56,772 nt of DNA, taken from positions 1 to 56,772 of the forward strand of contig JAISYU010000027.1 in NCBI GenBank assembly GCA_031269685.1, given 5' to 3'. This document shows positions 1-56,772 of this stretch, in pieces. A program made the position numbers and the translations under genes. The notes beneath the pieces were generated by a model that ran no database searches, was not told where the DNA came from, and saw only the letters and a program-made list of their open reading frames with translations. The stretch is from Dysgonamonadaceae bacterium. GTDB taxonomy: Bacteria > Bacteroidota > Bacteroidia > Bacteroidales > Azobacteroidaceae. The first letter of the stretch is position 1, and the number at the start of each line of letters is the position of its first letter.

Positions 1-15
1 AAATAGTTTATCTTT

Positions 16-954
16 ATGAAAATTCGAAAAATTAGAGCAGAACACTTTCGCAACGAAACTCATTTTCAGTACATCAGCCTTGCGCAAAAGTTGATCTCAT
101 CGAATCCGGCGATAGTAAATATCGTTGCCGACAGGATGGGTGAATTTAACACAGAAGTCGAACTCGAAAGTAAACTCGTTGACACCGTCAGGAGTAGCCC
201 ATACACCGAGAAACTTGAAGAACTCGACAAGCGTCTCGACCGTGCCATCGTCGGGTTAAACGCTACCATTGAGGCGGATCTTCATCACTACAATCCCCAG
301 ATTGTTGAGGCGGCGAAGAGACTCTCACTGCGAATGAAATCATTCCGGGGCGAGATCGAGAACAAGCCGTACGAAGATGAATCGGCTGCCGTGAAAGTCC
401 TGCTCAACGACCTTCAATCAACGTATTCAGAGGATGTCGGAACGTTGAGTCTAAGCGGATGGGTGTTTGAAATTTCCGATGCCCAGACCAAGTTTGAGGA
501 AACGTTCATTCTACGGAACAAGGAATGGGCGTCCCGTCCGCAGGAAAGTCTTCGCGACGTACGCAAGAGAGTTGACACAATCTACCGCAATATGGTAGAA
601 TTGATTGACGCTTACGGCGCGTTAAACGGATACAGTGTGACTGGTGAATTTGTCGCCGAACTTAATCGTGAAGTGACATATTTCAACAGCCACAATCACC
701 GTGTCAAACATGACATCGCACATTGCGAGCCGGAAGAAATTCCGAATCAGGCTTACAATGGATACCCGATCACTCCGACACCGCTCGTGCTTTATCCGAC
801 CAGCAAGAAAACCTTACGCCTTGAACTCGGCAAAGACTATAATCTGTCTTTCAAGGACAACGTCGAGGTCGGGAACGCGCAGTGTACTATTCATGGAATC
901 GGCGCTTACAAAGGCTCGAAGACAGTCACGTTTATTATCAAGAGGATTGTCTGA
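16..954 (+). CDS. DUF6261 family protein, copy 1
   Basis: A 312-residue protein without signal peptide or membrane segment, so probably cytoplasmic. It closely matches a second copy at 35845-36771: the first 200 residues are nearly collinear, including the shared stretch NTEVELESKLVD and the motif LDRAIVGL, while the last 80 residues diverge. I recognise it as DUF6261, a Bacteroidales family with no known function. The helical, charged sequence suggests an all-alpha protein. Both copies are followed by a gene for a secreted protein with a similar signal peptide. The start is the only ATG near the beginning; its promoter would lie outside the window. Confidence 0.8.
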   Translation: MKIRKIRAEHFRNETHFQYISLAQKLISSNPAIVNIVADRMGEFNTEVELESKLVDTVRSSPYTEKLEELDKRLDRAIVGLNATIEADLHHYNPQIVEAAKRLSLRMKSFRGEIENKPYEDESAAVKVLLNDLQSTYSEDVGTLSLSGWVFEISDAQTKFEETFILRNKEWASRPQESLRDVRKRVDTIYRNMVELIDAYGALNGYSVTGEFVAELNREVTYFNSHNHRVKHDIAHCEPEEIPNQAYNGYPITPTPLVLYPTSKKTLRLELGKDYNLSFKDNVEVGNAQCTIHGIGAYKGSKTVTFIIKRIV

Positions 955-986
955 ATTATGATTTTATCCTTAAAGTCCTTTCTTCA

Positions 987-1012
987 TTACTTTTTTCTTG
1001 ATAAAAAAGTAA
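987..1012. repeat. Perfect 10-bp inverted repeat
   Basis: TTACTTTTTT at 987-996 is the exact reverse complement of AAAAAAGTAA at 1003-1012, with a six-base loop. It follows the DUF6261 stop by 32 bases and could act as a terminator in either direction, or be part of a dispersed element. Confidence 0.7.
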
Positions 1013-1160
1013 CACAAAAAATCAAGGCTGCGGCTTCGGTGCGACCCACAATCGGCTTGTTCGCTAAACAAAAAGAACTCGCGCTACGCGCTCAGACAAC
1101 TTTTTGTTTTACGCTCACTTCACCGTGTGGGTTCCCCGCACCTTCACCGATGCCGGTCTT

Positions 1161-1181
1161 AACCTCTCCCCTGGAGAGGTT
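1161..1181. repeat. Perfect 9-bp hairpin (REP-like)
   Basis: AACCTCTCC and GGAGAGGTT form a perfect stem around a three-base loop. Similar CTCTCC/GGAGAG palindromes are, from memory, common between genes in Bacteroidota. No U-tract follows, so a REP-like element fits better than a terminator. Confidence 0.6.
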
Positions 1182-1202
1182 AGATTGGTTGGGCGGAGGG
1201 GC

Positions 1203-1247
1203 GTTAAAGTCGTTAACGTCCTTAAAGTCCTTAAAGACCTTAATTGA
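1203..1247 (+). repeat. 9-bp tandem repeat, consensus NTTAAAGTC
   Basis: Five consecutive 9-base units can be read, the last one degenerate. The same word occurs as a four-to-five-unit array at 24650-24694 and as short runs near 968 and 36785. The copies at 1221-1247 and 36785 precede secreted-protein genes and share flanking sequence. Confidence 0.75.
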
Positions 1248-1300
1248 AAGAAAAGAAATAACAAGAATTTATTTATAAATCAAACTAATTATCAAAATCA

Positions 1301-2953
1301 ATGAGAAAGTACTTTTTTATTTTAATCGCGCTCGTTATTCTGAGCGCAACAGGCGCTAAGGCGCAAGTAACAATCGGATCGACGGTGAATCCTAAATCGG
1401 GTGCTTTGCTGGACCTGAACAGTACATCGAAGGGTGGGCTGCTGCTGTCGAATGTACAGATTACCGATTTGGAGAAGATCCCGGCTAATACCTTTATTGG
1501 TATTGATGAAGAACAGGACGAAAATCTTGACCTTACAGGAATGTTAGTTTATAACACTGCCGATGATGCAGGCAACGGTATCTATCCGGGCGTCTATTTC
1601 TGGAATGGATACGAGTGGCTAAGGCAGTATTCGGGAGCCGAGCCTCCTGAGGAGCCGGGACCTCCACAAGCAGGCTCTCCACAGATATTCATGGAAGGCA
1701 GCACGGTTAGTTATCTCGTGGCGGTAGGAAAGAAAATTAAGTGGTATAACTCAGAAACAGACGGATCGCAACTATCCTCTACAACAGAGCTTATAGACGG
1801 CGCGACATATTATGCAACGCAGACGGTAGGCGGGGTTGAGAGCACGTTAAGAACGCCGGTTGTTGTTTCTTTTATTTCCAATATACCTGCCGGCGATGCC
1901 AGCACCGGTAGCTTGTATGGACGTGCTTGCTTCGATGTTGCCACCGGTAACAACGGTGGTAACTGCAGAGAAATTATCGACCGCCAGGAACCATCTTACA
2001 AGGCTGACTTTACTGAAATATTAACTTACCAACAGACTTATACGTTTGCCACGGGAACCTCTGACGTATTCAACGTACGCTTTATAGTTATTGACCTCGC
2101 CGGTTTAGTGGCTTCAACTTCGGATAAGAATCCCGTACCGGGCTCACTTGCCGGCGGCGGCGTTACTACCTCCCTGACCGTTAATTTTAGAAATGATATT
2201 AACTCAGTACTTCAAGGTCGCGCACGCAGTGACGCTGCAAATGTGTATATTTATGCCGTCTATAACACAGGCTCTTCTGACTTACAGGTTTCGCTGAAAA
2301 TTAACATGCAAGACTGCGCCTGCTGCGGAGTTAAAGGCAATGACAATAAATGGCTGGAATTTATGTGCCATAACCTTGGCGCAACCGAAACTGCCGATCC
2401 GTTCACCCCGTCTTACCAACTAAATGGCGCTCATTACCAGTGGGGAAAGAAAGCCGCAATCGCACCGGCGCCAACATCAGCCAACCCAGGCGACGAAGGA
2501 GTGCCATCAGGGTGGAATGCTATTAATAGTCAAACTGCCGGTACCTTCGGCAAACCAAAGACCTCTTACGACCCCTGTCCAAATGGCTACCGTGTCCCGA
2601 CCAATGATGAATGGAATCAAGTGAGTAATGAAACGAACAATCCCCGGACAGTTCTAAATTCTGGTACTTATTATAGCGCTTGGAATGAAAATCATAACGG
2701 GTTTACTAATGGTATACATTTCGGCAAACTTTTCTTCTTGCCTGCCGCCGGGTATCGGCTAAACAATGTAACGATTAATACTACGACTTACTATGGTCAC
2801 CTGTACCAGCGCAATGGACGAGGCAGATACTGGAGTACTAGTTCCAACATGTCATTTTATTTCTACAGAGCAGGCACATCAAGTCATCCAACCAACATTA
2901 GTGCGCCCGAAGGTACTCCTTCCGCCGTATCCGTCCGCTGTATAGTACAATAA
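1301..2953 (+). CDS. Secreted FISUMP-domain protein
   Basis: A 550-residue exported protein. Residues 1-21 are a signal peptide ending in GAKA. Residues about 125-185 look like an Ig-like domain (KIKWYNSETDG, YYATQTVGG). From about residue 335 onward is a FISUMP domain, recognised by WLEFMCHNLGA, YDPCPNGYRVPTNDEW and the closing SVRCIVQ. FISUMP proteins are numerous surface or secreted proteins of Bacteroidota and Fibrobacter; their function is not established. No T9SS sorting tail is visible. The next gene starts 9 bases downstream, so the two are probably co-transcribed. Confidence 0.85.
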   Translation: MRKYFFILIALVILSATGAKAQVTIGSTVNPKSGALLDLNSTSKGGLLLSNVQITDLEKIPANTFIGIDEEQDENLDLTGMLVYNTADDAGNGIYPGVYFWNGYEWLRQYSGAEPPEEPGPPQAGSPQIFMEGSTVSYLVAVGKKIKWYNSETDGSQLSSTTELIDGATYYATQTVGGVESTLRTPVVVSFISNIPAGDASTGSLYGRACFDVATGNNGGNCREIIDRQEPSYKADFTEILTYQQTYTFATGTSDVFNVRFIVIDLAGLVASTSDKNPVPGSLAGGGVTTSLTVNFRNDINSVLQGRARSDAANVYIYAVYNTGSSDLQVSLKINMQDCACCGVKGNDNKWLEFMCHNLGATETADPFTPSYQLNGAHYQWGKKAAIAPAPTSANPGDEGVPSGWNAINSQTAGTFGKPKTSYDPCPNGYRVPTNDEWNQVSNETNNPRTVLNSGTYYSAWNENHNGFTNGIHFGKLFFLPAAGYRLNNVTINTTTYYGHLYQRNGRGRYWSTSSNMSFYFYRAGTSSHPTNISAPEGTPSAVSVRCIVQ

Positions 2954-2962
2954 AAAATACAG

Positions 2963-4216
2963 ATGCTAAAGAAAATACTTTCACTGTTTATCCTTAGCCT
3001 TGCGCCCCTGATTGCAGCAAAGGCGGAAATAAATATACACCTGCCGCACTTTGCCGGTAAACAGTATGTGCATTACATTATGCAGGGCGACGCTACCGAT
3101 ACCATCACGCGAGGATCGCTTGACGAATCCGGCAGGGCGATCCTTTCCCTGCCGGAGGAACACAAAGACTTCCGCGGAATGTCGAAATTTATGCTCCCAA
3201 GCGAAGGAGGACTGGAAATCATACTCAATCGCGAAGCAGACTTTACCGTCTCCTGCGCCGAAGCCGCTCCCAACGTTAACAATATATTCTATACCGGCTC
3301 CGCCGAAAATAATTTTCTCTTCTCCCAATACCATAAACAGAGCGAGATATTAGACAAAGCAGGCGTAGTCGGTATGGCGTTGCAAGTATACCACTCAAGA
3401 AAGCACAAGCTCAACAAGCCCCTCATCGCAGAACAAAAAGAACTGATAAAAAAGTTCGAGGAACTGCAAAGGGAAACAGCCACCAGCAACCTCTACGCCG
3501 CCCGTATCCACGAAATGGGGGATTTCATCACCGGTACCGGTAGCAGTTTGACCTTGACCGAAGCGGAAATACACGAGGAAAGAAAGAACTTCGCAGCATC
3601 GAAAGTCGATCTCCATGACCTGTACAACAGCGGATTATGGAATGATGTGCTCGAATCATGGGTCAGTATCGCAACAACCTCCGGCGACAGTGTTATTACC
3701 GACGGTTGCAAACAGATGCTCGCCCGCACCACCAACAAAGACCTCCACCGTAAACTGCTTGGCAAACTAACCCTCCTCTTCTACAAGTACGGGAAGGAAA
3801 GACTGCTCGCACAACTCGGCGAAGAAGACCTGCTCGCCCCCGGACACCGCGCCCCTATGCTGCGCCTCAACAATGCCCGCATCTATCCGTCCGGCAGCCT
3901 CATAATCTTTTACGAATCAGGATGCAACAGCTGCGAAAACGAACTGCTCCGGCTACACGCAAACTATCTCCTCCTGCATGAGAAGGGACTGCGGGTTATA
4001 TCCGTCTCCGCCGACCGCGACGAAGAAACTTACCGGAAAAACGCCGCTAAACTCCCCTGGTTCGACAAATACTGCGACTATAAAGGCTTTGAAGGCGAGA
4101 ATTTTGTCAACTATAATATCCCCGGCACTCCCGTTATATTCGTTACCGACAAAGAAGGATTTATCACAGGACGATATGCACGGCTGGAAGACTATCTAAA
4201 CAGTGACAAAGAGTGA
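2963..4216 (+). CDS. Periplasmic thioredoxin-like protein (TlpA/AhpC-TSA type)
   Basis: A 417-residue exported protein with a signal peptide in residues 1-21. The N-terminal part (about 22-115) resembles the beta-rich DUF4369-type domain often joined to thioredoxin folds in Bacteroidota. The C-terminal 130 residues form a thioredoxin-like domain with a CNSC redox pair at Cys321/Cys324, followed by VISVSADRDEE and the cis-proline region GTPVIFV. The likely role is thiol-disulfide exchange or resistance in the periplasm; the substrate is unknown. It lies 9 bases after the FISUMP gene, whose product is cysteine-containing and could be a client (inference). Confidence 0.85.
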   Translation: MLKKILSLFILSLAPLIAAKAEINIHLPHFAGKQYVHYIMQGDATDTITRGSLDESGRAILSLPEEHKDFRGMSKFMLPSEGGLEIILNREADFTVSCAEAAPNVNNIFYTGSAENNFLFSQYHKQSEILDKAGVVGMALQVYHSRKHKLNKPLIAEQKELIKKFEELQRETATSNLYAARIHEMGDFITGTGSSLTLTEAEIHEERKNFAASKVDLHDLYNSGLWNDVLESWVSIATTSGDSVITDGCKQMLARTTNKDLHRKLLGKLTLLFYKYGKERLLAQLGEEDLLAPGHRAPMLRLNNARIYPSGSLIIFYESGCNSCENELLRLHANYLLLHEKGLRVISVSADRDEETYRKNAAKLPWFDKYCDYKGFEGENFVNYNIPGTPVIFVTDKEGFITGRYARLEDYLNSDKE

Positions 4217-4287
4217 AGCATGAAGGAACAGCATCGGAAAAAAACAGGAATTGCCGGTAAAATTATGGTTGTTTCATAAAAAATTTG

Positions 4288-4295
4288 TACCTTTG
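4288..4295 (+). promoter_or_regulatory. -7 box TACCTTTG for the pdxA-like gene
   Basis: Exact match to the Bacteroidota -7 consensus TAnnTTTG, ending 19 bases before the ATG at 4315. It supports ATG over the upstream in-frame TTG at 4285, which would precede the promoter. Confidence 0.75.
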
Positions 4296-4314
4296 CAGCC
4301 TGCAAGCAAAAACA

Positions 4315-5376
4315 ATGAGCGATAATATATTGAAAATAGCTATAAGCCAGGGCGATATAAACGGAATTTCTTACGAATTATTCCTAAAAACATTTGAAGA
4401 TGACCGTATGACGGACAATAATATCACTGTCCTCTACGGCTCGTCAAAAGTACTCGCCTATCACCGAAAGGCTATGGATCTGCCGGCAATCAAATTCAAT
4501 ACAGTCAACAACGTGCAGGACGCAGGAAGTAACCGCCTGAATATAATCAACTGTGGCGTCGATGATATAGTAGTCGAACTCTCAAATCCTCTTCCCGAAG
4601 CGGAGGAAATGGCGCAGAAAGCGCTCGACCGCGCTCTCAATGACCTCAAACAACACCTAATCGACGCGCTCGTCATCGCTCCCTCATCCATCAACAATGC
4701 TGCTTACCTGAGATCTGTGGCAGGAGTAAAACCTCTCAAGATCCTCGTCTCAAACAGTCTGCGAATCGCCATCGCAACCTCGGATATATCACTGTCGGAA
4801 GTTGCCGGAACATTCACAAGCAATCTGCTCGTCACACAATTACGTGCGCTGCATCATTCATTAGTCCATGACTTTCTACTGACCATGCCGCGTATCGCCG
4901 TACTGTCGCTCAACCCGGGCAAAGGCATCAAGGAAAGGCAGTACGGTAAGGAAGAAAACGAGGTAATTATCCCTGCTCTTAAAACCGCAAACGACAACGG
5001 TATAATATGCTTCGGACCATACTCGGCGGAAGATTTCTTCCCGTCAAACGATTACCGGAAATTCGACGCCATACTCGCCATCTATGACGACCAGGCTGTT
5101 GCACCTTTCCGGCTACTGTCAATGAGCGAAGGCGCAATATTCTATGCCGGTATGCCTTTCGTAGTCACTGCTCCCGACATCGGCGTATCTTATAATCTCG
5201 CAGGGAAAAACGAATCACAGGAAACAGTCATGCGTAACGCAATTTACCTCGCAACCGACATCGTGAACAATCGCGCTTTCGACCGCGAAATTAACGCCAA
5301 TCCGCTCCGTAAACAATATTTTGAAAGAGGATCGGATAACGAAAGACTTGACCTGACGGAAGATGAGGAAACGTAA
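4315..5376 (+). CDS. PdxA-like protein lacking the metal-binding histidines
   Basis: A 353-residue member of the 4-hydroxythreonine-4-phosphate dehydrogenase family (PdxA, vitamin B6 synthesis). The fold is clear over the full length (ISQGDINGISYE at the N-terminus, GKEENEVIIPAL, LAIYDDQAVAPF, YNLAGK). In E. coli PdxA the metal is held by His166, His211 and His266. The equivalent positions here, with almost identical spacing (45 and 56 residues), are Asp157, Gly202 and Asp258. The usual DHGT motif reads DIGV (residues 288-291). A normal PdxA reaction is therefore doubtful; this is probably a paralogue with another role or a pseudoenzyme. A lysophospholipid acyltransferase follows. Confidence 0.85.
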   Translation: MSDNILKIAISQGDINGISYELFLKTFEDDRMTDNNITVLYGSSKVLAYHRKAMDLPAIKFNTVNNVQDAGSNRLNIINCGVDDIVVELSNPLPEAEEMAQKALDRALNDLKQHLIDALVIAPSSINNAAYLRSVAGVKPLKILVSNSLRIAIATSDISLSEVAGTFTSNLLVTQLRALHHSLVHDFLLTMPRIAVLSLNPGKGIKERQYGKEENEVIIPALKTANDNGIICFGPYSAEDFFPSNDYRKFDAILAIYDDQAVAPFRLLSMSEGAIFYAGMPFVVTAPDIGVSYNLAGKNESQETVMRNAIYLATDIVNNRAFDREINANPLRKQYFERGSDNERLDLTEDEET

Positions 5377-5417
5377 TGATATGAAAACATACACCATATA
5401 TAATATATAAGGAGTAA

Positions 5418-6245
5418 ATGAAGGACAGGCTCATAGACATCAAGGTTTTGCAGGGAATTTCCCCCATATTCAAGAAATGGTACGGTCCTGTGCTCGCAAA
5501 ATGCGCGATCCGCCTTGCCGGCTTCGATAAAGTAAACCGCGTATATAACGCAGGGAAATACCTGACCGGACCGGCAGTCGAAGACGCTATGCTCGATAAC
5601 CTCGGTATCACTCGCCGTGTACACAACATAGAAACTCTGCGGCAGTTAGACGGTAAACCATTCATAACGGTCTCCAATCACCCGTACGGACATATAGACG
5701 GAATATTCCTCGTAGGTGAAATTACCCGCATCCGCAAAGACTTCAAAGTAATGGTCAACTGGATGCTCGGAATGATTGACTCTATGGAAGCGCACTTCAT
5801 AGGCGTCAATCCCTATGCCTCAAGCGTGAGCAGTCGCTCAAGCCTCGGCGGTATAAAACAGTGCCTCGAACATCTTAAAGCAGGACATGCTCTCGGATTC
5901 TTCCCCGCAGGCGCAGTGTCGAAGTTCGATAAAAACGGTCTGGTTCATGATCAGCCATGGCAGGAAAGAGTGCTGAAATTGATTGTAAAAGCCAAAGTCC
6001 CCGTCGTTCCGGCATATTTTTCAGGACATAATTCATGGTTCTTCAACTTCCTCGACCGTATTGACTGGCGAATCCGTACCGTACGCCTCTGCCATGAACT
6101 CGATAATAAACGCGGAAAAACCATCAACCTCGTGTTCGGACAGCCTATTATGCCCGAAGAACAGGCTAAATATACAAACCATGCCGACTTAGGCGCCTTC
6201 CTGACAGAAAAGACTTATAGCCTTGCATCGTTTTGTATCCAATGA
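5418..6245 (+). CDS. Lysophospholipid acyltransferase family protein
   Basis: A 275-residue PlsC-superfamily enzyme that would transfer an acyl chain to a lysophospholipid or lyso-ornithine lipid at the inner membrane. The catalytic block reads SNHPYGHIDGI, in the spaced form (HPxGxxDG) found in the OlsA/hemolysin-like branch rather than classic PlsC. The second block is FFPAGAVSKF and the third VPVVPAYFSGHNS. No strong membrane segment is seen, which is usual for this branch. A clear Shine-Dalgarno AAGGAG lies at 5409-5414, four bases before the ATG; such strong sites are rare in this phylum. Confidence 0.8.
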   Translation: MKDRLIDIKVLQGISPIFKKWYGPVLAKCAIRLAGFDKVNRVYNAGKYLTGPAVEDAMLDNLGITRRVHNIETLRQLDGKPFITVSNHPYGHIDGIFLVGEITRIRKDFKVMVNWMLGMIDSMEAHFIGVNPYASSVSSRSSLGGIKQCLEHLKAGHALGFFPAGAVSKFDKNGLVHDQPWQERVLKLIVKAKVPVVPAYFSGHNSWFFNFLDRIDWRIRTVRLCHELDNKRGKTINLVFGQPIMPEEQAKYTNHADLGAFLTEKTYSLASFCIQ

Positions 6246-6260
6246 CAAATTTTCAGAAAT

Positions 6261-7139
6261 ATGAACGAATCAGCAGAAAATAAACAGCAAAACAACAACA
6301 ATCCACAACCGCCAAGCGCCTTTGAACTTTCGCGGATATGGAATTCCTGGGTTTTCTCAAATTCAGGAAAAACCGGCAATTTCTGCCTGCCTGATCCTGT
6401 CCTGATCTTCGTCATATCCGGCAAAATCACTCTGCGTATAAATGAGCGGGAAAGGCAAACCATGACATCCGAAGAAATGCTTGCCCTGACAAGCAGTACA
6501 GACTTCCGGGTTGAAGTTAGAAAGCAAGCGCATGTAGTTATTTGTCAGATGCCTGTAACTACGATGTTTACAGACAAAAAGGTGGTCAGTGAACTGCTCT
6601 CGCTCAATGTTGCGGAACCAACGGAATTTAATAAAATGAACATTCACAAAACAATTACACGGTTTTTGTTGTTATTAGTATATTATTTGAATGATGGATT
6701 GGTCTCAGAGCATTTGTATGGCATAAAACGGCATGAATTGTTTATGCTACTTATTAATTACTACGATAAAACAGAACTTGCCCGTTTTTTTAATCAATTC
6801 CTCACCAACGATTCCGCCTTCAAAATAGCAGTACTGAACAATTACCGCAAGGTAAAAAATATAAAAGAGTTAGCTGCACTGTTGAATTATTCGGTTTCGG
6901 GTTTTATAAAGAAATTCAAGAGCAATTTTAACGAATCTCCATATAGATGGATACAAAAACAGAAAGCGCAGATGATTCTGATAGACATTAACAAGGGTGA
7001 AAAGTCGCTTCAGGCGATCGCTATAGATTATGAATTTTCGTCATACCAGCATTTTTCGCTCTTCTGTCAGAGGAACTTTAAGATGTCGCCAACTCAGATT
7101 TATAGAAAGAATTTATTGGAAAATGTATTTTTTAAATGA
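6261..7139 (+). CDS. AraC-family transcriptional regulator
   Basis: A 292-residue protein. The N-terminal 120 residues look like a cupin-type sensing domain (VLIFVISGKITLRINERE). The C-terminal 95 residues carry the two helix-turn-helix units of the AraC/XylS family: KELAALLNYSVSGFIKKFK, then SLQAIAIDYEFSSYQHFSLF and the family ending MSPTQIYRKN. It starts 15 bases after the acyltransferase, so it could share its transcript, and it lies directly before the promoter of the polysaccharide locus. Control of that locus is a reasonable guess but unproven. Confidence 0.85.
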   Translation: MNESAENKQQNNNNPQPPSAFELSRIWNSWVFSNSGKTGNFCLPDPVLIFVISGKITLRINERERQTMTSEEMLALTSSTDFRVEVRKQAHVVICQMPVTTMFTDKKVVSELLSLNVAEPTEFNKMNIHKTITRFLLLLVYYLNDGLVSEHLYGIKRHELFMLLINYYDKTELARFFNQFLTNDSAFKIAVLNNYRKVKNIKELAALLNYSVSGFIKKFKSNFNESPYRWIQKQKAQMILIDINKGEKSLQAIAIDYEFSSYQHFSLFCQRNFKMSPTQIYRKNLLENVFFK

Positions 7140-7201
7140 TTTGGATAATAATGTATTTCATTTAGGTAATAATTTATCATTGTATATTGCGAAAATTGTA
7201 T

Positions 7202-7209
7202 TAATTTTG
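7202..7209 (+). promoter_or_regulatory. -7 box TAATTTTG for the polysaccharide locus
   Basis: Match to TAnnTTTG, 76 bases before the ATG at 7286. The leader is longer than at most promoters in this window, leaving room for control by the adjacent AraC regulator. Confidence 0.6.
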
Positions 7210-7285
7210 CAGCGTCTTAGAAATGATAAATTTCTGATATGAACTAAAAGTAGAATTAACTAATTTTTTTACTCTTATATATTTT

Positions 7286-7567
7286 ATGGCAAAACAAACT
7301 TCATTTGCCCATCAGAAACGGGTACTGGAACAGTTTCAATCCTTGCTTACTGGCTTGGAAGGTGATTTTCGCGACTTGGTCAGCAAGTATGAAAACGGTG
7401 TCAATTCTCTTTATGAAAAAGAAGGATTGATGGAGGAAATCTATGAAGATTACATATCTTCATACCTGAATCCTATGAGAGATGCTCTCGACAATCTCAC
7501 GAGGAAAATTCAGGAAGAAGACCTGCCTTTCATAGAAAAAGAATTGGACTTCATTTCCTCTCATTAA
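7286..7567 (+). CDS. Small coiled-coil protein, function unknown
   Basis: A 93-residue, charged, all-helical protein without signal peptide or membrane segment. Hydrophobic residues recur with near-heptad spacing (LEQFQSLLTGLEGDFRDLV, MRDALDNLTRKIQ), suggesting a two- or three-helix coiled coil. I do not recognise a family. It is the first gene after the promoter at 7202 and lies 28 bases before the HU-LysM gene, so the two probably act together at the head of the surface-polysaccharide operon. Confidence 0.65.
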   Translation: MAKQTSFAHQKRVLEQFQSLLTGLEGDFRDLVSKYENGVNSLYEKEGLMEEIYEDYISSYLNPMRDALDNLTRKIQEEDLPFIEKELDFISSH

Positions 7568-7595
7568 TTTAACTGATTCAGATAAAATTTGAATT

Positions 7596-8570
7596 ATGGA
7601 CAGAGATTATAAGACAGATAGGGATTTCGAGAAAAGTTCTCCTTTCGTACCGGCAGTTAAAGCACTGCTGAAAGGAGAAACAGTGTTTATACCAACGCTG
7701 GGATACCTGTCTGTGTTTTTTATCTCCGGCAGAAAAACAGTGTTGTTTAAAACGCTTACCGGCAAAGAATCCGAAAACACTGTTCAAGACCTTTTCGATA
7801 TGGACGCGCTTGTTACGCAACCTTTACGGGAAGGGACAACTGTCAATATTCCCGAACTCGGCAATTTCCGACCTATAAGAAACAGTAACGGTTCGTTACG
7901 AGTGGCTTACACTGTGTCGCCGGCTTTGCGGAATATGCTCAATGATATTGAGTCTGTTCCAAGTCCTCCGAAAATTTCACCTTTACTAAGTGATCCAAGT
8001 CCCTTAGAAAAAGAAGAAATACCGGAACAGGTGGAACAGGAAACACTGCAAATCGTTGAAGAACCCGAACAACCGGTTTCTCCCAAACCAAAGCCACATG
8101 TCATCGACAGTGCGCCTGTTCCAAAGAAAGAGGAGGAAACCGGTAATTCTTCGGTAGGTAAACAGATAGTGGAATGGTCGAACCGCAGCCGGAGCAAACT
8201 CGAAATTCCATGGGATCGAATTTTTAACTACGTAATAGTAGGAGGAATGGCAATTGTTCTGCTTTTCTTCATTTACTCTAAGTATTTCAAGAAGACAGAC
8301 AAAATAAAACGTCCGGTAATAACTCGATCCGAAGGAATAATGACTCCACTTACCGAACTTGCCGAGAAAAATTACGGCAATAGCGCTTTCTGGGTTTACA
8401 TCTACGAAAGCAATCGGGAAAAACTTGTTTCACCCATCAATATTCCTAAGGGTATAGACATTATTATTCCCAATCTTAAGGATGAGTACGGAGTGAACCC
8501 AACAGACAGCGCTGATATCCGAAACGCTGTTCTGCAAGGGAATATAATAATCGGATTAATAGCAAAATAG
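7596..8570 (+). CDS. HU-like protein with membrane segment and LysM-like tail
   Basis: A 324-residue protein in three parts. Residues about 10-115 resemble an HU/IHF-like DNA-binding domain (GETVFIPTLGYLSV and VNIPELGNFRPIRN, the turn typical of HU arms). Residues 120-200 are a Pro/Glu-rich linker. A single transmembrane helix spans about 211-229. Residues 244-292 match a LysM-like fold (LTELAEKNYGNSAFWVYIYE, then INIPKGIDIIIP). The predicted topology puts HU in the cytoplasm and LysM in the periplasm, so it could tie DNA to the cell wall. HU-plus-LysM proteins exist in Bacteroidota; this copy is divergent. It sits 37 bases before the T9SS cargo gene. Confidence 0.7.
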   Translation: MDRDYKTDRDFEKSSPFVPAVKALLKGETVFIPTLGYLSVFFISGRKTVLFKTLTGKESENTVQDLFDMDALVTQPLREGTTVNIPELGNFRPIRNSNGSLRVAYTVSPALRNMLNDIESVPSPPKISPLLSDPSPLEKEEIPEQVEQETLQIVEEPEQPVSPKPKPHVIDSAPVPKKEEETGNSSVGKQIVEWSNRSRSKLEIPWDRIFNYVIVGGMAIVLLFFIYSKYFKKTDKIKRPVITRSEGIMTPLTELAEKNYGNSAFWVYIYESNREKLVSPINIPKGIDIIIPNLKDEYGVNPTDSADIRNAVLQGNIIIGLIAK

Positions 8571-8607
8571 AAAAAATAACAAAATAAAAATCAAACTTGT
8601 ACATATT

Positions 8608-10644
8608 ATGAAGAATTTAATTACTATTTTATTCTGTTTCACAGGGAGCTTTGGGTTATACGCAACAGTTCCCATGTCGAACATTGGCGACATGAACGTC
8701 GCGGGACCAATGAAAAGTATGGGCGCCTTCCACCTGAAAGCAGAAGGCGGACAAGGTACCCAAAAATACCAAAGTAGAGTGATCAATACCGGTACTATTA
8801 TTACCGATTCTCTCATCTTCTACAGTAATTATGAGCGCGACGCTTTGCTGGAAACACTCAATACAGGTGCTGTAAGAAGACTTAAATTACCCACCGATCT
8901 CACTGATCCCACCGAGCCACCCCGCTGGGTTTCGGTTCGTAAGTTCCTTTATGGACCGAAAGGTAAATTTTCATCTCCTAATTACGGTGAAATTGATGGA
9001 GCCGATGTATGGTGGCATATTTCTTTCCCTTTCGGTGTAACAAGGGTCAGGTACAACAAAACAATTGATCCTGCTACTACAACAGAAGACAATGGCTACC
9101 TTGAAGCACACTTGGGAGATGTAGGCAATGATGAAAGGCCTTTGGACTTAGGACACTATTATCTTTGTGCTTATGATCCTGCAATAACAGCATTAAATTT
9201 TGATCATTTTGATCCAAATAATAACAATTATATATTGAGTGGCTGGCGAGATACTTGTACAACTAAAATAGAAAATGGAAATGAAATTCCGATAGATACA
9301 TTTATCTGCAAACCCGGACTTGGATATATGGTTGCAAGGGAAGGTGGTACTGCCACACCTTATGACTTCGAAGTTGGTTCGCTTGAGTTTATCAGCGCTT
9401 ACGATCCAAATTTATCATCAACCTATGTAAAAAATGAGGAAGTTAAGAAGGCTATTAAAACTGCCCTATCGTATGATGCTGAAAAAGCCGTGCCATTACG
9501 TTGTGATGTTTCGCCTAAATACACTTATTCTTTCAACACAGCATCCGGCTGGAATTACATAGGTAGTTTGAATGTTTCGCTGTTTGATTTGCATAAGGAT
9601 TTTGAACAAGATTATTATTATGACGTTAATGATGAGCGAAAACCGACCACTCATATAGGTCAAAGTTTTAATCAAGTGGTTTATTTTCGCGAACAAAGGG
9701 CGGCAGACTTACCAAATTTCAGCTTTGCCTCAGTCAACCTTGAAAGTGTGCACGCTCTTTTGCGCCCTTACGTTCCGTTCTATTTGCAGGTAGATACTAC
9801 TACCTTTATAGATGGAAATCCTCCTACTCCGCCTACAGTATATAAATCTATTGAGTTTGATTATAAGAATGGAGGAGAATTCGTCGATGCTGTAAAGCAG
9901 CGTAGTGGTACTATATTTCAGGATCTTTTTCGCTCTTCGGAAGCAACAACCGGAGAGACGAAATTAGAACTTATGTTGATTCCTTCGGATGAAGATTCAA
10001 AAAAAGTTTATATCTATTTAGGTGACTATTACAGTAACGTTTATCGCCCCAAGGAAGACGCCGTCCAGCAGTTTACACAAAATAAAACCGTTGATGGGAA
10101 AAATGTCACATCTTTATGGACGCTCGCTCCACAAACTATTGATGGAGTAACGAAACAATATCCGATGTTCGTAAACAGACTGAAAAGCGCCGATCAAACC
10201 TATCAGGAAATTCCTGTCGGATACACAGCTACTGCAGGTAACTATACTTTCGATTTATCTGTCAATTCCAGTAATATCAAGGAAGCAGTACTTCGCGACA
10301 AAGAAGTAAATAAAGATCATGATTTGCTTAACGGACCTTACGAATTTTCGAGTGGCGATGTTTCAGGACAGTCCGACCGGTTCGTATTGTTTGTAAATTA
10401 CAGCACTGTACCAATAGTTTCTCCAAAATCAACCAGTGTTTATGCTTATGTTAAAGATTCTCAACTGACTGTTGCCAATGTCGAGCAGGGAGACAATATC
10501 CGGGTGCTTGACCTTGCGGGACGTGCCGTCGTTGCCGGAACTGCAACAAACACAGAGTACCGTTGCAGTCTTAATCAGAAAGGGGTTTATCTCGTAACCG
10601 TACAGGGAGCGAAATCAACTGTAATAAAAGTTCTGAACAGATAA
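8608..10644 (+). CDS. Large surface protein with T9SS C-terminal sorting domain
   Basis: A 678-residue exported protein with an N-terminal signal peptide (about residues 1-19, ending in YA) and a C-terminal type IX sorting domain of about 75 residues (NIRVLDLAGRAVV, KGVYLVTVQG, ending VIKVLNR). The middle is beta-rich and Tyr/Asp-rich with no domain I recognise. T9SS would carry it across the outer membrane and probably attach it to lipopolysaccharide. Its place between the HU-LysM gene and the polysaccharide export genes suggests a surface role linked to the capsule. T9SS machinery itself is not in the window. Confidence 0.75.
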   Translation: MKNLITILFCFTGSFGLYATVPMSNIGDMNVAGPMKSMGAFHLKAEGGQGTQKYQSRVINTGTIITDSLIFYSNYERDALLETLNTGAVRRLKLPTDLTDPTEPPRWVSVRKFLYGPKGKFSSPNYGEIDGADVWWHISFPFGVTRVRYNKTIDPATTTEDNGYLEAHLGDVGNDERPLDLGHYYLCAYDPAITALNFDHFDPNNNNYILSGWRDTCTTKIENGNEIPIDTFICKPGLGYMVAREGGTATPYDFEVGSLEFISAYDPNLSSTYVKNEEVKKAIKTALSYDAEKAVPLRCDVSPKYTYSFNTASGWNYIGSLNVSLFDLHKDFEQDYYYDVNDERKPTTHIGQSFNQVVYFREQRAADLPNFSFASVNLESVHALLRPYVPFYLQVDTTTFIDGNPPTPPTVYKSIEFDYKNGGEFVDAVKQRSGTIFQDLFRSSEATTGETKLELMLIPSDEDSKKVYIYLGDYYSNVYRPKEDAVQQFTQNKTVDGKNVTSLWTLAPQTIDGVTKQYPMFVNRLKSADQTYQEIPVGYTATAGNYTFDLSVNSSNIKEAVLRDKEVNKDHDLLNGPYEFSSGDVSGQSDRFVLFVNYSTVPIVSPKSTSVYAYVKDSQLTVANVEQGDNIRVLDLAGRAVVAGTATNTEYRCSLNQKGVYLVTVQGAKSTVIKVLNR

Positions 10645-10692
10645 TGGTGAGTAAAAAGAATCTTATTGTAAACAACAAAAAAAGTCAAAGTA

Positions 10693-10974
10693 ATGAAGAA
10701 ACTTAAAACAGTATTGACAGCATTTATTGCTCTCTTTATACTTTCAACAACATATACAGTGCAGGCACAGGGAATTTATTCCCGGAAAGACAGTCCGGTT
10801 ACAGCAGCCGAAAAGAAAAAACTTCCGGGAATTTGGGCGGCTCCTCCTTCTGGTAAGAATGAAGGTGTGCCAGCAACCGGAAACAACGCTCCCATAGGTG
10901 ACGGACTTTCAATCCTTGTAATGCTTGCAGGTGGATATTTTCTGAGTAAAAAACTGAAAAATAAAGACAAATGA
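10693..10974 (+). CDS. Small secreted protein with C-terminal membrane tail
   Basis: A 93-residue protein: signal peptide in residues 1-25 (ending VQAQ), a short Pro/Gly/Lys-rich middle, then APIGDGLSILVMLAGGYFLS followed by a Lys-rich end. The pattern of a short PIGDGL-type motif, one hydrophobic helix and a basic end resembles C-terminal sorting tails of Bacteroidota (PID-CTERM-like), which parallel PEP-CTERM/exosortase tails. The family assignment is tentative. It overlaps the Wza-like gene by 4 bases (ATGA), so it is translationally coupled to polysaccharide export. Confidence 0.65.
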   Translation: MKKLKTVLTAFIALFILSTTYTVQAQGIYSRKDSPVTAAEKKKLPGIWAAPPSGKNEGVPATGNNAPIGDGLSILVMLAGGYFLSKKLKNKDK

Positions 10975-11792
10975 AATTACTTTATGGTATGTTCCTCCTG
11001 ATACTTTTCGGAACAACATCCTGCGCTTACCGCAAGATAATTTTCATGCAGGACAAGAATCACCCGAAAGAAGCGGAATACCCTACTATGCTAAAGGAGA
11101 ATCTTATCCGTTTTATGCCGGATGACATTATAACGATTACTATCAATATACCCGGTCACCCCGAGATAGCTACAGATTTCAACCTGCCGCTTGTACCTAC
11201 CGCCTCAACCTACGATGTCGGTTCGTATGTAAGTCAAGGCGTGGGACGTCAGTCGTTCAAGGTTGACCGCAATGGTGACATACCGTTTCCGATTATTGGT
11301 AAATTGAAGGTAGCCGGATATACGGCAAAAGAACTTGAGGTAAAAATAACGGAAATGATTAAGTCCGATTACTTGAAAGATGACTCTGAACCTGTAGTTA
11401 CGGTGCAGTTGACTAATTTCAGAATTTATTTCCTCGGTCGTGAAGGTGGTGGTGGTGCTATTTCCATTGAAAAAGACCATATAACAATCTTCGAGGCTTT
11501 ATCCCTGCACGGAGGCGGTGAAGCTTATTCGGGTAAACAGGATAAGGTTCTGCTTATACGCCCCCTGCCGGACGGTACGCAAAAACACGTGCGCATCGAC
11601 CTGACAAAGATAGATATAGTCTCTTCACCCTACTATTATCTCCACCAAAACGATATGATATATATCGAACCGAGAAAGTTCAAACTGATTCAGACGGAAT
11701 TTCAAAACATAGGAGTAATCACTTCTGTGATTTCATTGCTTGTAACCGGTATCGGATTTTATTTTTACTTTAAGAGTTTAAGCAATAACTAA
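10971..11792 (+). CDS. Polysaccharide export lipoprotein (Wza-like)
   Basis: A 273-residue outer-membrane polysaccharide export protein. The signal peptide ends in a lipobox-like TTSC, so Cys18 is probably lipidated. A Poly_export domain follows (about 45-145: DIITITINIPGHPEI, VDRNGDIPFPIIGKLKVAG), then an SLBB-type region (about 150-230), and a C-terminal hydrophobic helix (VISLLVTGIGFYFYF). It would form the outer-membrane channel for the polymer and partner the Wzc-like protein 1 base downstream. Confidence 0.9.
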   Translation: MKLLYGMFLLILFGTTSCAYRKIIFMQDKNHPKEAEYPTMLKENLIRFMPDDIITITINIPGHPEIATDFNLPLVPTASTYDVGSYVSQGVGRQSFKVDRNGDIPFPIIGKLKVAGYTAKELEVKITEMIKSDYLKDDSEPVVTVQLTNFRIYFLGREGGGGAISIEKDHITIFEALSLHGGGEAYSGKQDKVLLIRPLPDGTQKHVRIDLTKIDIVSSPYYYLHQNDMIYIEPRKFKLIQTEFQNIGVITSVISLLVTGIGFYFYFKSLSNN

Positions 11793-11793
11793 G

Positions 11794-14187
11794 ATGGAAG
11801 ACAACAAACAGAAACCAAGCGCAAAAGAGAAACCACAAGAAATCGACTATCAGTGGTTTATTGCTAATTTTCTTATTTATTGGAAATGGTTTATACTGTC
11901 GATAGCAATATTCCTTTTTATTGGGTATATAAAAATACGCTATGCAGTTCCCGTTTACAACGTTAATTCCAGTATTGCGCTAAAAGGCAGGGGAATTTCT
12001 CAAAACGATGACGTCGGCTTGTTTGAGGCAATGGGATTCATTCAGGCAAGCAGCAACATCTCCAACGAAATATACACGATGCGTTCCCGTAATATGATTC
12101 AGACTGTTGTTACAGAAGAGAAATTCTATATAAAGTACTTTGTCAAAGGAAAAATCAAAGACACGGAAATATATGGCTATAACAACAATGTTTATTACAA
12201 TACCGCACCGGTAAAGGCGCATATTGACTCAACAGTTCTTGCATCGCTGGGAACAAAAATGACTTTAACCGTTTCACGTAATGAATACAACGTATTTCAC
12301 GTGGAGGGTTATTACAACGGTTTCCCTATTCTGGGCGATTACCAGTCTTTGCCTGCTACTGTAGAAACGCCGATAGGAGAGGTTTTACTTCTGCCCGACC
12401 ATAATACGGCGCTGGACAGTCGCGTCCCTCTTGAAATCAACATCATTCCTCCGCTTTGGATAGCACAGGGTTTTATGAGAAATCTGTCTATCTCAGGTGA
12501 ACATGGAATCAGCAGAAAACTTAACCTGAACCTTACGGAAACTCACCCCGTAAGAGGTATTGATTTTCTCAATAAACTCGTTGAAACATATAACCGCGAA
12601 ACAATTAATGAAAAGAATGAGTCCACAAAAATTGCCCTGAATTTTATAGACGGACGTTCCCGCGAGTATGAAAAAGATTTGTATGCGGCAGAGGATAGAG
12701 TGCAATACTGGCGAGAAGAAAATGAAGGACTTGATGTTAAAGCAGAGGTAAGTTATATACAGTCCGGTGAATATGAACTCAAGAGAAGACTGATAGAAAT
12801 TGAATCTTCTTATATAAAAGTAGCCTCAGTTGAATCCGAATTGCACAACGGTGAATACAAGCCAATAATTACTCCCGTTGAAGGAATCATAGGCACTTTG
12901 CCCGAATTGGTTAAAAAGTATAATATTCTTGTTTTGGAAAGAGACAGAATAAAAACGTACGCATCGGATAATATCCCCCTTATTAAACAAATGACAATCG
13001 GACTAGACAATATAAGGGAACAGTTAACATTGAGTATTAAGGGTGTACGTTTGGGTTTGGACAATGATAAGCAAAAACTCAAAGATGTTTTGGGTTTCTA
13101 CAATGATTCGGGCGATATTATGCCTTCCAAACAAAGAGATCTTAGTGATATAAGCAGACCCCAGAGCTTGGTGGAAGGCATGTACACTTCCATGCAAACA
13201 AGAAAACTTGACTTGGAACTGACTATGGCTGTACAGGCATCGGTAGTAAAAGTATTGGAATCACCTCTTGCTTCCGGTGCATTTATTTCGCCTTCACCGA
13301 AAATGACCTATCTGATTTGTATTTTATTTGGCTTCTTTATTCCTTTTATTATTCTTGGAATTCGTGCCATGCTGAATTACAAATTGACAAACGAATTAGA
13401 AGTTGCACGGTTCTCAAATGTACCAATTATAATCTCGTTGCCTTTTGTCAAGACAAAAGAACAGGTAGTTGTTAAAAATAACTCTACAGCGCCTGTCGTA
13501 GAGCGTTTCCGTTTGCTAAGAACCAATATGCAATTCGTTCTCGAAGAGGATAAGAAAACAATTCTGATTACATCAACCATAAGCGGCGAGGGTAAAACTT
13601 TCGTTTCAATTAACCTTGCAATGACTTTTGCCTTGCGTTATAAAACTCTATTGGTAGGTCTTGACGTACGTCGTCCAAAGTTGAACGTCTATTTCAATCT
13701 CTCAAAACGTGATGGAGTTGTTGAATACTTGTTAGGCGAACAGACCGATGTAGATAAACTTATTCACAAAAATATCAATGAAACAGGATTGGATATTCTT
13801 GTATCGGGTATAATTCCGCCTAACCCAAATGAGTTACTTATGGACAAGCGTCTTGACGAACTGTTCTTTGAATTACGCAAAAAATACGACTATATCATTA
13901 TTGACAGTTCTCCGTTAGGCAGCGTTTCAGACGCTTTCCTTCTGAAACGTATCTCCGATGTTTCTCTGTTCATCGTCCGCTATGATATGACTCCGAAATC
14001 GGCTCTCAATCTTATTAATGACATTCACGACAAAGAACGGCTAAATAACTTGAACATAATACTTAACGCATTCAGTCGTGGAGATTCAAAATACAGTTAT
14101 TATTATGGTCGTGGCTATAATTCCGGGTACGGGTACGGATATGGGTATGGTTACGGCTATGGTTATGGATATGAAAGCAATAAATAA
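11794..14187 (+). CDS. Polysaccharide co-polymerase/tyrosine kinase (Wzc-like)
   Basis: A 797-residue inner-membrane protein joining a Wzz chain-length domain to a BY-kinase. Transmembrane helices lie near residues 32-50 and 508-530, with a long periplasmic coiled-coil region between. The cytoplasmic kinase has Walker A STISGEGKT, Walker A' VGLDVRRPK and Walker B YIIIDSSP. The C-terminal tail is Tyr-rich, ending in eight Gly-Tyr dipeptides, which are the expected autophosphorylation cluster. It controls chain length and export with the Wza-like protein. The Gly-Tyr run is coded by a hexanucleotide repeat at 14125-14172. Confidence 0.92.
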   Translation: MEDNKQKPSAKEKPQEIDYQWFIANFLIYWKWFILSIAIFLFIGYIKIRYAVPVYNVNSSIALKGRGISQNDDVGLFEAMGFIQASSNISNEIYTMRSRNMIQTVVTEEKFYIKYFVKGKIKDTEIYGYNNNVYYNTAPVKAHIDSTVLASLGTKMTLTVSRNEYNVFHVEGYYNGFPILGDYQSLPATVETPIGEVLLLPDHNTALDSRVPLEINIIPPLWIAQGFMRNLSISGEHGISRKLNLNLTETHPVRGIDFLNKLVETYNRETINEKNESTKIALNFIDGRSREYEKDLYAAEDRVQYWREENEGLDVKAEVSYIQSGEYELKRRLIEIESSYIKVASVESELHNGEYKPIITPVEGIIGTLPELVKKYNILVLERDRIKTYASDNIPLIKQMTIGLDNIREQLTLSIKGVRLGLDNDKQKLKDVLGFYNDSGDIMPSKQRDLSDISRPQSLVEGMYTSMQTRKLDLELTMAVQASVVKVLESPLASGAFISPSPKMTYLICILFGFFIPFIILGIRAMLNYKLTNELEVARFSNVPIIISLPFVKTKEQVVVKNNSTAPVVERFRLLRTNMQFVLEEDKKTILITSTISGEGKTFVSINLAMTFALRYKTLLVGLDVRRPKLNVYFNLSKRDGVVEYLLGEQTDVDKLIHKNINETGLDILVSGIIPPNPNELLMDKRLDELFFELRKKYDYIIIDSSPLGSVSDAFLLKRISDVSLFIVRYDMTPKSALNLINDIHDKERLNNLNIILNAFSRGDSKYSYYYGRGYNSGYGYGYGYGYGYGYGYESNK
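14125..14172 (+). repeat. Hexanucleotide GGNTAY repeat coding (Gly-Tyr)8
   Basis: Eight in-frame GGN-TAY units in the 3' end of the Wzc-like gene. Slippage by one unit would add or remove one Gly-Tyr pair without a frameshift, changing the number of phosphorylatable tyrosines. The third-base variation between units suggests that the tract is not freshly expanded. Confidence 0.85.
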
Positions 14188-14206
14188 ATTATAAAAAATA
14201 AAAATT

Positions 14207-15520
14207 ATGAAAAGATTAGCAACATTTATTATCTTGTTATCCGCAATTTTTCTTCCCGCTCTTGCGCAAGAAGAAATATCGTTAGCAGAAGCAATAACTC
14301 GTTCAACAAAAAGCGATAACTGGTTTATCGCTGTAGGTGGAAACGCTAACCTTCTGTTTGCAGAACAGGACCGATTGGTAAATCCACTAAAACGTATAAC
14401 CTACGGTGGTGATTTCAGTATCGGCAAATGGTTCAACCCTTACACCGGAGTTCGTATTAATGGAACTTACGGTGCTTTGATGGGTTGGAACTCCTACGCA
14501 GGTAAAGGAGGAACATATTTAGGTAACGACAATTACCGTTCCCCTCACGGTACCTATCCGGGTATTCCTATTACGGGGCAATATTCCGCCCTACCTTCTT
14601 TCGATTTGAAAGACCACAGTCGTTCCGACTGGCATGGATTCCAGCAGGATTTCAATTATGGAGCATTGACATTAGACATCCTTGCTAACCTGTCGAACTA
14701 CTTCTACGGACATTATTCCGACCGCAGGGTAAATATTGTTCCCTTTGCCGGACTTGGTTTAATTGCTTCGTTTAAGGGAAAGAATAATACCTACCTGAAC
14801 TATCCCGGTCATCTTGTGAGAGACTCTTGGTACTGGGCTGTTGTAAAGATAGGTTTCACTGTTGATGTAAGGCTTACGAAGAATTTTTCGGTTTATCTTG
14901 AGCCTTCTGCGTATGCAACCAATATTGACTTTGATGCATACGAAGGACATGCTTGGGGTGATGCTGTCGTAAAACTTTCGCTTGGGGTGAAATATACTTT
15001 TAACCCAGGGTTCCATGACATCGGTAAAATCACGCTTAATGAAATCGACCGCCTAAACGAAAAGATAAACGAAAATCGCCGGCGTATCGACGAACATCAG
15101 GAAATTCTCGATCATCATGAAAATTTGCTCGAAAAACTTCAGAAATGTTGTGAAGAAAAACCGGTTGTCATCGTTGATAACATTAGCAAAAACAAAGTAG
15201 ACCTGCCATTTTATATCCATTTTAAACTTGATTCCTACAAGGTTGAAGAATCGGAATACAGGAAATTGTTGGATCTGGTTGAGTATATAAATGACAATTC
15301 AGATTCGGATATTTTGCTCGTCGGTTATGCCGATCGCCAAACAGGTAGTCCAAAATATAACTTGAATCTGAGCAAGAAGCGTGTATATGCTGTTGCAAAA
15401 GAGTTGAACGAAAAAGGAATCTCTTCAGACAGGCTTGAATTACAGTGGAAAGGCGATACTGAACAACCTTTTGCCGAAAACGAATCTAACCGTGCTGTAA
15501 TCATAGTTGAACAAAAGTAA
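14207..15520 (+). CDS. OmpA-family outer-membrane protein
   Basis: A 437-residue protein with a signal peptide (residues 1-20, ending ALA). Residues about 35-265 are an outer-membrane beta-barrel region with alternating aromatic strands. A short coiled coil follows (IDRLNEKINENRRRIDEHQE). The C-terminal OmpA domain (about 325-437) binds peptidoglycan and carries the motif LVGYADRQTGSPKYNLNLS. It sits 19 bases after the Wzc-like gene and ends just before a terminator-like hairpin, so it closes the export sub-operon. It may anchor the export machinery to the wall (inference). Confidence 0.88.
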   Translation: MKRLATFIILLSAIFLPALAQEEISLAEAITRSTKSDNWFIAVGGNANLLFAEQDRLVNPLKRITYGGDFSIGKWFNPYTGVRINGTYGALMGWNSYAGKGGTYLGNDNYRSPHGTYPGIPITGQYSALPSFDLKDHSRSDWHGFQQDFNYGALTLDILANLSNYFYGHYSDRRVNIVPFAGLGLIASFKGKNNTYLNYPGHLVRDSWYWAVVKIGFTVDVRLTKNFSVYLEPSAYATNIDFDAYEGHAWGDAVVKLSLGVKYTFNPGFHDIGKITLNEIDRLNEKINENRRRIDEHQEILDHHENLLEKLQKCCEEKPVVIVDNISKNKVDLPFYIHFKLDSYKVEESEYRKLLDLVEYINDNSDSDILLVGYADRQTGSPKYNLNLSKKRVYAVAKELNEKGISSDRLELQWKGDTEQPFAENESNRAVIIVEQK

Positions 15521-15540
15521 GATTAAAAATATTTAGTTTA

Positions 15541-15592
15541 AAAAGTTTACAGGTCTTTATGCTCGGTTAATAAAGGTCTGTAAACTTTTTTT
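15541..15592 (+). terminator. Terminator-like hairpin between ompA-like and sugar transferase genes
   Basis: AAGTTTACAGGTCTTTA pairs with TAAAGGTCTGTAAACTT through a short loop; the stem has a small internal mismatch. A run of seven T follows. The ATG of the sugar transferase is only six bases past the end. It should reduce read-through from the export genes into the glycosyltransferase genes. Confidence 0.8.
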
Positions 15593-15597
15593 GAAAT

Positions 15598-16911
15598 ATG
15601 AGAAGACTGTTATATATTATCATTGATTTTGCCTTAATATATACCGGCATACAGTTGGCTTTTCTATTGTTGGAACACTTAAATGTACTATCCGAATACG
15701 AAAAGAATTTCTCTGCTTTTTCAAGTATTTTGCCGTATGTTCTGGGCATGTATATTATTTTGATGTATGCCTACGGATTGTACAACATTTCGCGGAAAGA
15801 TCTATCGGAAGTAATTTATTCTGTTTTTCTACTGTCAATATCACTGCTTGTATGGGAAATGGGCATCTGTTTTCTTATCCGCGACATAGCTATGGCTTTT
15901 CCTCGAAGTGTAATGCTTTTAGGGGGACTCTTTAATCTAATCCTGCTGCTTGGTTGGCGGATTGCATGTTGGAAAATAGAGTTTAAAGCAGCGGGAGTAA
16001 AGAAAATAGCAATCTTCAGCCAAATCAATAACAAACTGACACTGTCTATAGCCAAGAAGTTTCCAAAACTCTATCAGATTAAATATGAATATTCCGATAA
16101 TGACGACTTGACTGTTGTTGAGGACAAAATAAAATCGGTCGATGAAGTTTTTATCAACCTTGACATTCCTGAAAAAATTCGTGACAATGTTCTGTTTTTG
16201 AGTGTAAAGCACAAAAAAAACGTTTTCTTCGTGCCTACCTACTTCTATTTAAGTCTTATGTCGGCTTTTTTGAGTAAAACCGATGATATACCTACATTAC
16301 AGATAACGTCAATGGAATTGTCGCTCGAAGAACGATTTATCAAGCGAATATTAGATTTTATTTTTTCATTGCTTGTTATAATTATCTTCCTGCCGTTTGG
16401 CTTGCTTATTGCTGCTGTAATTAAACTTGACGGAGGACCTGTATTTTATTCACAGGAACGAATAACCCGCAATCGTGAGATTTTTAATATACTGAAATTT
16501 AGGACAATGATACCTAATGCGGAAGAAATATCGGGACCTGTTTTGGCATCGGAAAACGATCCCCGCATCACTGCGGTGGGACGGTTTCTGCGCATTATCC
16601 GTCTTGACGAAATTCCGCAAATGCTTAATATCCTGAAAGGTGAGATGAGCATAGTCGGTCCTCGCCCTGAACGACCATACTACGTGAATAAGTTTGAGCA
16701 GGCTATTCCTGAATACGCCTATCGTCACCGTGTAAAAGCCGGACTGACGGGACTTGCACAAGTGGAAGGTAAATACAATACTACGGTAGAAAACAAGTTG
16801 CGCTACGACCTGATATACATCAACCGCTATTCTATATGGCGAGATTTTCTGATTATCATTCAGACTATTAAGATCCTGTTTATAAAAGAAAGTACGGAGG
16901 GTGTGCAGTGA
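15598..16911 (+). CDS. Undecaprenyl-phosphate sugar phosphotransferase (WbaP/WcaJ type)
   Basis: A 437-residue polytopic membrane enzyme that starts the repeat unit by moving a sugar-1-phosphate onto undecaprenyl phosphate. The N-terminal half has about four membrane helices and a Rossmann-like soluble section. The C-terminal catalytic domain carries [58 protein letters not shown] and PRPERP. The start codon follows a terminator-like hairpin and no -7 box was found between them. The GT4 gene downstream starts at its stop codon. Confidence 0.92.
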
Positions 16912-18056
16912 TGAAAGCAAAAGTTCTGTTTATCATCGACAACTTGACCGGAGGTGGGGCAGAAAAAATGCTTATTCACGTACTGCGCCGTATTGACAGG
17001 GACAGGTTTGATGTTTCATTGCTGACGGTTGTTAAATATGGCATTTACGTTCCCGACGTTCCTTCCGACATTCGTTTTATTTCGGTTTTTGGGGATGGTA
17101 AAGTGATGAAACGTTTTGGACTGTTTCCTCTTTTTCGCCTTTACCGACGTTTGGGAGCAATTCTTTTCCGCAAATATCCTTACTTTGTCTCGCAATTTAT
17201 CCGTATCCCTGATTTCGATATCGGCATTAGTTTTTGTCATGGAGACAATATGCCGCTTTTGTGGACTTTGAAAAGACATTTCCGTAAAACCGTGCTGTGG
17301 ATTCATGGCGATATGCGCATTTCTTCCCGACGGTTTATTTTGAAACGTTTTCCTCGTGAAACGGCATCTGTTGACCGCTTTATCTTTGTTTCCGAAGCGG
17401 CAAAAGATGCATTCATTGAGACATTCCCGGAGCATGCTCACTTACGGGCGTTGATGAGTGTGATTTACAATCCCTTGGATTTCGACAGTATTAAGCATCA
17501 AGGTATAAGGCGGAAACGGGAAAACCCTGATGAGTTGCAGGTTATTGCTATCGGTAGACTTGATAAAGGGAAAAGTTTCAATCGCCTTATTAGCGTACAT
17601 CACCGTTTGCTTGATGACGGTATCAGGCATGAACTTGTTATTCTCGGCAAGGGACCTGAATACGAGGCGCTTGAACAGCAAATCACTGAACTTGGTGTTG
17701 GAACTACTTGCCGGCTTGCCGGTTTTCAGAATCCCTATCCTTATCTTGCTGCTGCTGATATTTTTGTTCTCTCGTCTATCAATGAGGCGTTACCGACGGT
17801 AATTGCGGAGGCAATGGTTCTTTGCAAGCCGATAGTTTCCACTCGTGTAGCAGGTGCAGATGAATTGCTGGAAGACGGGCGTTTTGGGATTATTACAGAA
17901 AACAGTGAGAAGGGAATATATGACGGGCTAAAAGAAATGCTGACCAATAGTGCTTTAAGGAAACACTTTGAGGAAGAATTGACTAATTGTCGGGATGAAT
18001 TTGTTTTCACTTCTGATGTTCATAATATAGAAGAGAAATTACTTAAGATGTTATGA
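16911..18056 (+). CDS. Glycosyltransferase family 4
   Basis: A 381-residue GT-B enzyme. The N-terminal domain opens with FIIDNLTGGGAEKML, typical of this group. The C-terminal domain has VIAIGRLDKGKSF and the donor-binding E-x7-E segment NEALPTVIAEAM. It adds a sugar to the growing lipid-linked unit at the cytoplasmic face. The ATG at 16911 overlaps the preceding stop (TGATG) and has CGGAGG at 16895-16900, which favours it over a GTG three bases earlier. It overlaps the next gene by 4 bases. Confidence 0.88.
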   Translation: MKAKVLFIIDNLTGGGAEKMLIHVLRRIDRDRFDVSLLTVVKYGIYVPDVPSDIRFISVFGDGKVMKRFGLFPLFRLYRRLGAILFRKYPYFVSQFIRIPDFDIGISFCHGDNMPLLWTLKRHFRKTVLWIHGDMRISSRRFILKRFPRETASVDRFIFVSEAAKDAFIETFPEHAHLRALMSVIYNPLDFDSIKHQGIRRKRENPDELQVIAIGRLDKGKSFNRLISVHHRLLDDGIRHELVILGKGPEYEALEQQITELGVGTTCRLAGFQNPYPYLAAADIFVLSSINEALPTVIAEAMVLCKPIVSTRVAGADELLEDGRFGIITENSEKGIYDGLKEMLTNSALRKHFEEELTNCRDEFVFTSDVHNIEEKLLKML

Positions 18057-19057
18057 CGGACGACTGCAAAATATCGGTATTGATGACTGTCTGTAATGGT
18101 GAGCGTTACTTACGGCAGGCGGTTGATTCGATTTTGTCGCAGACTTTCGGTGAATTTGAGTTTGTGATAATAAACGACGGATCGATTGATGCTACGGGGG
18201 AGATACTTGACGGCTACACCGACAATCGTATTCGGAGGGTTGATAATGATGGTAACAGGAAGTTGATTTACAGTTTGAACCGTGGGTTATCTTTGTGCAG
18301 GGGTAAATATGTAGCAAGGATGGATGCGGATGACATTGCGTTACCTGAGCGTCTTGATGAACAGTTCAGGTTCATGGAATCTCATCCTGATACAGGTATT
18401 TGCGGCTCGTATGTAAATTCTTTTTACGAGGAGACAGGGAAGACCAAACGCCTTGTTTTTCCTGTTGATGATAGGGGGATTCGTGCTTTTGCCTTTTTCC
18501 AGTCACCTTTTATTCATCCTTCGGTAATTTTACGCCGTGAAGTTATTACGGGACATAACTTATCTTATCCGAACTGTTACCGTGCTGAGGACTATGCTTT
18601 TTGGACTAATATGTTAAGATATACGAAGGGTGCGAACATCCCTCGGGTTTTGCTTAATTACCGCAAACATAGTGCAAGCGAGAGCACACTTGGTGAAACG
18701 CAGGAGGCAGAGATGAACGGGACGATAGGCAAAATTGAAGCGGATTACCTTGCCTTTTACGGATTTACTTTAAGCGATGACGAGGTGCCGGTTTATGCTC
18801 GCTTTGTTAACCGTTCCATTAGTTACAGTCCATCTGTGGATAACCAGAGGTCGGTTACATTAATCTTGCAGCGGTTATTGGAATATTTTACGAAGCAGGA
18901 TAAACTCTTAGGCAAGCGAGTGGAGCATTATTTGTCTGAGATTTGTTTCTACCGTTTCTTTATATCACAAAAGTTTCCTGTAACTTTATTCCTGTTGAGG
19001 CTGTATTTACAGGGAGGGTTGATATATTCGGGAAAGGTTTTACAAAATAAAATTTAG
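18053..19057 (+). CDS. Glycosyltransferase family 2
   Basis: A 334-residue GT-A enzyme. The N-terminus has SVLMTVCNGERYLRQAVDSI and VIINDGSIDATG, the nucleotide-binding part; the metal-binding DxD is in ARMDADDIALPERL. The C-terminal region has no membrane helix, so it is a soluble or peripheral transferase. It overlaps the preceding GT4 gene by an ATGA junction and lies three bases before the polymerase gene. Confidence 0.9.
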   Translation: MTDDCKISVLMTVCNGERYLRQAVDSILSQTFGEFEFVIINDGSIDATGEILDGYTDNRIRRVDNDGNRKLIYSLNRGLSLCRGKYVARMDADDIALPERLDEQFRFMESHPDTGICGSYVNSFYEETGKTKRLVFPVDDRGIRAFAFFQSPFIHPSVILRREVITGHNLSYPNCYRAEDYAFWTNMLRYTKGANIPRVLLNYRKHSASESTLGETQEAEMNGTIGKIEADYLAFYGFTLSDDEVPVYARFVNRSISYSPSVDNQRSVTLILQRLLEYFTKQDKLLGKRVEHYLSEICFYRFFISQKFPVTLFLLRLYLQGGLIYSGKVLQNKI

Positions 19058-19060
19058 ATT

Positions 19061-20338
19061 ATGAAATTTGCATTAAAGGTCATAGTAGTATTTCTGATAG
19101 TCTTCAATTTCAGGTTGCCCTATGTATATAATTCTGTATTATTGTCGATAATTTTGTCCACCATATATTATTGGAGGAAGGGGCGTTCGATACCTTTATA
19201 CAGTTTCCTGCAAAAGTATAACGGAGCCATTCTTATTGGAACCATACTGATGTTGTTGGTTTCGTTTTTCTTCATATATATTCATGCGTCGAGTGAATAT
19301 TTGTATTTGAAGCGTTACTGTCTTATATTGATGATGAATTTTGCTGCGATCTACGCTTTACCTTTATTAATTGGCGGGAAAGAAGATCATGCGTTGGAGG
19401 AAGTTATCAAGGTTATTGTTTACACTTTTGCCTTGCAGGGTTTGATTCACACTGCGGGTTACATATACACTCCTTTTGGCGAGTACATACTCAACACATT
19501 TAACCCGAACGTTGCGCACTTCATTTCGACCGGCGGCTCACAGATAGACAGGTTTCGTTGCTACGCCTTATGCGGCAGCATATTCTTTGAACTTCCTGCC
19601 GCCTACGGGGTAGCGTTTATCCTTTTCTTTCGTTTACATTTAATAGAGAATCAGAAATATATCACGGGCTGGATGAGTTATATCATCTTCACGTTAATGT
19701 TTTTGGGTGTCATGTTATCTGGTCGCACAGGTTTTGTAGGTATTGCCATCAGTTTGGCATATTACATGTACTTTTCGTGGAAGAAAATCAAAGTGCAGTT
19801 AGTAAATTTATGGAAGGCGATAAGAATGTATTTAGTCTTGTTGGTTGCATTTTACTTCTTGTTACCTCCTGACACTCGCAAGGGGTTTGAGCAGGATGTT
19901 TTTCCGTTTGCGTTTGAGTTTTACTATAATTACCGAGACAGGGGCAGACTTTCCACCGCCTCGACGGATAAACTTAACACTGCCATGTATTATTCTCTTG
20001 ACGAGGATACTATTTGGCTGGGGCACGGTGTTTTCTCCAACAACAGCAAGTATCCTCAATCGGACGCCGGCTACATTAATAACCTGGTTTATGGGGGTAT
20101 ACCTTTCTTTTTGTGTTTGATTATCTACCAGATGCTATATTTTTCGCGCCCTTTGTTTATGTCGAGCCAGGGCAGGTTAAGGCAGGACGAGATGGATTTA
20201 TATCTTTTCGCCTCTCTTTTGGTCTATATCTTTATCTTGAATTATAAATCGACCTCTTTGGGATCTATACACTGTGTTATGGCTATGTATCTCTTGATTG
20301 GGTCTTCTTATATAACACGCTATTACGCTAAAGAATAA
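19061..20338 (+). CDS. Wzy-like polysaccharide polymerase
   Basis: A 425-residue protein with about ten predicted membrane helices and a larger loop in the second half (DRGRLSTASTDKLNTAM, GHGVFSNNSKYPQSDAGYIN). The topology and the position among glycosyltransferases match the O-antigen/capsule polymerase (Wzy/O-antigen ligase-like) group, whose primary sequences are poorly conserved. It would join repeat units in the periplasm. A WaaL-like ligase is the alternative. The loop motif H-G-x-F-x-N followed by D-x-G-Y-I-N fits the Wzy pattern. Confidence 0.75.
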   Translation: MKFALKVIVVFLIVFNFRLPYVYNSVLLSIILSTIYYWRKGRSIPLYSFLQKYNGAILIGTILMLLVSFFFIYIHASSEYLYLKRYCLILMMNFAAIYALPLLIGGKEDHALEEVIKVIVYTFALQGLIHTAGYIYTPFGEYILNTFNPNVAHFISTGGSQIDRFRCYALCGSIFFELPAAYGVAFILFFRLHLIENQKYITGWMSYIIFTLMFLGVMLSGRTGFVGIAISLAYYMYFSWKKIKVQLVNLWKAIRMYLVLLVAFYFLLPPDTRKGFEQDVFPFAFEFYYNYRDRGRLSTASTDKLNTAMYYSLDEDTIWLGHGVFSNNSKYPQSDAGYINNLVYGGIPFFLCLIIYQMLYFSRPLFMSSQGRLRQDEMDLYLFASLLVYIFILNYKSTSLGSIHCVMAMYLLIGSSYITRYYAKE

Positions 20339-20347
20339 TGTTTTGCC

Positions 20348-21502
20348 ATGAAGATCGTATACTTGTTACCCGGCGGCTTATACAATCCCGGAGGTATGGA
20401 AAGGGTTACAACCCTTAAAGCCAACTACCTGTCGGACTGTTTGGGTCATGAAGTTTTTATCGTCACTACGGAGCAGATGGGCAGACCCGTGTTTTATTCT
20501 CTTTCGGGGAAGGTAACTCTTTGTAACCTCGACATTGGTATATACGAGCGCTTTGGGAAAGAGTCTTATGTGAGGAAAGTTATTTCCAGGCATTTCAAAA
20601 CAATAAGGTATCGCAGGCAATTAAAGAAACTTCTCTATGAAATACGTCCCGACATCACGGTATCCACTCTCGGACTTGACATTGGTTTTATCAACAGCCT
20701 TGATGATGGCAGTGTGAAGATAGGGGAATTGCATTTCCCCGGCAATTTCCGCACGTTGATGGCTGGCAAACTTTCCGACAGCCTCATACCTAACCTTGTA
20801 GCGAGGTTAAGGACCTGTGAATTGAAGCATAAATGCGGTTCTTTGGAGCGACTTGTAGTCTTGACCCGGGAAGAAAAGTCTTTTTGGCATCGGGATAATG
20901 TCGAGGTCATACCTAATCCGCTGACTTTCCACCCTCAATCCTGCGCGCACTTGGAATCCTGCAAGGCGCTTGCGGTAGGTCGTCTTGCGTACGAGAAAGG
21001 TTTTGACATCTTGGTAGATATATGGCAAAAAGTCACTGTAACTCATCCTGCGTGGGAGTTGCATATCTATGGCAGCGGCAATCAAAAGGAGGCTCTTTTG
21101 CGACAAATTACCGACAGCGGCATGAGTGATAATATCATTCTTCATGAACCTGTTACGGACATAGAAAATGTGTACCCCGCCTGTTCTATTTTTTTGTTTC
21201 CCTCGCGTTATCTTGAAGCCTTGCCGATGGTTATGCTTGAGGCTATGTCTTTTGGTTTGCCGGTTGTATCTTTCGACGCCCCGTGCGGACCGAAGGATCT
21301 CATTGACGATGGGAATAATGGTTTCCTGGTGCCTGCCGGTGATACGGATATGTTTGCCGATTGTGTTTGCCGCCTTATTGAATCTCAGGTTTTGCGAAAT
21401 TCTTTTGGGCGGGCTGCAAAAATTTCTTCGATGGAGTATAATATGGAAAGCATTATGGAAAAATGGAAAAATCTCTTTCGGGAATTGGTAGATAAGAGTT
21501 AG
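20348..21502 (+). CDS. Glycosyltransferase family 4
   Basis: A 384-residue GT-B enzyme. It opens with YLLPGGLYNPGGMERVTT, a typical acceptor-side loop, and has AVGRLAYEKGFDILVDIW and the donor-binding segment RYLEALPMVMLEAMSFGLP followed by DAPCGPKDLI, a form often seen in HexNAc or galactosyl transferases. It is cytoplasmic and assembles the repeat unit. It lies 9 bases after the polymerase and 39 bases before the next transferase. Confidence 0.88.
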   Translation: MKIVYLLPGGLYNPGGMERVTTLKANYLSDCLGHEVFIVTTEQMGRPVFYSLSGKVTLCNLDIGIYERFGKESYVRKVISRHFKTIRYRRQLKKLLYEIRPDITVSTLGLDIGFINSLDDGSVKIGELHFPGNFRTLMAGKLSDSLIPNLVARLRTCELKHKCGSLERLVVLTREEKSFWHRDNVEVIPNPLTFHPQSCAHLESCKALAVGRLAYEKGFDILVDIWQKVTVTHPAWELHIYGSGNQKEALLRQITDSGMSDNIILHEPVTDIENVYPACSIFLFPSRYLEALPMVMLEAMSFGLPVVSFDAPCGPKDLIDDGNNGFLVPAGDTDMFADCVCRLIESQVLRNSFGRAAKISSMEYNMESIMEKWKNLFRELVDKS

Positions 21503-21541
21503 GATTTTTTCGGCTGTTAATAATAAATTATTTTTGGTTAT

Positions 21542-22642
21542 ATGAAAACTATAGTAGTATCCGGCATTAATATTTTCCGCGGTGGAACCCTTAAAATCAT
21601 GCAGGAATGTATTGCCGCTCTTTCGGGATATGTTGGCGACGGCGGCAATATTATTGCGCTTGTCCACGATGAAAATCTTTTTTTGAAGTATGATAACGTA
21701 CGCTACGTTGCCTTTCCGAAGTCCCGCCGGTCATGGTTTATCAGGCTTTATTACGAATACATCGGCTTTAGGAGACTTTCCAAAAACTTGAAGCCGTATT
21801 TATGGTTATCCATGCACGATACGACGCCCAACGTTGTTGCTTGCAGGCGTGCCGTTTATTGCCACAATCCCTTCCCGTTTTACCGCCCCGGCATCCGTAA
21901 TATTTTCCTGCAACCCGGCATCGCTATGCTTTGCCTGTTTTCGTATTTTATTTACAGGATTAACATCCGCAGGAACGACTTTGTAATTGTTCAGCAGGAG
22001 TGGTTAAGGCACGAGTTTCGCGGGCTTTTCGGCATCGACAACATTATTGTTTCGCCGCCTGGCGGGATAAAAAATTCCGTTGTGAAAGAAAATACGGCGA
22101 CTGTTGTCAGGGATAACGCGAATGTTTTGTTTTTCTATCCTTCGACGCCTATGATCCACAAGAATATGGAGGCTGTTTGCGAGGCTGCTTTTCGATTAAC
22201 CCGCGCGGGCGTTAAGGGTTTTGAAGTTGCTTTCACGTTTGACGGGACGGAGAATCGTTATGCGAAGCACATCTTTGAAAAATACCATGACCTTGCGCCT
22301 GTTCGTTTTATAGGCGCTTTAAGCCGCGACGGGATGAACGAATGGTACGCCAAATGCGACTCTGTTATCTTCCCCTCTAAGGTAGAAACATGGGGTTTGC
22401 CGGTGTCTGAGGCTAAGGAGTTTGGCAAACCGGTCATTGTTGCGGATCTTCCTTATGCCCGCGAGACTGTTGGTGATTACGGCATGGTAAAATTCTTCGA
22501 CCCTGATGAACCTGACGAACTTGCCATGGTGATGCGTCAGTTTATCAGCGGCAAATTCACGTACGACCCTGTTTCTGCGGTTGAATACGGTCAACCTTTT
22601 GCCGGCAGTTGGGAGGAACTTTTTAACATCATTTTAAAATAG
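21542..22642 (+). CDS. Glycosyltransferase (GT-B, GT1/GT4-like)
   Basis: A 366-residue enzyme. The N-terminus (VVSGINIFRGGTLKIMQECI) matches a group of capsule glycosyltransferases that lack the usual GGAE loop. The C-terminal half has FFYPSTPMIHKNMEAVCEAA, the donor segment SKVETWGLPVSEAKEFGKPV and a closing helix. The substrate cannot be told from sequence. The next gene begins three bases downstream. Confidence 0.82.
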   Translation: MKTIVVSGINIFRGGTLKIMQECIAALSGYVGDGGNIIALVHDENLFLKYDNVRYVAFPKSRRSWFIRLYYEYIGFRRLSKNLKPYLWLSMHDTTPNVVACRRAVYCHNPFPFYRPGIRNIFLQPGIAMLCLFSYFIYRINIRRNDFVIVQQEWLRHEFRGLFGIDNIIVSPPGGIKNSVVKENTATVVRDNANVLFFYPSTPMIHKNMEAVCEAAFRLTRAGVKGFEVAFTFDGTENRYAKHIFEKYHDLAPVRFIGALSRDGMNEWYAKCDSVIFPSKVETWGLPVSEAKEFGKPVIVADLPYARETVGDYGMVKFFDPDEPDELAMVMRQFISGKFTYDPVSAVEYGQPFAGSWEELFNIILK

Positions 22643-22645
22643 ACT

Positions 22646-23497
22646 ATGGTCAAGCAGGCAATTTTGATTACCGCGTATCAAAATATCGAGCAGATATTGG
22701 AAATTATCTCTTTCTTTGATGAACGCTTCGAGTTCTACGTACATATCGACAGGCGCCGCGATCTTGATACTGAACGTCTTGAAAATCTTCCTAACGTTCA
22801 TCTTTCCCGCGCCTGCGTTGTGCATTGGGGCAGCCTCAACCATCTAAATGCGATTCTGCTTCTTGCAAAAACGGCTGTTTCCGACCCTGATATATATTAT
22901 TTGCACCTTATCACCGCCCAGGATTTCCCTTGCAAGCCTTTGAGTTACTTCTTCGATGGCTTTGATTCCACAAAAGATTACATCCGCCGCAAGCCTATGC
23001 CTTGTGAGGGATGGGAAGATAACGGCGGCTTTGATCGTTTGGATTATTACAATCCTTATGACATCTTTGACGCGAAAAAAACGGGCAAACTGATAAACGT
23101 TATAGTCAAGTTGCAGAAAATACTGCGTATTAAGAGGCGATATCCCGCCGGTTTCCCGAAACTTTACGCCGGCGGTTCGTATTGGAGCCTCAGACGCGAG
23201 GCAATTCTTTATATACTTGATTATACGGAGAGAAACCCCTTGCATTTCGCCCGCATGAAACATACTTTCTGCCCCGAAGAGTTTTATATCCAGTCTGTAC
23301 TGATGACTGCTCCTTTCGCCGGCAGGTTAGTTAATGAGCATCTCAGGTATATCGACTGGAGCACCGGTCGGGGTGGTTATCCGGCCTTTCTTGACGAGAC
23401 CGATTTCGCGTCAATAGTTGCCTCCGACTGCCTTTTCGCCCGCAAGTTCGACCTTGAAACGCAGAACATCCTTCACAAATATCTTTTAAGCAAATAA
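22646..23497 (+). CDS. GT14 (core-2/I-branching type) glycosyltransferase
   Basis: A 283-residue protein of the Branch family, which in animals makes beta-1,6-GlcNAc branches and in bacteria acts in some capsule loci. Recognised by ILITAYQNIEQILEIISFFD, FYVHIDRRRD, YLHLITAQDFPCKPL, GGSYWSLRREAILYI and FCPEEFYIQSVL. It lacks the N-terminal membrane anchor of the animal enzymes. It may add a branching sugar to the polymer (inference). It lies between a GT-B gene and licD, each three bases away. Confidence 0.88.
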   Translation: MVKQAILITAYQNIEQILEIISFFDERFEFYVHIDRRRDLDTERLENLPNVHLSRACVVHWGSLNHLNAILLLAKTAVSDPDIYYLHLITAQDFPCKPLSYFFDGFDSTKDYIRRKPMPCEGWEDNGGFDRLDYYNPYDIFDAKKTGKLINVIVKLQKILRIKRRYPAGFPKLYAGGSYWSLRREAILYILDYTERNPLHFARMKHTFCPEEFYIQSVLMTAPFAGRLVNEHLRYIDWSTGRGGYPAFLDETDFASIVASDCLFARKFDLETQNILHKYLLSK

Positions 23498-23500
23498 TAT

Positions 23501-24295
23501 ATGGAAGATTTCTCGAAATATAATCCGGAAAACTCGGAACTTCGGGCAGCGCAGATGAAGATGTTGAACATACTCTTGGAAATGGACGCGATATGCCGCC
23601 GTAATAACATTCAATACTGGCTCGCATCGGGCACACTTTTGGGCGCACGCCGTCACGGCGGGTTTATCCCTTGGGACGACGACCTGGATGTAGAGGTACG
23701 CCAATCGGATCTTGGCAGGCTTTTGCGGGCATTGGAAAAGGAGTTGCCTGCTGATTTGAAATTGCAGACGAAGAAGACTGACCCTAACTATTGGTATTAT
23801 TTCCCTAAGATAAGGGACACACGCACCGAGATATACGAGCCTGAGACCGCTAAATATAACTTCCTGTATCGCGGAATCTTCATTGACATCTTCCCTGTGG
23901 AGCCTTTTTTCTCGCGCTTTATAAAGATCCGCTTGGACGGTATACTTGTACGCACGGCACGCCGCCGCTTCGCCCCGAATAATTTACAGAAATTGGTCAA
24001 TTATATGATGTTACCCTTCTATCCTTTGGCAAAGATCTTTATTGCTTTAACCAGATTCGCCTTTCATTTCCTTCCGAAGACGAAATATACCGACACACCC
24101 GGCAAGGAAACGCACGACACCCGCTTATCGCAGCATTTATTCCCGTTGACAACGATCACCTTCGAGGGCTATACCTTCCCCGCCCCTCACGATGTAGACG
24201 GCTACTTGTCAGGCATATACGGCGAGGACTTTATGACGCCTCCGCCCTTAGAAAAACGCACTCCGAGCCACTATTCTTCGATTGCCGACTCATAA
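23501..24295 (+). CDS. LicD-family phosphotransferase
   Basis: A 264-residue member of the LicD (nucleotidyltransferase-fold) family, which moves phosphocholine or another phosphorylated group from a CDP donor onto surface glycans. Key parts: YWLASGTLLGARRHGGFIPW and the metal-binding DDDLDVE (Asp59, Asp60, Asp61, Asp63), then YNFLYRGIFIDIFPVEP. The donor is unknown; no licABC genes for choline uptake are in the window. It ends the polysaccharide locus. Its last codons and stop fall inside the first unit of the 21-bp array that follows. Confidence 0.88.
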   Translation: MEDFSKYNPENSELRAAQMKMLNILLEMDAICRRNNIQYWLASGTLLGARRHGGFIPWDDDLDVEVRQSDLGRLLRALEKELPADLKLQTKKTDPNYWYYFPKIRDTRTEIYEPETAKYNFLYRGIFIDIFPVEPFFSRFIKIRLDGILVRTARRRFAPNNLQKLVNYMMLPFYPLAKIFIALTRFAFHFLPKTKYTDTPGKETHDTRLSQHLFPLTTITFEGYTFPAPHDVDGYLSGIYGEDFMTPPPLEKRTPSHYSSIADS

Positions 24296-24645
24296 AATTA
24301 GCCCGCCACCTCCTAAAATTAGCCCGCCATCTCGCGAAATTACCCCGCCATCTCGCCAATTATAACAACCCGCAGGGTTGAATATAAATAACCCCCAATG
24401 AAGCGCAGCGATTGGGGGTTAATTGAGCCCGCTACCTCCTAAGATTAGACCGCCATCTCATAAAATTAGACAGACATCTCGTGAAATTAGCCCGCCATCT
24501 CATAAAATTAGACTAACATCTCCTAAAATTAGCCCGCCACCTCCTAAAATTAGCCCGCCATCTCATAAGATTAGACAGACAACTCGTGAAATTAGACTGC
24601 CCACTCGCTAATTTCCACCGCCGTCTCGCTAATTTCCACCGTATT
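24289..24645 (+). repeat. 21-bp tandem array A
   Basis: Thirteen recognisable 21-base units. The consensus opens CTCNTAAAATTAGNNNGCCA; N after CTC is C, A or G, and the six bases after TTAG switch between CCCGCC, ACAGAC, ACTAAC and ACCGCC. Units 24289-24351 and 24436-24645 flank an 84-base block with two hairpins; 84 is exactly four units, so register is kept. In the last two units the core reads GCTAATTT, the reverse complement of AAATTAGC. The first unit holds the licD stop codon. No unique spacers, so it is not CRISPR. Confidence 0.9.
24367..24420. repeat. Double-hairpin element inside array A
   Basis: AACCC/GGGTT (24367-24379, two-base loop) is followed by AACCCCCAAT at 24390-24399 and its exact complement ATTGGGGGTT at 24411-24420 around an 11-base loop. 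It resembles a REP-like palindromic element set into the 21-bp array. It would also serve as a terminator for the polysaccharide locus, though no T-run follows. Confidence 0.75.
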
Positions 24646-24649
24646 CTTC

Positions 24650-24694
24650 CTTAATGTCATTAAAGCCTTTAAAGCCTTTAAAGTCCTTAAACAA
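24650..24694 (+). repeat. 9-bp tandem repeat, second copy
   Basis: Five 9-base units of the NTTAAAGNC type, the last degenerate. It is the same family as 1203-1247 and lies 50 bases before the queA promoter. Confidence 0.75.
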
Positions 24695-24745
24695 AAAAGC
24701 AACAAACTCCTTAATCATTTAGCCGTAACTCTGGATTATTTTACC

Positions 24746-24753
24746 TAACTTTG
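24746..24753 (+). promoter_or_regulatory. -7 box TAACTTTG for queA
   Basis: Matches TAnnTTTG and ends 22 bases before the queA ATG. An ATG at 24765 between them runs into a stop after four codons. Confidence 0.7.
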
Positions 24754-24775
24754 CGAAAAAATAAATGAACTCTCG

Positions 24776-25987
24776 ATGACCGGCAGTAATATCCCGCAAA
24801 ATATTTCCGTAGACGAAATAAAATACACATTACCCAACGAAAAAATCGCGAAATTCCCCCTCGAACAGCGCGATGCCTCTAAAATTCTCATCTGGAGGGA
24901 CGGAAATATAACCGAAAGCGCGTTCAAAAATCTCGCACAATTCATTCCTGACCGCGCAATGATGGTCTTCAACAATACCAAAGTCATCTATGCACGCATT
25001 ATCTTCCAAAAAACAAGCGGCGCAAAGGTAGAAATCTTCTGCCTCGAGCCATATACCCCCGCAGACTACGAACAATCGTTCGCACAGACCAAATCCTGCA
25101 CGTGGAGATGCCTTGTCGGCAACGCCAAACGATGGAAAAACGGCGAACTCTCAATAAATTTTGCCGAAGGGAAAGTACTTACCGCCGAACGGATTACCGA
25201 TGACAATGGAACGTCGGTAATTAATTTCAAATGGAACGATAATAACCTCACATTCGCCGATGTTATCGAAAAATGCGGGGAATTACCCATCCCACCCTAC
25301 CTTAATCGCCGCGCGGAGGAGCGCGACCGCACAACATACCAGACCGTTTACTCAACCGTCAACGGTTCTGTCGCCGCACCGACTGCCGGTCTGCACTTTA
25401 CAAAGGAAATTTTTCATGAACTGATGCGCGTCGCGACAATAGAGGAGGTAACTTTACATGTAGGGGCGGGAACTTTCAAACCCGTCAAAAGCAATACCCT
25501 CGCAGGGCACGAAATGCACAGCGAATGGTTCGCCGTGAACCGTGAAACCATCGAAAATATCCTAAAACACAAAGGAAAAACAGTCGCAGTCGGCACAACT
25601 TCCGTCCGCACTTTGGAAAGTTTATATTATATCGGGCTATATTTGAAAGAAAACCCCAATGCTGCACCCGAAGGATTGTCCGTCGGTCAGTGGACGCCAT
25701 ATTCCGCACCCGAAATCCCGCCCGATGACGCAATACAGACCATCATAGAATATTTATACCGTAATAATTTACAAAAACTCGTCGCAAAAACCGGAATAAT
25801 GATCGCTCCCGGCTACAAATTCAGGATAGTGGACGCAATAATCACCAATTTCCATCAACCCGAGAGCACTCTTTTACTCTTAGTCTCGGCTTTTACCGGC
25901 GGACGCTGGCGAAATATATACGATTACGCGCTTTCCAACGGCTTCCGCTTCCTGAGTTACGGAGATAGTTCGCTGTTAATCAGATAA
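24776..25987 (+). CDS. queA: tRNA preQ1(34) S-adenosylmethionine ribosyltransferase-isomerase
   Basis: A 403-residue cytoplasmic enzyme that transfers and rearranges the ribose of S-adenosylmethionine onto preQ1 in tRNA, giving epoxyqueuosine. Family marks: LPNEKIAKFPLEQRDASKIL at the N-terminus, MVFNNTKVIYAR, GSVAAPTAGLHFT and VGTTSVRTLESL. QueH, which does the next step, is encoded 1.8 kb away at 27831, with nadB between them on the other strand. The gene ends 12 bases inside the 3' end of nadB. Confidence 0.95.
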   Translation: MTGSNIPQNISVDEIKYTLPNEKIAKFPLEQRDASKILIWRDGNITESAFKNLAQFIPDRAMMVFNNTKVIYARIIFQKTSGAKVEIFCLEPYTPADYEQSFAQTKSCTWRCLVGNAKRWKNGELSINFAEGKVLTAERITDDNGTSVINFKWNDNNLTFADVIEKCGELPIPPYLNRRAEERDRTTYQTVYSTVNGSVAAPTAGLHFTKEIFHELMRVATIEEVTLHVGAGTFKPVKSNTLAGHEMHSEWFAVNRETIENILKHKGKTVAVGTTSVRTLESLYYIGLYLKENPNAAPEGLSVGQWTPYSAPEIPPDDAIQTIIEYLYRNNLQKLVAKTGIMIAPGYKFRIVDAIITNFHQPESTLLLLVSAFTGGRWRNIYDYALSNGFRFLSYGDSSLLIR

Positions 25988-27562
25988 GCCGTCGCGGATT
26001 TTTTCGGGATAGTCTATATTATAATGTAAGCCCCGGCTTTCTTTACGTTCCATTGCCTGTTTTATAACGAGATAACCGGCGCAGATAATATTACGTAACT
26101 CGCAAAGACTCTTCGATACCGCAGATCGTACAAAGAGGCTCTCGGTTTCACGGTACACAAGTTCAAGGCGCTCGAAGGCTCTCTCCAAACGCAAATTTGA
26201 ACGTACAATACCAACGTAATTACTCATAATGGCATTGACTTCTCGCGCAGTTTGAGTGATGAGCACCATTTCCTCAGTCAGCGATGCGCCGGTGTAATTC
26301 CATTCAGGGATAATGTTTTCGCAATTTCCGTACCCCTCAATGTGTGCTATCGAATGTCTTGCAGCGGCGTCGGCATATACAATAGCCTCTATCAGAGAAT
26401 TGGAGGCAAGCCGGTTAGCACCGTGAAGACCTGTCCTGGAACATTCGCCGGCAGCGTAAAGCCGGTTGATGGTTGTCCTTCCGTCAATATCTACCACGAT
26501 TCCTCCGCAAAGATAATGCGCGGCAGGAGCAACAGGTATGTAATCTTTCGTAATATCTATCCCTTCACTCAAACACTTACGGTAAATCATAGGATATTCC
26601 CGCTTAGTCTCCTCAGCATCTTTATGTGTCACATCAAGGTACACGAAATCACTGCCGCTGCTTTTCATTTCACTGTCAATGGCACGGGCAACAATGTCGC
26701 GTGGAGCAAGAGATCCGCGGGAATCATAGCGGCTCATAAACTCCTCACCCTTCCTCGACCTGAGAACAGCCCCGTAACCGCGAAGAGCCTCCGTAATAAG
26801 AAAAGAAGGTCGCTCCATAGGATTATACAGAGCCGTAGGATGAAACTGTACAAACTCCATGTCACAGACCCTTCCCTTTGCCCGATAAACCATTGCAATT
26901 CCATCACCGGTCGCTACCGCAGAATTAGTAGTAGTCTGGTAAATATTACCAATGCCTCCCGTACTTATCATAGTAACCTTCGACAAAAGAGTGTGGATCT
27001 CGTTAGTTTTCTCGTCCAAAGCGTAAGCACCATAACACTCTATGTCAGGAGTATCCTTCGTGACCTTAATGCCAAGATGATGCTGCGTGAGAATCTCAAT
27101 AGCAAAGTGATGAGAAAAAACAGTAATGTTTTCATTCCTCTTAACTGCCTCAATAAGACTCTCCTGTATCTCCTGACCAGTATTGTCTTTGTGATGGAGA
27201 ATGCGAAATTCCGAATGTCCACCCTCACGGTGCAAATCGAAATCACCAGCCCTGTCCCTGTCAAAATCTACTCCCCACCTGATAAGTTCCTTTATCTGAC
27301 CCGGAGCATCGCGTACCACTTTCTCAACAACCTGCCTGTCGCAAATACCGTCACCGGCAACAAGAGTATCTTCAACATGCTTCTCGAAATCATCCCAAGG
27401 CAAAGTAACAGAAGCAATTCCCCCTTGAGCGTAAAAGGTGTTCGCATCTTCAAGAGTAGTCTTGCAAAGCAAAGCAACCTTTCCCCTGTCGGCAACCTTC
27501 AATGCAAAACTCATACCGGCAATGCCGGACCCAATAACCAAAAAGTCAAATCTTTTTACCAT
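25976..27562 (-). CDS. nadB: L-aspartate oxidase
   Basis: A 528-residue FAD enzyme that oxidises aspartate to iminoaspartate, the first step of NAD synthesis. The FAD-binding N-terminus is FLVIGSGIAGMSFALKVADR; active-site regions are HREGGHSEFRILHHKDNTG, GDGIAMVYRAKG, VQFHPTAL and CGGIVVDIDGRT. NadA and NadC are not in the window. Start chosen at ATG 27562 because a -7 box lies 21 bases upstream; an upstream in-frame ATG would sit next to the promoter. A 446-codon open frame on the opposite strand is a shadow. Confidence 0.95.
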   Translation of the reverse strand: MVKRFDFLVIGSGIAGMSFALKVADRGKVALLCKTTLEDANTFYAQGGIASVTLPWDDFEKHVEDTLVAGDGICDRQVVEKVVRDAPGQIKELIRWGVDFDRDRAGDFDLHREGGHSEFRILHHKDNTGQEIQESLIEAVKRNENITVFSHHFAIEILTQHHLGIKVTKDTPDIECYGAYALDEKTNEIHTLLSKVTMISTGGIGNIYQTTTNSAVATGDGIAMVYRAKGRVCDMEFVQFHPTALYNPMERPSFLITEALRGYGAVLRSRKGEEFMSRYDSRGSLAPRDIVARAIDSEMKSSGSDFVYLDVTHKDAEETKREYPMIYRKCLSEGIDITKDYIPVAPAAHYLCGGIVVDIDGRTTINRLYAAGECSRTGLHGANRLASNSLIEAIVYADAAARHSIAHIEGYGNCENIIPEWNYTGASLTEEMVLITQTAREVNAIMSNYVGIVRSNLRLERAFERLELVYRETESLFVRSAVSKSLCELRNIICAGYLVIKQAMERKESRGLHYNIDYPEKIRDGLSD

Positions 27563-27583
27563 ATCTCTTTCAATAAACAAACA

Positions 27584-27591
27584 CAAAGGTA
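27584..27591 (-). promoter_or_regulatory. -7 box TACCTTTG for nadB
   Basis: On the minus strand, 21 bases before the nadB ATG. Confidence 0.75.
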
Positions 27592-27801
27592 AAGAAAAAA
27601 GTTAATATTGAAAGCCGACACTGACAGCAATGAACCTGAAACACAACAGACGCATCACTGCGCCTGCTGATCTAATATAGTAAAATTATTACAAGATTAA
27701 AAAATAAACATTATGTCCATTTCATTAACTTATTATGGAAAATAAAAATTATAAGCAGTACAAATGTACAAGTCTTTTCTTTATCCTCCAAATTTTTTAC
27801 G

Positions 27802-27809
27802 TAATTTTG
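27802..27809 (+). promoter_or_regulatory. -7 box TAATTTTG for queH
   Basis: Ends 21 bases before the ATG at 27831. It places the transcript start after the upstream in-frame ATG at 27735, which decides the queH start. Confidence 0.7.
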
Positions 27810-27830
27810 TGCAATATTTTAAATAAATTC

Positions 27831-28364
27831 ATGAAATTGTTATTACACTCATGTTGTGCGCCATGCTCCGCGGCGATAATTGAATACTTATTACAGATTA
27901 ATATTAAACCGGTTATCTTTTATTTCAATCCTAATATATTCCCTAAAGAAGAATATGAAAAACGGAAGAATGAATTGACGAAATATGCTGCAATGTTGAA
28001 TTTAGAGGTCATCGACGGAGACTATAATCATGATTTATGGCTTTCAGAGGTGAAAAATTTTGAAAATGAACCGGAACGAGGCATCAGATGCATGAAATGT
28101 TTCAGTATCAGGCTTTCCGCAACAGCAAAATTTGCTCACGAAAACGGATTTGATACAATAACTTCTACGCTTGGGTCTTCACGATGGAAAAATCTTAAAC
28201 AAATTTCGGAAGCGGGGAAGGCTGCTGTTGAACCTTTTACGGGATTAACATTCTGGGACAAAAACTGGAGAAAAGACGGGCTTAGCGAACGACGAAATTT
28301 TTTGATACACACAAATAATTTTTATAACCAGGTTTACTGTGGATGCGAGTTTAGTGTGAAATAA
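27831..28364 (+). CDS. queH: Epoxyqueuosine reductase QueH
   Basis: A 177-residue protein that reduces epoxyqueuosine to queuosine in tRNA, the non-cobalamin alternative to QueG. Conserved cysteines that hold the iron-sulfur cluster and metal are visible in LLLHSCCAPCSAA (Cys8, Cys9, Cys12), GIRCMKCFSIRL and VYCGCEFS. Length is normal for the family. The start was set at ATG 27831, where homology begins. With queA at 24776 it supplies the two last steps of queuosine formation. Confidence 0.93.
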   Translation: MKLLLHSCCAPCSAAIIEYLLQINIKPVIFYFNPNIFPKEEYEKRKNELTKYAAMLNLEVIDGDYNHDLWLSEVKNFENEPERGIRCMKCFSIRLSATAKFAHENGFDTITSTLGSSRWKNLKQISEAGKAAVEPFTGLTFWDKNWRKDGLSERRNFLIHTNNFYNQVYCGCEFSVK

Positions 28365-28380
28365 TCAAATAAATTTTTTA

Positions 28381-28388
28381 TACCTTTG
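28381..28388 (+). promoter_or_regulatory. -7 box TACCTTTG for the S41 protease
   Basis: Matches TAnnTTTG and ends 20 bases before the ATG at 28409. Confidence 0.75.
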
Positions 28389-28408
28389 CAGCCATAAAAT
28401 ATAAATTT

Positions 28409-30034
28409 ATGATGAATTGTTTTATTCGATTCCTTGTCTCATTTGTTTTTACATTATTGCTCGCAGGGAACGTATTTTCACAACTTTCGGAAAAAGCGCG
28501 GTTCGATATTTCTAAAAATCTCAATATTTATAATGATATTTTTAAACAGTTGAGCCTGTATTATGTGGATTCGATTGCCGCTGAGAAAATTATCCGCGAA
28601 AATATCGACTTTATGCTCGGCAAACTCGACCCTTACAACGAATACATCTCGGAAGAGGAAATGCCTGACTTCCTTCTATATACCACCGGCGAATATGGGG
28701 GGATAGGTGCTGTGATAACTTCCGACACTAATCATGTTTTTGTCGCACAACTTTACGAAGGAATGCCCGCAAATGCCGCTGGGTTGCAGCCCGGTGACAT
28801 TTTACTTGAAATAAATGGCGAAAGTTTACTCAAAAAACCGTCTTCTTTCGCCAGCGAGAGACTTAAAGGACAACCTAACACAAAAGTGAAAATAAAATTC
28901 CTGAGATCGGGCGAAAATAGTCCGAGAGAGGTGGTAATTACCCGTAAAAGAATCGAAATCGACCCGGTAACTTTCTACGGAACATTTCCTAAAAACGTCG
29001 GATACATATATCTTTCAAACTTTACGGCAAATTCTGCGAAAAGTGTCCGCGCTGCGCTCGACGACTTGAAGAAAAATCATCAAATAACTTCGCTCATAAT
29101 CGACCTCAGAGACAATGGCGGAGGCGTTGTCGAGGATTGCCTCGAAATGCTTAACCTGTTCGTCAACAAAGGAGAACTGTTGCTTACAATGAAAGGGAAA
29201 TTTCCTCACCTCGACAAGAAATATTTTGCCCTGAAAGATCCTGCGGAGCCGGATTTACCGATTGCAGTGATCGTCGGAAGTCAATCGGCTTCGGCTTCGG
29301 AAATTTTCGCAGGCACAATACAAGACCTTGACAGGGGGATAGTTATCGGTGGCAGGACTTACGGGAAAGGACTCGTCCAATCAACACTTACCCTTCCATA
29401 CAACGGGAAATTAAAACTCACAACAGCAAAATATTATATCCCGTCAGGAAGATGTATCCAGGCGATCGACTATTCCCACAAAAATGACGACGGTAGCGTG
29501 TCTTCAATACCGGATAGTCTGACAAATATTTTCTATACGTCGAAAGGTCGCGAAGTGAGGGACGGCGGAGGAATTACTCCGGATATAGCAATCGAACAAA
29601 AGAAATACCCTACAATGCTTTACTACCTCGACAGGCAAAACATTTTATTTCATTTCGTAACCAAGTGGAGGCAAAATCATCCCGAAATAGACCGACCGGA
29701 AACTTTTTCCTTGCCAAAAGATATATGGGGCGAATTTATTGATTTTGCGAAAACAAAAGATTTCTCTTACGACAGGCAAAGCGAAAAAGTACTCAAAAAT
29801 CTGCGTGAAGTAATGGAACTTGAAGGTTATTTTGACGCCGCTTCAAATGAATTTGACGCCCTGGAGAAAAAACTTCAACAGGATATTGACCGTGACCTTA
29901 ACCTTCACCGAGAACAAATTGAAGACCTTCTCGCAAAGGAAATAATACAACATTATTACCTCGCACGTGGAACTATTATATATTCCCTTCGTAATGATGA
30001 AATTATGGAAAAAGCAATAGATGTTCTCAATTAA
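28409..30034 (+). CDS. S41-family carboxy-terminal processing protease
   Basis: A 541-residue exported serine protease. Signal peptide in residues 1-25; a PDZ domain at about 90-170 (GIGAVITSDTNHVFVAQLYE, GLQPGDILLEINGE); the catalytic S41 domain carries SASASEIFAG (Ser in residues 293-299) and the lysine of TYGKG (Lys320). A C-terminal helical extension of about 150 residues follows. It would process or degrade periplasmic proteins. The start is ATG-ATG, so residue 1 or 2 could be the true start. A hairpin follows the stop. Confidence 0.92.
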   Translation: MMNCFIRFLVSFVFTLLLAGNVFSQLSEKARFDISKNLNIYNDIFKQLSLYYVDSIAAEKIIRENIDFMLGKLDPYNEYISEEEMPDFLLYTTGEYGGIGAVITSDTNHVFVAQLYEGMPANAAGLQPGDILLEINGESLLKKPSSFASERLKGQPNTKVKIKFLRSGENSPREVVITRKRIEIDPVTFYGTFPKNVGYIYLSNFTANSAKSVRAALDDLKKNHQITSLIIDLRDNGGGVVEDCLEMLNLFVNKGELLLTMKGKFPHLDKKYFALKDPAEPDLPIAVIVGSQSASASEIFAGTIQDLDRGIVIGGRTYGKGLVQSTLTLPYNGKLKLTTAKYYIPSGRCIQAIDYSHKNDDGSVSSIPDSLTNIFYTSKGREVRDGGGITPDIAIEQKKYPTMLYYLDRQNILFHFVTKWRQNHPEIDRPETFSLPKDIWGEFIDFAKTKDFSYDRQSEKVLKNLREVMELEGYFDAASNEFDALEKKLQQDIDRDLNLHREQIEDLLAKEIIQHYYLARGTIIYSLRNDEIMEKAIDVLN

Positions 30035-30046
30035 ACATATAATCTA

Positions 30047-30080
30047 AAAGGCTGTCGAATCACTTCGCCAGCCTTTCCAT
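30047..30080 (+). terminator. Hairpin after the S41 protease gene
   Basis: AAAGGCTG (30047-30054) pairs with CAGCCTTT (30069-30076) across a 14-base loop, 13 bases after the stop. A short TTT at the end of the stem gives weak rho-independent character. Confidence 0.6.
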
Positions 30081-30244
30081 ACTAACCCTTAACTATAACT
30101 AATGAAATAACACTCTTTACATATATAAACGTATATTTTTGAAATTTGTTTGAAAATAGATGAATATTTTTCGTATAAATCTGCATAAAAATTATTAATC
30201 GTTTATATAACAACAAAATAAATTTTATTATTTTTTTCACCAAG

Positions 30245-32689
30245 ATGAAACTATCCGAACTCAAACAAGGACAAAACGGCATAATCACAAAAGTAAAAGG
30301 ACGCGGCGCATTCAGGCGAAGAATTGTTGAAATGGGCTTCGCAAAAGGTAAGAAAGTGGAGATGCTAACCAAAGCGCCGCTCAAAGATCCTACGGAATAT
30401 CGTGTGATGGATTACGAAGTTTCCCTCAGACGAAGCGAAGCGGAACTGATTGAAATAGTTACAGGCGAAGATATTAAAGATATTTCCAATGACGATACAA
30501 AATCTTTGGTGCTCGACAATGATGAACTGCTGTCTATTGCCGACGAGCGAAGCAAAATTATAAATGTAGCCCTGGTAGGGAATCCTAATTCCGGCAAAAC
30601 TTCGCTTTTCAACATAGCATCCGGAACTCACGAAAGGGTAGGAAATTATAGCGGAGTAACAGTTGATGCTAAAGAAGGAAAATTTCGTCATAAAGGATAC
30701 ACTTTCAATCTTGTAGATTTACCGGGAACATATTCCCTGTCTGCATATTCACCGGAGGAAACCTATGTGCGCAATCATATCGTAGAAGGTGAACCGGATA
30801 TAATCATCAATGTCGTTTCCGCTTCAAATCTCGAACGTAACCTCTACCTTACCACACAACTTATCGACATGGATGCCACTGTCGTCATAGCCCTTAACAT
30901 GTATGACGAAATGGAAAAGTCCGGCTCTCAGTTTAATTATAATGCGTTAGCGGAAATGACGGGTTATCCGATAGTTCCTACGGTTGCAAAATCCGGCAAA
31001 GGTATTACGGAACTCTTTGACACAGTTATTGAAGTATATGAACGACGTAGCCCGATAGCAAGACATATTCACATCAACTACGGTGAGGAAATAGAGACCG
31101 GCATTGAACATGTGAAGCGCCTGTTGAACACACAGGAAGAGTTAGGCAGCGAGACTTCCCGCCGTTATTTGAGTATAATCCTCCTTGAGGGCGATAAGTT
31201 TGCCGAGTCGGTAGTTTCACGCTTGCCTGATGCGAAAAAGATTCTGGCTGAGCGTGACATACATGCCGCATATATCAGAGAGGACTTCCGAGAAGATGTC
31301 GAGATTGCCCTTACGGACGCGCGTTACGGTTTTATCAACGGTGCATTGAAACAAACTTTCCGAGAGGGCACCACAGACACGTTGAAGGTTACGCACCTTA
31401 TTGATCGCATCGTCATAAACAAATTTGCCGGCTTCCCATTGTTTTTCCTGTTTATGTTCCTGATGTTTGAGCACACATTCTTGCTTGGTGAATATCCAAT
31501 GAAATGGATAGAGGCTGCGGTATCTGCTTTCGGTTCGATGCTTGACGGCGCTATGCCCGAAGGTCAGTTGAAGGATCTCTTGATAAACGGTATAGTGGGA
31601 GGTGTAGGTTCGGTCATTGTTTTCCTGCCTAATATTTTGATACTCTATCTTTTCATTTCGTTCATGGAAGACACCGGATACATGGCTCGTGCAGCCTTTA
31701 TCATGGACAAGTTCATGCAGAAGATGGGCTTGCACGGCAAATCATTTATCCCGCTTGTGATGGGTTTTGGCTGCAATGTTCCGGCGATCATGAGCACTCG
31801 CATTATTGAGAGCCGCAACACCCGTCTGATAACGATGCTGGTCAATTCCCTTATGTCGTGTTCGGCGAGGCTACCGGTATATATACTGTTGGTCGGGGCA
31901 TTTTTCCCCAGTCACGGCGGGCTGGTACTGTTCGGGCTATACATCACCGGCATAGCGCTTGCAATAGTCATGGCGAAACTTTTCAAGCGGTTTCTTATAC
32001 GCGGGGAAGACTTACCGTTTGTCATGGAATTGCCGCCATACCGTATGCCGACACTGAAGGCGATGATTCGTCACTGCTGGGACAAGACGCAGCAGTATCT
32101 GCAAAAGATGGGCGGTATTATCCTTATCTCATCCATAGTTGTATGGTTCTTGGAATATTATCCGAGAAACACTGAGGGTAATAGGATTTATGATAAGCAG
32201 ATAGCGGAGATACAGTCAGTTGAGGGATCGGAGGAGCAGGTGCGAGAGATTATGCGTATCAAGACGGAGGAACAGAAGCGCAACTCATTCATTGGGCAGA
32301 CTGGACGATTTATCGAGCCGGTAATGCGCCCCCTTGGATTCGACTGGAAGATAACGGCGGGACTCATATCGGGCATGGCGGCAAAAGAGATTATTGTCAG
32401 CACCATGGGCATCATTTACACCGGCGACGGGGAAGACGGCACATTGCTCAAGGAGCGATTGCAGAACGACCGCAGAGTTGACGGCAGCCGCGTTTTCTCT
32501 CCCTTAGTCGCTATCAGTATGCTACTGTTTGTGTTAATCTACTTCCCATGTATCGCAACGATCGCCGCCATCAGGAGTGAGTCCGGCTCGTGGAAGTGGG
32601 CGTTGTTTGTCATCTTCTACACTACCGCGCTGGCATGGCTGTTAAGTTTTGCCGTCTATCAGACAGGCAGTCTGTTTACCGCGTCTTAG
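30245..32689 (+). CDS. feoB: Ferrous iron transporter, FeoA-FeoB fusion
   Basis: An 814-residue inner-membrane Fe(II) transporter. Residues 1-75 are a fused FeoA (SH3-like) domain (GFAKGKKVEMLTKAP). Residues about 105-270 are the G domain with G1 GNPNSGKTS (112-120) and G3 LVDLPGTYS. The rest is the membrane pore with Gate motifs (MGFGCNVPAIMSTRIIE and the MAAKEIIVSTMG region). FeoA-FeoB fusions are frequent in Bacteroidota. A candidate -7 box TATTTTTG lies at 30134-30141, leaving a 103-base AT-rich leader. The 3' end overlaps birA by 4 bases. Confidence 0.95.
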   Translation: MKLSELKQGQNGIITKVKGRGAFRRRIVEMGFAKGKKVEMLTKAPLKDPTEYRVMDYEVSLRRSEAELIEIVTGEDIKDISNDDTKSLVLDNDELLSIADERSKIINVALVGNPNSGKTSLFNIASGTHERVGNYSGVTVDAKEGKFRHKGYTFNLVDLPGTYSLSAYSPEETYVRNHIVEGEPDIIINVVSASNLERNLYLTTQLIDMDATVVIALNMYDEMEKSGSQFNYNALAEMTGYPIVPTVAKSGKGITELFDTVIEVYERRSPIARHIHINYGEEIETGIEHVKRLLNTQEELGSETSRRYLSIILLEGDKFAESVVSRLPDAKKILAERDIHAAYIREDFREDVEIALTDARYGFINGALKQTFREGTTDTLKVTHLIDRIVINKFAGFPLFFLFMFLMFEHTFLLGEYPMKWIEAAVSAFGSMLDGAMPEGQLKDLLINGIVGGVGSVIVFLPNILILYLFISFMEDTGYMARAAFIMDKFMQKMGLHGKSFIPLVMGFGCNVPAIMSTRIIESRNTRLITMLVNSLMSCSARLPVYILLVGAFFPSHGGLVLFGLYITGIALAIVMAKLFKRFLIRGEDLPFVMELPPYRMPTLKAMIRHCWDKTQQYLQKMGGIILISSIVVWFLEYYPRNTEGNRIYDKQIAEIQSVEGSEEQVREIMRIKTEEQKRNSFIGQTGRFIEPVMRPLGFDWKITAGLISGMAAKEIIVSTMGIIYTGDGEDGTLLKERLQNDRRVDGSRVFSPLVAISMLLFVLIYFPCIATIAAIRSESGSWKWALFVIFYTTALAWLLSFAVYQTGSLFTAS

Positions 32690-33447
32690 ATAAAAGATAC
32701 TTCTTTAAAGGCGTACGCCCTTTCCTGACCGCGGTCTGTACGAAGGTGCAGGAGACCGTCATCGGATATGCGTACTATCTCCGCCGTAAAGCAGCCGTTT
32801 GCATCTCGGTACTGGAAAAAGCCCGACTTACGGTAGGCGGCATCATGATAATCTCGTGTTATGACCTCAGTATCGCCTGTTTTCAGCAGACTGTATCTTT
32901 GCCTTATGGAGGAAATAATATCCTGTAAAAGGAGACTAATATTCATATCCCGTCCGAGTATCTGTTTCATAGATACAGGGTTTGGCGCATCGCTGAGGAA
33001 AACATCCTGGTTTACGTTTAGACCGATACCGGCAATCGAAGAGGCGATAACTCCACCGGTTATCTCGTTCTCAATCAGGATTCCGCCGGCTTTACGATTG
33101 TCATAATAGATGTCATTAGGGAATTTTATTTCCGTCGGACGAATACCTGCCGTTTCAAGGGCATCCTTCACACCGAGCGCAACAGTTTCCGACAGCAGGA
33201 AACTCCGGCTGACAGGCAGGAAATCAGGATAAAACACCATACTGAGTGCAATGTTCTTCCCCGCCTCTGATTCCCACATATTACCGCGCTGCCCCCGTCC
33301 AGCCGTCTGGTTGGGTGTATAGACGGCGAATCCCTCTTCCTGCATCTGTTCCTTTGTCAATGCTTTAAGGAAATCGTTAGTTGACGTTGCATAGTCAATG
33401 ATGCGAACTGATTTTATGTCGAGGGCGGTATCAATATCAGTCAGCAT
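32686..33447 (-). CDS. birA: Biotin-[acetyl-CoA-carboxylase] ligase
   Basis: A 253-residue enzyme that attaches biotin to carboxylase subunits. The catalytic domain has YATSTND, the biotinyl-AMP loop AGRGQRGNMWESEAGKN and KFPNDIYYDNRKAGGILIE; a small C-terminal SH3-like domain ends the protein. It lacks the N-terminal DNA-binding domain of E. coli BirA, so it does not regulate. The start is placed at ATG 33447, which overlaps the yraN stop by 11 bases; an earlier in-frame ATG would extend further into yraN. Confidence 0.9.
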   Translation of the reverse strand: MLTDIDTALDIKSVRIIDYATSTNDFLKALTKEQMQEEGFAVYTPNQTAGRGQRGNMWESEAGKNIALSMVFYPDFLPVSRSFLLSETVALGVKDALETAGIRPTEIKFPNDIYYDNRKAGGILIENEITGGVIASSIAGIGLNVNQDVFLSDAPNPVSMKQILGRDMNISLLLQDIISSIRQRYSLLKTGDTEVITRDYHDAAYRKSGFFQYRDANGCFTAEIVRISDDGLLHLRTDRGQERAYAFKEVSFI

Positions 33448-33820
33448 AGTAGCCTCCTTCCATTGGTGCACGGAAAGCATCTACAATGTGCACGGTATTA
33501 AAATTAGGATCCTTTCCGGTAACGGTGACAACATCAAAGCGTACAGGCATGTCAATATCGAAAAGCCTGATGTAGATATTGGCAGCCGTCACTAAGTTAC
33601 GTATCTTCCTTGTATTAACCGCTCTCTCAGGATCGAGTGGATATTTAGCCGTGCGGGATTTCACTTCGACTATAACAAGTTCATCACCTGTCTGCGCCAC
33701 GATGTCAAGTTCACGATGACCGCTTCGCCAGTTAGTATGCAGGATCGTGTAACCTTCTTTTTTAAGATAATCTGCGGCAGCAAGTTCGCCGGCTTTTCCA
33801 AAGACAAGATGTTTAGCCAT
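33437..33820 (-). CDS. YraN family protein (UPF0102)
   Basis: A 127-residue protein with the endonuclease-like fold of UPF0102. Conserved blocks: GKAGELAAADYLKKEGYTIL, WRSGHRELDIVAQ and VIVEVKSRT, which carry the E-D-ExK residues of restriction-type nucleases. The cellular role is not settled. Start at ATG 33820 because a -7 box lies 18 bases upstream, excluding the ATG at 33868. It is the first gene of a two-gene operon with birA. Confidence 0.9.
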   Translation of the reverse strand: MAKHLVFGKAGELAAADYLKKEGYTILHTNWRSGHRELDIVAQTGDELVIVEVKSRTAKYPLDPERAVNTRKIRNLVTAANIYIRLFDIDMPVRFDVVTVTGKDPNFNTVHIVDAFRAPMEGGYYAD

Positions 33821-33838
33821 TGGGGTAATAATTTCCGG

Positions 33839-33846
33839 CAAAATTA
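33839..33846 (-). promoter_or_regulatory. -7 box TAATTTTG for yraN-birA
   Basis: Minus-strand match, 18 bases before the yraN ATG, divergent from the tadA promoter 33 bases away. Confidence 0.65.
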
Positions 33847-33878
33847 GGTAAATATTTTCATGTGCCACATAAACATGC

Positions 33879-33886
33879 TACCTTTG
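33879..33886 (+). promoter_or_regulatory. -7 box TACCTTTG for tadA
   Basis: Ends 24 bases before the tadA ATG at 33911 and rules out the in-frame ATG at 33860. Confidence 0.75.
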
Positions 33887-33910
33887 CAGACAAAAACAAA
33901 GCATATTGAC

Positions 33911-34354
33911 ATGGCAATCATCCTCAATGACGAATATTTTATGAAACAGGCGCTCGCGGAAGCAGTCAGCGCTTCGGCAAAAGGCGAAATACCGGTAGGA
34001 GCCGTCATCACGCACGGGGAAAGGATTATCGCTCGCGCACACAACCTGACCGAGACTCTTAATGATGTTACAGCCCATGCCGAGATACAGGCGATCACGG
34101 CAGCCGCCGCCACTTTGGGAGGGAAATACCTTACCGGTTGCACATTATATGTCACCCTCGAACCATGCGTCATGTGTGCCGGAGCGCTCGCATGGTCGCA
34201 GATAGCGCGAATAGTGTACGCTGCCACAGACGAAAAGCGCGGATACAGTACATTCTCAAAGAATCTCCTGCACCCGAAAACTAAAGTCGAAAGCGGAATA
34301 CTCGCCGATGAAGCCGCCGAACTCATAAAGCAATTCTTCTTAGAGAAAAGGTAA
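33911..34354 (+). CDS. tadA: tRNA-specific adenosine deaminase
   Basis: A 147-residue zinc deaminase that converts A34 of tRNA-Arg to inosine. The zinc site is visible as H56-A-E58 and P-C86-V-M-C89, with E58 as the proton shuttle. The C-terminal NLLHPKTKVESGI and the closing basic helix fit TadA rather than other cytidine deaminases. The start was moved to ATG 33911 on the basis of the promoter and homology. It converges with aguB, ten bases apart. Confidence 0.92.
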   Translation: MAIILNDEYFMKQALAEAVSASAKGEIPVGAVITHGERIIARAHNLTETLNDVTAHAEIQAITAAAATLGGKYLTGCTLYVTLEPCVMCAGALAWSQIARIVYAATDEKRGYSTFSKNLLHPKTKVESGILADEAAELIKQFFLEKR

Positions 34355-34364
34355 CGCAACACAG

Positions 34365-35249
34365 TTAGTCGATAAACCTGCTCAGCAAGCCTTCGTAAGC
34401 ATCGATCCTCCGGTCTCGAAGGAATGGCCAGATGCGGCGCACATCCTCCGTCCGCGACAACTCGACATCGGCGACAATAACCTCGCTGTCACTGTCTGAC
34501 GCGCGGGCGATAAGTTCACCCTGTTGACCGGCAATGAAACTGCTTCCCCAGAAAAGAATTCCATCTGTAGCGCCGGACGGATCAGCCTCATGTCCAACGC
34601 GATTGACCGCCACAACCGGAAGCGAATTACATACCGCATGAGCGCGTTGTGCAATCATCCACGCCTCTCTTTGTCGAGCCCGTTCTTCGTCCGTATCATG
34701 TAAATCCCACCCGATAGCAGTTGGAAAAACAATAATATCGGCGCCGGCAAGCGCCATTAGCCTGGCAGCCTCCGGGTACCACTGATCCCAGCACACCAAA
34801 ACGCCGACCTTGCCGATAGAAGTTTGTATTGGAGTAAAGCCAATGTCTCCGGGGGAGAAATAAAACTTCTCGTAGTAGGACGGATCATCAGGAATATGCA
34901 TCTTACGATATTTTCCCGCGATGCTTCCGTCTGTATCAATCACAACAGCAGTATTATGATACAAGCCGACAGTCCTCTGCTCGAAGAGTGAAATAACAAT
35001 AACCGTACCACATTCCCTCGCCAGCGAAGCAAAGAACTCAGTTGACGGACCGGGAATCTTCTCCGCCAGACGAAAATTATCCGTGCTTTCAACCTGACAG
35101 AAGTACAACGAGTTATGCAACTCCTGCAAGACAACAAGATTTGCACCTTGAGAAGCGCACCGACGAACGCCGTCCGCCAGATTCCGCCGGTTTACATCCG
35201 CATCCCCAACGCATGACTGCTGAACGAGACCAACCTTAATACTTTTCAT
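34365..35249 (-). CDS. aguB: N-carbamoylputrescine amidase
   Basis: A 294-residue nitrilase-superfamily enzyme that hydrolyses N-carbamoylputrescine to putrescine in the agmatine route. The catalytic triad is visible: Glu43 in LQELHN, Lys116 in KYRKMHIP and Cys153 in VCWDQWYPEAAR. High similarity through YYEKFYFSPGD and ERARQREAWM supports this subfamily. The usual partner agmatine deiminase (AguA) is not adjacent. It is transcribed away from array B. Confidence 0.92.
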   Translation of the reverse strand: MKSIKVGLVQQSCVGDADVNRRNLADGVRRCASQGANLVVLQELHNSLYFCQVESTDNFRLAEKIPGPSTEFFASLARECGTVIVISLFEQRTVGLYHNTAVVIDTDGSIAGKYRKMHIPDDPSYYEKFYFSPGDIGFTPIQTSIGKVGVLVCWDQWYPEAARLMALAGADIIVFPTAIGWDLHDTDEERARQREAWMIAQRAHAVCNSLPVVAVNRVGHEADPSGATDGILFWGSSFIAGQQGELIARASDSDSEVIVADVELSRTEDVRRIWPFLRDRRIDAYEGLLSRFID

Positions 35250-35280
35250 AATATTTTACTAATAACATTAAAAACAGATG

Positions 35281-35288
35281 CAAAGGTA
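35281..35288 (-). promoter_or_regulatory. -7 box TACCTTTG for aguB
   Basis: Minus strand, 31 bases before the aguB ATG. Confidence 0.7.
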
Positions 35289-35374
35289 TAGAAATAATTC
35301 GTGATTGACAACGTATAACCAAAAATATTTTCACTTTTTTTCGCAAAAGGTATTGTTTATTCAAAAAAAGTGCG

Positions 35375-35382
35375 TATCTTTG
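35375..35382 (+). promoter_or_regulatory. -7 box TATCTTTG for array B and DUF6261 copy 2
   Basis: Matches TAnnTTTG and is the only good box before the DUF6261 gene. It ends 8 bases before an ATG at 35391, so a transcript would begin almost at that codon and run through array B. Confidence 0.7.
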
Positions 35383-35390
35383 CAGCCGCT

Positions 35391-35843
35391 ATGAACTCTA
35401 CAGTTACATACAGTATCGTAAAGATGATGCCGAATACGGAAAATTCACTCACAACAGCAGTGGGAAACGGGAATCGGACATCAGGGTCGCTTCCAACAAC
35501 GGTGGGAAGTAAGAATCTGATGCGAAAATTACTTCCCAACATTGCGGAAAATAAGAATCACATGAGAAAGTTACTTCCCAACGTTGCGGAAAACAAGAAT
35601 CTGATGCGAAAGTTATTTTCCGCAACGTTGGGAAACGAGAATCTGACGCGAAAGTTATTTTCCGCAACGTTGGGAAGCAAGAATCTGATGCGAAAGTTAT
35701 TTTCCGCAACGTTGGGAAACAAGAATCTGACGCGAAAGTTATTTTCCGCAACGTTGGGAAGCAAGAATCTGATGAGAAAGTTATTTTCCGCAACGTTGGG
35801 AAACTTACCGAAACAAGAAATATTAACTAAAATAAAACTATAA
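35391..35843 (+). CDS. Possible repeat-protein or leader ORF across array B
   Basis: A 150-codon frame starting at ATG 35391 and ending with TAA one base before the DUF6261 ATG. From about residue 13 it is built from 7- and 14-residue repeats such as KNLMRKLFSATLGN, giving a Lys/Asn/Leu-rich basic protein. No family is recognised. For coding: a promoter next to the ATG, an unbroken frame, and coupling-distance to the next gene. Against coding: the repeat unit is a multiple of three, so several frames are open on both strands, and similar arrays elsewhere lack good starts. It may be a leader rather than a working protein. Confidence 0.4.
   Translation: MNSTVTYSIVKMMPNTENSLTTAVGNGNRTSGSLPTTVGSKNLMRKLLPNIAENKNHMRKLLPNVAENKNLMRKLFSATLGNENLTRKLFSATLGSKNLMRKLFSATLGNKNLTRKLFSATLGSKNLMRKLFSATLGNLPKQEILTKIKL
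35427..35804 (+). repeat. 21-bp tandem array B with inverted units
   Basis: Exactly eighteen 21-base units (378 bases). Two unit types alternate: X starts AAGAATCTGATGCGAAAGTT and Y starts TTTTCCGCAACGTTGGGAA. In the two XY pairs at 35532-35594 the Y core is present as its reverse complement (TTCCCAACGTTGCGGAA), whereas in the five pairs from 35616 on it is in the forward orientation. The first six units (35427-35531 and earlier partners) are more diverged. Y is a quasi-palindrome centred on AACGTT. Confidence 0.95.
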
Positions 35844-35844
35844 T

Positions 35845-36771
35845 ATGAAAATAGTAAAAGCAAGACTTGAGTATTATCGCAATGAAGCGCATTTTCAAAT
35901 GATGTCTTTATTCCAAAAGAGGTTGGCGGCAGACCCCGCCGTAGTGAATATCGTTGCAACCCTTATGGGCACATTCAACACCGAAGTAGAACTCGAAAGC
36001 AAACTCGTTGACGCCGTCCGGAGCAGCCCCTACACCGAGCAACTTGAAGAACTCGACAAGCGGCTTGACCGCGCGATAGTCGGATTAAGCGCTACCATTG
36101 AAGCAGATCTTCACCACTACAACTCCCAGATTGTTGAGGCTGCAAAGAAGATCGCCCTGAGACTGAAAGCCTTTCGTGGCGAAATCGAAAAGAAGCCCTA
36201 CGAGGAAGAATCCGCCGCTGTGAAAGTTCTGCTAAATGACCTGAAAACAACATATTCCGCAGAAGTCGGAACGCTGAGTCTGAGCGGATGGGTGTTTGAG
36301 ATTTCGGATGCGCAGACGACATTCGAGGAATTATTCCTCAAGCGTGACGACGAACGGGCATCCCGTCCGACGGAAAAATTGCCCGATGTCCGTAAGCGGG
36401 TTAACGTCCTCTACCGCAATATGGTAGAATTGATTGACGCTTACGGCTCTCTCAACGGATACGATGTAACAAGCGACTTTATCGGTAAAGTCAACAGCGA
36501 CATCACCTATTTTAACGAGCACATTCACAGTCATGCGAAGAAAAACATTGACAAAGCGATTGTTAACGACATCCCTCCACAGGTCTATACCGACGAACCC
36601 GTCGTTCCGATGCCGGAGGTGTTTTACGATGACAAAAAACTTGTCTTCACCCGAGACTATGAACTCTCTTACCGCGACAATGACGGACCCGGCACGGCGC
36701 TGGTCACGATACACGGTAAAGGTTTATACAAAGGTCGTAAGCAGGTGAGCTTTAATATCGTAAAAGAGTGA
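35845..36771 (+). CDS. DUF6261 family protein, copy 2
   Basis: A 308-residue protein collinear with copy 1 at 16-954. Residues 20-110 are almost identical (including DKRLDRAIVGL and TIEADLHHYN), and the end differs (about residues 200-308). It has no signal peptide. The function of the family is unknown. It is preceded by the array-B ORF (one-base gap) and followed, 94 bases on, by a gene for a secreted BspA-like protein, which matches the pairing seen with copy 1. The conserved N-terminus suggests recent duplication or gene conversion. Confidence 0.82.
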   Translation: MKIVKARLEYYRNEAHFQMMSLFQKRLAADPAVVNIVATLMGTFNTEVELESKLVDAVRSSPYTEQLEELDKRLDRAIVGLSATIEADLHHYNSQIVEAAKKIALRLKAFRGEIEKKPYEEESAAVKVLLNDLKTTYSAEVGTLSLSGWVFEISDAQTTFEELFLKRDDERASRPTEKLPDVRKRVNVLYRNMVELIDAYGSLNGYDVTSDFIGKVNSDITYFNEHIHSHAKKNIDKAIVNDIPPQVYTDEPVVPMPEVFYDDKKLVFTRDYELSYRDNDGPGTALVTIHGKGLYKGRKQVSFNIVKE

Positions 36772-36865
36772 GGAGTGAGGAATGAGCGTCCTTAAAGACC
36801 TTATTTGAGAGAGAGAAATAAATAACAAACAAATATTGAACAGTAACATTAAAAAACAAAACCAA

Positions 36866-38218
36866 ATGAAAAAGTATCTTCTAACTATGATCGCACTCTT
36901 CATGCTGAGCGCAACAGGTTTCGCGGAAATCATAGAATCCGGCACAACCGGAGACTGTACGTGGACGCTTTCGGATGATGGTACGCTAACTATTAGCGGT
37001 ACAGGGGCGATGCCTGATTATACCTCTTTGAGTCTTGCTCCCTGGTATGCTTACTTTTCTTCAATTACAACGGTCGTAATTGGGGATGGTGTAACAAGTA
37101 TTGGAAATGAGGCTTTTTACATGTGCAGCAATATGACTTCAGTTACTATTGGAAACAGTGTAACAAGTATTGGAAAGTATGCTTTTAACGGTTGTGAGAA
37201 ACTGACTTCCGTTACCATTCCTAACAGCGTAACAAGTATTGGAGATTTTGCTTTTAACTCTTGCGACGGACTGACTTCAGTTACCATTCCCAACAGCGTG
37301 ACAAGTATTAAAGCGGCTGCTTTTTCCTATTGCAGCAGTTTGTCTTCCGTTACTATTGGAAGCAGTGTAACAAGTATTGGAGGTGGTGCTTTTAGAGATT
37401 GCAGCAAACTGACTTCCGTTACCAATCTTAACCCGACGCCGCAAAGCATAAACAACATGGTATTTCAAAACGTTGATTTAATTAACGCCACGCTTTACTT
37501 TCCCGCCGAGTCTATTGAAGATTACAAAGCCGCAGAAATATGGAAGGAGTTCGGAAATATTGTTCCCCTATTCCATGTCTCAATAACCGCTAATAATCCA
37601 AGCATGGGAACTGTTACCGGAACAGGAGATTATACGGAAAACAGCACAGTAACTATTACTGCAACCGCAAATCCTGGTTACAAGTTCGTTAAATGGGATG
37701 ATGACAATACACAGAATCCTCGAACAATAACCGTAACACAGGATATAACCTGTACGGCTATATTTGAAGCAATCACTTATCATGTAACAGTGAGCGCCAA
37801 CAATACAAGCATGGGAACTGTTACCGGAACAGGAGATTATGAGGAAAACAGCACGGCAACTATCAGTGCAACCGCTAATCCGGGTTACAAATTTGTGAAA
37901 TGGGATGATGACGATACGCAGAATCCGAGAACAATAACCGTAACGCAGGATACAACCTATACGGCGATATTTGATGTCAACACAAACATACAGCAGACGT
38001 CGGATAATGATGTCAGCATTTATCCGAACCCTGTCACGGAAAGTTTCCGCATCAACGGCATCACTGCACCGACAGAGGTAACAGTAACCGATCTTAGTGG
38101 TCGAACAGTATTACAGCAAATCGTCGAAGCCGGTGAATCTGTCGCAGCAGGTAATTTTCCAAATGGTGTTTACCTCGTTCGTGCAGGCGGTAAGACATTG
38201 AAGGTAGTGAAGAACTAA
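36866..38218 (+). CDS. Secreted BspA-like LRR protein with InlB repeats and T9SS tail
   Basis: A 450-residue exported protein. Signal peptide in residues 1-20 (FMLSATGFA). Residues about 70-195 hold five 23-residue BspA-type leucine-rich repeats (VTIPNSVTSIGDFAF). Residues about 238-375 are two divergent InlB B-repeats (NPGYKFVKWDDDN). The last 70 residues are a T9SS type-A sorting domain (VSIYPNPVTESFRI, NGVYLVRAGGKTLKVVKN). It is a probable surface adhesin. The start is ATG 36866, where the signal peptide begins; an earlier in-frame ATG adds eleven polar residues. Confidence 0.88.
   Translation: MKKYLLTMIALFMLSATGFAEIIESGTTGDCTWTLSDDGTLTISGTGAMPDYTSLSLAPWYAYFSSITTVVIGDGVTSIGNEAFYMCSNMTSVTIGNSVTSIGKYAFNGCEKLTSVTIPNSVTSIGDFAFNSCDGLTSVTIPNSVTSIKAAAFSYCSSLSSVTIGSSVTSIGGGAFRDCSKLTSVTNLNPTPQSINNMVFQNVDLINATLYFPAESIEDYKAAEIWKEFGNIVPLFHVSITANNPSMGTVTGTGDYTENSTVTITATANPGYKFVKWDDDNTQNPRTITVTQDITCTAIFEAITYHVTVSANNTSMGTVTGTGDYEENSTATISATANPGYKFVKWDDDDTQNPRTITVTQDTTYTAIFDVNTNIQQTSDNDVSIYPNPVTESFRINGITAPTEVTVTDLSGRTVLQQIVEAGESVAAGNFPNGVYLVRAGGKTLKVVKN
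37083..37430 (+). repeat. 69-bp coding repeats (BspA LRR)
   Basis: Five near-identical 69-base units share GTAACAAGTATTGGA about every 69 bases (near 37092, 37161, 37230, 37299, 37368). High DNA identity allows unequal recombination with whole 23-residue repeats gained or lost in frame. The InlB repeats downstream recur at 207 bases (37601 and 37808). Confidence 0.8.
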
Positions 38219-38365
38219 AAGTTAAGAGTTCAAGGTGTCAGGTGTCCAATCCTAAAATAGGACAGTTATGAAAAAGATAATTCTTACAACATAAGGAATA
38301 ATAAATCCCTGTAAGGTAAATTTATCAAAGAATAAAACATTGCCTGACATCTTTTTTATTTATTC

Positions 38366-39631
38366 TTAATGAGCGACTATATAGGCGGATACCTGACCGC
38401 TGATCTGCATGAGCGAGATCTCGCACAGTTTGGTACTGAACTGCGCTTGCAAGAGGCGTTCTTCCGCGTTTAGCAGGCTGTTCTGTGCTTCGCGGAGTTC
38501 GATTCCGGCAAGCGTTCCCAAGCGATAGCGATCAATTGCTATTTCGTAGTTTTCACGAGCCGACTGCAAGTTTTCAGTTTCTAAGCGTATCAGGTCGAGA
38601 TTGTTACGGTAGGCAGTCAACATTGAGGACAGGTCTGCATCGAGTGACTGTTCCGTCTGTTTGTATTGCAGTTGCCTGTTTTCCGAAGTGATTGCCGCGT
38701 TTTTCTGCTCCCGTTGCCGGTTTAATCCGTCAAAGATGTTGAATCCGAGAGTAAAGCCGTACGTAAACCCGCGATCCTGCTGTTTCGGTGTGTCGGAGAT
38801 ATTTGTATTGAGAGTGTATCCGTATCCTGCGTTTAATTTGAGATACGGATAATTACGTCCTTTCAACGCACGAAGGTCGAGTTCGCTGACTTTTCGGTTT
38901 ATAGCGGCAAGGAGCAGGGTAGAGTTTGCGTGATGCATTGCTTTTCTGAGTTCGTCTCCGCTGAGCGTAGGATTGAGCATGATTACCGAATCGGTAACTG
39001 TTATTTTCTGTGAAACATTATCTACAGCCATCATCCTGTTTAGGTTTATTGCTGATGTCTGGACGACTTCGTACTGTTTGAGAAGGCTGGAACTGTCAGC
39101 GTTGAAATCTACCCTTGCCTGCAGCATATCAAGTCGTGATTCTGACCCGATGTAATACTTCTCTGCTGCGATCCTCATTCGTTCTTTCGATAACGACACG
39201 GCGTATTTGAGGTTGGCTAAGCGGAGGTTCTGATTGACGTGGTTATAGTATTCTGCGGTAAGGTTAGCGAGCAAGTTTTCGATAGCAATCTGTGTATTAA
39301 ATTCGCCGATTGAGTGGAATTGTTTAAGCCGTTTATAGTTTGTTTGCATTTGCAGTCCGTCGAAGACAGTCCATTCTATATTCAATCCGGCGGTAGTTTC
39401 ATGACTATTGTCGGTTCCGGCATGTGCGGCGTTAAGGTTGAGTGAAGGGAGGAAGCCGGCGTTTCCCCATGTAACGTTATTGCTGCTGATTCGTTCTTCG
39501 TTGCGGATGATACGTATTTCGTAATTCCTTTCAAGACCTGTTTCGAGGCAGCGCTGCAGGTCGTACTGTTCCTGGGCGTTTAACGTAAAAGCCAGTTTAA
39601 ACAGTATTATTATCAGGCAGGGATTTCGCAT
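38366..39631 (-). CDS. TolC-family outer-membrane efflux protein
   Basis: A 421-residue protein with a short signal peptide (residues 1-19, ending LNA) and two OEP repeats: long helices rich in Leu/Asn/Gln with LANLKYAVSLSKERM and YEIAIDRYRLGTLAGIELREA, typical of TolC channels. It would be the outer-membrane duct of a tripartite exporter, but no membrane-fusion protein or pump gene is nearby. It follows the GH95-like gene by 18 bases, giving an odd operon of carbohydrate genes and a channel. Confidence 0.88.
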   Translation of the reverse strand: MRNPCLIIILFKLAFTLNAQEQYDLQRCLETGLERNYEIRIIRNEERISSNNVTWGNAGFLPSLNLNAAHAGTDNSHETTAGLNIEWTVFDGLQMQTNYKRLKQFHSIGEFNTQIAIENLLANLTAEYYNHVNQNLRLANLKYAVSLSKERMRIAAEKYYIGSESRLDMLQARVDFNADSSSLLKQYEVVQTSAINLNRMMAVDNVSQKITVTDSVIMLNPTLSGDELRKAMHHANSTLLLAAINRKVSELDLRALKGRNYPYLKLNAGYGYTLNTNISDTPKQQDRGFTYGFTLGFNIFDGLNRQREQKNAAITSENRQLQYKQTEQSLDADLSSMLTAYRNNLDLIRLETENLQSARENYEIAIDRYRLGTLAGIELREAQNSLLNAEERLLQAQFSTKLCEISLMQISGQVSAYIVAH

Positions 39632-39649
39632 GAGGAAGTTTCTTTATAT

Positions 39650-41926
39650 TTATTGAGGGGATATTGAATATTTTGTGTTTTGTTTTGTTATTATATGCAA
39701 CGTATCTCCTTCGTAAATTGTATCGCTATCGACGGATGTTACGCGGACTTTGCGCCCTGACCATGGATTGAGCATGTTCAATGTCTTGCCTTTTTCACTG
39801 AATACAGAAACCTTGTTGACTTCGCCGGCTGTCAGGGATGCGGATATGAGGAATGCACCGACGGTGCGGATGTTGTGGAACTGTGCATCTTTCTTGCGCG
39901 ACCAGACAGGAAACAAGCGGGTGATACCCTGATGTCCCATACAGAGCATTTCATTGATTGTATTTGGCACGGTACTCCAGTTTTCGACGCCGTGCGGATT
40001 GTCTAATTGGAATCCATTTGTGAAGGTATGCGCAGCGTAACGGTTGAGATGTTCGGTTATAGTGTCAGGATCAAGACCGATGCGGACTGCCGTTGGGAAG
40101 ATGCTGTTGCTGGCGTTTCCATCGAGGAAGTTTTTATATTTGATGGTATTGCGGGCTATTTCCAAAGTTTTTGGCGGGCTGCCGAGTCCAACCTGTTCGC
40201 CAGGGTAAATATGTTGCAGAGCGAGAGAATTACCGTCGCATAAATCGAAACCTCGTTCCGAGAGACGAAAGACGGTTTTGCCGTCGCGTTCCATTAAGGG
40301 AGATTCTGCGATATTGTCACGGATGTGGGTCCATTTATCGCGGCGGTCGGCATCTTTACCGAGCAGTTCGCTCATATCAAGCGCTGTTTGCATTGTCTGG
40401 CGCACGAATCCGAGGGAAAGTATTGGATTGAAGTCTTCCAGGGTAGTGCCTTCGTGGATGGCATCGTTGTAGATGACATAGCGTCCGGTTTCCCATTTGA
40501 CATAGTTTTCCCAGAATGTAGCGCATGCTTTTACGAAAGGATATACCTTGTTCGTAAATTCCTCGTCGAAGGTGCGGTAGAAATGGAATGCCATATTGAC
40601 AACGCAGTACGATGCGTTGCTTTTTTGTCCCCAGAACATTCCGCCGTACTGTATGTTATTGCTTTTTCGCCATGAAGGAACCGCCTGTTCCATTGCGTCT
40701 GACCATCGCGTTGTTTCGATACCGAGCGGTCCTATTCCAACCGGATATATTACCCCGTCGGGGATTCCGGATATCTTTTCGGAGTAATATTTCCCACGTT
40801 CCATGAATGCGAGAATGGGGCTGTAGAATGGTTCTGCCTGTTCTGTGCGGTTTGCGGAATAGAGGGCGTAGAACGGCGCCTGGAAGTTATAGTTCAGATG
40901 GTAGTCAGCCATCCATGCCGGTTGTTCTTTTGTAACCCATGTGCCGAGCAATCCAGGCGGGAAATCTTTGTCGCGGCAACAGGAGGCTGTGCCGTACAGG
41001 GAGAGGTAGTATAGCCGTTCAATTGCGGAGTCAGGAATTGAGACCCATGATTTAGCCCAGTAATCGTGCCACCATTCTCTGTGTTGTTTTTTCAGGACAT
41101 TCAAATAATCTTTCCCTGTAACATTGTTTACTTTTTCGGTTGCGGTCAGTTTTGGGTTTTCACTTTTGAAATTACTTGAAGTAGCGAGCACGAATGAAAC
41201 CGGGCGTCCTTGCTTCAGAACAAACTTGCCGGGCTCTTCCTGAGACCGGATATTATCATCGCCTGTAAGGCGTAGCGCTATTGATGCTTTTGTTGGAATA
41301 TCGACCGAGTCTTCAAACGCACGTGTTGCATAAAAAACTCCGTCCCCGTATCCGGTTTCGTGAACGCCGGGAAAAGGTCTGTCAATAGGACGGTGGTAAT
41401 CGATGTTGTCGTATTCTACGGAGCCTGCCGCAATTAATCTAAGGTATCCTGGCAATTCCCCTTTGCCTTCCATTGAGATCTCGACCGACAGAATATCATC
41501 GGTTGCGGCGAGGAAGGTTTTATAAACGACCGTCGTGTCGCCTTTTATGAAGCGCGCTTCGGTTATAGCGTCGTAGATGTTTTGTTCTACAAGGTACTCT
41601 GCGCCTGCAAGGTCCGGTATAGAAATTTCCAATTTTCCAAGCGCCAGCGGATATGATTCATTATGCGCTGATTTCAGCCGCCAGAAGTCATTACGGGCAA
41701 TGTAAAATATTTGCCTTTCCGGTTGACCGGCTAATGCGACGCCCATGTATCCGTTGCCCAGCAAAGGTGCATCAACCGAAACCTTGGACGGGATACGGCG
41801 TGGAGGCTCATTGAAACGGATTACATGTTTAGAAATAACAGAGGCAGGGTTATCTGACGGCTGGCAACTGCAGCAGATGATGGTACATGCGATTGCTGCT
41901 AATAGTAAAAGGTTTTTCTTTGTCAT
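39650..41926 (-). CDS. GH95-like glycoside hydrolase lipoprotein
   Basis: A 758-residue lipoprotein (signal peptide ending CCSC, so Cys19 or Cys20 is lipidated). The N-terminal beta-sandwich begins VDAPLLGNGYMGVALAG; the middle is an (alpha/alpha)6 barrel. The segment YHLNYNFQAPFYALYSANR matches the paired Asn site of GH95 alpha-fucosidases/galactosidases, and INEMLCMGHQGITRLFPVW matches the GH95 C-terminal side. The closing beta domain is clear. Overall similarity is distant, so GH95 membership and substrate are uncertain. Start at ATG 41926, five bases after the glycogen synthase stop. Confidence 0.6.
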   Translation of the reverse strand: MTKKNLLLLAAIACTIICCSCQPSDNPASVISKHVIRFNEPPRRIPSKVSVDAPLLGNGYMGVALAGQPERQIFYIARNDFWRLKSAHNESYPLALGKLEISIPDLAGAEYLVEQNIYDAITEARFIKGDTTVVYKTFLAATDDILSVEISMEGKGELPGYLRLIAAGSVEYDNIDYHRPIDRPFPGVHETGYGDGVFYATRAFEDSVDIPTKASIALRLTGDDNIRSQEEPGKFVLKQGRPVSFVLATSSNFKSENPKLTATEKVNNVTGKDYLNVLKKQHREWWHDYWAKSWVSIPDSAIERLYYLSLYGTASCCRDKDFPPGLLGTWVTKEQPAWMADYHLNYNFQAPFYALYSANRTEQAEPFYSPILAFMERGKYYSEKISGIPDGVIYPVGIGPLGIETTRWSDAMEQAVPSWRKSNNIQYGGMFWGQKSNASYCVVNMAFHFYRTFDEEFTNKVYPFVKACATFWENYVKWETGRYVIYNDAIHEGTTLEDFNPILSLGFVRQTMQTALDMSELLGKDADRRDKWTHIRDNIAESPLMERDGKTVFRLSERGFDLCDGNSLALQHIYPGEQVGLGSPPKTLEIARNTIKYKNFLDGNASNSIFPTAVRIGLDPDTITEHLNRYAAHTFTNGFQLDNPHGVENWSTVPNTINEMLCMGHQGITRLFPVWSRKKDAQFHNIRTVGAFLISASLTAGEVNKVSVFSEKGKTLNMLNPWSGRKVRVTSVDSDTIYEGDTLHIITKQNTKYSISPQ

Positions 41927-41930
41927 AGGA

Positions 41931-43559
41931 CTATTTTTCATAAGCATTAAGATAATATCTGATAAAATGTTTCCATTCTGCTTTACCGGCAAGTTTTCGC
42001 GTCTTTACCGCGACTTTTAATACTTGTTTTTCATTCCACAAGGAAGCGTCGATAATATATTCTTTTATTTTCTCCGCAGCCTTAAAATAATTTTCCTCGT
42101 CTCTTGTGATGACCGCTACGCCTTCTGCTGCGCTGTCGCCGGAAACGCCTTCGCTTTTCGCCCAAAGTCCGAATCCTGTGAGGTTTGTTGTGACGGTTGG
42201 TATCCCGAATGCGATACTTTCCAGCGGCGTGTATCCCCAGGGCTCATAATAGGATGGGAAAACGGTTAGATCAATTCCTGTGAGCAAATCGTAGTATAGT
42301 ATGTTAAATATTCCGTCGTTTCCATTGAGATATGAAGGTACGAAGATGATTTTTGTTTTCCCGTCTTTATTCAGGAAATTGAGATGGCGGAGATAATTGC
42401 AGACCGGATCGGATTCAATGTTGGACAAATTATGGGTATAATACGGATTTTGCAGTGGAATCATTGCCTTGCTTTTCCTGTTTCCAAGACGTTCTTTTAA
42501 ATCTTCACGTTCGCCGTCGATACCTGCCGGGACGAAGATAAATGCGATTATTTCCCTTTCCGGCTCCGACAGCCTCACCCTGTTCAAAGCTTCGATAAAA
42601 AGGTCAATTCCTTTATTTTTATATTCGTACCGTCCTGAAATAGCGACAACGAAGGTATCGGGAAGGATTTTTTCACCGATAAGACAATGTGCGACATCGA
42701 ATAGCCGTTTCCTTGCTTTTTTCCGTTTAGCTTCAAAAGATTTCTCATTCGGGACGAGATCCGCTTCAAATCCGTTAGGAGTAATCATATCAGGTTCTTT
42801 ATTGAGGAATTGTTTACATTCTTTTGCAGTCAGGAGGCTTACCGTAGTAAATATGTCTGTATTATGGGCGGCTTGTTTTTCGAGCGAATGTTTAGCTTCC
42901 ATTCCAAGTTCTCGCGCCATTTGGTCACCGTCGTAGTTTCCGAACTGACTGTAAAGCGGTTTATTGTTGTAGCAGATAGATCGTCCGATTGAAGTGGCGT
43001 GCGTCGTGAAAGATGTTTTTATTTCGGGCATACTGTCTTTCAGTGAGAGCACTCCCATTCCGAGTGACCATTCGTGGAATTGCGCCAGGACGTTCTTATT
43101 AACAAGATTAAGGTATCGGTAAATGCTTTTTATCACTTTTGCTGCGGCAAAAGAAAATATACAGCAGTCGTCGTAGTCACCGTTTGCGTTGAGCGAGTCT
43201 ACGCCGAATTTTTCCCACATACGGTGATACAGTTTATCTTTTTCCGGCATCAATACTTTATAGTCAACGAGTACAGCGACAGGTTTGCCAGGAACGTTCC
43301 ATCGCCCGACTTTCACTGTAAGTCCTTCTTTTGTTGCAGTTTCTTTCCAGCCACTGAGTACTGTTCCGTTTTCTGTGAAATCGACATTCTTTTTGTCAGA
43401 TAACAGGTCTGGACCGATAAAAACAAGGTTATCGCCGATTATATCGCCGAGTGTTTTTGCTTTTGTCGACAATACGGTGTATATTCCGCCTACTTTGTTG
43501 CAGACTTCCCACGATGATTCAAACATGAAGTCCGGTAAATGAAGTTTTGTTTTTGCCAT
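41931..43559 (-). CDS. Glycogen synthase, GT3 (eukaryote-like) type
   Basis: A 542-residue glycosyltransferase that extends alpha-1,4-glucan. The N-terminus (DFMFESSWEVCNKVGGIYTV) and C-terminal blocks (YYEPWGYTPLESIAFGIPTV, the E-x7-E donor site) match the GT3 glycogen synthase found in Bacteroidota, distinct from bacterial GT5 GlgA. Start at ATG 43559, where homology begins, with a -7 box 21 bases upstream. It leads a minus-strand run with the GH95-like and TolC genes. Confidence 0.88.
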   Translation of the reverse strand: MAKTKLHLPDFMFESSWEVCNKVGGIYTVLSTKAKTLGDIIGDNLVFIGPDLLSDKKNVDFTENGTVLSGWKETATKEGLTVKVGRWNVPGKPVAVLVDYKVLMPEKDKLYHRMWEKFGVDSLNANGDYDDCCIFSFAAAKVIKSIYRYLNLVNKNVLAQFHEWSLGMGVLSLKDSMPEIKTSFTTHATSIGRSICYNNKPLYSQFGNYDGDQMARELGMEAKHSLEKQAAHNTDIFTTVSLLTAKECKQFLNKEPDMITPNGFEADLVPNEKSFEAKRKKARKRLFDVAHCLIGEKILPDTFVVAISGRYEYKNKGIDLFIEALNRVRLSEPEREIIAFIFVPAGIDGEREDLKERLGNRKSKAMIPLQNPYYTHNLSNIESDPVCNYLRHLNFLNKDGKTKIIFVPSYLNGNDGIFNILYYDLLTGIDLTVFPSYYEPWGYTPLESIAFGIPTVTTNLTGFGLWAKSEGVSGDSAAEGVAVITRDEENYFKAAEKIKEYIIDASLWNEKQVLKVAVKTRKLAGKAEWKHFIRYYLNAYEK

Positions 43560-43580
43560 ACAGTAGTAATTTTCAGGCTG

Positions 43581-43588
43581 CAAATTTA
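43581..43588 (-). promoter_or_regulatory. -7 box TAAATTTG for glycogen synthase
   Basis: Minus strand, 21 bases before the ATG, divergent from the tdh promoter. Confidence 0.65.
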
Positions 43589-43630
43589 CATTAAATAATT
43601 GATTTTTATATAAAGCCGAAAAAAAACGAG

Positions 43631-43638
43631 TAACTTTG
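43631..43638 (+). promoter_or_regulatory. -7 box TAACTTTG for tdh
   Basis: Ends 14 bases before the tdh ATG at 43653. Confidence 0.7.
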
Positions 43639-43652
43639 CGGAAAATTTTTTT

Positions 43653-44675
43653 ATGAAGGCATTAGTTAAAAAATTTGCGGAAAAGGGAATATGGCTTGAA
43701 AATGTTCCGCTACCGATAATCGGTAAAGATGATGTTTTGGTAAAGATAACAAAGAACGCGATATGCGGCACAGATCTCCATATATATGAATGGAATCGCT
43801 GGGCACAGGCTACGATAAAGCCACCGATGACAATTGGTCATGAATATGTCGGCGTAGTCGTTGACCGCGGCGCGAACGTAAAAAATATAGAAATTGGGCA
43901 GCGGGTGACGGGCGAAGGTCATACTTACTGCGGGCACTGCCGTAATTGCAGGCGCGGGAAATTGCACGTCTGCGAAAATTCTATAGGCATCGGCGTCAAC
44001 CGTGACGGTGCGATGGCTGAATATTTGTCTTTGCCGGCGACGAATGTTATTCAACTTGACAATCGCATCTCCGACGACATGGCATCAATCATGGATCCCT
44101 TCGGAAATGCAACACATACAGCGTTTTCTTTTCCTTTGCTCGGTGAAGACGTTTTGATTACCGGCGCGGGATTAATCGGCTGTATGGCGACTGCGATAAC
44201 CCGATTTGCGGGATCGAGGTATGTAGTAGTTACCGATGTAAATGAATACCGCCTTAACCTTGCTCGGCAGATGGGCGCTACGAAAACGGTAAATCCTGCG
44301 AAAGGGGAGAAAGTTTCGGATATAATGAATGAACTTAACATTAAAGGCTTTGACGTCGGGCTGGAAATGTCCGGCGCACCGCAGGCGTTCAACGAAATGC
44401 TTGATTCGATGTATAACGGCTCAAGTGTTTCATTACTCGGCATTTTGCCCGACGGTTCTGGAATAAATTGGAGTAAGGTTATTTTTAAGGCATTAACGTT
44501 AAAAGGTATCTACGGTCGTGAGATGTGGGAGACCTGGTACAAGATGCAGCAGATGCTTATCGCAGGAATCGACATTTCGCCGGTTATCACTCACCGTTTC
44601 GGGATAGACGATTTCCAGATGGGATTTGACGCAATGGAAAGCGGACAATGCGGTAAAGTCCTGCTGGAATGGTAA
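43653..44675 (+). CDS. tdh: L-threonine 3-dehydrogenase
   Basis: A 340-residue zinc alcohol dehydrogenase that oxidises threonine to 2-amino-3-ketobutyrate. Catalytic zinc ligands are in [10 protein letters not shown] (Cys38) and GHEYVG (His64, Glu65). The structural zinc site is Cys94, Cys97, Cys100, Cys108. The NAD-binding turn is [14 protein letters not shown]-specific similarity ([14 protein letters not shown]) separates it from other family members. Its usual partner Kbl is not in the window. A terminator hairpin follows. Confidence 0.93.
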
Positions 44676-44752
44676 TTCCGGTAATTTCAAAGGATTATTG
44701 GAATTAAGACTGAAAAACGCAGAATAAATAGTTTCTGCGAATGATTTTATGA

Positions 44753-44787
44753 GGCGGCGCGATTCATTTCGAAGCCGCCCGTTTATT
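44753..44787 (+). terminator. Terminator after tdh
   Basis: GGCGGC at 44753-44758 pairs with GCCGCC at 44774-44779 (further pairs possible), followed by CGTTTATTTT. It lies just before array C. Confidence 0.75.
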
Positions 44788-44809
44788 TTCTAAAAGAGAC
44801 GTGATATAG

Positions 44810-45140
44810 CCAAAATAGACGTGATTTTTGCCAAAATTTTGGCGTATAAGCCAAAATTTCCGTGATATTACCAAAATTTTGGCTTATACACCAAAATTTC
44901 CGTGATTTATGCCAAAATTTTGGCTTATAAACCAAAATTTCCGTGATTTTTACCAAAATTTCCGTGATTTTTACCAAAATTTCCGTGATTTTTGCCCAAA
45001 TTTTCGTGATTTTTATCAAAATTTCCGTGATTTTTACCAAAATTTCCGTGATTTTTACCAAAATTTCCGTGATTTTTGCCCAAAGTTTCGTGATTTTTAC
45101 CAAAATTTCCGTGATTTTTGCCAAAATTTTGGCAAAAATA
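44810..45140 (+). repeat. 21-bp tandem array C
   Basis: Sixteen units starting CCAAAATTT. Most are 21 bases (CCAAAATTTCCGTGATTTTT plus one base). Four units in the 5' half and the last unit are 20 bases; four carry TTGGCTTATA-like text in place of CCGTGATTT, making the palindrome CCAAAATTTTGG. Each unit has two A/T tracts roughly one helical turn apart. The 20-base units shift the reading frame, so the array is not a conserved protein gene, although long stop-free frames exist on both strands (a minus-strand frame gives KITEILV heptads). Confidence 0.9.
45114..45139. repeat. Perfect 26-bp palindrome closing array C
   Basis: The half-site ATTTTTGCCAAAA is followed directly by its exact complement with no loop. 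A further small hairpin, CCCT/AGGG, lies at about 45142-45153. Candidate protein-binding site or cruciform; no known operator was recognised. Confidence 0.85.
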
Positions 45141-45231
45141 ACCCTTCGCAGGGCAAATTTTCCACGATTATAGCCCACACTCACCATTAACTGTTCGTTA
45201 CTCACTCTTCACTATTAATTATTTTTTTTAT

Positions 45232-45239
45232 TATCTTTG
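45232..45239 (+). promoter_or_regulatory. -7 box TATCTTTG for the DUF4491 gene
   Basis: Ends 21 bases before the ATG at 45261 and excludes the upstream in-frame start at 45237. Confidence 0.72.
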
Positions 45240-45260
45240 CGCCCTCTAATTCTATTTTTC

Positions 45261-45572
45261 ATGGCTGAATTTATTAATACGTATAATCTTACGGGAATCG
45301 TTATCGGTTTTATTACTTTTTTGATAATCGGCGTTTTTCATCCTTTAGTTATCAAAGGTGAATACTATTTTGGGACAAAATGCTGGTGGGTGTTCCTTTT
45401 GATGGGCATCGCGGGACTTTCCGGCGCTGTTTGCTGGCACGGGAATACAATACTGTCGGTGTCAAGCGGAGTGTTTGGTTTTTCCGCTTTTTGGGGCATC
45501 AATGAACTGTTTGAACAGAAAAAGCGCGTCGAAAGAGGATGGTTTCCGAAAAGGGAAAATAAGGGAATTTAA
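45261..45572 (+). CDS. DUF4491 family membrane protein
   Basis: A 103-residue protein with three predicted membrane helices (TGIVIGFITFLIIGVFHPLV, WWVFLLMGIAGLSGAVCW and VSSGVFGFSAFWGI) and a short basic C-terminus. The motif HPLVIKGEYYFG is characteristic of DUF4491, a Bacteroidota family of unknown function. Start placed at ATG 45261 by promoter position and homology. The last four bases overlap the 3' end of miaB on the other strand. Confidence 0.85.
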   Translation: MAEFINTYNLTGIVIGFITFLIIGVFHPLVIKGEYYFGTKCWWVFLLMGIAGLSGAVCWHGNTILSVSSGVFGFSAFWGINELFEQKKRVERGWFPKRENKGI

Positions 45573-46915
45573 CCCTTATGAACCGGCGAACCGAACAATG
45601 TTGCAGCAGTAGCCCTTTCTATTTTAACATTCACCAAATCACCTATACGGTGGTCTTCTTTATTGAAAATCACAACTTTATTTTGCGAATTGCGACCGTA
45701 TAACTGCTCGCGCGAACGTTTTGAAAAACCTTCCACAAGCGTTTCCGTCGTTTTGCCAATATCTCGAAGATTGCTTTCAAGCGAGAGTTCGAGTTGCAGA
45801 GCGATAATCTCTCCTAAACGACGGACTTTTACCTCTTCCAGCACGTCATCTTTAAGATGCTTTGCGGCATAAGTCCCAGGTCGCTCCGAATATTTAAACA
45901 TAAACGCAGAATCAAATCGCGCTTCACGAATCAGCGAAAGAGTCTGTAAATGATCCTCTTCCGTCTCCGAAGGAAATCCGCAAAACAAATCGGTCGATAT
46001 GGAAGCATCGGGAAGAATCCTGCGGATAGCGGCGACGCGATCAAGATACCATTCGCGCGTATACCTGCGATTCATTGCTTTAAGTATCCCGGAACTGCCT
46101 GATTGAGCGGGTAAATGAATTTGCCGGCAAATATTCGGATATTGTGAAATTACCTCCAAAGTCCGGTCATTCATGTCTTTAGGATGAGAAGTCATAAACC
46201 TGATGCGCATTTCGGGAATTTCGCGAGCAACCGCCTCAAATAATCCCGGAAAATCAATCTTTTCCCGACCGTCGTCGAAAAGATAAGAATTAACGTTCTG
46301 TCCAAGCAAAGTTACTTCACGGAATCCCTGTTCCCGCATCGCACGGATCTCACGGATAATACTTTCCGGTTCGCGACTCCTTTCCCGACCTCTGGTATAT
46401 GGCACGATGCAATATGAACAGAAATTGTTGCATCCCCTCATTATCGAAACAAATCCCGAAATCTTAACGCCGGAAATTTTCAAAGGAACTACATCTTTGT
46501 AAGTCTCAGTCGAGGAAAGATTTATATTTATCGCCTTCTCACCGTTAGCCGCGCTTGCCATAAGGTGCGGAAGATCGAGATATGAGTCCGGTCCGGCGAC
46601 AAGATCTGCAAGGCGGCGGTCTATCAGTTCATTCTTAACTCTTTCAGCCATGCAACCCAAAACACCGACAATAAGATTTTTATTTTTCTTTTTCAAAGAC
46701 TGGAAATACTGTAATCTTGCGAGCGCTCTCTGTTCCGCATTATCCCTGACAGAACAGGTGTTTACGAAAATAGCATCGGCTTCTGCGATATTTTCTGTAG
46801 TTTCGTAGCCATCCATCTTAAGGACAGACGCGACAACTTCACTGTCAGCGACGTTCATCTGGCAGCCGTAAGTTTCGATGTAAAGTTTCTGTGGAACAAA
46901 ATCAGGATCCGGCAT
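45569..46915 (-). CDS. miaB: tRNA-2-methylthio-N6-dimethylallyladenosine synthase
   Basis: A 448-residue radical-SAM methylthiotransferase that adds the methylthio group to i6A37 of tRNA. The N-terminal domain has the three cluster cysteines in ETYGCQMN, VNTCSVRDNA and VGVLGCMAERV. The radical-SAM motif is RGCNNFCSYCIVPYTRGRER. A TRAM domain ends the protein (SQNKVVIF, HRIGDLVNVKIERAT). All key residues are present. Its 5' side faces a palindromic promoter region at 46987-47007. Confidence 0.95.
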   Translation of the reverse strand: MPDPDFVPQKLYIETYGCQMNVADSEVVASVLKMDGYETTENIAEADAIFVNTCSVRDNAEQRALARLQYFQSLKKKNKNLIVGVLGCMAERVKNELIDRRLADLVAGPDSYLDLPHLMASAANGEKAININLSSTETYKDVVPLKISGVKISGFVSIMRGCNNFCSYCIVPYTRGRERSREPESIIREIRAMREQGFREVTLLGQNVNSYLFDDGREKIDFPGLFEAVAREIPEMRIRFMTSHPKDMNDRTLEVISQYPNICRQIHLPAQSGSSGILKAMNRRYTREWYLDRVAAIRRILPDASISTDLFCGFPSETEEDHLQTLSLIREARFDSAFMFKYSERPGTYAAKHLKDDVLEEVKVRRLGEIIALQLELSLESNLRDIGKTTETLVEGFSKRSREQLYGRNSQNKVVIFNKEDHRIGDLVNVKIERATAATLFGSPVHKG

Positions 46916-46986
46916 GAGTTTTATTTAAAAACAACGCTTAATGAGATATAAAATACTCATTTTATTGTTTATCTAATTATTATTTG

Positions 46987-47007
46987 TAATTTTGGAGCGC
47001 AAAATTA
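46987..47007. promoter_or_regulatory. Two divergent -7 boxes forming a perfect inverted repeat
   Basis: TAATTTTG (plus, 46987-46994) and its exact complement CAAAATTA (47000-47007, TAATTTTG on the minus strand) are separated by five bases. The plus box lies 23 bases before the ATG at 47018 and has TTG 19 bases upstream, a good -33 distance. The minus box is 84 bases before the miaB ATG. They may fire divergently or form an operator. Confidence 0.55.
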
Positions 47008-47017
47008 AGAAAATTTT

Positions 47018-47401
47018 ATGGATAATCTGAAAGAATACCTTCCTTTACTCGTAATTCTGCTTATAAGTCTCATTTCACAGGCATTCAAGCCAAAGAAGAA
47101 AAAACCGGATACAGAGACTGCGCCGCAAGCAGAGAAAACTGAGCATGACGCATGGTTTGATGTGCCTCGTGTTGAAGTGAAAAAGCCGATGTCTCAGCCG
47201 AAAATACATCGACCTGTAACGCATCCGAAACCTAAGAAATCATCTTATGCAGAGATCAAAGAAGCGACTGCGACCGCAAAACGACAGGCGACAGTTGTAC
47301 TCTCCGACGAAGACACTTCTCCTCCATTCCTCAATATTTCCGATACGGACGAAATAAAAAAGGCTATTATATATTCTGAAATCTTCCGTCGACCGGAATA
47401 A
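47018..47401 (+). CDS. Small membrane-anchored protein, function unknown
   Basis: A 127-residue protein. Residues 5-22 form one hydrophobic helix (LPLLVILLISLISQAF) followed at once by KPKKKK, so the N-terminus is a signal anchor with the rest in the cytoplasm by the positive-inside rule. The remainder is Lys/Pro-rich and low in complexity, with a short acidic end (ISDTDEIKKAIIYSEIFRRPE) that could be a conserved C-terminal motif. I do not recognise a family. Confidence 0.7.
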   Translation: MDNLKEYLPLLVILLISLISQAFKPKKKKPDTETAPQAEKTEHDAWFDVPRVEVKKPMSQPKIHRPVTHPKPKKSSYAEIKEATATAKRQATVVLSDEDTSPPFLNISDTDEIKKAIIYSEIFRRPE

Positions 47402-47464
47402 ATAATGCAATTCAAATATAAAAGCGATCAATCGGTGTAGTTGATAGTAGATAAGGTTGATTGA

Positions 47465-48871
47465 TTATATTCCTTTCCCCGTGCAAATAATTTGTATTGA
47501 GTAAATCAGTATTTTGATGTCCATCAACAGCGACATATTTTCATAATAGAGAATGTCGTACTGCAATCTCTCTATCATTTCTTCTATATTGCGGGCATAT
47601 CCGAACTTAACCATACCAAGTGACGTGATACCCGGATATACATTATGCAGCAGGTAATAATACGGCGCTTTTTCCACGATCTGTTTAATGTAGTGTCTTC
47701 GTTCCGGTCGTGGACCGACTATTGACATATCCCCACACAGCACATTCCAGAATTGAGGCAGTTCATCGAGCCGATACTTCCTCATGAAATGTCCGACGGG
47801 CGTAATTCGTTCATCTTTTTCTGAAGAGAGTAATGGACCGTCGCTCTCGGCGTTTTCGTACATAGTACGAAATTTCAGTATATTAAACGGCTTACCCATA
47901 TATCCTATTCTCTCCTGGCGAATAATGATCGGACCTTTGGAGTCGCGATACACACGGAAGGCAAGGTAAGCATATACAGGGGACAGCAGTAGCATAGCCA
48001 AAGCGGAGATTATTTTATCCAGCGTCATTTTAATGTTTTTCTCTCCTTCGGGGTAATTACTTTCTGTAATATCAATCAATGGCGCGCCTTTAATTGTATG
48101 CACTTTGATATGTCCTATCAGCAGTTGGAATCTATTGAGAGGCAGTTTGATCGGCAGTTTATATTGGTAAAGTGCATAGAGTAGCGTCAGCAGTTCATCT
48201 CCGTTTGATTCGGTGGCAACTATCAGTTCGCGAGTTTTGAACTGTCGTATAATATCGGCTAAGTCTCTGATATGTCCTATTGTATTAAGTTTTGTGGATA
48301 TTTGTTTATCAGTATCTGTTTCTATATAACCTTGAATAGTGTAAGCCTTCGTATTTACCGATCGTTCGAGCATTTTGCTCACTTGCCTCGCATTATCTCC
48401 TGTACCGAGTATAAGTACGGGAGTGGTCCATTCCCTGCTGCGGATTTTTTTTGTGGCTCTGTTAGTTATTATCAGTCGGAAGAGATATGTAAATCCGAAT
48501 GAAAAAAGGAACAGATATGTGATTTGTTCGTAATAAATATTGATAGACTCAGGCAAGTTATTTAGCAGGACGATAAAGAAAATAGATAACGAACCGATTA
48601 TACAAGTCATGAATGTTCTGAACGCAACAGAGAGATGTGATTTCACTAACGGGCTGTTGTAGTAACCTGAATAATAGTGCAGTACGAGCCATCCGAGCGG
48701 TATGATAAGTTGTCCCTGTACTACATTGCTATACCAGACAAAGCCATGATATGTATCGAATTGTTTATATGCTACCAGGAAATATCTCAGGACATTGAAT
48801 ACGAACCACGCGAGATGAGCAGCCATGAAGTCTGCTGTTAGATAGATGCATGTTTGGGTTTTGTTGTTCAT
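47465..48871 (-). CDS. Second undecaprenyl-phosphate sugar phosphotransferase
   Basis: A 468-residue WbaP/WcaJ-type enzyme, a paralogue of the one at 15598. Four to five membrane helices in the first 290 residues surround a Rossmann-like section (TPVLILGTGDNARQVSKML). The catalytic end has [50 protein letters not shown] and PRPERR. It would start a second polymer or lipid-linked glycan. No glycosyltransferases accompany it. Its ATG overlaps the tsaC stop by one base. Confidence 0.9.
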   Translation of the reverse strand: MNNKTQTCIYLTADFMAAHLAWFVFNVLRYFLVAYKQFDTYHGFVWYSNVVQGQLIIPLGWLVLHYYSGYYNSPLVKSHLSVAFRTFMTCIIGSLSIFFIVLLNNLPESINIYYEQITYLFLFSFGFTYLFRLIITNRATKKIRSREWTTPVLILGTGDNARQVSKMLERSVNTKAYTIQGYIETDTDKQISTKLNTIGHIRDLADIIRQFKTRELIVATESNGDELLTLLYALYQYKLPIKLPLNRFQLLIGHIKVHTIKGAPLIDITESNYPEGEKNIKMTLDKIISALAMLLLSPVYAYLAFRVYRDSKGPIIIRQERIGYMGKPFNILKFRTMYENAESDGPLLSSEKDERITPVGHFMRKYRLDELPQFWNVLCGDMSIVGPRPERRHYIKQIVEKAPYYYLLHNVYPGITSLGMVKFGYARNIEEMIERLQYDILYYENMSLLMDIKILIYSIQIICTGKGI

Positions 48872-49434
48872 TATTTACGAATAACTTTTATTGATCCGTT
48901 ACTTGTGAAACCTATTATAGACGATGCTTTTCGTTTATCTGTTTCGGTATTGCGATAATTTACAACGTAATCTGTTAATCGCATAAAATCAGTATTTATT
49001 TCATTGAAACAGGTTGGCGTTGGTTGACCGCTAAAATTGGCTGATGTTGATACTACGGGTTTTCCGAATTTACGGCAGAGTGTTTGTGAGAATGTTTCTT
49101 TTGTCACTCTTATTGCGATACTTCCGTCTTCGCTTATCAGGTTTTGTGCGAGATTTTTTGCGTGTGGGTAAATAATTGTCAATGGTTCGACGGCAATTTC
49201 CACAATTTGGCGTGCTATTTCTGGAGTATTGTCAGTATAAATATCCAGAAGTTCTATTGAATCGACAAGTACAATCATTGACTTTTTATCTTGGCGGCGT
49301 TTTATCTCATACACTCGTGCCACAGCCTCTTCATTGGTTGCATCGCATCCAACTCCCCATACTGTGTCTGTAGGATATATTATAATTCCTCCGCTGTTCA
49401 GTACTTCGCATGTTTTAAGTATTTCTTCGTGCAT
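48871..49434 (-). CDS. tsaC: L-threonylcarbamoyladenylate synthase (TsaC/Sua5 family)
   Basis: A 187-residue YrdC-domain protein that makes threonylcarbamoyl-AMP for the t6A37 tRNA modification. Conserved parts are GGIIIYPTDTVWGVGCDATN, RRQDKKSMIVLV, GSIAIRVT and KPVVSTSANFSGQPTPTCF. It lacks the C-terminal Sua5 domain, so it is the short TsaC form. TsaB of the same pathway is encoded 0.7 kb away on the other strand beyond array D. It shares a transcript with the sugar phosphotransferase. Confidence 0.92.
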   Translation of the reverse strand: MHEEILKTCEVLNSGGIIIYPTDTVWGVGCDATNEEAVARVYEIKRRQDKKSMIVLVDSIELLDIYTDNTPEIARQIVEIAVEPLTIIYPHAKNLAQNLISEDGSIAIRVTKETFSQTLCRKFGKPVVSTSANFSGQPTPTCFNEINTDFMRLTDYVVNYRNTETDKRKASSIIGFTSNGSIKVIRK

Positions 49435-49454
49435 TTGTGCATTATTTACGGCTG

Positions 49455-49462
49455 CAAATGTA
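49455..49462 (-). promoter_or_regulatory. -7 box TACATTTG for tsaC
   Basis: Minus strand, 20 bases before the tsaC ATG. Confidence 0.7.
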
Positions 49463-49565
49463 CATAAAATTTTTTTATAACTTTATATTTTGATCAATAA
49501 TATTTTAAAAAATACTCTTTTAATTATATATTTTCTCTTTTGGGAACAAAGAGGGCAATCTTTTT

Positions 49566-49964
49566 CCGATCGTGATGTTTGTTTTGGTAATATAAAATTA
49601 TCCTTACCGTTTTACGACATTAAATGTTTTACCGTTGACGTATTCATTAACATTTTTAAAATCCTTTGTAAAAAATGTTTTCCCTCATGTACCGATCGTG
49701 ATGTTTGTTTTGGTAATATGAAATTATCCTTACCGTTTTACGACATTCAATGTTTTACCGTTGACGTATTCATTAACATTTTTAAAATCCTTTGTAAAAA
49801 ATGTTTTCTCTCATGTACCGAAAATTTTGCGACATACCCCGAAAGTTTTGTGGTATACCCCGAAGATTTTGCGACATACCCCGAAAGTTTTGCGATATAT
49901 CCCAAAAGTTTTGTGGTATATCCCGAAAGTTTTGTTACATGTACCGAAAGTTTTTTCTCTTGTA
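49566..49964 (+). repeat. 21-bp tandem array D with a 126-bp higher-order repeat
   Basis: Two 126-base direct repeats (49566-49691 and 49692-49817) differ at only a few positions; 126 is six times 21. Seven 21-base units follow at 49818-49964, each starting CCGAAAGTTTTG or close to it, then TGGTATA, CGACATA or CGATATA. Inside each 126-base copy the word GTTTTACGACATT resembles the later GTTTTGCGACAT, so the long repeat is made of diverged 21-mers. No start codon and promoter fit the open frame that crosses it. It fills the divergent tsaC-tsaB gap. Confidence 0.92.
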
Positions 49965-50128
49965 ATATTTATTCTGTTATCTGTATTCTCAGAAATATTT
50001 AAGGCGTTATATGTTGCGTTTTATTTAATAACAGTTCAAAAGATAATATATTTTTAAAAAAAGATAATACATTTTTTAAAAACAAAAGGCATTTTATAAA
50101 AAATTACCTGTTTATACATTATTTTTCG

Positions 50129-50136
50129 TACCTTTG
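50129..50136 (+). promoter_or_regulatory. -7 box TACCTTTG for tsaB
   Basis: Ends 20 bases before the tsaB ATG at 50157. Confidence 0.75.
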
Positions 50137-50156
50137 CGACTTAAAGTTTGAACATC

Positions 50157-50876
50157 ATGGCATGTATTATACACATCGAAACATCATTAAAAATATGTTC
50201 TGTCGCGGTTTCTGTGAATGGCGAACAGGTATTTGTCCGCGAAAACAGTCAACAGTCACATTCGGCGTCGCTCGGAGTGTTTGCAGAAGAAGCAATCGAA
50301 ATATTATCAAAGGAAGGCAAATCGCCGGAGGCAGTGGTGGTTAGCAGCGGACCGGGTTCATATACGGGACTCAGAATAGGTGTCTCGCTGGCAAAAGGAT
50401 TATGCTACGGATTAGAAATACCGCTTATCGCGATCCCTACCCTGCAAATTATGACAGTCGGCGCAATACGCGAACTGAAACAACGGGGAATTGAAATCAA
50501 TGCCACAGACCGTTTCGCTCCGCTATCCGATGCCAGGCGGATGGAGGTTTATACTGCAATCTATTCCCAGGATATGACGGAAATAGTTGCTGAGCAGGCT
50601 ATGATTATTGACAAAAATTCATTTTCGGATATACTTGCGCAAAGACGGGTATGGTTCTTCGGAGACGGCTCAAACAAATGCCGGACAGAACTGCGCTCGC
50701 CTAATGCAATATTCCTGGAAAACATTAACCCGTCTGCCTCGATGATGATTTCACTTGCAGAACGAAAATTCATGGATCGTGAGTTTGAAGACCTCGCATA
50801 CTTCGAGCCATTTTACCTTAAAGAATTCCAGGCTACAGTACCTAAAAATAAATTTCCTTTTCAAAACGGTAAATAA
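50157..50876 (+). CDS. tsaB: tRNA threonylcarbamoyladenosine modification protein TsaB
   Basis: A 239-residue ASKHA-fold protein that partners TsaD in t6A37 formation. Recognised by ILHIET-type start (IIHIETSLKICSVAV), QQSHSASLGVFAEEAI, the strongly conserved VVSSGPGSYTGLRIGVSLAK and APLSDARRMEVYTAIY. TsaB itself is non-catalytic. Start chosen at ATG 50157 next to the promoter; an ATG three codons earlier is possible. trkA follows 33 bases on with its own promoter box. Confidence 0.92.
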   Translation: MACIIHIETSLKICSVAVSVNGEQVFVRENSQQSHSASLGVFAEEAIEILSKEGKSPEAVVVSSGPGSYTGLRIGVSLAKGLCYGLEIPLIAIPTLQIMTVGAIRELKQRGIEINATDRFAPLSDARRMEVYTAIYSQDMTEIVAEQAMIIDKNSFSDILAQRRVWFFGDGSNKCRTELRSPNAIFLENINPSASMMISLAERKFMDREFEDLAYFEPFYLKEFQATVPKNKFPFQNGK

Positions 50877-50880
50877 TTAC

Positions 50881-50888
50881 TAATTTTG
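50881..50888 (+). promoter_or_regulatory. -7 box TAATTTTG for trkA
   Basis: Ends 21 bases before the trkA ATG, in the short gap after tsaB. Confidence 0.65.
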
Positions 50889-50909
50889 CACATCAAACAG
50901 TAAACCGTT

Positions 50910-52244
50910 ATGAAAATCTTAATTGCTGGCGCTGGCGAAGTTGGAACCCATCTTGCTAAACTTCTTTCACAGGAAAACCAGGACATAACACTGCTCGACG
51001 AGAACAGTGAGAAACTGAATTTCCCGTACTCATCTGAAATAATGACCGTTACAGGGAATCCTACTTCACTTGCAGACCTAAGAAACGCCGCAGTCAACAG
51101 AGCAGATATGTTTATCGCCGTAACTCCAGAAGAAACTACCAATATCACGGCATGTCTGCTCGCAACAAACCTCGGTGCGAAAACTACTATCGCACGGGTC
51201 AGCAATAACGAATACATTCTCCCTAAAAGTACAGAGTTCTTTGCTAAACTTGGCGTTGATTCACTGATTTGCCCGGAAGAACTCGCCGCTGCAGAAATAC
51301 TTAGCGCTCTCAAAACACCATGGTCAAGGCAATGGTGGGAACTTGCAGGAGGTAAACTGATACTTGTAGGAGCAAAAGTGCGCGATAATGCACCACTTGT
51401 AGATAAAATGCTGATGGAACTCGCTTCAGAAGAGCGTTTCTATCATATTGTAGCCATCAAACGAGACGAAGAGACAATAATCCCGCGCGGTGCTGACTAT
51501 ATCCGGTCAGGTGACATACTGTTTTTTACCACAACGCCACAATATGTTAACCGTATCAAAGCGCTTTCAGGAAAAGGAAATATAGATATCAAACTTGTCA
51601 CAATAATGGGTGGTAGCCGGATAGCGCAAAAAGTCGCCCAACGATTGCCGGACGGTATTCATGTAAAGATTCTCGAAAAAGATCGAGATAAAAGTTACAG
51701 ACTCGCAGAAAAAGTAGGCAGTAATGTACTGGTAATTAACGGTGACGGACGAAATACCGAATTACTGATACGCGAAAATATAAAAGACTGCGACGCATTT
51801 ATCGCCCTCACCGGAAACTCCGAAGCAAATATCCTTGCATGTGTTACTGCGAAAAATATAGGCGTTCCGAAGACCGTTGCCGAAGTGGAGAATATAGACT
51901 ATATAAGGATGGCAGAGAAATTAGACATCGGTACGGTCATTAATAAGAAACTGATAGCAGCAAGCCATATATACCGATTCATGCTTAACGCAGATGTCTC
52001 AACGGTGAAGTGCATGACATTTGCAAATGCCGAAGTTGCGGAACTTATCGCCAGAAAAGGTTCCAGGATAACGCGCAAACCGGTTAAAGAACTGAACCTG
52101 CCTGTCGGAATGACTCTTGGTGGGAAAATACGCGGTGAGAAAGCTGAAATAATTGGCGGCGAAACGCAGATAGAAGCAGGTGATCATGTAGTAGTCTTCT
52201 GCCTCGACACCTCGATGCGCAAAATTGAAGATTATTTTAACTAA
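50910..52244 (+). CDS. trkA: Trk potassium uptake regulatory subunit TrkA
   Basis: A 444-residue peripheral membrane protein that gates a Trk potassium channel. Two Rossmann (RCK_N) domains are each followed by an RCK_C domain: the first opens ILIAGAGEVGTHLAKLL, the second (about residue 232) VTIMGGSRIAQKVAQRL. It binds NAD(H)/ATP. The membrane subunit TrkH, often adjacent in this phylum, is not found here; the next gene is a C-S lyase 20 bases on. Confidence 0.93.
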   Translation: MKILIAGAGEVGTHLAKLLSQENQDITLLDENSEKLNFPYSSEIMTVTGNPTSLADLRNAAVNRADMFIAVTPEETTNITACLLATNLGAKTTIARVSNNEYILPKSTEFFAKLGVDSLICPEELAAAEILSALKTPWSRQWWELAGGKLILVGAKVRDNAPLVDKMLMELASEERFYHIVAIKRDEETIIPRGADYIRSGDILFFTTTPQYVNRIKALSGKGNIDIKLVTIMGGSRIAQKVAQRLPDGIHVKILEKDRDKSYRLAEKVGSNVLVINGDGRNTELLIRENIKDCDAFIALTGNSEANILACVTAKNIGVPKTVAEVENIDYIRMAEKLDIGTVINKKLIAASHIYRFMLNADVSTVKCMTFANAEVAELIARKGSRITRKPVKELNLPVGMTLGGKIRGEKAEIIGGETQIEAGDHVVVFCLDTSMRKIEDYFN

Positions 52245-52264
52245 AAACTTAAAACTCTTCCCTG

Positions 52265-53515
52265 ATGCAAGGTAAAAAATACAATTTCGACGAGATTATA
52301 AACAGAAAAGGTAGCGGAGCACTCAAAATCGACGCACTCAAAGAACGTTACGGACGAGATGACCTGATTGGTATGTGGGTTGCAGATATGGATTTCCGTT
52401 GCGGGGATTTTATTACAGATGCTTTGAAAAGGCGTTGCGACCACGGTATTTTTGGCTATTCTATAACCCCCGAAGGTTTCCGCAATTCAATTATTAGGTG
52501 GACTAAATCCCGCCATCAATGGGAACTGCAAAAAGAATGGATAAGTTATATTCCCGGCATCGTTAAAGGTATCGCGCTATGTATAATGCACTTTACAAAA
52601 CCTAACGAGAAGGTTATCATCCAGACTCCTGTCTATCACCCTTTCAGGATAGTAACCAAAATGCACGGTCGAACGGTAGTCAATAATCCACTGATAGAAG
52701 AAAAAGGCTTGTACAGGATGGACCTTGAAGGTCTTAAAAGTTTAATTGACAATGATAAGGATGTTAAACTGCTTATACTTTGTAACCCGCATAATCCGGT
52801 CGGTATAACGTGGGACGCAGCGACACTCCGTGAACTTACTCATATTTGCAGCGATCGTGGAGTACTTGTAATTTCCGACGAAATCCATGCCGACATGGCT
52901 CTTTTCGGACATCATCACCTGCCTTTTGCTACTGTTTCCCATGAAGCCGAACATAACAGTATCACATTTATGGCGCCGAGTAAAACGTTTAATATCGCGG
53001 GAATAGTTAGTTCCTACGCTATCATTCCGAACCCCGATCTTCGCAGCAGTTTTTACCGGTTTCTTGCTGCATCCGAACTTGACGAAGGCACAATCTTTGC
53101 ATATACCGCTACCGAAGCGGCATATATACACGGTGAGGCATGGCTTTTACAAATGCTTACATATCTTGAGGATAACATCCGCTTTGTGGATACATATTTA
53201 AAAGAATATATTCCCGAAATTCATGCAGTCATCCCACAAGCATCATTCTTAGTCTGGCTCGACTGTCGCCGACTGCAACTATCGCAGCGTGATTTGGTCG
53301 CGCTGTTTGTTGACGGAGCAGGACTCGCCTTGAATGATGGTGAAATATTCGGCATGGAAGGGCGTGGATTCATGCGGCTTAACGTCGGCTGTCCGCGTGC
53401 AGTCCTGCAAAAAGCGCTTGAACAGTTGAACAATGCAGTTACTTCCTTAGATAGTTTAGAAACCCCCAAAAAAGTTTCCTGTAACGCCGGAAAAGATTTT
53501 CGGAACTTAGATTGA
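52265..53515 (+). CDS. PatB/MalY-family C-S lyase (aminotransferase fold)
   Basis: A 416-residue PLP enzyme that probably cleaves cystathionine or cysteine conjugates to pyruvate, ammonia and a thiol. Family marks: MWVADMDFRCGDFITDALKR, FGYSITPEGFRNSI, CNPHNPVGITWDAATLREL, ISDEIHADMALFGHHHLPFA and the PLP lysine Lys240 in PSKTFNIAGI. Closest to the PatB subgroup of MalY-like enzymes. The last 20 residues are beyond the usual end. Likely co-transcribed with trkA. Confidence 0.9.
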   Translation: MQGKKYNFDEIINRKGSGALKIDALKERYGRDDLIGMWVADMDFRCGDFITDALKRRCDHGIFGYSITPEGFRNSIIRWTKSRHQWELQKEWISYIPGIVKGIALCIMHFTKPNEKVIIQTPVYHPFRIVTKMHGRTVVNNPLIEEKGLYRMDLEGLKSLIDNDKDVKLLILCNPHNPVGITWDAATLRELTHICSDRGVLVISDEIHADMALFGHHHLPFATVSHEAEHNSITFMAPSKTFNIAGIVSSYAIIPNPDLRSSFYRFLAASELDEGTIFAYTATEAAYIHGEAWLLQMLTYLEDNIRFVDTYLKEYIPEIHAVIPQASFLVWLDCRRLQLSQRDLVALFVDGAGLALNDGEIFGMEGRGFMRLNVGCPRAVLQKALEQLNNAVTSLDSLETPKKVSCNAGKDFRNLD

Positions 53516-53542
53516 TTTTATATTTTCTTAATTAAATAAGTT

Positions 53543-54091
53543 ATGAAGAATGTATTTTTATTTCTTGCAGACGGCTTTGAAGAGATAGAAGCCATTGCAA
53601 CATTAGATGTTCTTTTACGCGGCAATATTAACGCAATAACTGTTTCTATTACCGGTAATACGCTCGTTTCGGGAGCGCATGGCATAACTATTGATGCCGC
53701 AACGCTGTTTGAAGATGCCGATTTTTCGGGCGGAGATATGCTTATTTTACCCGGAGGAATGCCTGGAGCGTCGAACCTGAACAGTCATAAAGAGTTGAAG
53801 GAGTTAATCCTGACGTATGCGGATGAGGGGAAATTTATAGCGGCAATATGTGCGGCGCCTCTCGTACTGGGAGGATTAGGTTTGATGCGTGGAAAACGTG
53901 CAACGGTCTATCCTGGCTATGAATACACGCTGGAAGGCGCTGAGTATCAGGATACCGGTGTTGTACGCGACTGTAATATAATTACAGGGAAAGGTCCCGG
54001 TTTTGCGCTCGAATTTGGATTGGCGCTTGTAGAAGCGCTCGAAGGGAAGCATGAGGCTGACGCGGTAGCGCGAGGTTTGTTGAAACAATAA
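53543..54091 (+). CDS. DJ-1/PfpI family protein (YajL-like)
   Basis: A 182-residue protein of the DJ-1 group. The sequence has FLADGFEEIEAIATLDVLLR with the conserved Glu (GFEEIE), ILPGGMPGASNL, the nucleophile Cys103 in AAICAAPLVLG, and KGPGFALEFGLALVEAL. These are reported chaperones or glyoxalase/deglycase-like enzymes; the exact activity is disputed. It is followed by the LOG-family gene after nine bases, and both probably belong to the run ending in yidD. Confidence 0.9.
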   Translation: MKNVFLFLADGFEEIEAIATLDVLLRGNINAITVSITGNTLVSGAHGITIDAATLFEDADFSGGDMLILPGGMPGASNLNSHKELKELILTYADEGKFIAAICAAPLVLGGLGLMRGKRATVYPGYEYTLEGAEYQDTGVVRDCNIITGKGPGFALEFGLALVEALEGKHEADAVARGLLKQ

Positions 54092-54100
54092 GGACGGCAG

Positions 54101-54667
54101 ATGATGTCAAAGGATATCAAAGCAATAACAGTATATGCCGCTTCAAGTTGCAAAATAGACCGCCGGTATCTGGAGGCAGCGTGTAATCTTGGCAAATTGC
54201 TTGCAGTACATGACATAACTTGTATTTACGGTGGTGGCGCAAACGGTCTGATGGGTGCAATAGCCGATGCAATGCTCAAAACGGGCGGTAAAGTACGTGG
54301 TATTATACCGCAGTTTATGGTAGATAACGGTTGGCTAAACCGGAAGATTACCGATGTTGTCATTACCTTCGACATGCACAGCCGTAAACAATTAATGGCT
54401 GAAACCGGAGATGCCTGCATCGCAATGCCGGGAGGTATAGGTACTATGGAAGAACTGCTCGAAATTATCACCTGGCGACAATTGGGATTATACAATAAAC
54501 CGGTCGTCATACTAAATACCAGAGGATTTTACGATAACCTGCTCGCAATGTTACGAAAGATTGAAGAAGAAGATTTTATGAACCACGATGTTAAAAGTTT
54601 GTGGTCGGTGGCTAAAACTCCCGAAGAAGCGCTTCGCCAGGTATTAGGGCATGAAACTACCGCTTGA
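54101..54667 (+). CDS. LOG-family phosphoribohydrolase (TIGR00730 type)
   Basis: A 188-residue Rossmann-fold protein. The family motif PGGIGTMEE is at residues 110-118, and YGGGANGLMGAIADAML is the nucleotide-binding part. Homologues hydrolyse nucleoside 5'-monophosphates (cytokinin riboside monophosphate or AMP) to the base and ribose 5-phosphate. The role here may be nucleotide salvage. Start is ATG-ATG at 54101. The next gene starts at or before its stop. Confidence 0.9.
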   Translation: MMSKDIKAITVYAASSCKIDRRYLEAACNLGKLLAVHDITCIYGGGANGLMGAIADAMLKTGGKVRGIIPQFMVDNGWLNRKITDVVITFDMHSRKQLMAETGDACIAMPGGIGTMEELLEIITWRQLGLYNKPVVILNTRGFYDNLLAMLRKIEEEDFMNHDVKSLWSVAKTPEEALRQVLGHETTA

Positions 54668-54668
54668 C

Positions 54669-55355
54669 ATGGAACAACAGTTTACCGGCGCAAGTCTGAG
54701 CGACATACAGGATTATGGATTCCTTATCTTCCTGTTTTGTTTCTTTATATTTGTATATCAGTTAAGTTCCCGTCGCAAAATGATTTCGGATATGATGAAA
54801 TCCTTATTCAGAGGCGGTCCGCATTACAGTATCTTCAAAGAAAGCGTAGGAAACGAAACACTCGACAAAGTACTGTTCTGCCTGCAAAGCATGCTTCTGA
54901 TTTCTACCATAATATTGAGCATAGCATCTCAAGTCTTGGATATTGAGTTGACTACGATTCGGATGTTCAGATATATATTGCTTGTTTTCAGCGCACTGAT
55001 AGCATTCGGTATCTTCAAGTTTCTGTCTGTTATGTTTACCGGTCACGTGTTTTTCAGCAGGGAACAGGGAAAACAGTTTAACGAGGATTTCGTATCTATA
55101 ATCTCTTTAATTGGTGTTGCGATTTTCGTGCCTGCGCTGTTTATGTTCTACATCAAAGACCTTTATTATTTCGGTATGATTATGGTATTAATAACGCTTT
55201 CAATAGCCTTTTTTGTGGCAATGTGGAGGCTATACAGGGTTTTTTTTAGCCATAATACTCTTTTATTTTATTTTATTTTGTATCTTTGCACCCTCGAAAT
55301 CGTACCCCTGTATTTGTTATATAAGATTATTGAATGTATTTTTAACGTTGCATGA
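54669..55355 (+). CDS. DUF4271 family membrane protein
   Basis: A 228-residue protein with about six membrane helices and a family-typical end (LLFYFILYLCTLEIVPLYLL). DUF4271 is a Bacteroidota family of unknown function commonly placed before hemD, as here. ATG 54669 lies one base after the previous stop; an ATG at 54651 that overlaps the previous gene is an alternative start. The stop overlaps the hemD ATG by four bases, indicating translational coupling. Confidence 0.88.
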   Translation: MEQQFTGASLSDIQDYGFLIFLFCFFIFVYQLSSRRKMISDMMKSLFRGGPHYSIFKESVGNETLDKVLFCLQSMLLISTIILSIASQVLDIELTTIRMFRYILLVFSALIAFGIFKFLSVMFTGHVFFSREQGKQFNEDFVSIISLIGVAIFVPALFMFYIKDLYYFGMIMVLITLSIAFFVAMWRLYRVFFSHNTLLFYFILYLCTLEIVPLYLLYKIIECIFNVA

Positions 55356-56107
55356 TGAAGATACTTGTTTCACAACCGGACCCAAAAACGGAAAAATCTC
55401 CATATCGCGATATTGAGGATAAATATGGCGTAGAAATAATCTTTCGTCCGTTTATCAAGGTAGAGCAGGTTAGTGCGAAGGAATTCCGCACTCAGAAAAT
55501 AAACATATTAAACTATTCCGCCGTTATATTCACTTCAAAAACTGCTGTAGATCATTTCTTTCAGTTGTGCAAAGAATTACGGATAAACATACCGGATAGC
55601 ACGAGGTACTTATGTATGACGGAATCTATAGGTGCATATATGCGGAAATACATAGTATATCGCAAGCGCAAAGTAATTTTTCCTAAAACGGGTAAAATAG
55701 AAGACTTAGTAATCTGCGTAGGTAAACACAACAAAGAAAATTACCTCATACCGGTATCAGACATACACAACGATGACCTTACAAAGAGGTTGGAGAAGAA
55801 GAAAATCAAACATACTACAGCGGTAATGTATCGCACAGTCAGTAATGATTTTGCAGAAGGTGAAGCGTTTGACTATGATATGCTGATCTTTTTCTCGCCT
55901 GCAGGAATAGCATCACTGCTGAAGAACTTTCCGGGCTATGAACAAAAAGATACTGTCATAGGAACTCTCGGATCGGCTACGGCGAAAGCAGTAATTGATG
56001 CAGGATTGCGGCTCGACATCGAAGCCCCTACTGAAACTGCTCCATCAATGGCGGCAGCGTTAGAGCAATACCTGAAAAAGATAAACCCGGACGAGAGCGA
56101 ACCATAA
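55352..56107 (+). CDS. hemD: Uroporphyrinogen-III synthase
   Basis: A 251-residue enzyme that closes and inverts ring D of hydroxymethylbilane to form uroporphyrinogen III in heme synthesis. HemD sequences diverge widely; support comes from YSAVIFTSKTAVDHFFQLC, LIPVSDIHNDDLTKRLEKK, AVMYRTVSNDF, LIFFSPAGIASLLKNF and GTLGSATAKAVIDAGL, and from the conserved DUF4271-hemD-rnpA-yidD order of Bacteroidota. Start is ATG-ATG. Confidence 0.9.
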   Translation: MMKILVSQPDPKTEKSPYRDIEDKYGVEIIFRPFIKVEQVSAKEFRTQKINILNYSAVIFTSKTAVDHFFQLCKELRINIPDSTRYLCMTESIGAYMRKYIVYRKRKVIFPKTGKIEDLVICVGKHNKENYLIPVSDIHNDDLTKRLEKKKIKHTTAVMYRTVSNDFAEGEAFDYDMLIFFSPAGIASLLKNFPGYEQKDTVIGTLGSATAKAVIDAGLRLDIEAPTETAPSMAAALEQYLKKINPDESEP

Positions 56108-56117
56108 TCTACTTACA

Positions 56118-56501
56118 TTGAATCATCCGAATACCTTCAGGAAGGAAGAGCGTATTTCGCTTCAAACCGAGATAGACGCTTTGTTTACCGAAGGGAAGAG
56201 TTTTGTTTCATACCCATTGCGGATTATATACCTGCGGAGGCGACCGGCATCAGGGGAGAGGGTATCGATATTGATAAGCGTCCCGAAAAAGAGACTTAAG
56301 CGAGCCGTAAAGCGTAACCGCATCAAGCGTCTTATTCGTGAAGCGTACCGAAAAAATAAGAGTGAGTTGGCGATGTTGCCGGCAGTACAGCAAAGCGGAC
56401 TGCTTATTTCGTTTATTTTTTTGGGCAACGTTCCGTCAACTTATTCCGCCATAGAAACCTCAATAAAACATGCCTTTATCGAACTTGCAACTTGCCTTTG
56501 A
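56118..56501 (+). CDS. rnpA: Ribonuclease P protein component
   Basis: A 127-residue basic protein that helps the RNase P RNA mature tRNA 5' ends. The N-terminus [15 protein letters not shown] and the RNR region [19 protein letters not shown] with IREAYRKNK are diagnostic. No ATG is available near the beginning; homology runs back to TTG at 56118, which is therefore the likely start. It ends 5 bases before the yidD ATG. Confidence 0.92.
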
Positions 56502-56506
56502 TTATC

Positions 56507-56728
56507 ATGAAAAAACTTTTGATCAGCCTTGTTTTGTTGCCGGTCTATTTTTACCGTTATTGTATTTCACCGTTCACTCCGGCATCGTGCCGTTTCACGC
56601 CTACGTGTTCCGAGTACGCGGTTGAGGCGGTAAAGAAACACGGAATAATCAGGGGTGGATGGCTGGCGTTGCGGCGTATATTGCGTTGTCACCCGTGGGG
56701 AAAGTCAGGTTATGACCCTGTACCATAA
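56507..56728 (+). CDS. yidD: Membrane protein insertion efficiency factor YidD
   Basis: A 73-residue protein with the family motif [45 protein letters not shown] and the closing GYDPVP. It assists YidC at the inner membrane. The hydrophobic N-terminal segment associates with the membrane. ATG 56507 is preferred over an upstream TTG that overlaps rnpA. The pairing with rnpA is conserved across bacteria. Confidence 0.93.
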
Positions 56729-56772
56729 TTGCAGGGGTTAAGAGGGAATAAATAAGAGTTTATATAATACTG

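Follow-up and report, generated by a model that had tools for sequence, protein, structure and literature searches.

Four intergenic arrays in the window run on a 21-bp period

Why should intergenic tandem repeats that differ in sequence share one 21-bp period? The question is raised by a 56,772-nt stretch of a Dysgonamonadaceae genome (the window), in which an earlier note had described four such arrays, A to D. Tandem Repeats Finder (TRF) recovered all four and confirmed the period, which appears as 42 bp in array B and as 126 bp in the first part of array D, and all four lie between genes; no strand is assigned to A, C or D. Array A (24270..24653; TRF 24294-24601, periods 21/63, consensus AATTAGACCGCCATCTCATAA) belongs to unit cluster 1 and is an orphan, with no match to either of the gene families X and DUF6261 beside it. 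Within it lies a double-hairpin element (24366..24421, no strand assigned), and the flanking units on both sides are in phase modulo 21. An element resembling this double hairpin is also seen in L025, which has an 84-bp higher-order repeat, and in L072 and L028.

Array B (35485..35817, + strand; TRF 35497-35804, period 42) lies directly 5' of its partner gene, which encodes a DUF6261 protein (35845..36771, +; PF19775, E 2.4e-36). The array had been taken for two alternating 21-mers; it is instead built from a single 42-bp unit with two unlike halves, an imperfect palindrome around CAACGTTG plus a spacer. Ahead of it are a promoter-like TATCTTTG (35375..35382, +), which fits TAnnTTTG, the Bacteroidales -7 promoter motif, and a match to a 5' leader module (35348..35542, +; nhmmer E 4.5e-35). 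An upstream open frame (35391..35843, +; ATG chosen by eye, the listed frame beginning with GTG at 35370) runs through the array, and its stop at 35841-35843 falls 1 nt ahead of the DUF6261 start codon at 35845. For the second DUF6261 gene of the window (16..954, +; E 2.9e-35), the upstream region lies beyond the contig edge.

Array C (44810..45153; TRF 44851-45129, period 21) is an orphan of cluster 2, and its first part contains CCAAAATTTTGG dyads. Array D begins, as had been proposed, with a 126-bp (6 x 21) super-repeat in two copies that are 97% identical (49566..49817; TRF 49566-49821), in phase with the 21-bp units CCGAAAGTTTTGCGATATACC that come next (49818..49969; TRF 49818-49954, periods 21/42/63; cluster 2). 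Among other arrays of the genome, the one before the X gene C120:4325-5005 is the best relative of this second part (89% over 76 bp). An Rfam scan of the window gave no match at gathering score, and scanning seven loci yielded a single match, to a cobalamin riboswitch in another part of L073.

A 21-bp peak in the genome and a similar preference in relatives

To place these arrays in the genome, we sampled 49 systematic stretches (595,421 bases, one stretch all N) with a lag scan that counted a locus at 72% identity or more over 105 nt. There were 32 loci at lag 21, 33 at 42, 30 at 63, 26 at 84, 22 at 105 and 19 at 126, compared to 6 at 23, 4 at 41 and fewer than 2 each at 18-20, 22 and 24-40, and no locus was found in 20 shuffled stretches. 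TRF on the same 49 stretches assigned multiples of 21 to 47 of the 97 arrays with a period of at least 15, together with 12 arrays of 23, 5 of 41 and 2 of 22. By extrapolation, the whole genome would hold about 120 arrays. Those in the sample are almost wholly intergenic by rough ORF calls; 42-bp repeats within long ORFs of L027 and L071 were treated as coding and both excluded from the palindrome reading, and L060 and four other mostly-N stretches were dropped. The sharp intergenic peak at 21, 42, 63 and 126 bp that the earlier note had predicted is thus present in this 595-kb sample.

The spectrum was compared within Bacteroidales, where 18 of 35 arrays from other genomes have periods of 21-23 bp, a preference in the predicted direction. 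The named set of these relatives comes from a single MiaB scan, and its loci therefore have part of their neighbourhood in common; G039 was picked because L093 is array-rich. Arrays are strongly expanded in this species and in G039 and occur at low density in sister genomes; matches to array C are limited to G054 and G011, 2 of 57 genomes besides its own. Relative to genes, 9 arrays are in divergent, 33 in tandem and 9 in convergent spacers, with no difference from other spacers (p = 0.32), and a promoter- or terminator-linked element was rejected on this ground.

Arrays lie upstream of two gene families

A pairing of genes and arrays, missed by the earlier note, is new: 21-bp arrays go with X and 42-bp arrays with DUF6261. 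In the genome of the window (G000), 41-43-bp arrays lie directly upstream of 8 of 9 testable DUF6261 genes, that of array B among them (seven by scan, the degenerate L260 by eye and by score); a contig end interrupts the other 5 of the 14 DUF6261 genes, which fall outside this count. Upstream arrays are present at 10/12 and 6/6 DUF6261 genes in two Tannerellaceae, and a clear one at only 5/20 in Prevotella G043, a genome without a control count. Over four other genomes together the figure is 22/40, with periods of 41 (6 arrays), 42 (13) and 43 (3), as determined in 1-kb stretches starting ~90 bp inside the gene; 12 of 52 DUF6261 matches are outside the counts. The excess of array-bearing DUF6261 genes is significant in G000 (Fisher p = 4e-7) and in G039 (p = 6e-7).

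Family X is unannotated, with proteins of ~220 aa and 21-bp arrays upstream. Arrays accompany 8 of 10 X genes in the genome of the window (one array a broken remnant; Fisher p = 2e-6) and, across ten other genomes, 18 of 20, the array period being 21/42/63 in 17 and near 20.3 in one, a count that includes L340, whose array is 658 bp off and weak at lag 21 (0.63). Seven of 30 X loci were dropped for a partial or weak protein match, and the X fragment L362, which lies at the end of a contig, is outside the count. Contigs from a viral collection have arrays at 5 of 8 distinct X genes, while no stretch among them matched the DUF6261 patterns. X genes that lack arrays are two adjacent ones in L059 and three of a second type (L358-L360). 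Among random genes scored over 800 bp upstream, X and DUF6261 genes included, arrays were found at 36/330 here (11%), 7/69 in G039, a Tannerellaceae (10%), 2/34 in G022 and 4/218 in seven other genomes of the same genus. Most 21-bp arrays are orphans without an X gene beside them: 8 of the 45 catalogued in this genome are at an X gene or remnant and 2 more at family Z, and in the G039 sample 3 of 17 arrays are, by coordinates, at X or DUF6261.

Searches of Pfam, NCBIfam and PADLOC gave no match for X and PF19775 as the sole match for DUF6261; domain searches recognised no DNA-binding domain in either, and solved structures returned one weak match each. The structure models are of low quality (mean pLDDT 38.7 and 58.9), but suggest in both families a helical N-terminal part and a C-terminal beta part that may be immunoglobulin/fibronectin-like; in the model of the window protein 35845..36771 (pLDDT 38.7), helices extend up to residue 227 and strands are C-terminal. 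No signal peptide was noticed by eye in X or DUF6261.

Register is kept while unit sequence varies

The units had been considered unrelated. Single-linkage clustering instead groups C with D in a cluster of 11 arrays and puts A into a different one of 14, and the proposed common GAAA(N)TT suits the C/D cluster better than the arrays as a whole. The proposed rule of constant period and free sequence holds in that the register is constant while unit sequence is largely lost or gene-specific (in L282 it is held over ~850 bp at 44-68% best-lag identity), although families of units do exist. The indel/substitution ratio within arrays is 0.030, a raw value without a neutral control.

Array sites are often imperfectly palindromic. 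A stem test of dyads scores above shuffles in three sets of arrays (own, G039, named). Of two palindrome tests, one was positive for only 5/45 own 21-mers, and many units of cluster 1 are non-palindromic. One universal motif was rejected, the dyad-centred profile varying between sets. Positions 3 and 6 nt from the dyad are better conserved, and those 7-11 nt away less so, in 17 X arrays taken from other genomes; this contrast of core and spacer is not seen in 41 own 21-bp arrays. At L363-L366, TCC...GGA is kept in 9 units with variable spacers and zero indels, core and spacer divergence being little different over six pairs (0.06-0.22 vs 0.06-0.28). L367, whose X protein is 71% identical, likewise has nine units, in which the unit-7 and unit-8 spacers match and the core is different (TCGC in 9/9); the statistic for this core switch is modest (p = 0.0006-0.027). 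The stem test, the conservation in X arrays and the L363-L367 units are consistent with the helically phased protein sites that the earlier note had envisaged.

The arrays may alternatively be structural DNA, intrinsically curved or nucleoid-organising, with a secondary link to genes. The two-turn period, the intergenic placement independent of orientation and an excess of the 10.5-bp harmonic in the purine/pyrimidine pattern (t = 4.3) and A-T skew (t = 4.4) agree with such a role. However, the excess in A+T itself is weak (t = 2.2 for bases, 1.2 for dinucleotides), which speaks against A-tract bending as the common denominator suggested before; GC-rich X-gene arrays (L363-L367) obey the same rule, and specificity for gene families is not predicted. 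We therefore consider a structural role very improbable.

Since 21 bp is seven codons, the arrays might also encode heptad-repeat (coiled-coil) peptides. Some units read as heptads, array B is inside an open frame, and open frames in 45 arrays total slightly more than expected (134 vs 105.8). Against this, 41 of the 45 arrays have an open frame where 40.3 are expected, which does not support selection for open frames, and array A has none; third positions give no variability signal (2/43 at p < 0.05), arrays of 41 and 23 bp break frame, and L282 1677-2146 is without an ORF of at least 50 aa. As a general reading the peptide hypothesis is refuted, and we leave it scarcely any probability.

Leader module, promoter motifs and RNA folding

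A multi-copy 5' leader module, with copies 88-95% identical, precedes ~10 arrays in this genome. In relatives, 30 of 58 genomes match it, the own genome included, the matches outside being short pieces that resemble its AC tract or promoter. A mobile flank common to every array was rejected, this one leader serving a subset only. The leader favours a minisatellite origin, neutral or selfish, in which a mobile leader or MITE-like carrier (as in BrickBuilt) spread, units drifted and the period was merely inherited. Unit families common to several loci, the strong expansion in this species and G039 with low density in sister genomes, and the indifferent orientation to genes point the same way. 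Left unexplained by such an origin are the family-specific periods (21 for X, 41-43 for DUF6261) across genomes with unlike units, the register at 44-68% best-lag identity and variable spacers of constant length, and we regard it as unlikely.

The arrays could also act as RNA, as repeats transcribed in the leader that the downstream protein binds, and may also process, in the manner of a type III toxin-antitoxin system. This agrees with tandem repeats directly 5' of a gene and specific to it in sequence, with a promoter motif ahead of the array at B, L254 and L258 of this genome, and with folding far better than shuffles (mean z = -5.84 in 23 X arrays, -3.08 in 31 DUF6261 arrays). However, the antisense strand folds equally well (z = -5.46 and -3.43; paired t = -0.83 and 1.13), leaving no strand asymmetry. 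In 12 of 31 DUF6261 loci (antisense control 2) the motif lies between array and gene, so that the array need not be co-transcribed with the gene. Within 300 bp ahead of arrays, motifs are no commoner than in antisense (10 sense vs 13 antisense for DUF6261; 12 vs 9 for X). These promoter and folding counts leave out 16 of 40 DUF6261 upstream stretches and come from loci mostly chosen for having arrays. Furthermore, no toxin family was matched in Pfam, NCBIfam or PADLOC, and the L363-L366 core allows, by eye, only a very short hairpin. An RNA role thus appears distinctly unlikely. With the motif variably placed, behind the array or ahead of it, the loci do not point to a single regulatory geometry.

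Candidate DNA-binding sites of the adjacent proteins

These results demonstrate an association of arrays with two gene families in which the period is family-specific, the units differ and the register is conserved. The likeliest of the readings, to which we give an even chance, is that the arrays are helically phased DNA-binding sites of the adjacent protein or its partner. They would then be rows of often near-palindromic sites spaced by two helical turns (21 bp) or four (41-43 bp). A cassette would comprise an X or DUF6261 copy with an array immediately 5', the period set by the family and the unit private to the gene. In the simplest mechanism, the protein or a specific partner would occupy the sites of its own array next to one another along a single DNA face, in which case protein-protein contacts would hold the spacing, and the recognised letters would co-evolve with each paralogue. 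Such binding could control the protein's own gene and also act in trans on orphan arrays that belong to one family of sites with it; B would be a complete cassette, and A, C and D orphan or trans sites or relics of lost cassettes.

The phased arrays and their private genes, as seen in some gut Bacteroidales, look like an undescribed DNA-recognition system. A bolder version, held tentatively and a little short of even, is 'one protein, one private array': dozens of paralogous helical and Ig-like proteins (X, DUF6261 and perhaps Z) would each read a site locked at two or four helix turns, cassettes and orphan arrays would form parallel, mutually insulated networks in one genome, and specificity could be switched simultaneously in every unit with the spacers unchanged. 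X and DUF6261, both uncharacterised multi-copy families, gain a testable candidate partner in their own upstream arrays. If the proteins do bind, up to ~40 natural protein-DNA pairs with two folds, differing specificities and a helical ruler would be available in one genome, as material for working out a recognition code and for building insulated regulators. The proposal, if true, would also account for the clustering of intergenic repeats at 21-23 and 41-44 bp in the Bacteroidales sampled.

Comparison with known systems

Plasmid iterons are direct repeats about two turns apart, bound cooperatively by a Rep protein encoded beside them, and vary in sequence between replicons but little in spacing. 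The direct repeats described here have similar two-turn spacing, but there is no Rep match or known origin, the adjacent genes are DUF6261 or the unannotated X, a chromosome has many cassettes, units are often palindromic and orphans outnumber cassettes. In type III toxin-antitoxin systems (ToxIN, AbiQ, CptIN, TenpIN), tandem repeats 5' of a small protein gene are specific to that protein. Our arrays are likewise directly 5' of a gene; they differ in that no toxin family is matched, folding is no stronger on one strand than on the other, the period is fixed per family (21 or 41-43) and a promoter motif often lies between array and gene.

The accessible portions of the literature, including PMC4060949 and PMC5771137, contain no account of such 21- or 42-bp arrays, and name DUF6261 in one paper with its function undescribed. 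REP/BIME palindromes with RAYT transposases are, in the part of PMC3733652 available to us, short intergenic palindromes in many copies, a likeness shared by our arrays, which are set apart by strict tandem register and locus-specific units, on these features alone. Another parallel is BrickBuilt, a minisatellite-MITE of Porphyromonas gingivalis, described in the available sections of Klein et al. 2015 (PMC4596501) as intergenic head-to-tail 23-nt units of about two helical turns, at many loci with variable repeat number and a leader common to loci, a single genome-wide unit consensus, small inverted-repeat ends and flanking genes of many kinds. As far as that text goes, our arrays resemble BrickBuilt in occurring in Bacteroidales, in intergenic two-turn tandem units at many loci and in variable repeat number, and a leader is shared here by ~10 arrays. 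The 23-nt unit is not matched by the window arrays (periods 21, 42 and 126), and the genome's own 23-bp arrays have consensuses that differ by eye from the one given in those sections. Compared to BrickBuilt as described there, the present arrays have a period of 21 or 42, their units are gene-specific and they are tied to X or DUF6261.

A 21-bp period recurs across the genome

The genome containing the window (125 contigs, 2.23 Mb; the window is contig C103) was sampled in 59 stretches, 49 of them systematic and 10 picked through DNA-search matches. Tandem arrays A (24270-24653), B (35485-35817), C (44810-45153) and D (49566-49969) were found where the earlier note had placed them, and the genome-wide excess at 21 bp and its multiples that it anticipated was seen in the systematic set. 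In those 49 stretches, 32, 33, 30, 26, 22 and 19 loci repeated themselves at lags (offsets in self-comparison) of 21, 42, 63, 84, 105 and 126, respectively, while 20 shuffled stretches contained no locus with internal repetition. Minor classes appeared at lags 23/46 and 41/82, and a peak at lag 69 is consistent with BspA-type LRR genes, whose repeats are coding. The example in the window (36836-38218) has coding repeats of 69 and 207 bp and directly follows a DUF6261 gene; its product is of the BspA LRR type and also carries InlB B-repeats and a Por secretion tail.

The array catalogue kept 69 of 70 rows after removal of one N run. By period, it held 45 arrays at 21 bp, 11 at 23, 12 at 41/42 and one at 63; array lengths and counts are lower bounds because contig ends truncate at least six arrays. 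The systematic sample (593 kb without N) held 33 period-21 arrays, which extrapolates to 124 in the whole genome. Log-odds comparison with single linkage sorted 25 of the 45 21-bp arrays into two clusters, one of 14 members including A and one of 11 including C and D, and left the remainder as seven pairs and six singles, with 46 array pairs scoring at least 12 compared to one with reversed units. The proposed rule of constant period and free sequence is largely right. The 23-bp class (L023:8593-8706, L026:4411-4562, L063:12227-12571 and eight others) consists mostly of two unit families, CGACAATGTATGC... and CCGACGCNTGCGTCGG, and no recurring neighbour gene family was noticed beside it in this genome. 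Short 9-bp repeats, TTAAAGNCC, recurrently adjoin 21-bp arrays (window 1204-1243 and 24660-24691; also L037, L049, L066 and L071).

Arrays are associated with two gene families

Inspection of the flanks of the 21-bp arrays revealed one recurrent unannotated family, X, represented by six genes whose start codon always faces the array. X proteins have about 220 residues and an end stretch containing RGxxGPWSPIxSAIVP; the C-terminal stretch can be read from its sequence as fibronectin-III-like. The members tested matched nothing in Pfam, NCBIfam, PADLOC or PHROGs, and structure models of two relatives gave helices at 10-99 and strands beyond 150 (mean pLDDT 58.9). X accounts for 30 match rows in this genome, fragments counted. 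Among matches with upstream sequence in the sampled stretches, 8 of 10 carried a 21-bp array on the 5′ side, including a broken remnant (L079); two adjacent X genes in L059 had none. Elsewhere, 23 X loci from ten other genomes were examined, 20 with at least 150 bp upstream. At a threshold of 0.70 identity 18 of these 20 had an array, with a period of 21, 42 or 63 in 17 and near 20.3 in one (G015); the remaining two fell close to the threshold (L330, 0.70 by rounding, lag 42; L334, 0.68, lag 21). As a control, arrays of any period within 800 bp upstream of random genes were counted, giving 36/330 in the window's genome, 7/69 in G039 (Tannerellaceae MAG Cf509_bin38), 2/34 in G022 and 4/218 in seven other same-genus genomes.

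Array B lies directly 5′ of a gene (35845-36771, +) encoding DUF6261 (PF19775, E 2.4e-36), a family with 14 matches in this genome. Nine had upstream sequence; a scan found a 41/42-bp array in seven, an eighth (L260) has a degenerate 42-bp array that was seen by eye and passes the score of the promoter and folding survey, and L256 lacks one. Every array has its own unit, and in most a palindrome can be seen by eye. For four other genomes, upstream stretches were read for 40 of 52 DUF6261 matches, and arrays were present in 10/12 in G039, 6/6 in Tannerella Gx481_bin112, 1/2 in G042 (the other stretch being 237 bp) and 5/20 in Prevotella RUI501. Their 22 periods (scan 12-74) were 41 in six, 42 in 13 and 43 in three. 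Against the random genes, Fisher p values were 4e-7 for DUF6261 in the window's genome, 6e-7 for DUF6261 in G039 and 2e-6 for X in the window's genome.

When array flanks were compared, a multi-copy leader module (27 match rows in this genome; L036:5004-5199, L073:454-649, L078:881-1072 and others) emerged ahead of B and several further arrays. The module contains a promoter motif and a short open frame that is conserved (MKTK...RMPNTEKY...SNILLTHTHTH). Its copies often include an extended (AC)n tract as well, which the copy at window 35348-35542 lacks, and several contigs terminate within the module. The dinucleotide tract, lying in a leader that may be translated, resembles a phase-variation switch.

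Units show an excess of dyad symmetry in a stem test

Reading frames were rejected as a general explanation of the units, since open frames occurred in 41/45 arrays compared to 40.3 expected with unit columns permuted, array A has none, and codon-position bias was found in 2/43; summed open frames were somewhat raised (134 versus 105.8 expected). The stem test pointed to more dyads than expected, with p < 0.05 in 9/18 named arrays (Fisher 6e-10), in 5/11 in G039 and, in the window's genome, in 8/45 21-bp, 5/11 23-bp and 5/12 41/42-bp arrays. The same-genus sample gave p < 0.05 in just 1/6 (Fisher 0.03). Only 5/45 21-mers of the window's genome passed a whole-unit palindrome test, and units of the cluster containing A are mostly non-palindromic.

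Across 17 X arrays from other genomes, positions 3 and 6 bases away from the dyad are more conserved and positions 7-11 less so, a pattern absent from 41 arrays of the window's genome. RNA folding energy was equally low on the two strands (mean z for X, -5.84 and -5.46; for DUF6261, -3.08 and -3.43). The promoter consensus TAnnTTTG stood between array and gene at 12/31 DUF6261 loci, compared with 2 on the antisense strand. In the 300 bp preceding the array, the motif was no more frequent in sense than in antisense orientation (DUF6261, 10 versus 13; X, 12 versus 9), though it is present there at B, L254 and L258.

The register is conserved across sequence change

Two same-family arrays in L071 are in phase across 189 bp (9 × 21) of unlike DNA, the register continues across a CTTAAAG stretch in L028 and, in A, L025 and L072, across a double-hairpin element, and D keeps phase through its 126-bp units; these cases were read by eye and some share ancestry. 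In L282 (G054, same genus) a 21-bp register extends over about 850 bp (z 8-20) with a best-lag identity of just 0.44-0.68 and at least one one-base slip near the start; ORFs of 67-125 aa cover its first part, and 1677-2146 has none of 50 aa or more. The indel/substitution ratio in the 21-bp arrays of the window's genome (48/1600, with no neutral control) proves little alone.

On GC-rich contigs, IMG/VR scans found relatives of X. Four contigs (L363-L366) carry corresponding genes, each with nine 21-bp units, in which TCC and GGA are nearly invariant at fixed columns while other columns drift, with no indel among the four; the contrast in pairwise divergence is small (spacers 0.06-0.28, remaining columns 0.06-0.22). 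A fifth gene (L367; protein 71% identical to that of L356) also has nine units, all with TCGC in place of GGA. Its unit-7 spacer is identical (9/9) to those of L363-L366 and its unit-8 spacer 78-89% identical; overall, spacers of the same unit were 0.47-0.56 identical, as against 0.34-0.35 between different units (p 0.0006-0.027 by permutation). Contigs of L357-L367 (IMGVR_UViG_3300044993_000576, _3300048930_000955, _3300048930_001200) carry two distinct X genes separated by about 3-4 kb, of which the first type is accompanied by an array and the second is not; three second-type genes (L358-L360) had no array directly upstream.

Distribution among Bacteroidales and orphan arrays

By MiaB comparison, the closest named records are Dysgonomonadaceae and Tannerellaceae MAGs (71-75% identity), several probably from termite or cockroach guts judging by isolate names. 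Array density is far lower in the sampled sister species than in the window's genome; G003 and G021 (same genus, 1.0-1.2 Mb) had no 21-23- or 41-43-bp array in 80 kb each. In G039 (141 kb in six stretches plus L093), 17 arrays had periods of 21 (eight), 22 (two), 23 (one), 41 (one), 42 (four) and 63 (one). Among 79 other named loci from many genera (1.38 Mb), the period was 21-23 in 18/35 arrays and 40, 42, 44, 63 or 66 in 7/35, the remaining ten being scattered. Palindromic 22-bp arrays of differing sequence lie 5′ of metK in two Bacteroidaceae (2/12 metK upstream regions; L127:17061-17146, L125:10124-10221). In L127, the array follows a gene for HPPK and alternates a variable 7-bp spacer with a 15-bp palindrome.

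Most 21-bp arrays of the window's genome, including A, C and D, adjoin no X or DUF6261 gene. Many of these orphans have neighbours that look like housekeeping genes by sequence (named by eye), and gene orientations are similar to those at other spacers. Several orphans belong to the same unit family as an array borne by an X gene; the best match to D elsewhere in the genome precedes the X gene at C120:4325-5005 (89% over 76 bp). A third protein family, Z, adjoins two further arrays and that of L282 by its 3′ side (L023:14917-15642, -; L042:9545-10144, +; L282:289-1020, +). The orphans could be sites acting in trans or relics, which is the weakest part of our account.

Our literature searches found no arrays of this kind in print. 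The combination of constant period and free sequence most likely arises because every array consists of phased sites for the gene product encoded next to it, now or formerly. The association and the register are seen in the data, and the product would bind the sites, perhaps cooperatively.
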